Shown one piece after another: positions 1 through 64,000 of a stretch of 64,000 nucleotides of DNA (position 1 is the first letter of the stretch; each line of letters starts with the position of its first letter). This DNA comes from Haliclona indistincta (taxonomy: Eukaryota > Porifera > Demospongiae > Haplosclerida > Chalinidae). Under the pieces are notes generated by a model. The model was not told where the DNA came from and ran no database searches. It worked only from the letters and a program-made list of their open reading frames with translations. Both the position numbers and the translations under genes were made by a program. The stretch covers positions 1,038,888 through 1,102,887 of the forward strand of contig OZ024786.1 in NCBI GenBank assembly GCA_964017065.1, given 5' to 3'.

Positions 1-269
1 GCATAGTGGTATCCTGCTATCTTCTGCGATTTCGAGCTGGCAGATGCCTGTATCATGATAGGTGGAGCTCATTTCAAGCTTTGCGTGGACGGTGACATTG
101 CAAAATAGCTTTTACAAATTTCTCTGCTGCGAAAGCAAATAAAATCATGCAGACACCTTAGAAGCGGAAGGAGACGACCAAAGCTGATCATAACGCAGGA
201 CACAATTTTGGAAATCTCTACAGTACTTGCGTTTAGACCAACAATAGCTGTACCAAGAATCCGTGCCAT

Positions 270-1075
270 AAACATCTGCTAAATGCAACAAAATCAAAAG
301 GATGTAGGGATAAAGAAATCTGCTTCTGGTTCACAATGTAAACCATCAAGGAACTAGCATGGAATGGTAACACGATTGACTTGCTAACAGACCATAGATC
401 CCTAGGCTACATCAGTGGCTGTACATGATCGAGATTTTGATTATTATTATAATATTTTGTCTCAAGCTGATAGAATTCAATTCAATGCACGTCAGGTGTC
501 AGTCAACAGCAACTAGCTGAACTGCTATAGTCAGCCACAGCAGCCACTGATGTAGGGATCTATATGGTCTGTTAGCAAGTCAATTGGTTTTACCATTCCA
601 TGCTAGTTCCTTGTTGGTTTACATTGTGGACCAGTAGCAGATTCCTTTATCCCTACATCCTTTTGATTTCGTTAGAAATCTTTCTTTTTCTTGTTTGTAT
701 CCTTTTTTCTTTTTCAGTGAGTTGCAAATTTGGAATTCGGCAAGATAATGTATCTCTTTATTTCCACCATTAGTTTGGTTTGCCTTTGTTGATAATTTCT
801 TTAAGTGAGCTTTATTTTAACTCATAGTTCATAATTATTATTATTCCTAAATACTGAAACCATTCATGCATGCTGCACGAATGCACAGCATACGAGCCCC
901 GCCCACTCTGGCTTAGAAAATTTTGTACGGCTGTGATACCATCTGGCAAGCAGCAGAACGGTGATACTACACGAGCTTACTCGGTGATTTGTTCTTCGAA
1001 GACTCCAGACGCCCTCCATACGGCGATACTCCACTTCTAGAATTCATGTGATTGGTCATGTGCGTATTGCATTTT
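270..1075 (-). mobile_element. Inverted partial copy of hairpin/palindrome element 'P'
   Basis: Positions 280-690 form a long imperfect palindrome: the stretch containing GGAACTAGCATGGAATGG returns as its reverse complement near 595-615. Positions 700-1075 continue as the reverse complement of sequence also found at 39.3-40.5 kb and 55.5-56.3 kb, including ACGAGCCCCGCCCACTCTGG. Together they are an inverted, end-truncated copy of a roughly 1.3-kb non-coding element. Nothing is recognisable in 1-270, and the exons of the downstream kinase gene begin at 1187. Confidence 0.7.
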
Positions 1076-1186
1076 TGTTAAAATGTTTTTATTACGTTTA
1101 CTAATAATAATGGTCATCTAAGTGTGGTGTCAACTACAGAAAGCATGTTCTCAACTGCAGATTGCACGTATGTCTCTTACTTCCAG

Positions 1187-4100
1187 TTGCCAGGATAGGA
1201 TTTGATAACATCACATTCAGTGTCGAGGAGGGAGCAGGGTTTGCTGAGCTACCAGTAGCTTTGTTAGGCAATGTTACACTAGGTGGAAGGGTCACCATAC
1301 GCTTTCATACTAGTGACCTATCAAGTGTAGGTCAGCAACATCATTGCACTTGTGTTAGCATGTGTTTTAATACAATCTCTCCTACTATTATATATCAGCT
1401 GGATTGGACTATATTGAAACATTAGAAGACCTCATTTTCGATAGCAGTGTGAACATTATTGTGGTGCGGGTCCCTATTGTTCAAGATGCATTCTCCGAAG
1501 AAACTGAACAGTTTCGTGCTAGTCTGTCACTAGTGGACAGTAATGGCATCAATGTCACTTTGAGTCCTGAACAAGTTACTGTCAACATCACTGATGATGA
1601 AGGTATTTCAATTATGGATTAAGTTTTGTATGCAGACACAGTACATCACTATCAGAGAGAAGTGTTTGAAGTAAAACCGCATAACATTATAGCAAATTTC
1701 ATGCACAATTGTGCAGCTAGCATTGTGGACATCGGATGATTGAATATATTCTCATCTAGTATCGCATTGTTATGCCTCGGTGGGCGGAGCCACGAGGCAT
1801 ACAGTAATCGTGGTGTCAGTCATTATGCCTCGGTGGGCGGAGCCACGAGGCATACAGTAATCGTGGTGCATTCATTATGCCTCGGTGGGCGGAGCCACGA
1901 GGCATACAGTAATCGTGGTGTCTGTCGTTCATTATGCCTCGGTGGGCGGAGCCACGAGGCATACAGTTGTTGGTCGGGTTGTCATTATGCCTCGGTGGGC
2001 GGAGCCACGAGGCATACTGTAATCGCGTTGTCTGTCATTCTGTCTGTCAGTCTGTCTGTTACACCATTTTTGCGGCGCACGCTGAACGGAGAGCTCTGAA
2101 ACTTGCAATGCAGGTATAACTCGACATTATCTCGGTTGTGTATTAGCGAAAGTTCGATGCAAAGCTTTGTTCTAGAGTTATGGCGCGGTTTGCTCACCTA
2201 TAGATGGCTTTGCTGACGATCAGGACTTCTCAGAAAACAAAACTACTCACAGCAGACTGCCTAGTAGCTTGTAGGTTAAATTTATACTACATGATGGCAG
2301 CGCAGGTCCGTAGAAACTGCGCGAGGAAGCTACTTGCAACCAGAACCCGGCAGGTTACTGCCATTCAATGCATAGGCACGCCCAGTTAATTAAAATAATA
2401 TTAATAATACTCAGCTTCGTTCTCGAGTTATGGCACGAAGCTTCGTTCTCTAGTTATGGCGTGATTTGCTTACTTTTTTACCGTTGCTGGCGATCTGGAC
2501 TGCTCCAATGACAAAGCTGTCCACAGTTGACTGCCTAGAAGCTGATAATCAGCTAAGATAGGTTCAAATTTTACTACAGGATGTCAGCGCAGGTCCAGAG
2601 AAATCGTGTAAGCAAGCTATGGAAGCTATCTCGCTCGTGGTATGACTGCTGCGCTAAACACTGTAGACACGCCCAGTTGAATTGTGGTTAGCACTGATTG
2701 GCTTCTGATTGCATAACTAAAGCAACTGCTGTACAGAAATCCTGTATGCATGCATCTGCAGTTTCTGTGTTTATGGAATGGTGGATAGTGGTCACCGTGG
2801 CATCTGCACCTTAGGTGCTTCATTCATTCTGTCCGCAGGCAGAACTCCGCGTCGGCGGAAAACTAAGCGCTGATACTTGCAATACATGTTCAACTTGGTG
2901 TTGCCTCGGAATTAAATTGATAGACTTTTGGTTCCAAAGCTTCGTTACCTTGAATGGCATTGCTCAGCATTGTGGGACTTCGCCGAAGATAAAGCTGTCT
3001 ACTATAGTCTTCTTCACAGCTTGTAAGACAATTCTTTACTCAAAGTAGTACAGTGAGTGCTGAGAAATCAATCATGCTATCGCTAAGCAGCTCCAGCGGC
3101 AAGCTGGCAACCAGCGCTCACGTGCTGTGCTGATCATAGGCACGCCCAACTGAATTCCATGTGGTTAGCACTGCTAGGCTTCTGATTGCATAGTTGCAAC
3201 CCACTAGCTTATTCTGCAAACAGTGCTATATTGCAGCTTGTTGCAGGGCTAATGGTAAAACCCGGAATTTCAGAATTCCGGACGGAATTCCGTCTGGAAT
3301 ATTCCGTTCACAATAAATGAAAAAACCAGCACTAGAACTGAACTACTAAACCCAAGACCCTAAAACCTTCGCCTAACAGCGCCCAGTATTCGCCTAACAG
3401 CGCCCAGTATTCGCCTAACGACGTAGCCAGTATTCAGAATGGACATAACGGCGCTGTTAGGTGAATACTGGGCGCTGTTAGGCGAATACTGGGCGCTGTT
3501 AGGCGAATACTGGGCGCTGTTAGGCGAATACTGGGCGCTGTTAGGCGAATACTGGGCACCGTTAGGCGAATACTGGGCACCGTTAGGTGAATACTGGGCG
3601 CTGTTAGGCGAATACTGGGCGCTGTTAGGCGAAGGTTTTAGGGTCTTGGGTTTAGGGTTTAGTATTTTTAGTTTCTAGTAATAATTATGGTCTTTTTTCT
3701 CTCAAAATTTGTCCGTTATCATACAAATTTTGACATCCGGAATTCCGGGCGGAATTCCGCAATTCCGGGTTTTACCGTCAGCCTTGTTGCAGCGCTCTTC
3801 AGCTTTAATTTCATCATACAGGAATTGCATTGCATAACTATTATACTGCATTGTGATTGCTGTAGAGAAAGGTATAACAGCTGCAGTTTGTTGCTGTGTG
3901 TGAAATGGTTGCATTCATCTTTTTGGTTCCGCACCTAACCATTAGCTTTATATGCAGGAATGTACAAGTAGGCGGTACTGTTTTAACCACATCAGCAGAC
4001 ATCTTGCTTATTCCGCACGCTGAACGATGACTAGTCTATGAGCTCTGAAACCAGCAATGCACGTAGAACTCGATTATTATCTCACGAAACTTTTAAACGA

Positions 4101-7100
4101 AACCTCGATTCGTTCTCGAGTTATAGCTGCAGTATGTAAGCTGTGTATGTGAAATGGTAGCATTCCACCGAGGCATTTTGCACCTTTGGTGCTTTCATTC
4201 ATTCTGTCCGTCGCAACGATTTCTCGTAGCTCGCTGAAAAATAATCGCTGAAACAAGCAACACGGGTAGAAATCGATACTTGCTCGGATTTGAATTTTCA
4301 GAAGTTTGATTTTAAAGCTTAGTGCGTAAGTTACCGCGTGAATTGCTCACAGCTGGCTTAGTTTTGTAGCGCACGCTGAAAGTTAAGCTCTGAAACTAGC
4401 AATGCAAGTAGTACACGGTATTATCTCGCTCTAGAACATGTGAAAACTTTATACGAAGCTTTGTTCGTGAGTTATGGCGCAATTTGCTCACCGGCTCGCC
4501 ATCAGTCGAGCTGTTGCTGGCGATCTGGAAAGGCAAAGCTATCCACTCTCCACAGTTGACTACCTAGGAGCTTATAGGGTAGAATTTCACTACAGGATAG
4601 CAGCACAGGTCCAGAGAAATTGTGTGAGCAAGCTATGGAAGCTATCTAGTATGCATGGGCTGTACTGTACATTGTAGACACGCCCAGTTGAATTGTGGTC
4701 AGCACTGATTGGCTTCTGATTGTATAACTAAAGCACTGCATTGTGATTGCTGTACAGAAATACTGTATACATGCATCTGCAGTTGCTGTGTTTGTGGAAT
4801 GGTGGATTGTTGTGTTTGTGGATAATGTGTCATTCCACCGAGGCATCTGCACCTTAGGTGCTTCATTCACTCTGTCTGTCGCAACGATTTCTCGTAGCTC
4901 GCTGAAAACTAATTGCTGAAACAAGCAACACGGGTAGAAATCGATACTTGCTCGGATTTGAATTTTCAGAAGTTTGATTTTAAAGCTTAGTGCGTAAGTT
5001 ACCGCTTGAATTGCTCACGGCTGGTTCGGTTTTGTAGCGCACGCTGAAGGTTAAGCTCTGAAATTAGCAATGCAAGTAGAACACGGTTTTATCTCGCTTT
5101 AGAACATTGGAAAACTTTATACGAGGCTTAGTTCGTGAGTTATGGCGCAATTTGCTCACTCGCGATCGATCATGGCTGTTGCTGGCGATCTGGAGTTCTT
5201 CAAAGGCAAAGCTATCCAAAGTTGACTGCCAAGAAGCTGATAGGTTAGAATTTCACTACAGCAATTGTGTAAGCAAGCTATGGACACTATCTCGCTTGTG
5301 TGCTGTGCCCTGAACTTGAACTGAACATTATGGACACGCCCAGTTGAATTAGTGGTCAGCACTGAATGGCTTCTGATTGCATAACTATTATACTGCATTG
5401 TGATCGCTGTACAGAAAGGCATTATAGCTGCAGTTTGTTGCTGTGTATGTTTACTGTACAGGAATTGTGCTATAGTTTGTATAATAGGTGGAGTTTACTG
5501 TAGCTAGTCCTGCTGTGTACTATGGAATTCCACCGAGGCATCAGCACCTTTGGTGCCTAGTTCTGTCAGTCAGTCTGTCGCAACGATTTCTCGTAGCTGG
5601 CTGAAGACTAATCGCTGAAACAAGCAACACGGGTAGAAATCGATACTTGCTCGGATTTGAATTTTCAGAAGTTTGATTTTAAAGCTTAGTGCGTAAGCTA
5701 CCGTGTGAATTGCTCACGGCTGGTTCGGTTTTGTAGCGCACGCTGAATGTTAAGCTCTGAAACTAGCAATGCAAGTAGAACACGGTATTATCTCGCTTTC
5801 GAACATGTGAAAACTTTATACGAAGCTTAGTTCGTGAGTTATGGCGCTATTTGTTCACCGCTGCTGGCGATCTGGACTTCTCCACTGGAGGCAAACTTGC
5901 TGTCCACAGTTGACTGCCTAGAAGCTGATAGGTTAGAATTTACTTCAGGATAGCAGCGCAGGTCCAGAGAAATTATGTAAGCAAAATATGGAGCTATCTC
6001 GCTCGTGGTATGCGTGTAACTGCTGTGCTAAACACTGTAGACATGCCCAGTTGATTGTGGCTAGCACTGATTGGCTTCTGATTGCATAACTAAAGCACTG
6101 CATTGTGATTGCTGTACAGAAATCCTGTATACATGCATCTGCAGTTGCTGTGTTTTAGTGTGTTTGTGGATAATGTGTCATTCCACCGAGGCATCTGCAC
6201 CCTAGGTGCTTCATTAGTGTTAGCTATTATCACAAGGCATCAAAATAATAAATGTAAACTGTATTGACCGACTGTTAAAGTCTTAAAGCTATGCTCATGA
6301 AAATACAAATTCTTTCTTCAGCTGTCATGGTTATTGGATTTATAAGAAATGTAATCATAATTCTTGAGAGTGATATGCTAGCTTCACTCACTGTGAGGAT
6401 ACTCAGTGGTGCTCTGGCTCCTGATGCATGGGCTGTAGTGGAGTTCACTACTAGTGACAAGCCTTTCTCTAACACCTCTGCTGTTTGTAAGTCAGTGACT
6501 GTAGCATTCATGCAAGAATTTGTTAATATATCTTTCTACAGCTAATTTTGACTACACCAGTGCAATAAGACGGGTCAACTTCACCAGTTCAAACACAGAG
6601 TTTATCATCAATGTCACCATCATCAATGATCAGCTTTTTGAGCTCGATGAGAGCTTTATAGCTAACCTGAGTCTAATCTCCAGTGTTGGTGCACGAGTTA
6701 TCATTGGTCCAGACAATGCTAGTGCTGTTGTTGAGATCACAAATGAAGATGGTTAGTAAAATAATTATACAGATGGACGACAAATTGAGCCACTAGCTTA
6801 GAAGCAGCATGAGTGTTCAATTGATAAAAAATCAAAATAACAATTATAATTGTTTATGCGTGGATCAAAGCTGTAGCTTCATGAAGTGTTCATTTACAGG
6901 CTACCACAATTTTTTGAGAGAAATTTTATTACTGAATGGTGGTGCAAAGTCTAAGAATTTTTGTTTGGATAATGCTTCTGCTGTATTGCATTTACTCTCA
7001 GAATTGATTAAATTTTTTTACAGTGTTTGCATCTACAGACTCTTCTACAGGTATGCATATTCAACTATAATGTATATTAACGTGTTATATTACTTCGTCC

Positions 7101-8858
7101 AATTCCACAGTTATTATTGCTTTATCAGTGTTTGCATCAGCATTTGGAGCTATAGTATTGGCTTTATTCCTTGGTAAGTTTTAATGCAAAACATTTTAGC
7201 CAAATGGATATTACTCACTGCCTTCATAATGTAGGCATTTTATTACTATATTGCTGTAAACGCTTCAAAACAAACAAGAGCAATGAGTTGAATGAAAACA
7301 GCATTGAGTTAAACAACATTCAACTCAATATGCCGACATTGAATGTTGCTCCAGAATTACTTACATCGCTATCAAAAATCCTTATTCTCAAGTGGCAAGT
7401 ACGGCTGTTGGACATCATTGGACAAGGTTACTTAATTAATGTTTGTGATCATTTTATCAAGTAGTTTTACATGCAGGTGAATTTGGAATAGTATACAAAT
7501 CTCATTTGCTTAAGAGCAAACAAGGTGACGATTTCACATTTGTGGCTGTGAAAACACTCAGAGGTAATAAGCAGAGCTCAGTTTGTTTGAACACACATGC
7601 ATGGCTACATTCACATCAGCACATTTGAATTTGGTGTCATACAATCATTTTTGTAGGTAACTTTGATACTGATGCTGTTGAACAACTCGTACAAGAGAGT
7701 CTTCAGATGAAAAATTTTCAGCATCGTAATGTAATGGGAATTTTGGGGGTGTGCCTTGATGCTGGCCCTGCCCCTTATCTTGTACTACCATACATGACAA
7801 ATGGTGATCTGCTATCATACTTGAAAACAAATCGCGAAGAATTGGTCTTGTCAGATGAGGCCAATGAAAATAAGGTGAATTGAATTCTGGTTGCAGAGTA
7901 CAAGATGTGATTTGGACTAACATAATACTTAGGTCATGGTTGTGCAAACCAGGCTACTGTTAATGTGCTTACAAATAGCAAATGGAATGCAGTACCTAGT
8001 GGACAATAACATTGTTCACAGAGATCTGGCAGCAAGAAATTGCATGTGAGAACTGATCCACTGATCTTACATGTAGCAACATGTTGATCTTGCAGGATTG
8101 ATGAATGTTGGATTATTAAAGTTGCTGACTTTGGTCTTACTAAAAGTGTATATGAGAAACACTACTTTAGAGAGGACAAAAATGAGTCTGTCAAGCTACC
8201 TATTAAGTGGATGGCCATTGAGAGCATTGACGATGGCATTTTTACTGAAAAAACTGATGTGGTAAGTTTAAACACAAACTCGTTGCTACTAAAGCCTTGC
8301 TTGTACCTTTTATATTCACCAGTATTTTATGTGATAGCGTTGCAAAATTGTATTCTGAGCATGGCAAAGCAATTTTAAGAAAACTGCTAATAAAAATAAT
8401 TTGTTCTTGCATGGAAATGAGGATTCTTTGCTTTAGGTGTAATATGTAATGACATATGTAACATATGTAATATGAATTACGAAATGTTCTATCTTGTAGT
8501 GGTCATTTGGTGTTACATGTTGGGAGATATTCAGCGGAGGTAGGATGCCGTTTGGTGGAGTGCATCCACCGACTTTAGCTAAAATGTTAAGAAATGGAGA
8601 AAGGATGGATGCCCCAGAAAATTCTGCTTGCTCTTCAGAAGTGTATGTATGTTATACTTATTGTGAGGCGTCATTATCTTTTATGGATGCAGGTTTGCGA
8701 CTGTAATGCAGCAGTGTTGGGAGAGTGATCCTGACAAGAGACCAACATTTTCTCAGCTGACAGTTGCCATTGATGCAATAGCAACTGCAATGACTGGCTA
8801 CATGGAACTATCTGTATTCTCAGCTGAATCTGATGAGGATGAGAATAATACTGATTGA
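1187..8858 (+). CDS. Receptor tyrosine kinase with Calx-beta ectodomain (5' end outside window)
   Basis: Exons: 1187-1324, 1399-1602, 6322-6486, 6542-6751, 7024-7050, 7111-7173, 7235-7426, 7477-7563, 7657-7874, 7933-8045, 8096-8261, 8500-8642, 8693-8858 (stop TGA). Every junction is phase-consistent and gives about 629 residues. The first four exons make two Calx-beta modules (FSVEEG, TDDE, DELDES-type acidic patches). The TM helix is in 7111-7173, preceded by a 27-nt juxtamembrane exon. The kinase is complete: GQGEFG loop, VAVK lysine, alphaC Glu (VQES), [19 protein letters not shown] tyrosine-kinase P+1 loop, WSFGV and [12 protein letters not shown]. The activation loop has two Tyr (YEKHY). 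[10 protein letters not shown] and the loop layout resemble Met-type kinases. The start lies upstream of the window. An AATAAA at 9284 may serve polyadenylation. Predicted role: cell-surface receptor phosphorylating tyrosines on ligand or adhesion cues; the ligand is unknown. More Calx-beta repeats may lie upstream. Confidence 0.93.
1771..2016. repeat. Five tandem hairpin repeats (52-57 bp period)
   Basis: TATGCCTCG followed by GTGGGCGGAGCCA and CGAGGCATA occurs at 1771, 1824, 1876, 1933 and 1986. Each unit is itself an inverted repeat able to form a 9-bp-stem hairpin. The same palindrome occurs once more, inverted, near 57490. It lies in the long intron of the kinase gene. Confidence 0.85.
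3247..3786. mobile_element. TIR element 'B' (MITE-like)
   Basis: The left end reads GGTAAAACCCGGAATT and the right end AATTCCGGGTTTTACC, with repeated GGAATTCCG inside both ends. A related element lies at 22968-23333 with the same GACGGTAA.ACCCGG termini and an internal TTATCATACAAATTTTGACA. It has no ORF of its own and interrupts repeat E. Confidence 0.75.
3372..3640. repeat. Inverted 21-bp minisatellite
   Basis: The unit GCGCTGTTAGGCGAATACTGG is repeated about nine times on the right side (3450-3640), and about three units in the opposite orientation lie on the left (3372-3435). Because 21 is a multiple of three, the + strand stays open and would read as repeated ALLGEYW. I regard this as a by-product of the repeat, not a gene. 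A related flank (CCTAAACCCAAGACCCTAAA) recurs near 45065-45090. Confidence 0.85.
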
Positions 8859-9308
8859 ATATTCAGAATATCACTGTTTATAAATCTAGTACTGTTGGTA
8901 TCACTGATACATCTCTTGCAACTCCTGATAAAGCTTAACTACATACATGTGTGTATTAGTATAGTATATTTCCTATGAGAACTTTTACATTATGAATTAG
9001 AATGCTGATTGACTGCCTGTTGTGTCTGCTTGTTTCAGCTATTTTCCCCTTATAAACTCTGTAATTCTTTCCTATTATCGTCAATATTTTTTTCCTAGGC
9101 CTGTAGTTGTATCTGGTCAATGGTGATAAAATTTTACAACACTATTAATAATTGATATATTCCAGTTTTATCATTCTAACTGCATGATGACAAACATTAA
9201 TTCAACTGATTGACATCCTTAATTAGTATAAATATATAACTCCATTATTTTGCTCCTATAAGGCTAGCTCATAGCCATAGCCCAATAAACTCACACGGCC
9301 TTCGTACA

Positions 9309-9804
9309 GTGATAACTTTGAGCTGCCTTTTCTATCAATGTTTATTGTTTGTATCCAATCCTGAGATGAGTTTACCTGTGCATACCACACTACACAACAG
9401 TGTCAGTCCTACCATGACTGCTGTTCCAACACGTATGCATGTTTCTATCTTGTGATTCATACAGTCTTGCACATGTATACAGTTAATTCCACCATCTCTA
9501 TCATCATTGGTGCTACGGGATTGCTGTTACTTGTAACTGCAGTAGTTATTACTGGTATATTGTGCACGGCAGTTGCTATGAGACAAAAACAGCGCACTAC
9601 AGGTAAAATTGGCTAATATATAGGTTATAATTAATAAGTATATCTGTATCCTCAGGTGTTATTGATCATGTTCCAGTTGATGATAATCCTGCTTACATCA
9701 CAATGAAGAGGATCACCTTGAACAAGAACACTGCTTATGAGACTGTTAATATAAATGAGACTTTCAAAACGAGTGCAGTTTATGAGACTGTGTGCATTGA
9801 CTAA
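9309..9804 (+). pseudogene. Receptor array copy A: 3' relic (stalk, TM, tail exons)
   Basis: Only the 3' end of the receptor unit is present. The stalk segment (9350-9435) has lost its acceptor. The TM exon (9483-9602) and tail exon (9656-9804) are open and phase-matched. The tail keeps DDNPAYITM, NTAYETV and SAVYETV but ends VCID instead of VS or VL. No signal peptide, Ig or FN3 exon lies upstream, because the kinase gene ends at 8858. It is probably inert, although the TM and tail exons could be captured by an upstream transcript. Confidence 0.75.
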
Positions 9805-9884
9805 AAAGTGCTCGAATAACTTAGACTGTGAGGTTTTACTCATTTCATGTACTACAGTACATTGATATTAATTTTAATGTTCCC

Positions 9885-10976
9885 AAAAATGTGAGCGGAT
9901 TTGAGAAAAGGGGGCACTTTACTTCTGCAATTTTTGAACGAATTAACGCCTGTTTTCAAGTGGCGGTCAAACATTGCTGAAATTTGTTGTGTATACTATT
10001 TGATCATTCTGCTTGCTGTAGATCAAATTGTAAAGGCATGGTACTAAATTTGGATGAATGGCAGTAAGTGTGTTTAATAATAATGATAGTGGTTTCATTG
10101 TATTTTCAGAAAATAGTCATTTCGTTCGTGAAACTTAATAGAAAGTTGAAGAAACTTCTGTGTCATCAAAGCGGGAAAACATTCTTGTAGTCCCCATAAT
10201 TATTGAAGCAACTAGTTCAATATTATTTTGCCCGTGTGAATTCTTTAACTAAATTGGTAATCTGGAAAAGGCGCAAAATTTAATGGGCAAAATTATTTCT
10301 ACAATACGGCTGCACTATTATACATGTAAATTATTATTACAGATGAACTCTTCCACAGTTGTAAAATTTTCCCAAAAAAAAACAATAAAATGCACTCAAA
10401 TTTTTAGCACTCAAAATTTTAGTTGAAACTTAATTTTGTGGTAAGACAACAGAAAAGTTAACAATGATAATGGTAGTATTGCTAATCTTGTAGAAGGAGT
10501 TAATGAAGGTAAAGCTTAATTATAGTTAGAAGGACTCGAGTGGACACATAGTCAGCCAATTTTGTGTATTATCTAGTATCTCAGGTGCTGGGGTAAGTGG
10601 AGCTGTATTATGCTCAAGTACACTACTACCCAACTACTGATCAACCAGCAACTGTCAAAAACAAGAGCCAGCTCAGAGTGAAATACCACCTGTAGATGTA
10701 TTTTCAAGTACCAATGCTCATTAATTTTGTGAGTGGATTTGAGAAAGGGATATTTTGACGACCTATGCCTGTTTTCAAATAGCTGCTACTTGGTCAAACA
10801 TTACTGAAACTCAATAAAAATTGTTTATAATATTTGATCACTCTGCTTGCTGTGTAATGTGTAGAGCCATGGTACTAAATTCGGCTGAATGACAGCAAGT
10901 TGAAAACATGTGTGTTTGAAAATTGCACGAGAGGAGTGACCCCTTTTCTCGAATCTGCCCACATTTTGCTAGTCTT
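9885..10976. mobile_element. ~1.1-kb TIR element between copies A and B
   Basis: The left end AATGTGAGCGGATTTGAGAA matches, inverted and with a few mismatches, the right end TTCTCGAATCTGCCCACATT, giving a TIR of about 33 bp. Inside, the stretch starting at 9889 is repeated directly near 10728, suggesting a nested or duplicated copy. No ORF of note. The rest of 9805-11366 is ordinary array spacer that becomes the copy B 5' flank. Confidence 0.6.
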
Positions 10977-11366
10977 ATGCTATCGTTTTCCCATGTGGTC
11001 CTGTGGTTTTGACATTCGTTGCATGCACAATGAGTGATTGCACATGTTTTGGCATTGAATTATGGTTATTATTGAAACACAATTCTCTATTGTCAAAAAT
11101 TCTTAGGAGAAGCTTGCGAAAAATACTGCACTAACGAAAATATAGCAAATATGGCTCTGCTGTGGAACTCTCAAGTTGGTGCAAGTGCTTTTGGTCTGTT
11201 ATGCTTATGGAGGTGTCCCGTAAATGGAGGTGTCCCTTAAATGGACGTTCAATCACCATCTGTCAGATTATACTGTAGACCTCAAATGAGATTCATCACC
11301 CAACTAATGCCGTAGTTCCTGTTATGAAATCTTGATTCAACTCAGTCTGTTCATTATCGTGGCATC

Positions 11367-13409
11367 ATGAAATCAGCCATTGCGATTCTTCTCATATGGA
11401 TTACATGTATACATGCTACTGGTAAGTGTTATTGCAGTATTAGCTGACAACCATCAAACATGTATTTAAAACATAATCCTGTGTCACTGACTACCCTGGG
11501 AGGAATAAATGCTCAGTTTCATTGTAATGGAAATGGTACTGTTCTAGCATGGGAAGTAGATGGATTACCAAATAATGATCAGAGTATTGTGGATCGAGAA
11601 ATAACTGAACATACTGTATCACCATCATCAGGCACAATACAGTCCACCCTCACTGTACCAGCAACATCAGAGAATGATGGCACTACTGTGCGATGCTTTA
11701 TTGGTTCATCATTGTTCAGTTTAACATTAATCGGCAACTCCTCTACTCTCACTGTATTGCCAGGTCTATGTTACTATACAATACATTTGTTAGTGTTACT
11801 ATGAGTCTACAGGTATTGGTCCAGTTGTCAATGTGAGATTTAGCTTTTCATTCATCAGTCTATTGTGGGATCCTCCAGCAACTGCTGGTGTACTCAGTGG
11901 TCTCTCCTATGTAGTGATTGTGATGAACAACGACACTGGTCAAGTGATTGTCAGTGAAACTACCACCAACACCAACTATCCACTACCTGCTGGTCTCAAT
12001 ATGCCATGTCAGTACTACACAGCCAATGTGACAGCATTCTCATCTCAGCATCGTAGTGAGAGTGTGGTTACTGGGCAGAGAGTACCAGGAAGTGAGTGAC
12101 ACGTGTGGTACACTTTGTCCAAAGTTTGAAATCATGTTTTTTAGATTACTATGATCTGGTGAGTGTGTCCAAAATTATAGTTGTAGCCAGCCACAGCAAT
12201 ACTCAAGTTGCTGTTACTTTCACTATCAATATAGAACAGGTATATAGGTGCAATGATGACTTCAAATTTTTGTGATTTATGCCGGTTAATTCCTGTTATT
12301 GTAGCGAACTGCTCTAGTTTGTCCTGATCAAGATCTAGTGGCTGTGACATATCCAACATCAAACACTGAAAATAGAGTCACTCATGATGAAATGCCTCTA
12401 ACAACTGCTGGTGAAGTGAAATACACAGTCATTGTTGAAAGTGGATTTGACTTAGCATGTGATATTAAGATCATGGCTGATGACATATCTGTAGTTGATA
12501 TACAGACAGTTCTATTCAGTAAGTCATGACTAGTTAATGTTGTGTTATAATCTGGTCATACTGTGACAGGTTCCTATAATGTTCAAGAGTGTGATGTATC
12601 CAGTGACCAGCACACTAGCTCCATACTAGTGGAGTGTACATTTGCCATCAATTCAACAGCACCAGGGATTGTAGTGATACAAGATGACCAGAGTCAATAT
12701 ACCATCAACAAGACACTGCAGAGACTGCTGCAGGATAGTGATAAAGGATCTGTCAACATTACTGGTCTACCAGCAGGAGAGTATAGTGTGAGAGTATATG
12801 ACAACAGTCCAGTTACTGACAGCACTAGTGCTGCATATCAGCATTCTCAGTTAATACACATCATGGGACTACCTAAACCTTCATCTATTGTATTACATTC
12901 TGTTGTTTCTTCAGGTGCAATAACATTGAGCTGTCTTTTCTATCAATGTTTATTGTTTTTATTCGATCTATACAGACACATCCAATCCTGAGATGAGTTT
13001 ACCTGTGCATACCACACTACACAACAGTGTCAGTCCTACCATGCCTGCCTCTTCAACATGTATGCATGTTTTTATCTTGTGATTCATATAGTCTTGCACA
13101 TGTATACAGTTAATTCCACCACCTCTATCATCATTGCTGCTGCTGGATTGCTGTTACTGGTACTTGCTGCAGCAGTTATTACTGGTATATTGTGCACGGC
13201 AGTTGCTATGCGGAGACAAGACCACTATTATAGGTTATAATTGAGTAAGTATATCTGCATCATTAGGTGTTATTGATCATGTACCAGTTGATGATAATCC
13301 TGCTTACATCACAATGAAGAGGATCACCTTGAACAAGAACACTGCTTATGAGACTGTTAATATAAATGAGACTATCAATACTAGTGCAGTTTATGAGACT
13401 GTGTCATAA
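11367..13409 (+). CDS. Receptor array copy B: Ig/FN3 membrane receptor, splice sites damaged
   Basis: Exons by homology: signal 11367-11421; Ig about 11475-11763; FN3 11813-12091; 12145-12239; 12305-12518; 12570-12914; stalk 12976-13059; TM 13110 onward; tail 13267-13409. The signal peptide begins MKSAIAILLIW. Two lesions are visible. The acceptor before the Ig exon, TATAAGGTCC in sister copies, is ATAATCC here and has lost its AG. The TM exon lacks the usual donor (CACTACAGGTAA is deleted) and would run to a stop at 13238-13240, giving a tail-less protein. Because the flanking exons are phase 1, skipping the Ig exon stays in frame. It is either a decaying copy or a variant lacking the Ig domain and tail. 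Confidence 0.75.
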
Positions 13410-13699
13410 GCAACTAACATGAACATTGTCCTAGCTACTAGTAGACAGTTCCGGCAGCGCAGCAGTTGCAATGAGCCTGCTTAACTTGATTCTCTTATGG
13501 ATATAAGTCAGTGCATGACATATTAACTGTATAACAGCTTCTCAATGCTGGTTCAAATTTGCCGGACTGAACTAGCTGTAGATCAGAAAAAATAAACAGA
13601 CAACTATATAGCTAGGCCATCAGTTGGGCAATAGACCTTCTTTGAGGTCCTCTTGTTTGTACATGCAGGTAGTGTATCAATCATGCAGTTTTTATATAC

Positions 13700-13899
13700 T
13701 ATAGGGCTCAAATGAGATTCAACGCCCAAATGATGTCCTATAGTTGTCTGTTTATTTAATTCCTGTTGCCCTTGCTAGTTGTTTGTTTATCTTCCAACTG
13801 ATGACGTAGTTCTTGAATGCAGTTATGAAATCTTGTTGCAACTGAGTCTGTTTGTTATCGTGGTACAGTGTATCATGAAATCAGCAGTCACGATACTGT
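13700..13899 (+). pseudogene. Copy C, 5' fragment: promoter and truncated signal peptide
   Basis: The array's conserved 5' flank is present (CAACTGATGACGTAGTT, then GCAGTTATGAAATCTTG), followed by ATG at 13875 and MKSAVTIL. Homology stops near 13899 and a TGA follows at once. This is the severed 5' end of the unit whose 3' exons lie at 24229-24760. Between 13410 and 13700 is shortened 3' spacer of copy B with no other feature. Confidence 0.75.
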
Positions 13900-14473
13900 G
13901 AATGAGAGCTGTGATGATCAATCAGATCTTGAAATACTTAACCGTATCAAAGCCCTTCCATTATATAAAACCGTTCACTGCTAGCTACATGTAGTACAAA
14001 GGAACTGAATTGACCACACCTACTTCTGTATGCCTCATTATTATACTTTTTCTTCAGAGGAGATTGGAGTTCACTCTGCTTCTTGTCACCAAGGTACCGG
14101 TGAGTAAAACTAATTATTTACACATGATAATTTTCTGCCTTGTAGCTTCACACACTTCTGGTGTTATACTGTGTTATGCATAATTATGCTGGTGTAATTT
14201 TGCCGCATTTATTACTTTTGATTATGCACAGAAACACCATTGTCCAGGTCCTCTGAGAAGCCATTAATACACACCACTAATATATAGCCAGCAAGGTGAA
14301 TAAAATTTACTTACACCAAGATTACCAAGATAACTATCTTTGTTGTTGCTTCTATTGCGTATATAAACACAATGTATTTTTGCGTAAACACAATGTAACC
14401 ATGTTACATGCAAGTATGCAATAAATATATGCCTCATGAAATCTTTTAACTATTTGACTATGCATGCACAGAT

Positions 14474-15083
14474 GCATCATCCTCTCTGGGCAGTATTGAT
14501 GATAACATTCTTCTCATAAAAATGCCTCCAAAAATGAGGAAGAGAGGTCGTCCCAAAGGTGCAGGCCTGACTGTAATTGGTCTTCCCAAGAGGAAGGGGA
14601 AGACCATTACAACCAGGCCAAAGCCATTTGTATTGAAATCCGAGTGGGAAAAGACTAAAGGTATGTGTAAACCATCATCCACCTTTTCCTTCTACTTACA
14701 TCATCTCTCTCTCTCTAGCCATGCTCAATTGGTTCGTTGGTGAAGAAACCACTGAACGTGTAACACGTGGTGGTGATCTTGTGGAGGAATACGAAGTCGA
14801 GTGTCGCCCAGAAAGAATACCTCAAAAATGTTTACGTTTGCATTGGTCTAATTAGAAAGTATTTCTCATTGGATGCCTGGTGCTTACTTGAAGCTATGTA
14901 TATACAATCGACACGATGCAGACTTCAGAGAATTGGGTTTGCACTTTGTGTCATATGGATCTACACTCTTTTGAAAGCATTTGTTGTGACGGCTGTTTAG
15001 AGTGGGTCCATATGAAGTGTGACGGGCTGAAAAGACCTCCCAAGAGCAAGCACTGGTTTTGTAAAACATGTTTTTGCGTATAG
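14474..15083 (+). pseudogene. Decayed AT-hook and PHD-finger gene
   Basis: An exon to 14660 encodes an AT-hook (KRGRPKGAG) followed by LTVIGLPKR. The next segment from 14719 (phase-matched) begins AMLNWFVGE and continues to ECRPERIP. The frame then breaks: IRKYFSLDAW is in a second frame, and a PHD finger (C-x2-C, C-x2-C, H-x2-C, C-x2-C; from CTLC to FCKTC, about 14943-15070) is in a third, ending at TAG 15081-15083. The order AT-hook, acidic linker, RKYF..DAW, PHD is one I associate with a repetitive, probably transposon-linked invertebrate protein family. At least two frameshifts make it a probable pseudogene. Undetected tiny introns are the alternative. Confidence 0.6.
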
Positions 15084-15933
15084 CCTTGTTTTTTGTTGTT
15101 TAAAAAAAGTCATAATAATTATCAAGATCGCACTGTTATTCTCTACTGAAACAGAAATTGCTTTACTACATGCAGACTACTACCATAATCATGTATTCTA
15201 CAGTACTAGTCAGTACATCGGTGGGGTATCCAGGATTTGAATAACTCACTCTGTAATTGTTAGTTATATTCAAATAGCTCGCCAAGAGGGGTGCTTGAGC
15301 ACTGAAATTGAAAGCATCCTTGTAGATACCCCCCTGTACATGTAACGCCGACACGTGAATATGGGCGTGGTCAGGCGAATGCCGTAGCTATGGATAGCTA
15401 TTCTTACGGTACAGTAAAAACACTCACTGCAAAAATTGTTTACAATCGAGATCGTCATAGTTGTCACAGAGCGAGCTTGTCGCTCCGCGATGTCTAAGAC
15501 TGCGTTACTGAAATTTGCTATATTTGATGCCTATCAATAGGCAAGCAAACTGCACGAAGCAACTCTGCACTCTTGGCTAGAAAAATACAGCTAAAAAGTC
15601 ATGAATATCCTTGATTGGTTAACCGCCTAGTTTTTACGGGACTGGAGTGATACGTGCCGGATACGCAACTGCAACTGGAGTCACAGCAGTGACGTGATTA
15701 GCGACCTCCAGGGCCATGCACCGTAAACTTGCTCTGTGAATGCGTGTATGCATATGTTGTTCACTGGAGACGCGATGGCTGTTGTGCCTTCTACTTAATA
15801 AATTTATTGTCAAAATAAATACGGTTTCTGACATCGCAATAAGTAGTATACAGTGTACTGTAAAATTTTAATACCCAAAGCTGCAAAGCAGTGAGCATTT
15901 TACTCGGAGAGGCTAAACCTGTCGCTAAGCATT
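15084..15933. other. No recognised gene
   Basis: Short ORFs on both strands have no recognisable domain and no supporting splice context. The stretch lies between the PHD pseudogene and the signal-peptide exon of the modular gene, so it would contain that gene's promoter. I see no named element in it. Confidence 0.4.
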
Positions 15934-18900
15934 ATGGTTAAGACATGGATCTTTCCTGTTACTTATTTGACCGTGATCTTTCGGCTTCAAAACATAGCAG
16001 CTGTGACAGAAAGTAAGCTGGTTTACTGACTAACTGGCAACGTGTCATGTATAGTATACGTCCACAATAATCAGCTGTTTCAATGTTTGCAAGCTTTTAG
16101 CTTGTCAGGCCGGCAAGATACCCTGACAGGCGCGTGTCCACGATAGGGCTCAGGGTGCATGCCTCTAGCACCCCCTCAACATTGATGAGCCAAATTCTTT
16201 CGCCTGAAACTTTCACAGAGACAGCCATGGGGCGCGAAACTTGCCGCGAAGCATGTTGACCTGCGTCCCTGCTCTGCCTGCGACTTTCAGCGAAATCTAT
16301 AAAGCGCGAAGTGCACGCGATCCCCGAAACGATCGATGTAGCAATTTTTGGCACCAGATTTCTCGACGTGTAGCGGTAGCAGGTCTACAAGAAACTAGAA
16401 GCTTCGAGCCAAGGACGTTACCGAGGGCTGGACCCAGCGTTATTTTCGATATTATCCTCGTGTCGCGAATTATCGTCGATGAACGGAAATTTTTGTGTAG
16501 TGACCCGCGTTTTAACAGTAGCGATGTGCACTAAAATGTTTAAACTGTCTGAATCAATTACTAGTTGTACTAGTTAGCTTCTGATAACCTTTAGCAGCAC
16601 ACAAATCTAAATTTCGTTAGAATCGGTGATAAAATGGCTGAGTTACAACGGTTTTTGTGGCGGTTACCGTGTGATTTTGTTCTCCAACAATTTTACATTA
16701 CAAAGCCGGCTTCCTGGTTACAGCGGCGCTGTTGCGCACTTCGTAGCATATGTATAGATGCAAAACAGTATGACACGACAGCCTGGGCTACGCTGACCTG
16801 TTCGGCATACTTATTGAAGCAAACTACGACCAGTCAGATCCACAACGAACGCTCGACCAGCAATTGCCTGTTACAGTATATGGCAAACAGGTCAGTTAGC
16901 ATGACACTCCAACTGTGTGCGACTTTGGAGCACGTTTGCACTTACCTAAACTGTTACTAATATCTTTGTAAGTGCTGGTCAGAAGCATTCTCCAAGTTTA
17001 ACTAACATTGCAAATGGTTTGACTATGAAAATAATTTTTGATTACCGAATTGCAGGGTTTTTTGATCTAGCTCGATTGATCATAGCAAAGCAGCATTGTT
17101 TCCAAGAATTATCTGCTTAAATTTCATAATTAGTTGGAATCAGCGTATCTGAAAACCTTGGGTGGTTTTTAGTCACTGAAACGGCACTCAGACGTCGCGC
17201 AAGACAATTTCTACTTTTTGAATTAGAAAAGGTGGAGACATTTCCGGCCGCATGACCATGCCCACGCACATCGCTATTAACAGTCATAAAAATACCTCAG
17301 TATAGGAGCAAATCTTCAAAAAGCGCTCCAAGTTGTTCGAAAACGCTATCTGATTGCGCTGCAGTCTTTGAAGTGTAGCTTCACGTTGAATTTATAACAA
17401 TGCGAAGCACTTTAGCACTGAGAAGGGCCCTGTAATTAACGTTACATAGTTTTTTCATACTACCCACGCATTTTTTCATACTACCCATGAATTTTCAATA
17501 ATTTTTGCATGCATTTGCAAAAAGTATTACCAGGCCCTCTTTTGGAGGGTCTATGAAAGAAACTAGTATGTTATGTATGTATGTATGTATTACTGCGTTC
17601 ACACAGGCATGTGAAGCAAGCCAGCCCAGGTCGGCGCGGGTAACTGGCACGCTATTTGGCTGCGTTCACACAGCAGCACGCAAGCGAGTTCGAGCTCGCT
17701 ACACACAATAATGAAGGGGCGGATACTTCCTGGTTAATAAAAGGATGGCTAAAATGGCGTCGAACGAAGAACTGCTCGTGCAGTTACGAGTAGGTAGGCG
17801 CGTTGTTTACTGCTTCGGAAGTACTTTTCTAAGCAGATATCATCAATAAACTAACCGCTGATTCTTGAAAGAAAAGTTTGTAAGCGGGCTGGCCCAGCTT
17901 CCGCGTTCACACAGCCACACGCGGCACGCTTACCCGGGTCAGACCCCATTCTGGCTCACTATTGGAAAGTGGGCTAATAAAGCTCGACTCGGCACGGCTC
18001 GGCTCGATTTGTGCCTGTTCACACAATAATTTTGTAAACGAGTTGGTGCGCGCCAACGCGAGCTGACCCGCGATCTCGTGCCTGTGTGAACGCAGTATAT
18101 GATGCAGGTTGTCCTGGATCGCCTCAGTTAGATTTGACTTTCAATAAGCTAAACTACGCCTTTGAACATCCATACACTTCCAATTCATCCACCCCAGTTG
18201 GGAATCTCACACTCTTTATACGGAAAGATTTTTTCACAGAAAATTTTGGTAACAGGACTTCAATAGGCTTAAATTTTCTTTTCATCGAGAGAGGCTACTT
18301 GGCAATAGATGGTGTGGAATGGGATTTTCCAATTGATGATGATGGTACACTTGGGATTGGGACACAACATCGAATATGGACACAACAGATTATGGCAGAA
18401 GTTACTATCAATAGCACTGAATATGAGGAGTGCATTTCTGAAAATACGGTATACCTCAGTATACCAGTGGTTTTCCTACTTCAAAAAGGCCCACGAGTAG
18501 TTGGACTTCGAAGATGGCATATTGATCTTTTAACAATATCTTCTGGTGAAATGACAATGGATGTTGCTCATTTTAATACAACAGTTGTCACTGTTGTTGC
18601 AAAGCCTGTTCAAAGTAAGCAGCATTATTGACTTTCTATTAATAATTGTTGTCTTCATTTATAGAGTGCAATCAGACACGTTACATCTTTGGAAATGACA
18701 CTTGTGTCACAGACTGTCCCAGTAATTTGAAGACATTTCCTGATTTTTGCCATGAATGTGAGTCACATCAATATGCTGTGTCTTATGTGACTCATTAAAT
18801 ATGAGAAGACTTGACTTGATTTAGGTCTCATGACCTTCAGAAATTTGTCTTCTGAAGTTACCCAATTATGTGTTAGCAGTTCATTGTTGACCATAATAAT

Positions 18901-21900
18901 TCGAATTGTTGCATTTATACTAAGTTACATGTGTCTTAGATCTTACATGTGATAAATTTTAGAAAGATGTTTGGGCTCCTTTGCATTCCTTGAGTCACAG
19001 TATTTCCCCCACATATTTTATTAATGCACTCTTCAACCTTTCTTAAAACTATTTCGAAATGAAAGCCAATTCTATTCTAGGAGTAACCCTAAACAAAGGT
19101 GTGTTCGCACTAATACCCCGTTCACACTTGCATTCTCAGCCCGGGTTGACGAGCGTTACCACTAGTCTAGTGTGAAAGCTATCGAATGCGAGCTGAACCG
19201 TGCCGAACCATGCTGGCCCGGCTCGCATTGCCCAATCAGGCTGACCCGTGTCGATACCGGTCGCTTGCGTAATGTGAACGCAATGCAAACCGTGCATGCT
19301 GCAAGCGTGCTGAGCATGCGCGAATTGATACGAGTGTGCGACAACCGCGCGCTCGTGAAGTAATGCAAGTGTGAACGAGGTATAAATCTAGTTTGAAACC
19401 AGTTCAGTAACAGAATTGGCAAAATAATGTGAATTCGATGCAAATTCAATTCACTTGCTTATGTTCACACTACGTTTTCATGAAACCGAATTCACTTCTG
19501 GCACTGACCACACCTACTGCGTGCTCTGAGTCTGTTGTTCCTTGATACAGCTACACAAGGAGCCTTCGTAGCATCAGTACTTCAGCTAATAGAGCCATTG
19601 CCAACAAAGAGAAGCGGTCGTCACACCAAACATGTGCAGCAGCAACACACCTACTTTAATTTTAGCCTTCATGTGAAACACGCAATTCATAATAGATCCA
19701 GATCGAAACCACCTCTGGATGTAGATTGAGATCGAATTCCCTTTGATTCGATTACTTTTTGGTGTGAACGCAACTAATAAGCATTGAGTCGCATTGAATG
19801 TGTGAACACACCCTAGTTTTCAAATATAATTATGTTAATTGCATTAACCCTTTAACCCCTATTGTCGCCTTTTGGCGACATACATACTTCAGACACCATA
19901 ACTTTATCAAAAAGTGTTAAAATATCCCAAAATTAAGCCAAATTGAAGAATACAAATAACAGCAAAAAATCCAGTGGTTTTCGGCACGCCCCCTGCGCTA
20001 AACGTTATGGCGACGGCATTTCTATGGCTTCAGTGCAAATTTCACAACATTTTAGGAGAAACAAAATGGCTGCCAAGAAAATTTGAACATTTTATGGCTT
20101 CAGGGTGCTCGGAAACACATTTTTGTGCATTCTCTATGATCTGGGCTACATTTTGCACTCACCAAAACCACTGCTATCTGTGTGTACTTTTCAGTAGCCA
20201 GCCCCGAAGTACTAACTTTGAGCAAAATTTGACGAGGTCGTTGCACTTTATCGGCTTCAATTTCGAAGTGGGAGGGGCATATCGACTGACTTGAGTGTGG
20301 GCAATTGCGGCTACTCACTGGCGTAAAAGGACGCAAATTTGAGACCAGTAGCACAAAAGACACACGAGATATTCACGAGAGAAGTGGTCAGCATTTACGA
20401 GGTTAAAATTTCAGCAAGATAATTTAGTAATTAAAGGGTTAAGCACCTTAAAATCCTTCACCCTCTATTTCTTACAGAAATTGTCTCAAAATGATATTTA
20501 GAACACTTAGAGTTCATTTTCAACACTTTTGGAGCATTTCTAGCCAGATTTGCAAATTTTGACGAAACTCATTAACCCTTTAACCCCTATTGTCGCCTTT
20601 TGGCGACATACATACTTCAGACACCATAACTTTATCAAAAAGTGTTAAAATATCCCAAATTAAGCCAAATTGAAGAATACAAATAACAGCAAAAAATCCA
20701 GTGGTTTTCGGCACGCCCCCTGCGCTAAACGTTATGGCGACGGCATTTCTATGGCTTCAGTGCAAATTTCACAACATTTTAGGAGAAACAAAATGGCTGC
20801 CAAGAAATTTTGAACATTTTATGGCTTCAGGGTGCTCGGAAACACATTTTTGTGCATTCTCTATGATCTGGGCTACATTTTGCACTCACCAAAACCACTG
20901 CTATCTGTGTGTACTTTTCAGTAGCCAGCCCCGAAGTACTAACTTTGAGCAAAATTTGACGAGGTCGTTGCACTTTATCGGCTTCACTTTCGAAGTGGGA
21001 GGGGCATATCGACTGACTTGAGTGTGGGCAATTGCGGCTACTCACTGGCGTAAAAGGACGCAAATTTGAGACCAGTAGCACAAAAGACACACGAGATATT
21101 CACGAGAGAAGTGGTCAGCATTTACGAGGTTAAAATTTCAGCAAGATAATTTAGTAATTAAAGGGTTAACCACTCAGTCTCAGTTGGAGAATTCAGCCAA
21201 GCCATAACTGATGTTCCTGTACCTACAAACATTACCAATGGAACTATTGCTACCATTAATGTGCTACTTGATCAAAACATTCTGTCTGACAACCAGGCAC
21301 AAATATCCTTTATTGCTAGCTATATAAGAGTGAGAGGTGATCAAATAATTCATGATAGGCAACCAGAAGTGGAACTGTCTATACTATCTACAAATTTGAA
21401 GTTTAATGATGTCATGGATGGTATTTTTCTGGATTTTTCTATTTTGAATTTGAACGTAAATAGTCTCACAGACTGTGGTAAATATAAAATTCTACCGCTA
21501 CAATTGAATCTTGTTACTCCTTCTATCAACCAGCTTGGTGAACACGTCATCTATATCAGTGGATCAATAGTGAAGGAATCAACAATGATGGAATTTTTAA
21601 CTGTGATAGTTCTGGATGTGGAATCTACCACCTGTGAGTATTAACTTTGCATCTTTTGTTAGCTTGTGATTTTTGTATTACAAATCACTAATTAACATAA
21701 TTATTGTTATTCACTGTTTCTCTCTCCAGCTTGTACTGATGAACCAAACAATTTGCTTAATCTACTAGACCAACGATGTGTTTCAGAGTGCCCCTGTGGC
21801 TTCATTCCTTTCCAGCATACCACACTTACATCTTACTGTGAACCAGGTATTCTTTTACAAGCAACAAGACTATTATTATTATTATTACTATTATCACTGT

Positions 21901-22366
21901 ACAGTTGATAACACGACAAGACCTGCTTGGTTTGCAGTTGACCAATTGAGGATTGAGGCTAATGAGGGAACCTCTATAAATGGAACTTTTAAAGTATATA
22001 CGAGTTTTATGTTCCGTCTAAGCAGTGGTTCATTGATATCAACTGACTCAGTGACTATGCAGCTAAGAATTGAACAGGTATCATCGAATACACTACAATC
22101 GTCACTACAATTTAATGGTGAACTTGATCAAAACTGTGATATATCGTTGAATAGCTCCTACTTGGATAGTAGAGGTCTTGAAAGTTGTGATGATGGTTCA
22201 AGTTCATACATAACAATCACTAGTGTAATCCCTGAAGTGCCTGAAGCTGGAGAGTACAGATTTGACATCGTTGCTCGGTTTACATCAACTGTGAATGAAA
22301 CAGAAGATGATCTGAGAAATGAAGATTGTCAAGTCAATGCTCAGGTGTTGAGAGTAACTTTAGAGG
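15934..22366 (+). CDS. Modular secreted-type ectodomain gene, predicted to splice into copy C TM/tail exons
   Basis: Exons: 15934-16012 (signal peptide MVKTWIFPVTYLTVIF..., donor GTAAGC), 18108-18614, 18665-18757, 21184-21633, 21730-21846, 21905-22366. Every intron is phase 1 and every internal exon is a multiple of three. The plan is signal peptide (26 aa), a beta-rich module (169 aa), a Cys-rich linker (31 aa, CVTDCPSNL), a second module (150 aa), a Cys-rich linker (39 aa, CVSECPCGF) and a third module (154 aa, several N-glycosylation sequons). I do not recognise the large modules; the linkers resemble furin-type Cys-rich segments. No stop or TM follows 22366, whose donor is phase 1. The next intact phase-1 exons on this strand are the stalk, TM and tail of copy C (24297-24760), which would give about 688 aa. 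A secreted form ending in an unseen exon is the alternative. Confidence 0.65.
17593..18095. mobile_element. TA-flanked MITE abutting an exon
   Basis: The 17-bp terminal inverted repeat CTGCGTTCACACAGGCA is perfect at the two ends and flanked by TA. The TTCACACAG motif recurs inside at 17660 and 17905, suggesting nested copies. The right end lies 12 bp before the exon starting at 18108, so the polypyrimidine/branch region of that acceptor lies in or next to the element. The rest of the intron, 16013-17592, shows nothing I can name. Confidence 0.8.
19096..19815. mobile_element. Two nested MITEs in intron 3 of the modular gene
   Basis: The outer element runs from AGGTGTGTTCGCAC (19096) to GTGTGAACACACCCT (19815). 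An inner element runs from CCCCGTTCACACTTGCATT (19117) to AATGCAAGTGTGAACGAGG (about 19380). Both have terminal inverted repeats and no convincing ORF; the region is GC-richer than its surroundings. Confidence 0.7.
19844..20442. mobile_element. piggyBac-type MITE, copy 1
   Basis: It is bounded by TTAA target duplications (19844-19847 and 20439-20442), with termini CCCTTTAA and TTAAAGGG. A hairpin, GTCGCCTTTTGGCGAC, sits just inside the left end. The length without the duplications is about 591 bp. TTAA targets with CCCTTT ends are typical of piggyBac elements. The open frames inside (on both strands) are shared with copy 2 but have no recognisable domain. Confidence 0.8.
20572..21169. mobile_element. 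piggyBac-type MITE, copy 2
   Basis: It is almost identical to copy 1, in the same orientation, 129 bp downstream, and again flanked by TTAA (20572-20575 and 21166-21169). Only a handful of substitutions and single-base indels separate the two. The right end lies 14 bp before the exon at 21184, so it borders that splice acceptor. Confidence 0.8.
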
Positions 22367-22439
22367 GTCAGTGGTATCTTCATTTGCACATTGAATTATG
22401 TTGCATTATTATAGCCTTAAGTATTATACTCCTACAATA

Positions 22440-22707
22440 GACCGTTTGCACAAGGCGTGGCCAGCCCCCGGCGTGACGAAAATGGCGGCCATGTTGGTGC
22501 ACCGCATGAACCCAGAGAATGAACCTATAGGCGTTCTTACTAAGTTACTATTTGGTTCTGATGGAAACAAAAGGTATGTAGCACAAATAATGTATGATTA
22601 TAATAGCAGAAATAACTATGTTAGACTAAATTTGATGCTTGCTGTGCACCAACATGGCCACCATTTTCGTCACGGCGGGGGCACAGCCACGCCTTGTGCA
22701 AACGGTC
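22440..22707. mobile_element. TA-flanked MITE with long TIRs
   Basis: GACCGTTTGCACAAGGCGTGG at the left returns as its reverse complement at the right, with TA on both sides. The arms continue through CGTGACGAAAATGG and CCATTTTCGTCACG. It follows the last exon of the modular gene. Positions 22708-22967 hold no recognised feature. Confidence 0.8.
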
Positions 22708-22947
22708 TATAGCCATGCCGGTATGACTAGTACAGTCAGACCATCTCCATATGTTATAGTCTTGTGTCTGATAGTGATCAGTTTATTGTTGCTATGGTGT
22801 TGCTATGTGACGTCACTTCCTGGATGGCCAATACTTGCATGGCCATAGCACACGACAGAAGACTTTCTCAACTTCGCAGTTGTCTTTCAAAGAAAAATAT
22901 TCAACAACCAAGCTGTTGAGAGCTAATACAGCAATATTGCTATAATT

Positions 22948-23420
22948 ATTATGCCACGCGGTAGACTGGCTGACGGTAATACCCGGAATTGTGGAATTCT
23001 GCCCGATATTGCCATTCCCGATGTCAAAATTTGTATGATAAAGGAGAAAAAGTGAGAGAAAAACTACACTCACTCTAACTCGCCCAGCATGGAGTTCTAT
23101 AGCACTAGCTTCGTCCCCAGGCCCCCAACTTGAACGAATACTATAGCACACGAAGAGAAAAGGTCGAGATACAACGATAGCCAGTACTGCCAGTCCACCG
23201 CTGGGCGAGTCAGAGCGAATGTTGTTTTTCTCTCAATTTTTCTCCGTTATCATACAAATTTTGACATCCAGAACTCCGGGCAGATTTCCGCAATTCTGGG
23301 CGGAATTCCGCAATTCCGGGTTTACCGTCAGCCCGGTACGAGATGTGGGTTTGGACGGAAAACAAGATAGCGGCTACACTTAGCCTGAAAACAATAATTC
23401 TCATATATCTTGGCTTTTGA
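22948..23420. mobile_element. Element B nested in a fragment of palindrome element C
   Basis: ATTATGCCACGCGGTAGAC (22948-22966) and GACGGAAAACAAGAT (about 23350) are adjacent in the large palindrome at 45.77-45.83 kb. Here they are separated by a TIR element (22968-23333, ends GGCTGACGGTAA and TTACCGTCAGCC) of the same family as 3247-3786. The nesting order is therefore C first, then B. Positions 23420-23995 hold no feature I can support. Confidence 0.65.
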
Positions 23421-23994
23421 CAACATCAGTAGTATCAAGAATATATAATTAAGAAGAGTGTCGAACGTAGCATACCCGCGTACAATATCTGTGTGGAAAG
23501 TAAATGTGTCCGTAATGGGCAGATTGTATATTGTCATCTGTTACGTTTGCGAGGGGATGTGGCCAAGCATCAGATGTCATCATTGAGCTAGTCTCGTCCT
23601 CAGACCCCACCCTTCCGCTTTGCTTGGTAGAGGGTCTGGTTAAGGGTGGAAATCCCAAACATCAGGATTACGAATATTTTGGTTTCTACTGTTAGTTGAA
23701 GGCTTGGTCAGTCACACTGATCACCCAAGAAAGTCGCCATTCGTCTTGTGGGCGTAGCAAGCCCCACCCAATGACGAAAAGTTGCGTTTCTTTCCTGAGC
23801 ATGCCACACCCACACAAAATGTCAGACAAACTTTGGTACACAAGGAACAAACGTATGTATGGGATTTTGCAAAAAGGTCTCTGTCTGTAAGTTACAGAGG
23901 GGCGAATATTTAATGAGAACAAACGATTTCGGCAAAAATCCCTTACCAGCAAGAGCGATGGAAGAAGATACATCTCCTTTTGCCAGAGCGACAA

Positions 23995-24228
23995 AAAAAT
24001 ACCACCTGACATCAGTGGCTGTGCACAAGCTGAATGCACTTCAGGTGTCAGCAGTCAACAGCAACTAGGTCAACCACAGCAGCCAATGATGTAGGGATCT
24101 ATGGTCTGTTAGCAAGTCAATCGTGTTACCATTCCATGCTTGTTCCTTGTTAGTTTACATTGTGAACCAGTGGTAGATTTCACAACCCTACATCCTTTTG
24201 ATTTCGATAGAAATCTTTTAATTTCTTT
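23995..24228 (+). mobile_element. Truncated element P end fused to copy C exon
   Basis: It matches one arm and the 3' end of element P (CATCAGTGGCTG, CCATTCCATGCTTGTTCC, ATCCTTTTGATTTCG). Its right edge directly joins the last 20 nt of receptor exon 6 (24229-24248). This is the junction at which the 3' half of copy C begins. Confidence 0.75.
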
Positions 24229-24760
24229 ACATTCTGTTGTTGCTTCAGGTGCAATAACATTGAGCTGACTTTTCTATCAATGTTTATTGTTTGCAGTCTA
24301 TACAGACACATCCAATCCTGAGATGAGTTCACCTGTGCATACCGCAGTACACAACAGTGTCAGTCCTACCATGCCTGCCTCTTCAACATGTATGAATGTT
24401 ATTATCTTGTGATTCATATAGTCTTGCACATGTATACAGTTAATTCCACCACCTCAATCATCATTGGTGCTACTGGATTGCTGTTACTGGTACTTGCTGC
24501 AGCAGTTATTACTGGTATATTGTGCACGGCTGTTGCTATGAGACAAACACAACACACTACAGGTAATATTGACTACTACAGATTATAATTGAGTAAGTAT
24601 TTCTGCATCATCATCAGGTGTTATTGACCATGTACCAGTTGATGATAATCCTGCTTACATCACAATGAGGAGGATCACCTTGAACAAGAACACTGCTTAT
24701 GAGACTGTTAATATAAGTGGAACTATCAATACTAGTGCAGTTTATGAGACTGTGTTATAA
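24229..24760 (+). CDS. Copy C 3' exons: stalk, TM and tyrosine tail (probable 3' end of chimeric receptor)
   Basis: An exon 6 remnant (24229-24248) is followed by the intact stalk exon 24297-24389, TM exon 24440-24562 and tail exon 24618-24760 (stop TAA). All are phase 1 and open. The stalk acceptor offers two AGs nine bases apart (24296 and 24305). The tail carries NPAYITM, NTAYETV and SAVYETV and ends ETVL. There is no Ig, FN3 or signal-peptide exon of its own. The nearest upstream phase-1 donor is that of the modular gene at 22366. Confidence 0.7.
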
Positions 24761-25679
24761 GCTACTAACATTGTAGCTCTAGCTAATAGTAGACGGTTAC
24801 AGCGTAGCAGTTGCAATGAGCTTAACTTGATCCTCTTACGGATAAGTCAGTGCATGACATAATTATTACCAAACCCACATTTCAAATTTCAAATTCGGTC
24901 ATCTCAACGAAATAAAATTATTTTTACATTCACAAAATTTTGAACTCTGTGCTACAGTATTACCATAAATTTTTCCAAGATAATTATAAGTGATATTGAT
25001 ATTTTTATGCCTATGATTTTTTATTAACAATAATTCGGTGATACATGTCATGGTAAGACAACACAGATCTAACGATACATGCTAGATGTTATTTTGAATC
25101 ATGTTGGTGAGCTTCACCTCTATGATGCATAATAGTTGAAAGTATATACTCGAATTGATGCTTGGGAAGAATTCTATTGCCTTATAGGGAATGCAAAGTC
25201 AGTCAAATTGTGTACTTTTGCAATCTCAGGTGCGGGGGGTGGGAGGGGGTAAGTGGGACTGTATTATACTCAAAAACACCACTCTTTTACGAAGAGTTTA
25301 CTTGTGATATGCTATAGTTTAGAATTGAGTGTGTGCACATCACATAGCATATGTTTTGGTTTTGAATTATTAGGATATTATTTCTCTAGGCTAGTGTCAA
25401 AAATTCTTCAGAGAAGCTTTCGAGAATACTGAACATGAAAAATTATGACCACGTGCATAGGAACTCTCTTTTGAGGACAAGCTGCTGCAAAGTGCTTAAA
25501 GAGGGTCATTGTTATGTACATCAGAAAGTGTGACAGCTTCTCAATGCTGGTTCAGTTTGAGAACTAGAGCTGTCAACACCATAGAGTATACAGTAGACCT
25601 CAAATGAGATACATTTCCCAACTGATGCCCTAGTTGTCTGTTTATTTAATTCCTGTTGCCCTTGCTAGTTGTTTGTTTA

Positions 25680-25761
25680 TTGCCCAACTGATGACGTAGT
25701 TTCTGAATGCAGTTATGAAATCTTGATACAACTGCATGAGTCTGTTCGTTATCGTGACATC
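25680..25761 (+). promoter_or_regulatory. Conserved proximal 5' flank of the receptor array
   Basis: About 80 bp before the ATG is conserved in all full copies: CCAACTGATGACGTAGTTTC (ATF/CREB-like TGACGTAG), GAATGCAGTTATGAAATC, then ACTGAGTCTGTTCGTTATCG. Equivalents lie near 28668-28746, 31700-31783, 50588-50662 and 53514-53588. Copy B has lost the TGACG core, copy H has TGACATAG plus a deletion, and copy G is split by a transposon. Promoter function is inferred from position and conservation. Confidence 0.5.
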
Positions 25762-27815
25762 ATGAAATCAGCAGTCACGATCCTTTTTATATGGATCACA
25801 TGTACAAATGCTTCTGGTAAGTGTTGTTACAGTATACAGTACTAGCTGACAACCATCAAACATGTATTTTCTATAAGGCCCAGTGTCAGTGATTACTTTG
25901 GGAGGAACGAATGCTCAGTTTCATTGTATTGGCAGTGGTAATGTTCTAGCATGGGAAGTAGATGGATTACCAAATAATGATCAGAGTGTTGTGGATCGAG
26001 AAATAACTGAACATACAATATCATCATCAGGTACAGTACAGTCCACCCTCACTGTACCAGCAACATCAGAGAATGATGGCACTACTGTACGATGCTTTAT
26101 TGGTTCATCATTATTCAGTTTAACATTAGTCGGCAACTCCTCTACTCTCACTGTATTACCAGGTCTATGTTACAATACAATACATCTGTTAGTGTTACTA
26201 TGAGTCTACAGGTATTGGTCCAGTTGTCAATGTGAGGTTCAGTGTGTCATTCATCAGTCTACTGTGGGATCCTCCAGCAACTGCTGGTGTACTCAGTGGT
26301 CTCTCCTATATAGTGATTGTGATGAACAACAACACTGGTCAAGTGATTGTCAGTGACACTACCGTGGACACCAACTATCCACTACCTGCTGGTCTCGATA
26401 TGCCGTGTCAGTACTACACAGCTAATGTGACAGCATTCTCATCTCAGCATCATAGCGAGAGCGTGTTTACTGGACAGAGAGTACCAGGAGGTGAGTGACA
26501 CGTGCACAGGCTCAACTTGTTCAAATTATATTTTTAGATCATTATGGTTTTGTGAATGTGCCCAAAACTGTAGTAGCCAGCCAAGGTAATACTCAAGTCG
26601 CTGTTACTTTCACTATCAATATAGAACAGGTAATTAATGATGCATGCAATGATAACGAAAACATTATTGAGTGACAATTCCTGTCATTGCAGCGGACCCC
26701 TCAAGTTTGTCCCGATCAAGATCTGGTGGCTGTGACATATCCAACATCAAACACTGATAATAGAGTCACTCATGATGAAGTGCCTCTAGCATATGCTGGT
26801 GAAGTGGACTACACAGTCATTGTTGAAAGTGGACATCACTTAGCATGTGATATTAAGATCATGGCTGATGATATAACTGAAGTTGATATACAGACAGTTC
26901 TATTCAGTAAGTCATGACTAGTTAATGTAGTGTTATAATCTGGTCATACTGTGACAGGTTCCTATAATGTTCAAGACTGTGATGTATCCAATGACACTAG
27001 CTCCATACTAGTGGAGTGCACATTTGCCATCAATTCAACAGCACCAGGGATTGTAGTGATACAAGATGACCAGAGTCAATATTCCATCAACAAGACACTG
27101 CAGAGACTGCTGCAGGATAGTGATAAAGGATCTGTCAACATTACTGGTCTACCAGCAGGAGAGTATAGTGTGAGAGTGTATGACAACAGTCCAGCTACTG
27201 ACAGCACTAGTGCTGCATATCAGCATTCTCAGTTAGTACACATTATGGGACTGCATCAACCTTCATCTATTGTATTACATTCCGCTGTTGCTTCAGGTGC
27301 AATAACATTGAGCTGGCTTTTCACATCTATCAATGTTTATTGTTTGCAGTCTATACAGACACATCCAATGATGAGATGAGTTTACCTGTGCATACCACAG
27401 TACACAACAGTGTCAGTCCTACCATGCCAGCGGCCTCTTCAACATGTATGCATGTTTTGATCTTGTGATTCATATAGTCTTGCACATGTATACAGTTAAT
27501 TCCACCACCTCAATCATCATTGGTGCTACTGGATTGCTGTTACTGGTACTTGCTGCAGCAGTTATTACTGGTATATTGTGCACTGCTGTTGCTATGAGAC
27601 AAACACAACGCACTACAGGTAATATTGACTATTGTAGGTTATAACTCAGTTAGTATATATCTGTATCATCAGGTGTTATTGATCATGTACCAGTTGATGA
27701 TAATCCTGCTTACATCACAATGAAGAGGATCACCTTGAACAAGAACACTGCTTATGAGACTGTTAATATAAATGAGACTATCAATACAAGTGCAGTTTAT
27801 GAGACTGTATCATAA
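25762..27815 (+). CDS. Receptor array copy D: Ig/FN3 membrane receptor, intact (541 aa)
   Basis: Exons: 25762-25816, 25878-26162, 26212-26490, 26538-26629, 26693-26906, 26958-27296, 27350-27445, 27496-27618, 27673-27815. All phases close, giving 541 aa. Residues 1-18 are a signal peptide (MKSAVTILFIWITCTNAS); 19-113 an Ig-like domain (FHC, LAWEVDG, DGTTVRC); 114-206 an FN3-like domain (LLWDPP, ANVTAFSS); 207-421 an unassigned ectodomain, whose second half (exon 6) is nearly identical in every copy; 422-453 a Ser/Thr/Pro stalk; about 457-485 the TM helix. The tail has Y508 in NPAYITM (NPxY plus YxxM), Y522 in TAYETV and Y537 in VYETV. N-glycosylation sequons include NSS, NVT, NST and NIT. Predicted role: single-pass surface receptor; ligand and partners unknown. 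Confidence 0.88.
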
Positions 27816-28746
27816 GCAACTAACATGAATATTGATTGTAGCTCTAGCTACTAGTAGATGGTTTCAGTACAGCAGTTGCAATGAGCTTAACTTGATCCTC
27901 TTACGGACAAGTCAGTGCATGACATAAATATTACCAAACACATGCACATTTCAAATTTAAAATTTGGTCAGTCATCTTAATGAAATAAAATTATCCCTAC
28001 ATTTACAAATTTTGAACTCTGTGCTGCTGAGAATCAGTTTTACCATTTTCCAAGAAATAGTTATATTATTTATGCCTGTTAATTTTATTAATAATTCGGT
28101 GCTACAAGTCATACTTGCATGGTAAGACAACACAGATCTAACGATACATGTTAGATGTTATTTTGAATCGTGTTGGTGAGCGTGAATTCACCTCTATGAT
28201 GTAGGAGAATCATAGTAGTTAAAAGTACTCGAATTGACGCTCGGGAAGAATTCTATTGCCTTTTAGTGAATGCAAAGTCAGTCAAATTGTGTACTTTGCA
28301 ATCTCAGTAGCTGGGGGTGAGAGGGGGTATGTAGGGCTGCATTATACTCAAGAACACCACTCTTTTACAAGGAGTTTAATTGTGATGTGCTATAGTTTAT
28401 CCCAATGTGCTCCTATTGTTAGACAGTCGACGCATGTAGAATTGAGTGTGTGCACATCATATAGCATAATAATATTATGTTTTTGCTTTGAATTATTAGG
28501 AGGCTAGCGTCAAAAAATCTCCAGAAAGTTAAAGCTTTCGAAAATACTGAACATGAAAATTTATGACCACAGTGGAAACTCTACAAGTTGCTGCTATGTG
28601 CAACTAGAGCTGTCAACACCATAGAGTATACTGTATAATATATATAGACCTCAAATGAGATACATTGCCCAACTGATGACGTAGTTTCTGAATGCAGTTA
28701 TAAAATCTTGATGTAACTGAGTCTGTTTGTTATTGTGCACGGTATC
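27816..28746. other. Array spacer (3' UTR, poly(A) signal, spacer)
   Basis: This is the type example of the ~0.93-kb spacer between units; equivalents follow copies E, F, G, H and J. It carries AACTTGATCCTCTTACGGA, then AATAAA at 27984-27989 about 170 nt after the stop (conserved as CGAAATAAAATTAT in most copies), GGTAAGACAACACAGATCTA, and TAGACCTCAAATGAGATACA near the next promoter. I recognise no coding sequence. The similar segments 24761-25761, 30791-31783, 33862-34718, 37416-38366, 49733-50662 and 52703-53588 hold the same sequence. Confidence 0.65.
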
Positions 28747-30790
28747 ATGAAATCAGCAGTCGTGATACTTCTTATATGGATTACATGTATAAATGCTACT
28801 GGTGAGTGTTATTACATACATACTAGTTGAAATTATAACATGTATAAGGTCCAGTGTCACTGACTACTCTGGGAGGAACGAATGCTCTGTTTCATTGTAA
28901 TGGAAGTGGTACTGTTCTAGCATGGGAAGTAGATGGATTACCAGTGAATCACCAAAACATTGTGGATCGAGAAATAACTGAACATACAGTAGTATCATCA
29001 TCAGGCACAATACAGTCCACACTCACTTTACCAGCAACATCAGAGAATGATGGCACTACTGTGCGATGCTTTATTGGTCAATCTTTGTTCAGTTTAGCAT
29101 TAATTGGCAACTCCTCTATTCTCACTGTATTGCCAGGTTTAGTACATGTTACTATAATACATCAGTAAGTGTTGCTATGAGTCTACAGGTATTGGTCCAG
29201 TTGTCAATGTGAGGTTCAGCTTGTCATTCATCAGTCTATTGTGGAATCCTCCAGCAACTGCTGGTGTACTCAGTTGTCTCTCCTATATAGTGATTGTGAT
29301 GAACAACGACACTGGTCAAGTGATTGTCAATGGCACTACCGTGGACACCAACTATCCACTACCTGCTGGTCTCAATATGCCATGTCAGTACTACACAGCT
29401 AATGTGACAGCATTCTCATCTCAGCATCATAGTAAGAGTGTGGTTACTGGGCAGAGAGTACCAGGAGGTGAGTGACGCATGTGGCTCACTTTGTCGTTTA
29501 GGAAATCATTAATTTTTAGACTACTATGATCTGGTGAGTGTGTCCAAAGTTATAGTAGTCAGCCACAGCACTACTCAAGTTGCTGTTACTTTCACTATCA
29601 ATACAGAACAGGTATAATAGGGGTACCAATTGATGTCATTAAATTTTATTTTTATGATAAATTCATGTTATTGTAGCGGACAGCTCAAGTTTGTCCTGAT
29701 CAAGATCTGTTGGTTGTGACATATCCAACATCAAACATTGATAACAGAGTTACTCACGATGAAATGCCATTAGCATATGCTGGTGAAGTGGACTACACAG
29801 TCATTGTTAAAAGTGGTTATTTCATTGCATGTGATATTAAGATCATGGCTGATGATATAACTGAAATTGACATAAAGACAGTTCTATTCAGTAAGTCATG
29901 ACTAGTTAATGTTGTGTTATAATCTGGTCATACTGTGACAGGTTCCTATAATGTTCAAGACTGTGATGCATCCAATGACACTAGCTCCATACTAGTGGAG
30001 TGTACATTTGCCATCAATTCAACAGCACCAGGGATTGTAGTGATACAAGATGACCAGAGTCTATATACCATCAACAAGACACTGCAGAGACTGCTGCAGG
30101 ATAGTGATAAAGGATCTGTCAACATTACTGGTCTACCAGCAGGAGAGTATAGAGTGAGAGTGTATGACAACAGTCCAGCTACTGACAGCACTAGTGCTGC
30201 TTATCAGCATTCTCAGTTAGTACACATTATGGAACTACCTAAACCTTCATCTATTGTAATACATTCTGTTGTTGCTTCAGGTGCGATAACATTGAGCTGC
30301 CTTTTCCATCAATGTTTATTGTTTGCAGTCTATAAAGACACATCCAATGAGATGAGTTTACCTGTGCATACCACACTACACAACAGTGTCAGTCCTACCA
30401 TGCCTGCCTCTTCAACATGTATGCATGTTATTATCTTGTGATTCATATAGTCTTGCACATGTATACAGTTAATTCCACCATCTCAATCATCATTGCTAGC
30501 TGCTACTGGATTGCTGTTACTGGTACTTGCTGCAGCAGTTATTACTGGTATATTGTGCACTGCTGTTGCTATGAGACATAAACAACGCACTGCAGGTAAT
30601 ATTGACTATTATAGGTTATAATTCAGTTAGTATATCTGTATCATCAGGTGTTATTGATCATGTACCAGTTGATGATAATCCTGCTTACATCACAATGAGG
30701 AGGATCACCTTGAACAAGAACACTGCTTATGAGACTGTTAATATAAATGAGACTATCAATACTAGTGCAGTTTATGAGACTGTTTTATAA
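28747..30790 (+). pseudogene. Receptor array copy E: frameshift in TM exon
   Basis: Exons: 28747-28801, 28849-29136, 29189-29467, 29520-29611, 29677-29890, 29942-30280, 30329-30418, 30469-30595, 30648-30790. Signal peptide, Ig, FN3, middle domain and stalk are open and like copy D. The TM exon is 127 nt instead of 123 because of a 4-bp AGCT insertion (about 30498-30501). The frame shifts inside the helix and ends at TAA 30579-30581, so the tyrosine tail (NPAYITM, AYETV, VYETV, ending ETVL) is lost. The shifted frame stays fairly hydrophobic (WIAVTGTCC), so a tail-less or secreted product cannot be excluded. A sequencing or assembly error is the other alternative. Confidence 0.75.
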
Positions 30791-31783
30791 GCTACTAACA
30801 TGAATATTGATTGTAGTGCTAGCTACTAGTAGAAGGTTTCAGCGCAACAGTTGCAATGAGCTTAACTTGACTCTCTTACAGATAAGTCAGTGCATGACTT
30901 AAATATTACCAAACACACATTTCAAATTTAACATTTGGTCATCTTAACGAAATAAAATTATTTCAACATTTACAAATTTTGAACTCTGTGCTACAGAGAA
31001 TCAGTTTTACTATTAATTTTTCCAAGAATTAGTGATTTTATTTATGCCTGATTTTTATTAATAATAATAATTCGGTACTACATGTCAAACTTGCATGGTA
31101 AGACAACACAGATCTCAAATTGATGCTTGGGAAGAATTCTATTGCCTTTTAGGGATGCAAAGTCAGTCAAATTGTGTACTTTGCAATCTCAGGTGCTGGG
31201 GGATGGTAAGCTAAGACTGCTAAGTGGGGCTGTATTCTGCTCAAGAACACCACTCTTTTACAAGAAGTTTACATGTGGTGTGCTATCGTTTATCCCAATG
31301 TGCTCCTATTGTTTTGACAGTCGTTGCATGTAGAATTGAGTGTATGCACATCACATAGCATATGTTTTGGCTAGGATATAATTCTCTAGGCTAGTGTCAA
31401 AAATTCTCCAGAAAAGCTTTCAAGAATACTGAACATGCAAATTATGACCACAGTGGGAACTCTCTTTTAAGGACAAGTTGCTGCAAAGTGCTCATTGTAA
31501 TACAAAGAGGGTCTATTGTTACGTACATCAGAAAGTGTGACAGCTTCTCAATGCTGGTTCAGTTTGAGAACTAGAGCTGTCAACACCATAGAGTATACTG
31601 TATGTATACCGTAGACCTCAAATGAGATACATTTCCCAACTAATGCCCCATGCAGTTGTCTGTTTATTTAATTCCTGTTGCCCTGGCTAGTTGTTCATTT
31701 ATCGCCCAACTGATGACGTATATAGTTTCTGAATGCAGTTATGAAATCTTAATGCAACTGAGTCTGTTCATTAACGTGGTATC

Positions 31784-33861
31784 ATGAAATCAGCAGTCAA
31801 AATCCTTTTCGTATGGATTACGTGTACAAATGCTACTGGTAAGTGTTGTTACGTACATACTAGTTGTCAATATTATAACATGTATAAGGTCCTGTGTCAG
31901 TTACCACTCTGGGAGGAACGAATGCTCAGTTTCATTGTAATGGCAGTGGTACTGTTCTAGCATGGGGAGTAGATGGATTACCACTGAATCACCAAAACAT
32001 TGTGGATCGAGAAATAACTGAACATACAGTAGTATCATCATCAGGCACAGTACAGTCCACCCTCACTGTACCAGCAACATCAGAGAATAATGGAACTACT
32101 GTACGATGCTTTATTGGTCAATCTTTGTTCAGTTTAACATTAGTTGGCAACTCCTCTACTCTCACTGTATTGCCAGGTCTATGTTACTATACAATACATC
32201 TGTTAGTGTTACTATGAGTCTACAGGTATTGGTCCAGTTGTCAATGTGAGGTTCAGTGTTTCATTCATCAGTCTGTTGTGGGATCCTCCAGCAACTGCTG
32301 GTGTACTCAGTGGTCTCTCCTATATAGTGATTGTGATGAACAACACTGGTCAAGTGACAGTCAATGGTACTACCAACAAGACCAACTATCCACTACCTGC
32401 TGGTCTCAATATGCCGTGTCAGTACTACACAGCTAATGTGACAGCATTCTCATCTCAGCATCATAGTGAGAGCGTGGTTACTGGACAGAGAGTACCAGGA
32501 GGTGAGTGACACATGTGGTCCACTTTGTCCAAAGTTTATACAAAATCATTAATTTTAGAATACTATGATCTGGTGAATGTATCCAAAATTATAGTAGTCA
32601 GCCACAGCTCTACTCAAGTTGCTGTTACTCTCACTATCAATACAGAACAGGTATAGCTAGCTATACATGTGCAGACAATGATGACTTTAAAATTTTATGT
32701 TTTATGCCGGTTAATTCCATTTATTGTAGCGGACTGCTCACGTTTGTCCTGATCAAGATCTGCTGGTTGTAACATATCCAACATCAAACACTGATAATAG
32801 AGTCACTCATGATGAGATACCTCTAACAAATGCTGGTGAAGTGGACTATACAGTCATTGTTGAAAGTGGATATCACTTAGCATGTGATATTAAGATCATG
32901 GCTGATGACATAATTGAAGTTGACATAAAGACAGTTCTATTCAGTAAGTCATGACTAGTTAATGTAGTGTTATAATCTGGTCATACTGTGACAGGTTCCT
33001 ATAATGTTCAAGACTGTGATGTATCCAGTGACCAGCACACTAGCTCCATACTAGTGGAGTGTACATTTGCCATCAATTCAACAGCACCAGGGATTGTAGT
33101 GATACAAGATGACCAGAGTCAATACACCATCAACAAGACACTGCAGAGACTGCTGCAGGATGGTAATAAAGGATCTGTCAACATTACTGGTCTACCAGCA
33201 GGAGAGTATAGTGTGAGAGTGTATGACAACAGTCCAGCTACTAACAGCACTAGTGCTGCATATCAGCATTCTCAGTTAATACACATCATGGAACTGCCTA
33301 AACCTTCATCTACATGTATTGTATTACATTCTGTTGTTTCTTCAGGTGCGATAACATTGAGCTGCCTTTCTATCATTGTTTATTGTTTGTATTCAATATA
33401 CAGACACATCCAATCCTGGGATGAGTTTACCTGCGTATACCACACTACACAACAGTGTCAGTCCTACCATGACTGCCTCTTCAACATGTATGCATGTTAT
33501 TATCTTGTGATTCATATAGTCTTGCACATGTATACAGTTAATTCCACCACCTCAATCATCATTGCTGCTACTGGATTGCTGTTACTGGTACTTGATGCAG
33601 CAGTTATTACTGGTATATTGTGCACGGCTGTTGCTATGAGACAAAAACAGCACACTACAGGTAATAGTGACTATTGTAGGTTATAATTGAGTTAGTATAT
33701 CTGTATCATCATCATTAGGTGTTATTGATCATGTTCCAGTTGATGATAATCCAGCTTACATCACAATGAAGAGGATCACCTTGAACAAGAACACTGCTTA
33801 TGAGACTGTTAATATAGATGAAACTATCAATACAAGTGCAGTTTATGAGACTGTGTCATAA
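31784..33861 (+). CDS. Receptor array copy F: Ig/FN3 membrane receptor, intact (541 aa)
   Basis: Exons: 31784-31838, 31889-32176, 32226-32501, 32559-32650, 32730-32943, 32995-33345, 33404-33487, 33538-33660, 33719-33861. Phases close throughout. Signal peptide MKSAVKILFVWITCTNAT; Ig domain with PLNHQNIVDREITEHT in the variable loop; FN3 one codon shorter than copy D (MNNTGQ). Exon 6 is longer by 6 nt (DQH) and by a further 6 nt (TACATG inserted near 33311). The TM helix has a unique Asp (LLVLDAAVITG) where sisters have Ala. The tail has all three Tyr motifs and ends ETVS. An intramembrane Asp may affect partner association or may simply be a destabilising change. Confidence 0.88.
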
Positions 33862-34718
33862 GCAACTAACATGAACATTGATTGTAGCTCTAGCTACTAG
33901 TAGACGGATTCAGTGCAGCAGTTGCAATGAGCTTAACTTGATTCTCTTACGGACAAGTCAGTCCATGACATAATTATTACCAAACACACATTTCAAATTT
34001 CAAATTTGGTCATCTTAACGAAATAAAATTATTTCTTCATTTAAAAAAATTTGAATTCTGTGCTACAGAGAATCAGTTTTACCATTTTTCAAGAAAAAAT
34101 AGTGATTTTATTTATGCCTAATTTTTTAATATTAATAATTCGTTGCTACATGTCAAACTTGTATGGTAAGACAACACAGATCTAACCGCAATACATGTTA
34201 GATGTTATTTTGAATCGTGTTGGTGAGCTTCACCTCTATGATGTAGGAGAATGATAGTAGTTAGAAGGACTCAAATTGACGCTTGGGAAGAATTCTATTA
34301 CCTTTCATTAGGGAATTCAAAGTCAGTCAAATTGTGTACTTTGCAATCTCAGGTGCTGGGGGGTGAGAGGGGTAAGTGGGGCTGTATTATACACAAGAAC
34401 ACCACTCTTTTACGAGGAGTTCACTTGTAGTGTGCTATAGCTTATTCCAATGTGCTCCTATTATTTTGACAGTCGATGCATGTAGAATTGAGTGTGTGCA
34501 CATCACATAGCATATGTTTTGGCTTTGAATTATTAGGATATAAATCTTTAGGCTAGTGTAAAAAATTCTCCAGAGAAGCTTTTGAAAATACTGAATATGA
34601 AATTATGACCACAGTGGAAACTCGAGGACAAGTTGCTGCTAAGTGCAACTAGAGCTGTCAACACCATAGAGAATACTGTAGACTTCAAATGAGATACATT
34701 GTCCAACTGATGACGTAG

Positions 34719-35338
34719 TTAACCCTCGGCGCATGCGCGAGGGTTACGGTACTTGCTCTGTCGTTCATTAACCCTCGGCGCATGCGCGAGGGTTACGGTA
34801 CTTGCTTTGTCGTTCGGTCGGTCTGTCTGTCTGTCTGTCTCTTCTGCTACAGAGATCAGCGATCGCTTCTACGCGTCAACTAAGGTATGAACAGGCTAAG
34901 CATGACCATGGCTTGCAATGTGACTCGTGGATTATGCTAAACTGCTTTCGTTCTCGAGTTATGTATGGCTGGCTCACCTTGCATGACCTGACGGCCATCT
35001 TAGACTTTTCTGACAACAAACGCGCCCATAGTTGACTACCTAGGTACTTGTAGATTCCATCTAAACAGCAGGACAGCTCTGGGGGTGCTTAAACATCTCA
35101 AGAAAAAGCCTATCAAAGCCAAGAGCAATTGCTACCTACTCAGTGTTCACGGTCACGCCCATTTGACACACCTTGTTTCGGTTGTGGTCAGCACTTTGCT
35201 GTCTTCTGGTTAGCAGTGCAGTTTCAATAGCAAACAGGTTGGCTTTAGCTGTAAAGCTCCTTCTGCAAACAATAACTATAAGGAGCTAACTCTACAATGT
35301 TTGCAACGGTGCTCAAACGCCGAGGGTTCGTGAAATTC
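34719..35338. mobile_element. TIR element inserted in the promoter of copy G
   Basis: The ends are AACCCTCGGCG (34721) and CGCCGAGGGTT (35328). The left end is duplicated: AACCCTCGGCGCATGCGCGA occurs at 34721 and again near 34770. Each copy contains GCGCATGCGC, the palindromic NRF1-type core. The insertion separates TGATGACGTAG from TTTCTGAATGCAGTTATG, which are contiguous in sister copies. A (TCTG) run lies at about 34820-34840. Confidence 0.8.
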
Positions 35339-35401
35339 GTTCATTTCTGAATGCAGTTATGAAATCTTGATGCAACTGAGTCTGTTCGTTGTCATGGTAT
35401 C

Positions 35402-37415
35402 ATGAAATCAACAGTCATGATCCTTTTCATATGGATTACGAGTACAAATGCTACTGGTAAGTGATATTACGTACTAGTTGACAGTATTATAACATGTATA
35501 AGGTCCTGTGTCAGTTACCACTCTGGGAGGAATGAATGCTGAGTTTCATTGTAATGGCAGTGGAACTTTTCTGGTTTGGGAAATAGATGGATTACAAATC
35601 ACTGATCAAATCATTGAGAATCGAGGAATTACTGATGATACAGTATCATCATCAGGCACAGTACAGTCCACTCTCACTGTACCAGCAACACAAGAGAACA
35701 ATGGAACTACTGTACGATGCTTAATTGGTCCATCATTGTTCAGTTTGACATTAATCGGCAACTCCTCTACACTGACTGTATTGCCAGGTTTAGTATAATC
35801 ATGTTACTATGTACAAGGGTTAATATGAGTTTATACAGGTATTGGTCCAGTTGTCAATGTGAGGTTCAGTGTGTCATTCATCAGTCTATTGTGGGATCCT
35901 CCAGCAACTGCTGGTGTACTTAGTGGTCTCTCCTATATAGTGATTGTGATGAACACTGGTCAAGTGATTGTCAGTGACACTACCACCAACACCAACTATC
36001 CATTGCCAGTTATCAAGTCATGTCAGTACTACACAGCTAATGTGACAGCATTCTCATCTCAACATCATAGTGAGAGTGTGGTTATTGGGCAGAGAGTACC
36101 AGGAGGTGAGTGACAAGTGTGGTTCACTTTGTCCAAAGTTTATGTTTTTAGATTACTATGATCTAGTGAGTGTGTCTAAAATTATAGTAGCCAGCCACAG
36201 CACTACTCAAGTTGCTGTTACTCTCACTATCAATACAGAACAGGTATATAGGTGTATCAATTGATGTCATTAAATTTTATGTTCTATGATAATTAATTTT
36301 ATTTTAGCGGACAGCTCATGTTTGTCCTGATCAAGATCTGGTGGCTGTGACATATCCAATATCAAACACTGATAATAGAGTCACTCATGATGAGATACCT
36401 CTAGCACATGCTGGAGCAATGGACTACACAGTCATTGTTGAAAGTGGATATTTGATTGTATGTGATATTAAGATCATGGCTGATGATTTAACTGAAGTTG
36501 ACATACAGACAGTTCTATTCAGTAAGTCACTAGTTAATGTAGTGTTATATTCTGGTCATACTGTGACAGGTTCCTATAATGTTCAAGACTGTAGTGACCA
36601 GCACACTAGCTCCATACTAGTGGAGTGTACATTTGCCATCAATTCAACAGCACCAGGGATTGTAGTGATACAAGATGACCAGAGTCAATATACCATCAAC
36701 AAGACACTGCAGAGACTGCTGCAGGATAGTGATAAAGGATCTGTCAACATTACTGGTCTACCAGCAGGAGAGTATAGTGTGAGAGTGTATGACAACAGTC
36801 CAGCTACTGACAGCACTAGTGCTGCATATCAGCATTCTCAGTTAATACACATTATGGGACTACCTAAACCGTCATCTATTGTAATACATTCTGCTGTTGC
36901 TTCAGGTGCAATAACATTGAGCTGCCTTTCCATCAATGTTTGTTGTTTGTATTCTATATAGACACATCCAATCCTGAGATGAGTTTACCTGTGCATACCA
37001 CAGTACACAACAGTGTCAGTCCTACCATGCCTGCCTCTTCAACATGTATGCATGTTATTATCTTGTGATTCATATAGTCTTGCACATGTATACAGTTAAT
37101 TCCACCACCTCAATCATCATTGCTGCTACTGGATTGCTGTTACTGGTACTTGCTGCAGCAGTTATTACTGGTATATTGTGCACGGCTGTTGCTATGAGAC
37201 AAAAACAACACACTACAGGTAATATTGACTATTATATAGGTTATAATTTAGTAAGCATATCTTCATCATCAGGTGTTATTGATCATGTGCCAGTTGATGA
37301 TAATCCTGCTTACATCACAATGAAGAGGATTACCTTGAACAATAACACTGCTTATGAGACTGTTAATATAAATGAAACTATCAATACTAGTGCAGTTTAT
37401 GAGACTGTGTCATAA
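35402..37415 (+). CDS. Receptor array copy G: Ig/FN3 membrane receptor, intact (532 aa), most divergent ectodomain
   Basis: Exons: 35402-35456, 35503-35787, 35839-36105, 36152-36243, 36308-36521, 36570-36905, 36962-37045, 37096-37218, 37273-37415. Phases close. The Ig loop differs most from its sisters (LQITDQIIENRGITDDT). The FN3 is four codons shorter at two loops (MNTGQ; PLPVIKSCQYY). Two introns, 36522-36569 (48 nt) and 37219-37272 (54 nt), are multiples of three without in-frame stops, so retaining either gives an uninterrupted variant. Tail motifs NPAYITM, NTAYETV and SAVYETV are present; the C-terminus is ETVS. The promoter is interrupted by the element at 34719-35338. Confidence 0.87.
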
Positions 37416-39148
37416 GCAACTAACATGAATATTGATTGTAGTGCTAGCTAATAGTAGACTGTTTCAGTACAGCAGTTGCAATGAGCTTAACTTGATCCTC
37501 TTACGGACAAGTCAGTGCATGACATAAATATTACCAAACACACTTTTCAAATTTAAAATTTGGTCAAGTCATCTTAACGAAATAAAATTATCCCTACATT
37601 TACAAAATTATGAACTCTGTGCTGCAGAGAATCAGTTTTACCATTTTCCAAGAAATAATGATAATTTTTTATTATTTATGCCTGTTTTTTTATTAATTTA
37701 TTAATAATTCGGTGCTACATGTCAAACTTGGTAAGACAACACAGATCTAGCAATACATGTTAGATGTTATTTTGAATCGTGTTGGTGAGCTTCACCTCTA
37801 TGATGTAGGAGAATCATAATAGTTAAAAGTACTTGAATTGACGCTCGGGAAGAATTCTATTGCCTTTTAGGGAATGCAAAGTCAGTCAAATTGTGTACTT
37901 TGCAATCTCAGGTGCTGGGGGTGGGAGAGGGTAAGTGGGGCTGTATTCTGCTCAAGAACACCACTCCTTTACGAGGAGTTTACTTGCGGTGTGCTATCGC
38001 TTGTCCGTGCTCCTATTGTTTAACCCTCTGTGCTCCTATTGTTTAACCCACTGTGCTCCTATTGTTTTGACAGTCGATAGAATTGAGCGTATGTACATCA
38101 CATAGCATATTAAGTTTTGACTTTGAATTATTAGGATATAATTTTCTAGGCTAGTGTCAAAAATTCTCCAGAGAAGCTTTCGAGAATACTGAACATGAAA
38201 AATTATGACCACAGTGGGAACTCTCTTTTGAGGACAATTTGCTGCTAAGCACAACTAGAGCTGTCAACACCATAGAGTGTACTGTTTACTGTAGACCTCA
38301 AATGAGATACTGATGACATAGTTTCTGAATCTTGTTGCAACTGAGCCTGTTCGTTATCGTGGTATCATGAAATCAGCAGTCGCGATCCTTTTTATATTGA
38401 TTACATGTGTACATGCTTCTGGTAAGTGTCATTACGTACTAGTTTACAATAATTATTATAACATGTATAAGTTCCTGTGTCACTGACTACTCTGGGAGGA
38501 ATGAATGCCCTGTTTCATTGTAATGGCAGTGGTACTGTTCTAGCATGAGAAGTAGATGGATTACCATTGAATCACCAAAACATTGTGGATCGAGGTATAA
38601 CAGAACACACAACAGTACCATCATCAGGTACAGTACAGTCCACTCTCACTGTACCAGCATCATCAGAGAATGATAAGACTACTGTACGATGCTTTATTGG
38701 TTCATCTTTGTTCAGTTTAACATTAGTCGGCAACTCCTCTACTCTCACTGTATTACCAGGTTTAGTATAATACATATGTTAGTGTTACTATGGGTTTATA
38801 CAGGTATTGGTCCAGTTGTCAATGTGAGGTTCAGTGTGTCATTCATCAGTCTGTTGTGGGATCCTCCAGCAACTGCTGGTGTACTCAGTGGTCTCTCCTA
38901 TATAGTGATTGTGATGAACAACAACACTGGTCAAGTGATCGTCAGTGACACTACCGTGGACACCAACTATCCACTACCTGCTGGTCTCAATAATTATGCC
39001 ATGTCAGTACTACACAGCTAATGTGACAGCATTCTCATCTCAGCATCATAGCGAGAGTGTGGTTACTGGACAGAGAGTGCCAGGAGGTGAGTGACACGTT
39101 TGGTTCACTTTGTCCAAAGTTTATGAAATCAAGTTTTTAGAATACTAT

Positions 39149-40866
39149 TAGGGAGGCACGGTAGTGCCTCCCTATGTAGAAAAACAAGATGGCGGCTACA
39201 TACAATGTATAGCGTTCAAACGCTGATATTTCGCCAGGTGGTGAATTTTATACGTTCAAGGACACTTAGATCTGCTATCTGGCGTTGCCCCATCTTACAC
39301 TAGCAAGGAGAGTGCTCTACACTGTTACTAAAGTGACGAAACTAGAAACTGTGAAAATCGAGTTTCGTCATCCTCGTTTTCTTCTTTCTTCTTCTTTCTT
39401 TCTTTCTTCAGCGCGCCTAGCGCCTTTACGCGAGCAGTGCCGAGACCAAAACACCCACGAACAGTCGTGAAATTCTCCTGGCAGATGTCTTTTGGACTTT
39501 GTTTTTAGCGAAACGGCGATATACATTCCGCGAGTTCTCGATCGTGATCCATTGTCAGCTAAGTGTTAGACGCCATTATTGTGATTGCGCAATACGCACG
39601 TGACCAAGCAGTGGTTAGCGCACGTGACCAAGCACTACCTTGAGTATCTCCGCGCCGTATGGATCACGGAGAACACATATCTGTCTGGAGTCTGCGAAGA
39701 ACGGTAAGATCGTCTGATCGTATAGGATCACCATTCTGCGCTTGCCAGATAATAAATTATAACCGCCGTACAGATCTACAAACTAGTGTGGGCGGGGCTC
39801 GTATGCACTTCGCAATTCGTGCATGCATGTATGCGTAGGCGTGTTGATATGTACAGCATAATAATTATTACCCGTGCGCAGTATGCGCCAGGGTTATGCG
39901 TTTGTGTCCGTCTGTGTACGTACGTACGTATATGTGTGTGTATGTGTCGTCAAAAAACACGCCCGTTTGCGTCTTACCGCTCGAAAATCTCCATGAAAAC
40001 ACTCTCTGCAGCTTCTTCACTGAATTTATAGTCCTATGAAGACGTTTTCTGTGCTGGCGAGTCTTGCTCGAGCGGCTAATCCATGGCTTTCTAAAGCTAA
40101 GTGTCCTTGTAAGAGAACTTTACGGTATTGTGGGTGTGTCACCCAACCTTCTATCCATGTTGATGTCCTCACTCAGTCTCACATGTACCGTACGTCAGTG
40201 CATCAGTCTTTCTTGAGGCCTTCTGTGATGTGCCAATCAACTGTTAGTGCATGTATGCTATCATCTATTTTTCTGGAGCTGTCTATGGGCTAGCTGTAAC
40301 ATGCATGTTGCAGTAATGCTGGAGTACATGTAGCTCCAAGCTCAGCGCACGGGTATGTGTTCATTAGAACTCTAGTTATTTTTTAGCTACAAGTTTAATA
40401 ATAAAGAAAAGCCATCAACAACAGGAAAACTAAATCAATGGTGGAAACAAAGACGGCTCAGTACGTTCATGATATTGAACTGCACTTCACTAAAAAGTAA
40501 AAAGGACACAAACAAGAAATTGAAAAGATTTCTATCGAAATCAAAAGGATGTAGGGTTGTGAAATCTACCACTGGTTCACTATGTAAACTAACAAGGAGC
40601 AAGCATGGAATGGTTGCTAACAGACCATAGATCTCTACATCAGTGGCTGACTATAGCTACTTCAGCTAGTTGCTGTTGACTGACACCAGACGTGCATTGA
40701 ATTGAATTCAACTTGTGACAAAATATGTACAGCCACTGATGTAGGGATCTATTGTCTGTTAGCAACCATTCCATGCTTGTTCCTTGTTAGTTTACATTGT
40801 GAACCAGTGGTAGATTTCACAACCCTACATCCTTTCTATTTCGATAGAAATCTTTTAAATTTCTTT
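39149..40866 (+). mobile_element. Element P (full length) inside exon 4 of copy H, with a nested TIR element
   Basis: It starts with a perfect hairpin, GGGAGGCAC GGTA GTGCCTCCC, continues with a CTT-rich stretch and GTGGGCGGGGCTCG, and ends with a ~350-bp palindrome (40500-40866) shared with 280-690, 23995-24228, 47762-48065 and 56290-56710. At 39870-40354 a separate element with ACCCGTGCGC ends is nested; it is absent from the sister copy at 55452-56712. No transposase frame is visible, so it is non-autonomous. Confidence 0.75.
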
Positions 40867-42870
40867 GATCTGGTGAGTGTGTCCAAAATTATATTAGCCA
40901 GCATCAGCACTACTCAAGTTGCTGTTACTTTCACTATCAATACAGAACAGGTATAGGTGCAGTGTGATGACTTTAAAATTTTTATGTTTTATGACAGTTT
41001 ATTTATGTTATTGTAGCGGACTGCTCTAGTTTGTCCTGGTCAAGATCTGGTGGTTGTGACATATCCAACATCAAACACTGACAATGATAGAGTCACTCAT
41101 GATGAAATACCTCTAGCAACTGCTGGTGAAGTGGACTACACAGTCATTGTTAAAAGTGGATGTCACTTAGTATGTGATATTAAGATCATGGCTGATGATA
41201 TAACTGAAGTTGATATAAAGACAGTTCTATTCAGTAAGTCATGACTAGTTAATGTAGTGTTATAATCTGGTCATACTGTGACAGGTTCCTATAATGTTCA
41301 AGACTGTGATGTATCCAGTGACACTAGCTCCATACTAGTGGAGTGTACATTTACCATCAATTCAACAGCATCATGCAGGGATTATGGTGATACAAGATGA
41401 CCAGGGTCTGTCTTGAAGCGAAAATTGATTGGACAAACAGTACACAGACCGTACACACACCAAGAATACTGCCTCATTATGTGATTGTACGTATACATGT
41501 GTTGTGTTGAACATCACATGACATAAACATTATTACTACTAACATCACAATAATTATAGCCGGTAAATGGACATACCTTTACATGCACATGCAACACTGT
41601 TAATGATACTTTATTTGGAAGCGCTTTTCCTGTTCTTAGTCTGATAGGCTACCGACAATACCACCAACGACATTACCAATAGTTATACTAGCTCCAGTAG
41701 CTCCTCTGACTCCTGTGCCTTGTTCTCCTGAAATATCACCCACTGCTGCTTCACCAGAATAGTGTTTACAACTAGACTGATGGCAGGAAATTTAAACTCT
41801 TATTGGCTGTTGATTGTACCAATAATATAGCATGACAGGTCATCACTTCTTGCTCCTGGCCATTTCTTGTTTTTGTTTTAGCATGGTGGTGTATTGCACC
41901 CATTTTAACTCCCGGATTAACTTCTGCAACAGCTTGTGATCCCTCCACAGATAAATATCACCCACTGCTGCTTCATCAAAATAGTGTTTACAACTATACT
42001 GATGGCATGCAGGAAGTTTATCCTATTGATTGTTTGTACAATAACATGCAGTCTGTCCTCAACAGTGGATTTCTGCCAACTTTTTTGTTTACATAATCCC
42101 TTCGAATGTCTAGCATGACAGGTCATAACTTTTTGCTTCTGGCCCTTTTTCCTGTTTTTGTTTTAGTATGGTGTATTGCACCAACTCCAACTCCCGGATT
42201 TGCTCCAGCTTGTGATCCCTCCACAGATGGTTGCTCCAACTACTAACCCAAAGTGTTCTATATAGGACCAGGTACAATACTACCTACAATTTGGGCCGGC
42301 AGTGTTGATCCTGCAACTCCTCAATCCTCTTCTTATAGTCCACCTGATCCCACTACTGCACCGCCAGCATAGGCATTACTACCACTGCTTGCACATCCTC
42401 ATCATCAACATAGCAACACTTTACCTCATCACAATATGGAACTTCCTCAGAGTAATTACTTTTTGTCAACCATGTATCCACTGATCTTAGCCTTTAGATT
42501 CTGGCAGGCTTCTCCCATTGCAAGTGATTTTGTTCTCTTTCTCGTCACTATTATCCCCAGTTTGACGATATGAATCATGAAAATTTTATCACAATAAAAT
42601 TAATTATAAAGATTAAAGTATTATTCCACAAAGAGACAATAATTATCGACAATAAACAAATAAGATAATTTTTTTTAAATGAAGACAAAAGCACTGACAT
42701 AATATTATGCTGACTATCTAATACACATTAAACAATATACAATGAGACTGCATGTAGCTATGATGAAGTCAACATGACAATAAAAATAAACTACCGACCA
42801 CGTCTTCTTATTCTTTTAAACAAATGTACTAAAATAGCTCCAAATTAATTTTGTGCAAAACCAGCTGTCA

Positions 42871-43362
42871 TCAATTCTGGCGCCTTTTCCTGTTCTTTTT
42901 TTTAGCATGGTGTACTGCACCAGCTACAATTCCTGCACCAGCTCCTCCTCCGCCTGCTGCACCTACTGCGGCCCCAATCCCTCCACCGATAAGGGCTCCA
43001 ACCATTGCCCCCATAGCTGTTCCAGGACCAGGGACGATACTTCCAACAAGCGAACCGATACCCACACCTATACTAGCTCCTGTAGCTCCTCCAACTCCGC
43101 CTACCAATAGTCCTGCTGATATACCACCCAATGCTGCACCACCGATGTAGTCTATACGATCACTCCTTGCACGCCTATCATCAACGTAGCGATCCTCTAC
43201 CTTATCAGTAAATGGAACTTCCTCTTTAGATTTTGTCTTGTACGTTGCTCCACCGACCGTAGCCTTTGGCACACCTGAGATTCCAGTGTCTACTTGCATT
43301 TCTCCTAAATCGACGCTAGTTTCGTTTTCTCGTCGTAGTTGCCCGCGGCCATTAGCACTCAT
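42871..43362 (-). CDS. Glycine-zipper protein, 163 aa, carried by the composite transposon
   Basis: A single open exon. The N-terminal half (to about residue 75) is charged (SVDLGEMQVDTG, EVPFTDKVEDRYVDDRRA). Residues about 77-145 are a long run of GxxxG/GxxxA motifs (GGAALGGISAGLLVGG, GAMVGALIGGGIGAAVG) expected to form one or two membrane-inserting helical hairpins. The C-terminus is basic (HHAKKKNRKRRQN). Broken homologues of the C-terminal part lie in both transposon arms. I do not recognise a family with a known function; glycine-zipper segments occur in pore- and membrane-associated proteins. It may be a captured host gene or the element's own accessory gene. The start is the first Met of the frame. 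No intron is visible. The stretch 42338-42870 is AT-rich with no feature. Confidence 0.6.
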   Translation of the reverse strand: MSANGRGQLRRENETSVDLGEMQVDTGISGVPKATVGGATYKTKSKEEVPFTDKVEDRYVDDRRARSDRIDYIGGAALGGISAGLLVGGVGGATGASIGVGIGSLVGSIVPGPGTAMGAMVGALIGGGIGAAVGAAGGGGAGAGIVAGAVHHAKKKNRKRRQN

Positions 43363-43389
43363 GATTCAGCCTCGAGACCGGCGCCAAGC

Positions 43390-43849
43390 GAAATGCAGAC
43401 CAATGAAAAATCGGCTGTCACAGATTCGACAGCGGGCTTGCTTCTCAGTGTGTAGAGTGATTTGACCTGAGCATAGAGCGGACAAACAGAGAAGCGCCAA
43501 GTCCTTCCTTCTTGCAGGAAAAAATAAAAACCGTCACTAGAAGTAACTTGGCGGAGCTAGCCAATCGGAAGTAAATACTTTTTGTTCAAACTGTATTCAG
43601 CGCCAAGCTTAGTTTTGTTGGTAATGATGCACAGGATCACGCTGTCAAGATTTCTACTGAAGCTCTTCGACGTCGCAGCGATCTTTATGTAGCCTCGCGC
43701 GCCACACCCAACCCCCTTTGGGTTGGGTCTGGCGCGCGAGACGTAGACTGATCCCGAAAGAATGCGGGGCCGTGAGAGTACGACGAAAATAGACTTAGGA
43801 CTCAAGCGCTTTTGTAAATTATGCTGTAGCAACCCTAAATCCAGATTTT
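43390..43849 (+). repeat. Repeat D, single copy
   Basis: Shares CACAGATTC..CAGCGGG, AGAGAAGCGCC.AGTCCTTCC, GGCGGAGCTAGCCAATCG and CTCAAGCGCTTTTGTA with both arms of the palindrome at 62640-63640. It lies directly upstream of the glycine-zipper ORF start and directly before the large palindrome. Confidence 0.65.
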
Positions 43850-45109
43850 ACAAGTAATAAAAACATTTTAACCAAAATGGAAGAGATTTAGGGTTGGCAT
43901 ATTTATTGAAAAAGTATGGAAACAAGATTTAAATTGAAAAGGATTGTAACAATAGCAGTGTAATATGCTACCTCCCTATTAAATTAACCACAACTATCGA
44001 AAGCAGTTAATTTAGGGAGGTAGCATTACACTGCTATTGTTACAATCCTTTTCATTTCAAATCTTGTTTCCATACTTTTTCGATAAATGTGCCAACCCTA
44101 AATCTCTTCCATTTTGGTTAAAATGTTTTTATTACTTGTTTCTTTTCTTTTTTTTTTATTAATGACTTAGTTGGTACTTGTGCTAATACAGTGTGTACAT
44201 AGTTTCAAAAGTAATAATTGTAATAATAGTTCCGGCAGCAGACTGCACTCGATTGCCGGACTATGCACTGCATGCAACATGTACCATGCCACATTAGCTA
44301 AGCTTAAGATAGCATTCTTACAAGCCTGAACAGACGAATCCAGTGTAACAGTGAAGATATGCTCGTTGTCTGCTGTGAACACTGCTAGTGCATGGCAGCA
44401 GCACTCGCGTTCCAAGCAATTTGTACTAAGGTGCGCTTGTATTAGAATAATTACATACACGGGCGTGCGCGAGTAGGCGTAACCTAGTAACGGAGTTCAA
44501 ACAGAATGGTCTGTTATGGACCAAAAATCGCTGTTTTTCTGGAAATACTCGCTTCTCCCAGTGTTTTAGGCCTAAATAGATATCAGGTGCACTGATGGTC
44601 ATAGGTAGCGTTGCTTCTGTGTAGGTTTAGGTGCGTTTGGTTCCCTCACTACTGTGCTAGACTCTCTGAAGAATAGGAAAGAAAGAAGAAGATGAACAAA
44701 CGGCGGGTGACCACGTGAACTCTGGTATACCACCTTAGACCTGGTTTCTTTTGCTTCTAAAGGTCTCTTTGTAATCGCACAAATCATGCAAGGAGCTTCA
44801 GAACGTTAGATTAGCTTGAAACGCCCGTACGGCGAAGATATGGCAGTGCCGTACTTAGTGCCTCCAGGCGAGACACCATCTTGTCATGCCCATAGCAACT
44901 GGCCTTATAGTCTTTATTAGTAGACTCATTGTAGGCGCTTACCTCTTAGGATAGCCTCTAGGTATTTAAAATACCGCTGTGTCTCCGGTCCCGGCAACGG
45001 GATCGACCTTTCTATAGTTGCAGTCCCGGCAACGGGATTTAGGAGGTCCTAGCTACTAAACCCTAAACCCTAAACCCAAGACCCTAAAAACCTTCGCCGC
45101 TAACTGTGC

Positions 45110-45280
45110 AAACTCGGGAGGGTGTCCTAACCCGGGCCTTCGGCCCTTGATAAGCCTAAGGATCGTCGGGAGGGTCGTCCTAACCCGGGCCTTCGGCCCT
45201 TGCATGGTACGCCTAAGGATCGTCGGGAGGGTCGTCCTAACAGGGCCTTCGGCCCTTGGTAAGCCTAAGGAACGTCGAGC
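45110..45280. repeat. Three ~60-bp tandem repeats with GGGCCTTCGGCCC hairpins
   Basis: The unit contains CGGGAGGGTCGTCCTAACCC, GGGCCTTCGGCCC and TAAGCCTAAGGATCGTC, three times in a row. Each GGGCCTTCGGCCC is a strong UUCG-type stem-loop if transcribed. It is internal to the 44975-45498 element. Confidence 0.75.
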
Positions 45281-45324
45281 ATTTAGCTAAAAACTTACAC
45301 GCTTAGTGTAAGTCTGCAGAAAAA

Positions 45325-45405
45325 AAACGCATAGAGCGAGAATCGAACCCAGAACACTGTATTACAAGCCACAATACTAAACCGCTGAGCCACCGGAACC
45401 TGCTG
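45325..45405 (-). ncRNA. tRNA-like (SINE-type) sequence with A and B boxes
   Basis: On the minus strand, TGGCTCAGCGGTTTAGTA resembles a pol III A box and GGGTTCGATTC matches the B box. A run of seven T follows (TTTTTTT at 45320-45326), as in a pol III terminator. The acceptor and D stems do not pair properly, so I do not call a functional tRNA; a tRNA-derived SINE head or promoter relic is more likely. Confidence 0.4.
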
Positions 45406-47169
45406 GCTGATCCATGCTACAAACAAGCCTTTATATTACCAGTGCCGGTACTATAAGATAGAAAGGTCGATCCCGTTGCCGGGACCGGAGACACAGCGTT
45501 AAAATACCCCTGATGTCGTCAACAGCCAAGATATATACGTGAACTATTGCGTTTAGCCGCCATCTTGTTTTCCGCCCAACCCTAAATATGCCACGTCTAC
45601 CGCGTGGCATAATAATATAGTTAGGTATCAATACATAATGCACAGCAAGGTTTATGAAGTTCATACACTTCCTTCCATCTAGCTCAAAAACTAAAAATAA
45701 AACAGAAATATTTTTGGAAGGAAGTGTACAAACTTCATAAAACATGCTGTTGTCAAGTTGTCAATATTCAAACATTATGCCACGCGGTAGACGTGGCATA
45801 TTTAGGGTTGGGCGGAAAACAAGATGGCGGCTACACTTAGGCTAAGCGCAATAGTTCACGTATATCATGGCTGTTGACGACATCAGTAGTATTTTAACTA
45901 CCTAGGGGCTATCCTCAGAGGTAAGCGCTTACAATGAGTCTACTAATAAAGACTATAAGGCCAGTTGCTATGGGCATGACAAGATGGCGTCTCGCCCTGG
46001 AGGCACTAAGTACGGCACTGCCATATCTTCGCCGTACGGGCGTTTCAAGCTAATTTAACGTTCTGAAGCTCTTTGCACGATTTGTGCGATTATAAAGAGA
46101 CCTTCAGAAGCAAAAGAAACCAGGTCTAAGGTGGTAAACCAGAGTTCACGTGGTCACCCGTTTGTTCATCTTCTTTCTTCTTCTTCTCGAGCAAGCCTAG
46201 CGTCGTGGCGAGTGAGCTATCAAGACAAAACCTACACAGAAACTACACTAGTCGTTGGGAGCAGTGCACCTGATATCTATTTAAGCCTAAAACACTAGCA
46301 GAAGCCAGTATTTCCAGGAAAACAGCGATTTTTGGTCCATAACAGACTCCATTCCATCATGCATTCTTTTTGAACTATAGCTACATTAATAGGTTACGCC
46401 TACTCGCGCACGCCCGTGTATGTAATTATTCTAATACAAGCGCACCTTAGTACAAATTGCTTGGAACGCGAGTGCTGCTGCCACTAGCTGTATTCACAAC
46501 AGACAACGAGCAAATCGTCACTGTTACACTGGATTTGTCTGTTCAGGCTTGTAAGAATGCTAGCTTAAGCTTAGCTAATGTTGCATGGTACGTGTTGCAT
46601 GCATGCAGTGCAGAGCCGATCGCCAGTGCAGTCAGCTGAAATAGTTCAAGAGGCTCTTTACACTGTATTAGCATAAGTGCCAACTAAGTCATTAATAAAA
46701 AAAGGAAAGAAACAAGTAATAAAAACATTTTAACCAAAATGCAAGAGATTTAGGGTTGGTACATTTATCGAAAAAGTATAGAAACAAGATTTTGAAATGA
46801 AAAGGATTGTAACAATAGCAGTATAATGCTACCTCCCTAAATTAACTGCTTTCGATAGTTGTGGTGAATAATAGGGAGGTAGCATTATACTGCTATTGTT
46901 ACAATCCTTTTCATTTCAAAATCTTGTTTCCATACTTTTTCGATAAAATTTAATGTACCAACCCTAAATCTCTTGTATTTTGGTTAAAATGTTTTTATTA
47001 CTTGTTCTATATAATATTGGTCAGAATAATATATAATAAAAATTATTATTCTGACCTAATAATAAATTATTCTATTATAATTTATTATTATTATTATAAT
47101 GTCTGTCCTTCGACTGTTAATTTGTCGTAAAGTTTCAATAATAATAATAATAATAATAATAAAATAATA

Positions 47170-47505
47170 ATTACTGTTCCTGATACCCTAGCACCTTCCT
47201 ATCGACCTATTGCAGTGACAAAAACAGGAGGTGTTGCTGCAAGAGCAGAGTCTCAGAAGGAGATAAAGTACCACCAACTAGCCCTGTCGCACTTGTTTTC
47301 ACCCTTAGCCATTGAGTCGCTTGGTGCAGCTGGACCAAAGTCCTGGGACTTTTTGGTGGACCTTGGTCGCCGTATCAAAATGTACAGCGGTGAAAACAAA
47401 GCATTTTTATACCTTATTCAAAGACTATCGGTTGCAGTCCAACGTGGCAATGCAACTATAGTGCGGGGCACTTTGCCTTCACTAACTGTAGATTTGTTTT
47501 CTTAA
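47170..47505 (+). pseudogene. C-terminal fragment of a non-LTR retrotransposon polyprotein
   Basis: The frame includes VAARAESQKEIKYHQL, FSPLAIESLGAAGPKSWDFL, DLGRRIKMYSGE and LSVAVQRGNATIVRGTLP. This order is characteristic of the C-terminus of reverse-transcriptase proteins of LINE elements in invertebrates. No catalytic core is present, so it is a 5'-truncated insertion. It is followed by T-rich sequence and AT-rich simple repeats (47506-47761). The AT-rich stretch 47009-47169 before it includes an (AAT) run. Confidence 0.6.
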
Positions 47506-47761
47506 TATTATTATAATTGTTTGCTTTTGTTTTTGTTTGCTTTTTGGTTTTTTTGTTATTTTTTGTTGCTGTTGTTTTTTTTTGTTTGTTTTTCTTGCTT
47601 ACCTCTGTTAGTTCAGTTGTTTTCTTTATTTCCCCTTCCCTACACCTTAGTGTTATTACAAATAAATAAATTACGATATCGTAAAAAAATATATATATAT
47701 ATAATATATTTATTATTACTAATAAATTATTCTATATTATAATAGAATATTCTATTCTGAA

Positions 47762-48065
47762 CAAGCATGGAATGGTAACACGATTGACTTACTAACAGGC
47801 CATAGATCCCTGCATCAGTGGCTGTACATAAGATCAATAACTTATTTTGTCACCAGATGAATTCAATTCAAGGTGTAAGTCAACAACAACTAGCTGAACT
47901 AGCTATTTTCAGGCCACAGCAGCCACTGATGTAGGGATCTATGGTCTGTTAGCAAGTCAATCGTGTTACCATTCCATGCTTGTTCCTTGTTGGTTTACAT
48001 TGTAAACCAGTGGTAGATTTCTTCATCACTACATCCTTTTGATTTCGATAGAAATCTATTTAATT
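47762..48065 (+). mobile_element. Element P, palindromic end only
   Basis: It carries AAGCATGGAATGGTAACACG and, inverted about 200 bp later, CGTGTTACCATTCCATGCTT, ending in ATCCTTTTGATTTCGATAGA. It lies inside the composite transposon, next to the inner edge of its right arm. Confidence 0.75.
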
Positions 48066-50662
48066 CACTTGTAAGAAGAGGATTGAGGAGTTGCAGGATC
48101 AACACTGCCGGCTCGAATTGTAGGAAGTATTGTACCTGGTCCTATAGAACACTTTGGGTTAGTAGTTGGAGCAACCATCTGTGGAGGGATCACAAACTGC
48201 AGCAAATCCGGGAATTGCAGTTGGTGCAATACACGATACTAAAACAAAAACAGGAAAAAGGGCCAGAAGCAAACAGTGATGACCTGTCATGCTAGACATT
48301 CTAAGGGATTATGTAAACAAATAAGTTGGCAGAAATCCACTGTTGAGGACAGACTGCATGTTATTGTACAAACAATCAATAGGATAAACTTCCTGCATGC
48401 CATCAGTATAGTTGTAAACACTATTTTGATGAAGCAGCAGTGGGTGATATTTATCTGTGGAGGGATCACAAGCTGTTGCAGAAGTTAATCCGGGAGTTAA
48501 AATGGGTGCAATACACCACCATGCTAAAACAAAAACAGGAAATGGCCAGGAGCAAGAAGTGATGACCTGTCATGCTATATTATTGGTACAATCAACAGCC
48601 AATAAGAGTTTAAATTTCCTGCCATCAGTCTAGTTGTAAACACTATTCTGGTGAAGCAGCAGTGGGTGATATTTCAGGAGAACAAGGCACAGGAGTCAGA
48701 GGAGCTACTGGAGCTAGTATAACTATTGATAATGTCGTTGGTGGTATTGTCGGTAGCCTATCAGACTAAGAACAGGAAAAGCGCTTCCAAATAAAGTATC
48801 ATTAACAGTGTTGCATGTGCATGTAAAGGTATGTCCATTTACCGGCTATAATTATTGTGATGTTAGTAGTAATAATGTTTATGTCATGTGATGTTCAACA
48901 CAACACATGTATACGTACAATCACATAATGAGGCAGTATTCTTGGTGTGTGTACGGTCTGTGTACTGTTTGTCCAATCAATTTTTGCTTCTAGACAGACT
49001 GACCAGAGTCAATATACCATCAACAAGACACTGCAGAGACTGCTGCAGGATAGTGATACAATATTACTGGTCTACCAGCAGGAGAGTATAGTGTGAGAGT
49101 GTATGACAACAGTCCAGCTACTGACAGCACTAGTGCTGCATATCAGCATTCTCAGTTAATACACATTATGGAACTACCTAAACCTTCATCTATTGTAATA
49201 CATTCTGTTGTTGCTTCAGGTGCAATAACTTTGAGCTGCCTTTTCTATCAATGTTTATTGTTCGCAGTCTATATAGACACATCCAATCCTGTGATGAGTT
49301 TACCTGTGCATACCACACTACACAACAGTGTCAGTCCTACCATGCCTGCCTCTTCAACATGTATGCATGTTATTATCTTGTGATTCATATAGTCTTGCAC
49401 ATGGATACAGTTCATTCCACCATCTTAATCATCATTGCTGCTATTGGATTGCTGTTACTGGTACTTGCTGCAGCAGTTATTACTGGTATATTGTGCACGG
49501 CAGTTGCTATGAGACAAACACAACGCACTACAGGTAATAATTATTGACTACTATAGCTTATAATTGAGTAAGTATATCTTCATCATCAGGTGTTATTGAT
49601 CATGTTCCAGTTGATGATAATCCTGCTTACATCACAATGAGGAGGATCACCTTGAACAAGAACACTGCTTATGAGACTGTTAATGTAAATGAAACTATCA
49701 ATACGAGTGCAGTTTATGAGACTGTTTTATAAGCAACTAACATTGTGGCTCTAGCTAATAGTAGACGGTTACAGTGCAGCAGTTGCAATGAGCTTAACTT
49801 GATCCTCTTACGGATAAGTCAATGCATGACATAATCATTACCAAACCCACATTTCAAATTTCAAATTCGGTCATCTTAACGAAATAAAATTATTTTTACA
49901 TTCACAAAATTTTGAACTCTGTGCTACAGTTTTACCATAAATTTTTCCAAGATAATTATAGTGATATTAATATTTTTATGCCTGATTTTTTTATTAACAA
50001 TAATTCGGTGATACATGTCATGGTAAGACAACACAGATCTAACGATGCATGCTAGATGTTATTTTGAATCGTGTTGGTGAGCTTCACCTCTATGATGTAG
50101 GATAATCATAATAGTTAAAAGTACTCGAATTGATGCTCGGGAAGAATTCTATTGCCTTTTAGGGAATGCAAAGTCAGTCGAATTATGTAGTTTGTAATCT
50201 CAGGTGCTGGGGGTGAGAAGGGGTAAGTGGGACTGTATTATGCTCAAGAACACCACTCTTTTAGGAGGAGTTTACTTGTGGTGTGCTCTCCTTTAACCCA
50301 CTGTGCTCCTATTGTTTTGACAGTCAATGCATGTAGAATTGAGTGTGTGCACATCACATACACACAATGTAGCATAATAAGTTTCGGCTTTGAATTATTA
50401 AGATATAATTCTCTAGGCTATAGTGTCAAAAATTATCCAGAGAAGCTTTCGAGAATACTGAACATGAAAATTATGACCACAGTGGAAACTCTCTTTTGAG
50501 GACAAGTTGCTGCTATGTGCAACTGGAACTGTCAACACCATAGAGTATACTGTATGTATAACCATAGACCTCAAATGAGATACATTGCCCAACTGATGAC
50601 GTAGTTTCTGAATGCAGTTATGAAATCTTGTTGCAACTGAGTCTGTTCATTATCGTGGTATC

Positions 50663-52702
50663 ATGAAGTCAGCAGTAGCGACACTTCTTATATGGATTAC
50701 GTGTACAAATGCTTCTGGTAAGTGATATTACGTACTAGTTGACAATATTATAGCATGTTTAAGGTCCAGTGTCACTGACTACCCTGGGAGGAACGAATGC
50801 TCAGTTTCATTGTAGTGGAAGTGGTACTGTTCTAGCATGGGAAGTAGATGGATTGCCACTGAACCACCAAAACATTGTGGATCGAGAAATAACTGAACAC
50901 ACAGTAGTATCATCACCAGGCACAGTACAGTCCACCCTCACTGTACCAGCAACATCAGAGAATGATGGCACTACTGTACGATGCTTTATTGGTCCATCTT
51001 TGTTCAGTTTAACATTAGCCGGCAACTCCTCAACTCTCACTGTATTGCCAGGTTTAGTATAATGTTACTACAATACATACTAAAGGTTACTATCATGAGT
51101 CTACAGGTATTGGTCCAGTTGTCAATGTGAGGTTCAGTGTGTCATTCACCAGTCTATTGTGGGATCCTCCAGCAACTGCTGGTGTACTCAGTGGTCTCTC
51201 CTATATAGTGATTGTGATGAACAACACCACTGGTCAAGTGATTGTCAGTGACACTACCACCAACACCAACTATCCACTACCAGCTCTTGAGTTGTGTCAG
51301 TACTACACAGCCAATGTGACAGCATTCTCATCTCAGCATCATAGTGAGAGCGTGGTTATTGGACAGAGAGTACCAGGAGGTGAGTGACACGTGTGGTTCA
51401 CTTTGTCCAAAGGTTTAATAATCATGTTTTTAAGAATACTATGATCTAGTGAATGCGTCCAAAACTGTAGTAGTCAGCCTCAGCACTACTCAAATTGCTG
51501 TTACTTTCACTATCAATACAGAACAGGTATATAGGTGCAGGCAATGATGACATTAAATTTTATGTTTTTTGACAATTCCTGTTACAGCGTACCGCTTTAG
51601 TTTGTCCTGGTCAAGGTCTAGTGGCTGTGACATATCCAACATTAAACACTCACAACAGAGTCACTCATGATGAAATTCCATTAACATATGCTGGTGCAGT
51701 GGACTACACAGTCATTGTTGAAAGTGGATATTTCGTTACATGTGATATTAAGATCATGGCTGATGATACAACTGAAGTTGACATAAAGACACTTCTATTC
51801 AGTAAGTCACTAGTTAATGTAGCGTTTAATCTGCTCATACTGTGACAGGTTCCTATAATGTTCAAGACTGTGATGTATCCAGTGACCAGCACACTAGCTC
51901 CATACTAGTGGAGTGTACATTTGCCATCAATTCAACAGCACCAGGGATTGTAGTGATACAAGATGACCAGAGTCAATATACCATCAACAAGACACTGCAG
52001 AGACTGCTGCAGGATAGTGATAAAGGATCTGTCAACATTACTGGTCTACCAGCAGGAGAGTATAGTGTGAGAGTGTATGACAACAGTCCAGCTACTGGCA
52101 GCACTAGTGCTGCATATCAGCATTCTCAGTTAATACACATCATGGAACTACCTAAACCTTCAGCTATTGTGTTACATTCTGTTGTTGCTTCAGGTGCGAT
52201 AACATTGAGCTGCCTTTCCATCAATGTTTATTGTTTGTATTCTCTATAGACACATCCAATCCTGAGATGAGTTTACCTGTGCATACCACACTACACAACA
52301 GTGTCAGTCCTACCATGCCTGCCTCTTCAACATGTATGCATGTTATTATCTTGTGATTCATTATAGTGTTGCACATGGATACAGTTAATTCCACCACCTC
52401 AATCATCATTGCTGCTACTGGATTGCTGTTACTGGTACTTGCTGCAGCAGTTATTACTGGTATATTGTGCACGGCAGTTACTATGAGACAAACACAACAC
52501 ACTACAGGTAATATTGACTATTATAGGTTATAATTGAGTTAGTATATCTGTATCATCAGGTGTTATTGATCATGTTCCAGTTGATGATAATCCTGCTTAC
52601 ATCACAATGAAGAGGATCACCTTGAACAAGAACACTGCTTATGAGACTGTTAATATAAATGAAACTATCAATACTAGTGCAGTTTATGAGACTGTGTCAT
52701 AA
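50663..52702 (+). CDS. Receptor array copy J: Ig/FN3 membrane receptor, intact (538 aa)
   Basis: Exons: 50663-50717, 50764-51051, 51107-51379, 51435-51526, 51588-51801, 51849-52193, 52250-52333, 52385-52507, 52560-52702. All phases close, giving 538 aa. Signal peptide MKSAVATLLIWITCTNAS; Ig loop PLNHQNIVDREITEHT; FN3 shortened at the second loop (PLPALELCQYY). Exon 5 has CPGQGL where sisters have CPDQDL. The TM helix lacks charged residues. The tail has NPAYITM, NTAYETV and SAVYETV and ends ETVS. A poly(A) signal lies about 150 nt downstream. Same predicted role as copy D. Confidence 0.88.
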
Positions 52703-53588
52703 GCAACTAATATGAATATTGATTGCAGTCCTAGCTACTAGTAGACGGTTTCAGCTCAGCAGTTGCAATGAGCTTAACTTGATTCTCTTACGGACAAGTC
52801 AGTCCATGACATAATTATTACCGAACACAAATTTCAAATTTGGTCATCTTAACGAAATAAAATTATTTTTTCGTTGAAAAAAGTTAACTCTGTGCTACAA
52901 AGAATCAGTTTTATCATTTCCCAAGAAAAAATAGTGATTCTATTTATGGCTGATTTTTTAACAATAATATACAATTCGGTGCTACATGTCAAACTTGCAC
53001 TGTAAGACAACACAGATCTATGTTAGATGTTTTTTAATCGTGTTGGTGAGCTTCACCTCTCAGGTGCTGGAGGGTGGGAGGTATAAGTGGGGCAGCATTA
53101 TGCTCAAGAACACCACTCTTTTACGAGGAGTTTATTTGTGGTGTGTGGAATAGTTTAACCCACTGTGCTCCTATTGTTTTGACAGTCTATGCATGTATAA
53201 TTGAGCGTATGCACATCATATAGCATATGTTTTGGCCTTGAATTATTAGGATAATTATAATTCTTTATAGGCTAGTGTCAAAAAATCAAATATTCTCCCG
53301 AGAGGCTTTCGAGAATACTGCATGAACATGAAAAGTTATGACCACAGTGGGAACTCTCTTTTGAGGACAAGCTGCTGCAAAGTGCTTAAAGAGGGTCATT
53401 GTTATACATCAGAAAGTATGACAGCTTCTCAATGCTGGTTCAGTTTGAGAACTAGAGCTTTCAACACCATAGAGTGTATACAACATTGAATAGACCTCAA
53501 ATGAGATACATTGGCCAACTGATGACGTAGTTTCTGAATGCAGTTATGAAATCTTGATGTAACTGAGTCTGTTCATTATCGTGGTGTC

Positions 53589-55192
53589 ATGAAATCAGCA
53601 GTAGCGATACTTCTTATATGGACTACATGTATACATGCTACTGGTAAGCGCTATTAAGTACTAGTTGACAGTACGTAATTTTTATAACATGTATAAGGTC
53701 CTGCATCAGTTACCACTCTGGGAGGAACGAATGCTCAGTTTTTTTGTAATAGCAGTGGCACTGTTCTAGTTTGGGAAGTAGATGGATTACCAAATAATGA
53801 TCAGAGTATTGAGAATAGAGGGATAACTGGACATACAGTATCATCATCAGGCACAGTACAGTCAACTCTCACTGTACCAGCAACATCAGAGAATGATGGC
53901 ACTACTGTGCGATGCTTTATTGGTCCGTCATTTTTCAGTTTAACATTAGTCGGTAACTCCTCTACACTGACCGTCTTGCCAGGTTTAGCCTATATTTATG
54001 TTACTATGTACAAGGGTAAATATGAGTCTACAGGTATTGGTCCAGTTGTCAATGTCAGGTTCAGCGTGTCATTCATCGTTCTATTGTGGGATCCTCCAGC
54101 AACTGCTGGTGTACTCAGTGGTCTCTCCTATATAGTGATTGTGATGAACAACAACACTGGTCAAGTGATTGTCAGTGACACTACCGTGGACACCAACTAT
54201 CCACTACCTGATGGTCTCAATATGCCATGTCAGTACTACACAGCTAATGTGCATGACAGCATTCTCATCTCAGCATCACTGTGAGAGTGTAGTTACTGGA
54301 CAGAGAGTACCAGGAGGTGAGTGACACGTGTGGTTCACTTTGTCCAAAGTTTATAAAATCATTAATGTTTAGAATACTATGATCTAGTGAATGTATCCAA
54401 AATTATAGTAGTCAGCCACAGCACTACTCAAATTGCTGTTACTTTCACTATCAGTATAGACCAGGTATACAGAATGACATTAAATTTTATGTTTTATGAC
54501 AATTCCATTTATTGTAGCGGGCCGCTCAAGTTTGTCCTGATCAAGATCTGGTGGCTGTGACATATCCAACATCAAACTCTGAAAATAGAGTCACTCATGA
54601 TGAAATACCTCTAACATATGCTGGTGAAGTGAACTACACTGTCATTGTTGAAAGTGGATATCACTTAGCATGTGATATTGCGATCATGGCTGATGATATA
54701 ACTGCATGTAGTTGACGTAAAGACAGTTCTATTCAGTAAGTCATGACTAGTTGATGTTGTGTTATAATCTGCTCATACTGAGACAGGTTCCTATAATGTT
54801 CAAGACTGTGATGTATCCAGTGACCAGCACACTAGCTCCATACTAGTGGAGTGTACATTTGCCATCAATTCAACAGCACCAGGGATTGTAGTGATACAAG
54901 TTGACCAGAGTCAATATACCATCAACAAGACACTGCAGAGACTGCTGCAGGATTGTGATAAAGGATCTGTCAACATTACTGGTCTACCAGCAGGAGAGTA
55001 TAGTGTGAGAGTGTATGACAACAGTCCAGCTACTGACAGCACTAGTGCTGCATATCAGCATTCTCAGTTAATACACATTATGGGACTGCTTCAATCTTCA
55101 TCTATTGTAATACATTCTGTTGTTGCTTCAGGTGCAATAACAATGAGCTGCCTTTTCTATCAATGTTTATTGTTTTTATTCTATATAGAAAC
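53589..55192 (+). pseudogene. Receptor array copy K: frameshifted, 3'-truncated
   Basis: Pieces: 53589-53643, 53698-53982, 54034-54316, 54373-54464, 54518-54735, 54787-55131. The signal peptide and Ig are open. FN3 has a CATG insertion (54252-54255) and exon 5 has another (54705-54708); both shift the frame. After exon 6, homology stops near 55192 within the stalk exon start, and the TM and tail are missing. It is the distal end of the array in this window. Confidence 0.85.
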
Positions 55193-55221
55193 AAAGTTCT
55201 GAGATCTGTCTGTATCGCTCA

Positions 55222-55446
55222 AAACGGCGAATCCACTTGTGCCACTCCTCCGGGTGCGAAAATGTGAAGTTGCTGGGGGGCGTAATCTTGGACATCTCGA
55301 TTCACGATTCGAACGGAACCGGCTCCGGTTATGCTCTCGAGGTCACGAGCTAGGCTGTCTGCTTCGCGATCCGCACTGCTGCCACCATGTAGTAATAGCG
55401 TAAATAAGAGTAGCATAATAGAGTACATATGCGGGATATACAGCAT
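55222..55446 (-). CDS. Possible orphan 5' exon with signal peptide
   Basis: Read on the minus strand from 55446 it encodes a hydrophobic leader (MYSIMLLLFTLLLHGG) followed by a soluble stretch (ADREADSLARDLESITG). A GT donor (CAAG/GTGGAT) lies near 55258, where an intron could begin. The segment is more GC-rich than the array. No downstream exon is present because copy K lies there, so this is probably a broken gene end brought in by rearrangement. I do not recognise the domain. Confidence 0.3.
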
Positions 55447-55451
55447 ACTTA

Positions 55452-55683
55452 TTAGGGAGGCACGGTAGTGCCTCCCTATGTAGGGATGGCCAAGAAAACA
55501 AAATGGCGGCTACATACAATATATTAGCTGATATTTCGTCTGGCGATAAATTTTATACGTCCAAAGATACTTAGATCTGCTTTCTGGCGTTGCCCCATCT
55601 TACAGCAGCAAGGAGATTGCTCGAAATGGTCACTAAAGTGACGAACCTGGAAACGGTGAAAATCGTGTTTCGTCATCTTCGTT

Positions 55684-55716
<33 letters not shown>

Positions 55717-56712
55717 CTTTCTTCAACTCGCCTAGCGCCTTTACGCGAGCAGTGCCGAGACCAAAACACCCACGAACAGTCGTGAAATTCTTCTGGCAGG
55801 TGCCTTTTGAACTTAGTTTTTAGCGAAACGTCGATATAAATTTGATGAGCTCACGATCACGAACAGTTGTCAGCTAAGTGTTAGACGCCATTATTGTGAT
55901 TAGAGTCTACGCAATACGCACGTGACCAACCACAAGAATTGTAGAAGTAGAGTATCGCCGTATGGAGAGCGCATATTGGCGTCTGGAGTCTTTGAAGAAC
56001 AACTCACCGAGTAAGCTCGTGTAGTATCACCGTTCTGCTGCTCCCCAGATAGTATCACAGCCGTACAGAATTTTGTAAACTAGAGTGGGCGGGGCTCGAA
56101 TGCTTTGCAGAATGCATGAGCTAGTTTCAGTATTTAAGAATAATAAATTTTGAGCTACAAGTTAAAAAGGTCACATAAAAAAATTATCAACAACAGCCAA
56201 CCAAACTGATGGTGTAAACAAAGAAATACATTATCTTGCCGAATTCAAACTGCACCAAAAATTTGAAACTCAAAAAGGACACAAACAAGAAAATAAAATA
56301 AAGATTTCTAACGAAATCAAAAGGATGTATAGGGATGAATGAAATCTGCTACTGGTCCACAATGTAAACCAACAAGGAACTAGCATGGAATGGTAACACG
56401 ATTGACTTGCTAACAGACCATAGATCCCTACATCAGTGGCTGTACATAAGATCAATATTTTGTCACAGTCAAGTTGAGTTTAATCCAATGCACTTCGGTG
56501 TCAGTCAACGGCAACTAGCATAGCTGACTTAGCTATAGTCTGCCACAGCAGCCACTGATCATGTAGGGATCTATGGTCTGTTAGTAAGTCAATCGTGTTA
56601 CCATTCCATGCTAGTTCCTTGTTGGTTTACATTGTGGACCAGTAGCAGATTTCATTCATCCCCACATCCTTTTGATTTCGTTAGGAATCTTTTTATTTTC
56701 TTTATACAAGAG
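55452..56712 (+). mobile_element. Element P, full length
   Basis: It has the same start hairpin (GGGAGGCAC/GTGCCTCCC), CTT microsatellite (about 55680-55712), GGTGGGCGGGGCTCG-type middle and palindromic 3' end (56290-56710) as 39149-40866, but without the nested element. It gives the uninterrupted length of about 1.26 kb. Confidence 0.8.
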
Positions 56713-56744
56713 TTCTATCTACAGACTAGTGGGTCCTATACCTA

Positions 56745-57420
56745 ACTAGGCACCAAAGGTGCAGATGCCTCGGTGGAATGGCACCATTTCACATACACAG
56801 TACAGTTAAACTAGTACTGCAGCTGTTGTACCTTTCTGCACAGCAATCACAATGCAGCATAATAGTTATGCAATCAGAAGCCAATCAGGGTTAACCACTA
56901 ATTCAACTGGGCGTGTCTATAAAGTTCAATTCGAGTGCAGAGCATGGCACAGCACATACACGAGCCGCGTGACGAGCGAGATAGCGTCCTACGCTGCTAT
57001 CCTGTGACTTATCAGTTTCTAGGCAGTCAACTGTGGATAGTTTTGTCTACAGATCGAGAACTCTAGATCATCAGCAACTACAGTAGCTTAAGCCGCGGCG
57101 AGCTCAAGCTCGAGCTGTAGGCCTTCGAGAGAATTTCGCTGGACCTACCAAGCTGTTTTGTAGTACAAACGAACTCACTAGCTGTAAGGCAGTCAGCTGT
57201 AAACTGTTTTGTCTTTAGAGGAGTCCAGATAGCCGGGAACAGCCATCGAGGTAAGCATCTCACGCCATAACTCACGAACGGAGCTTTAGAACCAACAATT
57301 TATCAATTCAGTTCTGAGCAAGTAGCGATTTCTACCTGTATTGCTGATATCAGTGCTTAGTTTTTAGCGTGCGATGCGCTATGCCGGCAAAGGACAGACA
57401 CACACACACACACGCACGCA

Positions 57421-57469
<49 letters not shown>

Positions 57470-57540
57470 ACACACAACACGACTACTGTATGCCTCGTGG
57501 CTCCGCCCACCGAGGCATACAGCGTTTTTCAGGAAAGTTG
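56745..57540 (-). repeat. Inverted repeat E copy, (CA)/(CACG) microsatellite and single hairpin repeat
   Basis: 56745-57360 is repeat E in reverse (GATGCCTCGGTGGAAT, then AACTGGGCGTGTCTA). At 57397-57475 lies a CACG/CA microsatellite, and at about 57489 the hairpin palindrome of 1771-2016 in inverted form. The open frames through the microsatellite are not genes. Confidence 0.75.
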
Positions 57541-57689
57541 CATTCAAAGTGCAATGTGCAATGTCATCCGGCACGTGAGAAATTGTCCAATCAGATTTCC
57601 TTGGTCATGTGGTGCGCGCGTGATTTTAGTAGATGATGCCGTGTTTTTACAGGTCACAGCATTGCTGTTGCGAAGACTGACTTCAAGTC

Positions 57690-57860
57690 GCGGGTTTATC
57701 GATACAGCTACAGCACTGTGTTGTATCGTGAAACAACTCGGCTCACAGTTGAGGTATGGACAGAAGCAGCTCAGCAATAGTTTTGCACTTCAGCCCCTTG
57801 TGAAGACGAAGCAACAGAATTCTCCAACGGAGATCAGCTGAAAAGGCTTTTGGCATCTTC
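57690..57860 (-). pseudogene. Transposase N-terminal relic (IS630/Tc1-type HTH)
   Basis: The minus strand encodes MPKAFSADLRWRILLLRL followed by KCKTIAELL. After a frameshift comes STVSRVVSRYNT. SxDLRWR...IAxLL...STVSR..RY is the usual helix-turn-helix start of Tc1/IS630-like transposases. No DDE domain follows, so only a fragment remains. Confidence 0.5.
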
Positions 57861-58229
57861 ACTACGCTATAACTAGATGAACTAGAGAATGTATCACGTG
57901 ATACGCCATAAAAAGTATCACGTGACTGAGATGACAATCGCTAATTTAGATGCTGCAACGCTTTTGAAAAACGCTGTAAATACAATGACCAATAACACAG
58001 TAACACATTACCACAGCCGCAGTTATTGCAGCTTGAAACAGCTTTTGCCAACCAATTGGAATAAACATGATCTGCAGTGGGCGTAACATTGAAATCTGAA
58101 CTGACGACGTGCGAGTTCGCGCCGGAGCTATGTAAATGAAATGTAAGGATTTTGGTTATAAGGCTCTGTTCAATAATACTGCGTCAGTTGCTGTGTTTTT
58201 GGAATGGTGGATAGTTGTGTTTGTATAAT

Positions 58230-58915
58230 TCCACCGAGGCATATCTTTCTGTCTGTCAGACGGTCAGTCTGTCGCAACAATCTCTCGTAGCTCGCTGAAA
58301 ACTAATCGCTCAAACAAGCAACACGGGTAGAAATAGATACTTGCTCGGATTTGAATTTAAGAAGTTTGATTTTCAGCTTAGTGCGTCAAGTTACCGCGTG
58401 AATTGCACGCCTGGATGGCTGTTGGTGGTGATATAGCTACTTCTGTTGAGACAAAGTTGTCTACAGCTGGCTGCCTTGCAGCCAGTGGGTTTATGAACAG
58501 CGTGGCAGACTTGTATATGAAGCTTCGTTCTGGAGTTATGGCGTAATTTGCTTACCTAGCGATAGATGCCAGTTGCTGGCGATCTAGAGTTCGCCGTAGC
58601 ACAAAACTACCCGCAATTGTCTGCCTAGAAGCTGATAGGTTAGAAATTCACTACAGGATAGCAGCGCATGTCTAAAGAAATTGTGTAAGCAAGCTATGGA
58701 CGCTATCTCGATCGCTCGTGTGCTGTGCCCAGCACTCGAACTGAACATTATAGACACGCCCAGTTGAATTAGTGGTCAGCACTGATTGGCTTCTGATTGT
58801 ATAACTATTATACTGCATTGTGATTGCTGTACAGAAAGTTACAACAGCTGCAATTTAACTTTACTGTGTATGTGAAATAGTGGCATTCCACCGAGGCATC
58901 TGCACCTTTGGTGCC
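58230..58915 (+). repeat. Repeat E copy
   Basis: It carries ATTCCACCGAGGCAT, AACACGGGTAGAAAT, GCTGGCGATCTAGA, GACACGCCCAGTTGAATTAG and a second ATTCCACCGAGGCAT at the end, matching units at 4.2-6.2 kb. From 58916 to 59404 I see no further feature; it includes the likely 3' region of the minus-strand gene. Confidence 0.75.
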
Positions 58916-59404
58916 TATTTATTACTTGTGATACTAGACTCAATAAGGCAAGTGAATGATTACAAGCATTTGCTGGCAATTATTCCACTGCAATAAGCTA
59001 GTTAGCACATTTACTACAGATTTGAAACTAATGTAGTCAATGGTTTTGTCACAAGATGCAGTCAAATGCGTGCTTCTCAAGAGGGTCTAGTAGGCTAGAG
59101 TGAACTGATCCTCTTTCAGATGCGCACTCCATTTGTCTTCTGAGGCCATGGGGTAGTTTCTCTTTCAGCTGATTTGCGTGTTCTCTCGCACTTCTAAAGT
59201 TCAAACCAGATACCTCCGAAAACAGGCATGATTGGGTGGTTGGATTCAAAGTATAAGTACAATTTATGACATTAGTGGATACTTACCAAACAAAAGGTGT
59301 TGAAAGAAAACATGCAAACAAAAGCTAGACAGACTAAAACAATTATAGACTAAGCAGTTACTATGCAGGTCCACACGCCCTAGTGCACTCCAGCCGGGCG
59401 CAGC

Positions 59405-60046
59405 TCAAATCATCGCTGCAGACAGTAGTATCATGGTCGCTAGTAGAAGAAAGTTGAGGCATATGGTAACTGCTCCAGACGCTGGAGTGCATGGGTTAGT
59501 CAGTTCCACATTACAAATAACAAAATTCCGTTCGAGAGAGGAAAATGGACTCAAGGAGTTAGCATACCAGCTGGAAGCACAACATCCTAACCTATCCCTG
59601 GTTTCAATGTAGGACTGACGACACGAACTAGAACATGTAGTCGAAGTGGGAGTGACGCAGGATGGTAGCTGGGAGTCGTTAGTATGTAGCACTTCTTGTT
59701 CCACCTTCACTAGACAAAACGTTCCGTCTTCTTGTCGGGTGCAAACTAGTTGAGTGGCGGTGTCTCTATCCGCGACATTGCCGAGACAGTCGCTTATTGC
59801 CAAAAAAGGACCCAGACATTCCCCGCTGCAGAAGGTGTTCAATTGTGTTCCCACGACATCCACCAACCTGTTAACATCGCGGGTGAGGTTCTGTGACATG
59901 ATATTGGAGTTGTTAAAGGCTTGATAACAGTGCTCAGGAAGGACGATACCGCCACAGCTGGGCACTTGGCGAATGGAAAGAGCTGTCAGTGGGTTCGCCG
60001 TTGATAACGCCACATTAGCTACAACAACGATCAGGATGCGGATCAT
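59405..60046 (-). CDS. Cys-rich secreted or GPI-anchored protein, 213 aa
   Basis: A single open exon. Residues 1-17 are a signal peptide (MIRILIVVVANVALSTA). The mature part has about 15 Cys, including CSSSCRQ and GCCAS, and sequons NNS, NLT and NDS. It ends in a hydrophobic stretch with no cytoplasmic tail (LNFLLLATMILLSAAMI), typical of a GPI-anchor signal; a short TM anchor is the alternative. The start is the first Met, directly followed by the leader. GC content is clearly higher than in the array. The 5' flank is GC-rich and contains GCGCATGCG. I recognise no named family. Likely a small extracellular surface protein. Confidence 0.75.
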   Translation of the reverse strand: MIRILIVVVANVALSTANPLTALSIRQVPSCGGIVLPEHCYQAFNNSNIMSQNLTRDVNRLVDVVGTQLNTFCSGECLGPFLAISDCLGNVADRDTATQLVCTRQEDGTFCLVKVEQEVLHTNDSQLPSCVTPTSTTCSSSCRQSYIETRDRLGCCASSWYANSLSPFSSLERNFVICNVELTNPCTPASGAVTICLNFLLLATMILLSAAMI

Positions 60047-60159
60047 TTTTGGAGAGAATATTTGCTGCTGGACGATTCCTTACTGCGGCAATGAATTTGT
60101 CGCATGATAGTGAACTCATGCTCACTGAATTGAACTGCTTGCTTTATGCAGCGCGCAAG

Positions 60160-60200
60160 TCCCGCGCCGCGTGTACGTATTCATGTACTGCGCATGCGTA
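60160..60200. promoter_or_regulatory. NRF1-like site between divergent genes
   Basis: TGCGCATGCGTAAG at about 60189-60202 matches the NRF1 palindrome GCGCATGCGC with one end altered, within a GC-rich patch (GCGCAAGTCCCGCGCCGCG). It lies about 145 bp upstream of the minus-strand gene and 270 bp upstream of the plus-strand ATG at 60468. Confidence 0.4.
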
Positions 60201-60467
60201 AGCTTAGTAAAGAATTTTAGCCCGTTCGCTATAATAATTATTATTATAAGGGTGTCTCTCAGTTGAAGTACACCGGATAAGGACTTGTCAGCCCGATGCA
60301 TCTCAGGCCAGTGCCACGCTCATCAGATACACTCTCAGGCCAGTGCTACGCCCACCAAACTTCCTGTCGAACACATGACCAGCGCATGGTTCAAGTCGCC
60401 TTCTCGTGATCAGTCACTAGCTATTAGATAGGCCGGGCTCAAGTCAGGTACGTCTTTAGAGGACAAT

Positions 60468-60717
60468 ATGAACGGTAAGTATGTTAAAAAATAGATACTA
60501 CTGCCAAAAAGCTTTCGTTTTAAGCTACCTTACCCCACCCTTACTTCTTTTAGTTTTTGCACTACAGAGAGATGAAGATAGAGAATTGGTTGGCAAAAAT
60601 ATTCACCCAAAAAAGCACCATCGTGATCAAAACAGCATTGCTATCATTCTTGAGCATCAGTCGGTTAATAATGTAAAGAAATTTCGGCAAACTCTGGCTG
60701 CACTACGCACAACTTAA
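60468..60717 (+). CDS. Small two-exon gene, 56 aa
   Basis: Exon 1 is 60468-60474 (ATG AAC G, donor GTAAGT); exon 2 is 60554-60717 (acceptor TTCTTTTAG), ending TAA. The product begins MNVFALQRDEDRELVG and is hydrophilic and basic (HPKKHHRD, VKKFRQTLAALRTT). The strong splice consensus, phase match and position opposite a divergent gene support it. There is no recognised domain. A non-coding transcript or chance ORF remains possible. Confidence 0.4.
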
Positions 60718-60911
60718 TTTTGTCCAATCACTGTAACAGCTACAACTTGTTTCAGCTATTTCAGTAGATTGTTCTGGAATATTACTTGCCTTGATCTGGA
60801 GTGTAAACAATGCACACCTGAGCTCGATACTATGTACTGTAGCCCTTTCACCACTGAAATGTTGTAAAAATACAATGCTACTTATCATTTACGGTAAGCG
60901 ACCACTTATTA

Positions 60912-61765
60912 ACAAGTAATAAAAACATTTTAACAAAAATGAAAGAGATTTAGGGTTGGAACATGTATCGAAAAAGGTATGGAAACAAGATTGTGAACTA
61001 GGTAAGTAAACAAGATTGTAAATAAAAAGGATTGTAACAATAGCAATAGCAGCGTAATGCTACCTCCCTATTAAATTAACCATGTGATAGAGCCAAGGGG
61101 TAGTTGCTCGTTTTTGACGTAGAACTGATAAGTCAAAGAAATGGAGCTAAATTGGTAACTGTAACTATACATTACAAAAAGAATAGTATTTTATAGTAAA
61201 TAGAAAATTCTAGAAGTAGAATAATCTAGAAGTGTCAAGTAAGATCTATACATAAAAAGAAAGGAAAGGAGAAGGTTCTATAATAACCAGTCAAGTTTAA
61301 AGTTTAAATAGGGAAAATCCCTGAGGCGGGCTCCTTCTACCACAAACCACAACTATCGAAAGCAGTTAATTTAGGGAGGTAGCATTACATTGCTATTGTT
61401 ACAATCCTTTTAATTTCAAATCTTGTTTACTTACCTAGTTCACAATCTTGTTTCCATACCTTTTTCGATACACGTTCCAACCCTAAATCTCTTTCATTTT
61501 TGTTAAAATGTTTTTATTACTTGTTTCTTTCCTTTTTATTCATTAAAGACTTAGTTGGCACTTATGCTAACACAGTGTAAAGAGAACTATTCCATTCTTC
61601 GACTGCACTGCACTCGATCAGCTCTGCTACATGTACCATACAACATTAGCTAAGCTAAAGCAAGAATTCTTAGTCTGAACAGGCAAATCCAGTGTAACAG
61701 CGAAGATTTGCTCGTTCTTTGCTGTGAAAACTGCTAGTGGCAGCAGCACTATTAAACTTCATTGG
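60912..61765. mobile_element. Third copy of foldback element C end, interrupted by a solo LTR
   Basis: The foldback arms are 60912-61082 and 61345-61524, with the same ACAAGTAATAAAAACATTTT ends as 43850. Homology continues to about 61765 with the flank seen at 44140-44470. The hairpin loop is split by the LTR at 61083-61344. Between 61766 and 62048 nothing is recognised. Confidence 0.75.
61083..61344. mobile_element. Putative solo LTR, 262 bp, with 5-bp target duplication
   Basis: It begins TGTGATAG and ends CTACCACA (TG...CA ends with a short inverted TGTG/CACA). It is flanked by AACCA on both sides (61078-61082 and 61345-61349). Removing it restores the ATTAACCACAACTATCG sequence seen in sister foldbacks. 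No internal retrotransposon sequence is present. Confidence 0.7.
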
Positions 61766-62048
61766 CGCTCTAAAACATCATGTCGACCCTATTCAGGCAG
61801 ACGGTCAACATCGCATACCGGAAAAACGCAATGGTGGACGAAGAAACAAGCCATGGAACACACCTTTCAGCTTCCAGACGCCCCATAGCGTTTGATTCAA
61901 CTACTCTACACTACACTGCTAGAAGACACAAGGAGTTTGCAAACAACCTACTACTTGATCGCTGAAGCAATACAGCCACGAAAGAACTGTTTCTAGACCT
62001 GACCGTATTAAGATTCTATCTAATTATCTGTATTTTTTTGGGTGTTTA

Positions 62049-62449
62049 TTGGGGCGAGCCTGAGCGAGCCCCACATTGATGGTGATGTGCATCCCACGTC
62101 GCGGGGAATGTCTGTATCTGGCCGCGTGGTGCGTTTGTCCTCCCTATGTTCCCGAGAAGTCACGTGCGCGTACACATTGACCGCGCCCCATGATGTAATC
62201 CTCACGTGGCGCGATTCAAAACAAGACAGCGAAGTGGAGACGCCTGGATCGACTTCTACAAGGTAAGACAAGAGTACTGCCAGGAAGCGACAACGAGCAG
62301 CAGAGTCACCTGATCACAGAGCTCTACAACTGGAGCGACAACGGGAATACAAGAGCAGAGGGCTTACTGTTGTGCATAATTATGTAGAAAAATGGATTGT
62401 TCTTGAATTGTGCAGGGCATAAATCAGCTCAGGCTCGCCCCAGTATTTT
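62049..62449. mobile_element. TIR element, ~0.4 kb
   Basis: The left end TTGGGGCGAGCCTGAGC matches, inverted, the right end GCTCAGGCTCGCCCCAG. The interior is GC-rich (CCCACGTCGCGGGG). Both strands stay open over about 75-83 codons but show no domain. Positions 62450-62639 hold nothing recognised. Confidence 0.65.
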
Positions 62450-62639
62450 ATAAATGTACTAGTTAATAGTACAATAGTAGAGCAGAGATAGGCAAGTGGA
62501 AAATATACAAAAGCAAAACAATAAGGACTTAGTAGCTGAGCTGAGTTTCTGATACCACAAGGTTCAGAGAGGAGGGAGCCTTGAAGGCACGTCCACTATG
62601 TGAACGAGTGCCTCGGATGCACTGTATGGCAGAGCGTAG

Positions 62640-63640
62640 GAGGGAAAATGTTAGACGGGTGCGAAGCCAAGACAGTGTTGAGGAATAGGGTCGACTGTCA
62701 CAGATTCAGCGGGATTGCGTCTCAGCGTGTAGAGTGGGTTGACCCGAACATAGAACAGGTAAAGAGAGAAGCGCCGAGTCCTTCCTTATTGCAGGAAAAA
62801 CAAAAATACTTAAAATAACGTGGGCGGAGCTAGCCAATCGCAATTAAAATGCTTTTTATTCGAACATTCAACGCCGAAGCTTAGTGATGTTGGTAAAGAC
62901 GCTCAGGATCATGCTTTCAAGAATTCCGAGGTCTTCGACGTCGCAGCGTCCTTCGTGTGGGTCATAATCTGAAAGAGGGCGGGGCTCCCGAGACAGCGAG
63001 AAAATACTATTTGGGCTCGAGCGCTTTTGTACATTGTGCTGCAGCAACCCTATTACAGCTTTAACTAAGTTAGGTGACAATATATCTGCACAGCAAATGT
63101 TATAACCTTTACATGTTTCCTTCCATCTGGCTCAAAAAATGTTTAAAATTCTTGAGCCAGATGGAAGGAAATGCATAAACGTCATAAAACTTGCTATGTA
63201 GATACGTTGTCACCTAACTTAGTTAAATCTGCAATAGGGTTGTTGCAGCACAATGTACAAAGGCGCTCGAGCCCAAAGAGTATTTTTTCGCCGTCTCGGG
63301 AGCCCCGCCCCCTTTCAAATTATGACCTGGAAACAACACACGAAGGACGCTGCGACGTCCAAGACCTCGGAATTCTTGAAAGTATGATTCTGAGCGTCCT
63401 TACGAACATCACTAAGCTTCGGCGTTGAATGTTGTTCGAATGAAAAGCATTTTAATTGCGATTGGCTAGCTCCGCCCACGTTATTTTAAGTCTTTTTGTT
63501 TTTCCTGCAAAAAGAAAGGACTTGGCGCTTCTCTCTTTACCTGTTCTATGTTCGGGTCAACCCACTTTACACGCTGAGACGCAATCCCGCTGAATCTGTA
63601 ACACTCGTTTTTTTCATTGCGGATCCTATCTGTAATTTCA
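62640..63640. repeat. ~1-kb palindrome of repeat D
   Basis: The left arm 62640-63120 and right arm 63160-63640 are complementary, with the centre near 63140 (CCATCTGGCTC/GAGCCAGATGG). Landmarks: GGCGGAGCTAGCCAATCG at 62822 and CGATTGGCTAGCTCCGCC at 63460. The paired open frames in the arms are mirror images and not genes. From 63641 to 64000 I see no supported feature. Confidence 0.8.
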
Positions 63641-64000
63641 CCTATTTTCATGCTAAAAATCGAATGCCCAAAATTCATCTACTGGAAATAAAATATGCAC
63701 CAGGCGAAGCTGTTTATAGCCTAGTACAAGAATCCCCGTCGAACTAGTGAAACCTTGTGCGATCTGTTTAGAAAAACGGTTTCGAAATTTTGAAATCCTC
63801 CATTTTGAACAACATTTTGTATTACGCCATTGAGAGAAATAGTGCAGAAATTGCATCGCGATTTGGAACGGTGAAACTACGTGCGAGCGCTTATAAACAG
63901 CCATAACAGGTTAGCTAAGGTACTGTTATCTATGAATCACCGTCGAACTAAGGAATCATGTTGCTCGTTGCCTACTGCCGCGGCGTTTTCTTGGTCCTCT

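What the first reader, a model, noticed from the sequence alone, without database searches (positions are those of the whole stretch)
9309..55192. Tandem array of Ig/FN3 membrane receptors with immunoreceptor-like tails in a sponge-like genome
Seven full-length or near full-length units (B, D, E, F, G, H, J) plus partial ones (A, C, K), all on one strand at a ~3.0-kb period. Each encodes signal peptide, Ig-like domain, FN3-like domain, further ectodomain, TM and a three-tyrosine tail. Four copies are intact, the rest are decaying. Tandem, rapidly turning-over Ig receptors with tyrosine tails are the pattern seen in invertebrate allorecognition and immune loci (for example Hydractinia Alr). Structure is seen directly; an allorecognition or immune role is inference.
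Basis: partly seen in the sequence, partly recalled or inferred. Interest (0 to 1): 0.88.

Follow-up and report, generated by a model that had tools for sequence, protein, structure and literature searches.

The report
Giant sponge Ig receptor gene family
This stretch of a sponge genome holds part of a family of more than a hundred related cell-surface receptor gene copies whose outer parts differ while one inner part and the signalling tail stay nearly the same, a pattern expected of a recognition system, possibly one that tells self from non-self.

Summary
The window carries ten copies or fragments (A-H, J, K; 9349-55131, + strand) of a nine-exon gene; four are intact (D, F, G, J; 532-541 aa): signal peptide, Ig, FN3, two further ectodomain blocks, TM, three-tyrosine tail. 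Three more intact copies lie nearby; the seven show pN/pS 0.50, so they look functional. The array is an outlier of a genome-wide family: 114 tail-exon and 125 exon-6 matches, reversed controls 0; 75 of 98 exact tail matches sit in 1.13 Mb of another chromosome. A silicatein-like fragment marks a siliceous sponge. New: about 280 nt of membrane-proximal exon 6 are nearly identical across chromosomes (median silent difference 0.06, against 0.32-0.46 in Ig, FN3 and exon 5), best read as interlocus gene conversion. Of 24 tails, all carry NPxY, YxxM and an ITSM-like site, 5 a strict ITIM, none a strict ITAM. It resembles regional homogenisation in clustered protocadherins, in unrelated proteins. 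Best reading: diversified recognition receptors with a shared platform domain and shared output. An allorecognition or immune role stays inference; expression and variation between individuals were not testable.

The parts
9349..9793 (+). Unit A: 3' fragment, exons 7-9 (stalk, TM, tail)
   Evidence: exon-7 start extrapolated; the tail pattern occurs here
11367..13409 (+). Unit B: all nine exons recognisable, damaged at exon-2 acceptor and end of exon 8
24227..24760 (+). Unit C: 3' fragment, end of exon 6 plus exons 7-9
25762..27815 (+). Unit D: intact nine-exon receptor gene, 538 aa
28747..30790 (+). Unit E: nine exons, 4-nt frameshift in TM exon 8
31784..33861 (+). Unit F: intact reference copy, 541 aa
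31784..31838 (+). Unit F exon 1: signal peptide
   Evidence: signal peptide judged by eye
31889..32176 (+). Unit F exon 2: Ig domain
   Evidence: fold of the 51-53% identical relative P0001
32226..32501 (+). Unit F exon 3: FN3 domain
32559..32650 (+). Unit F exon 4: first part of an unassigned ectodomain block
32730..32943 (+). Unit F exon 5: diverging ectodomain block
32995..33345 (+). Unit F exon 6: membrane-proximal domain with the homogenised tract at about +10 to +290 of the exon
33404..33487 (+). Unit F exon 7: stalk
33538..33660 (+). Unit F exon 8: transmembrane segment
   Evidence: TM judged by eye
33719..33861 (+). Unit F exon 9: tail with NPAYITM, NTAYETV and SAVYETV
35402..37415 (+). 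Unit G: intact, 532 aa
38367..49732 (+). Unit H: broken copy, stop in the Ig exon and split by insertions
50663..52702 (+). Unit J: intact, 538 aa
53589..55131 (+). Unit K: exons 1-6 with frameshifts in exons 3 and 5; exons 7-9 not found

Best explanation
The array encodes type I membrane receptors of a family of at least about 114 copies and fragments in a siliceous sponge, centred on a 1.13-Mb cluster on another chromosome. Shown: gene structure, Ig and FN3 domains, family size, diverged outer domains, a nearly identical exon-6 tract across chromosomes, a conserved tyrosine-tail core. Inferred: the Ig, FN3 and exon-5 parts make each receptor's own contacts. The exon-6 domain next to the membrane is a common platform, kept interchangeable by interlocus gene conversion, perhaps for cis pairing or a shared partner. 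Ligand contact leads to phosphorylation of the tail, whose YxxM, NPxY and TxYxxV motifs recruit SH2 and PTB proteins (PI3K-type, SHP2-type; an SHP2-like gene exists in this genome). The whole is a diversified surface recognition repertoire with one shared output. Recognition of self/non-self or of microbes is the likeliest use but is not shown.
For: Seven intact copies with pN/pS 0.50, codon-bootstrap 0.40-0.62. Family: 114 tail and 125 exon-6 matches with up to 3 mismatches, reversed-pattern control 0 in both; 98 and 77 of the listed matches are exact. Median silent difference C4 against other loci: exon 2 0.416, exon 3 0.320, exon 5 0.464, exon 6 0.059, tail 0.176; exon-6 pN/pS 0.80, so not protein constraint. 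Identity of 22 other loci to unit F averages 0.89-0.98 per 20-nt window inside the tract and 0.40-0.72 around it. Incompatible site pairs in exon 6 0.21-0.42, against at most 0.087 in 399 usable simulations without recombination. Exon-5 subfamilies split by 100/100 branches of 0.54 and 0.87 changes per site; no starred branch in the exon-6 tree. Tail motifs in 24 of 24. SH2 at 90 places and a 577-aa ORF with two SH2 domains and a phosphatase signature.
Against: No expression, ligand or polymorphism data. Average pN/pS is below 1 in every exon; ratios above 1 only in a few short windows. The neighbour-incompatibility test is not significant in any of five exons, and exons 2, 3 and 5 have incompatible fractions as high as exon 6 (0.28-0.40 against 0.30), so that measure is not special to exon 6. 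GC3 of exon 6 is not raised. The AU test does not reject one C4 clade for exons 3, 5 or 6 (p 0.15-0.20). Exon-6 distances keep a weak correlation with exons 2 and 5 (r 0.24, 0.35). One copy examined (L039) escapes homogenisation (72 of 285 sites differ). No strict ITAM.
Confidence: 0.5

Rival explanations
1. An innate receptor family for microbes or symbionts, with the same mechanics but no role in self/non-self recognition between sponges.
For: Large, unstable clustered families with diverging ectodomains are common for pathogen receptors (recalled); the evidence fits equally well.
Against: Nothing here separates the two; the sequence cannot decide.
Confidence: 0.25
2. An ordinary adhesion or developmental Ig receptor family that grew by tandem duplication, with no recognition repertoire; differences between outer domains are mostly drift.
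For: pN/pS is below 1 in every exon on average; no exon-wide positive selection; many broken copies.
Against: Family size and clustering and the contrast between outer domains and exon 6 are more than plain duplication gives.
Confidence: 0.15
3. Exon 6 stays alike because its nucleotides are constrained (an RNA or regulatory element) or because it is an exonised repeat that spread recently, and not through gene conversion.
For: Changes are spread over codon positions (51, 39, 48 variable sites), GC3 is not raised, the tract has near-fixed ends, and copies differ little from one majority sequence (0-11 of about 290 sites, except L039).
Against: Incompatible sites beyond simulations without recombination (uniform rates assumed); the tract is coding and in frame inside a longer exon in 29 of the 30 exon-6 sequences compared, and the divergent L039 still has the same domain, so the exon is older than the homogenisation.
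Confidence: 0.25
4. The window array is mostly a dead relic and only the C3 cluster works.
For: Six of the ten copies in the window are broken or partial.
Against: Seven C4 copies keep start, stop, frame and splice sites, with pN/pS 0.50.
Confidence: 0.1

Closest known systems
Clustered protocadherins of vertebrates (fugu; PMC1852091, passages seen)
   Same: Tandem receptor family in which the membrane-proximal ectodomain is homogenised at silent sites while the distal domains diverge.
   Different: Unrelated domains (no cadherin match); full genes and not variable exons joined to shared constant exons; homogenisation reaches other chromosomes; no GC3 rise here, unlike fugu.
Hydractinia Alr family in the allorecognition complex (PMC11876637, passages seen; 41 members reported in PMC11999971, passages seen)
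   Same: Clustered Ig membrane receptor family with many copies and pseudogenes, on one main chromosome with a few outliers.
   Different: Sponge and not cnidarian; no sequence relation tested; polymorphism, homophilic binding and genetic effect are unknown here; about three times as many copies and fragments.
Sponge aggregation factors (recalled) and sponge Ig adhesion molecules and receptor kinases of Geodia (partly recalled; PMC11999971 passages mention a Geodia Ig adhesion molecule)
   Same: Sponge surface or matrix molecules tied to recognition; Ig domains in the Geodia proteins.
   Different: No Calx-beta domain and no kinase in these receptors; here a tyrosine tail and a large cluster.
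Mammalian Ig receptors with tyrosine tails (KIR, CEACAM, CD300, SLAM, CD28; recalled, some titles in the listing)
   Same: Ig receptors, clustering, gene conversion in some, ITSM- or YxxM-type tail motifs.
   Different: No strict ITAM in 24 tails and strict ITIM in 5 of 24; no evidence of common descent.

Membership tests
Immunoglobulin superfamily | Ig fold with core Cys-Trp-Cys | tested here: met
Immunoglobulin superfamily | Match to a Pfam Ig model above its curated cut-off | tested here: inconclusive
   Unit F below cut-off (16.0 against 21 bits for C2-set_2); among 30 members best E 2.1e-4 for ig, with 14 of 30 at E 1 or better; cut-offs of the other members were not shown
Fibronectin type III | FN3 sequence profile in exon 3 | tested here: met
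   Profile matches PTPRF 2edy (9.3e-5) and titin (7.2e-6) (that these stretches are FN3 is recalled); Pfam fn3 in 15 of 21 members, best 1.6e-5, unit F below cut-off
Immunoreceptors with ITAM or ITIM | Strict ITAM or ITIM in the tail | tested here: not met
   ITAM 0 of 24, ITIM 0 of 11 C4 tails (5 of the 13 others)
Immunoreceptors of ITSM or YxxM type | TxYxxV/I and YxxM in the tail | tested here: met
   24 of 24; motif only, binding not tested; L029, outside the 24, lacks YxxM
Hydractinia Alr | Sequence relation to Alr1 or Alr2 | not tested
   No Alr sequence was used
Hydractinia Alr | Allelic polymorphism that decides fusion or rejection | not testable with these tools
   Needs individuals and grafts
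Clustered protocadherins | Cadherin repeats | tested here: not met
   Pfam scan of unit F up to E 1 gave one weak unrelated match
Clustered protocadherins (mode of evolution) | Regional homogenisation of the membrane-proximal ectodomain at silent sites, with raised GC3 | tested here: inconclusive
   Homogenisation met; GC3 rise not met
Sponge aggregation factors | Calx-beta domains in the gene | tested here: not met
   None in unit F; Calx-beta is found only in the separate upstream gene

The most novel reading that the evidence does not exclude
This is a sponge self/non-self recognition complex: more than a hundred Ig-FN3 receptor copies whose outer domains diversify while a single membrane-proximal cassette is kept nearly identical across chromosomes by gene conversion, so that all receptors share one pairing or co-receptor surface and one SH2-coupled tail. 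It would be an invention parallel to protocadherins and Alr, built from different parts.
Probability: 0.3. Interest if true: 0.92.

Novelty: new variant of a known kind. Interest (0 to 1): 0.72.

Why it matters
The genes behind sponge self/non-self recognition remain debated (recalled). A mapped family of over 100 receptor copies, mostly in one cluster, with outer domains, platform exon and tail already separated by their rates of change, gives a concrete candidate locus for grafts, crosses and population sequencing. It is also a case of exon-limited homogenisation across chromosomes, far from the vertebrate examples, for asking why membrane-proximal domains are kept alike while recognition domains diverge.

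Tried and rejected
Rejected or unresolved. (1) Protein-level purifying selection as the cause of exon-6 identity: rejected, silent sites are nearly as conserved as the rest. (2) GC-biased conversion: GC3 of exon 6 is 0.34-0.36, against 0.38-0.42 in exon 3 and 0.24-0.33 in exons 2 and 5, so no clear rise. (3) PHI-like neighbour test: not significant in any of five exons. (4) AU tests do not reject the C4 copies as one clade (p 0.201, 0.154, 0.189). (5) Positive selection: no exon above 1 on average; short windows above 1 in exons 2, 3, 5 and 9, the last gap-rich. (6) Fold of exons 5-6: model useless, mean pLDDT 34; in the P0001 model only the Ig part is confident. (7) Species: none of the 11 sponge assemblies listed has a length of 144.03 Mb in its abstract; a search for that length gave no match; chromosome lengths sought in two papers were not found. 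(8) Alleles: 121 of the proteins found were held (501 matched, 120 listed); 15 match held loci at 99-100% and the next best is 93%, but only the loci held were compared. P0002 matches C3 at 100%; P0001 has 60% in its best row, with short rows up to 82%: another species or a missing haplotype, not resolved. (9) In print: no description of this family was seen in the search listings; only openly licensed papers are held. Of papers I saw passages of PMC11999971, PMC1852091 and PMC11876637, nothing but an empty term search of PMC12398682 and PMC12166358, and of the rest only listings with the start of the abstract.

Rows left out before counts: one search used 12 named C4 copies (A, C and the fragment at C4 1002741 were not among them) and, per exon, dropped those with frameshift, stop or partial match (partial exon 5 kept) and other loci under 80% coverage, E above 1e-3 or with a stop. 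The second run left out L039 (L029 was not in that alignment). Alignment A6 left out L032 and L043 and shortened L040; it was not used further. An earlier count said 78 exact exon-6 matches; the recount is 77.

Full report
What is there. The repeat is real. Unit F gives nine exons with GT/AG ends and one frame of 541 aa: signal peptide, Ig, FN3, an unassigned block of exons 4-5, the exon-6 domain, stalk, TM and tail. In the window eight copies have exon 1 and two are 3' fragments; D, F, G and J are intact. In the 136 kb of C4 examined outside the window lie five further copies or fragments, three of them intact. The seven intact copies code for 532-542 aa, are 86-91% identical in protein and have pN/pS 0.50 (codon bootstrap 0.40-0.62).

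Which organism. The window lies in a 144-Mb genome of 46 contigs. A fragment on C10 (L051) reads QGECCSSYAF where other cathepsin-like genes of this genome read QGSCGSCWAF; serine in place of the catalytic cysteine is the silicatein signature (recalled), so this is taken as a siliceous sponge. The species was not identified.

The family. A protein search gave 163 exon matches, with 80 of 679 first-look candidates scored, so a lower bound; most listed ones lie on C3 2.85-3.98 Mb. A tail-exon pattern with up to 3 mismatches matched 114 places, control 0; 98 are exact: 75 in that C3 stretch, 1 at C3 16.2 Mb, 14 on C4 (9 in the window), 6 on C6, 2 on C7. An exon-6 55-mer matched 125 places, control 0; of the 100 listed, 77 are exact. 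These counts include broken copies and perhaps assembly duplicates.

Where copies differ. Median silent differences between C4 and other loci are 0.416, 0.320 and 0.464 in exons 2, 3 and 5, but 0.059 in exon 6 and 0.176 in the tail exon (9-11 C4 and 13-22 other sequences per exon). Replacement and silent sites of exon 6 are nearly alike (pN/pS 0.80), so protein constraint is not the cause. Against unit F, 22 other loci average 0.89-0.98 identity per 20-nt window from about +10 to +290 of the exon, 0.46-0.71 just before and 0.72 falling to 0.40 after, still inside the exon. Incompatible site pairs (0.21-0.42) exceed all of 399 usable simulations without recombination. Trees of exons 3 and 5 show subfamilies on 100/100 branches that exon 6 lacks. 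I read this as interlocus gene conversion that reaches across chromosomes. Against it: GC3 is not clearly raised, the neighbour test is not significant in any exon and incompatibility is as high in exons 2, 3 and 5, AU tests do not reject one C4 clade, and weak distance correlation with exons 2 and 5 remains. Nucleotide-level constraint is the main rival.

The tail. In 24 of 24 tails with enough match the core carries NPAYITM (NPxY and YxxM) and a TxYxxV site; beyond it the end varies, with 3 to 5 tyrosines in all. Strict ITAM 0 of 24, strict ITIM 5 of 24. Outside the 24, L029 has YVTV and L030 ends after two tyrosines. The genome has SH2 matches at 90 places and a 577-aa ORF with two SH2 matches and, by eye, a phosphatase signature, so readers for such tails exist.

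How it may work. Variable outer domains bind, the common exon-6 domain pairs or docks, the tail signals. The last two steps, and any self/non-self role, are inference. The closest parallel in mode of evolution is the protocadherin cluster (PMC1852091, passages), the closest in biology perhaps Hydractinia Alr (PMC11876637, passages). Membership in neither is claimed.

Verdict. New are the family scale and the exon-limited homogenisation, for which no description was seen in ten literature searches of an open-licence library.

Noticed in passing
41406-42262 and 48143-48999: Terminal inverted repeats of 857 nt, 98% complementary, bound an insertion in exon 6 of unit H; exon-6 pieces overlap by about 11 nt, which fits a target-site duplication. 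A glycine-rich ORF (42874-43365, -) lies inside, with no Pfam match.
   Followed up: partly
1111-8375 (+): Upstream of the array, exon-like ORFs with Calx-beta domains (1111-1422, 1371-1619, 6505-6753) and tyrosine-kinase pieces (7629-7880, 8088-8375): perhaps one Calx-beta receptor kinase gene.
   Followed up: partly
18038-18628, 21162-21641, 21769-22437 (+); 59408-60079 (-): Long open frames between and after receptor copies without a Pfam match; they look secreted or extracellular by eye.
   Followed up: no
19927-20226 and 20654-20953: A 99% identical direct repeat 727 nt apart; also three 93% copies at 4194-5860.
   Followed up: no
13875-13890 (and C4 996924): Two isolated 16-nt exact matches to the start of exon 1, followed by the same unrelated sequence: remnants of copies or a repeat that carries them.
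   Followed up: no
L041 (C1 16374201-16377400) and C3 2871103-2872566: Family members on C1 and C3 with identical scores in three searches, and similar pairs at C3 16.20-16.28 Mb: recent duplication or assembly artefact, so counts may be slightly high.
   Followed up: no
L045 433-2166 (-), L046, L047: SHP2-like genes: an open 577-aa ORF with two SH2 domains and a phosphatase signature on C9, a second tandem-SH2 place beside it, and a split version on C2; perhaps retrocopies.
   Followed up: partly
L031, L032, L033, L038, L043: In these C3 copies the Ig and FN3 parts lie in one exon without the intron that C4 copies have.
   Followed up: no
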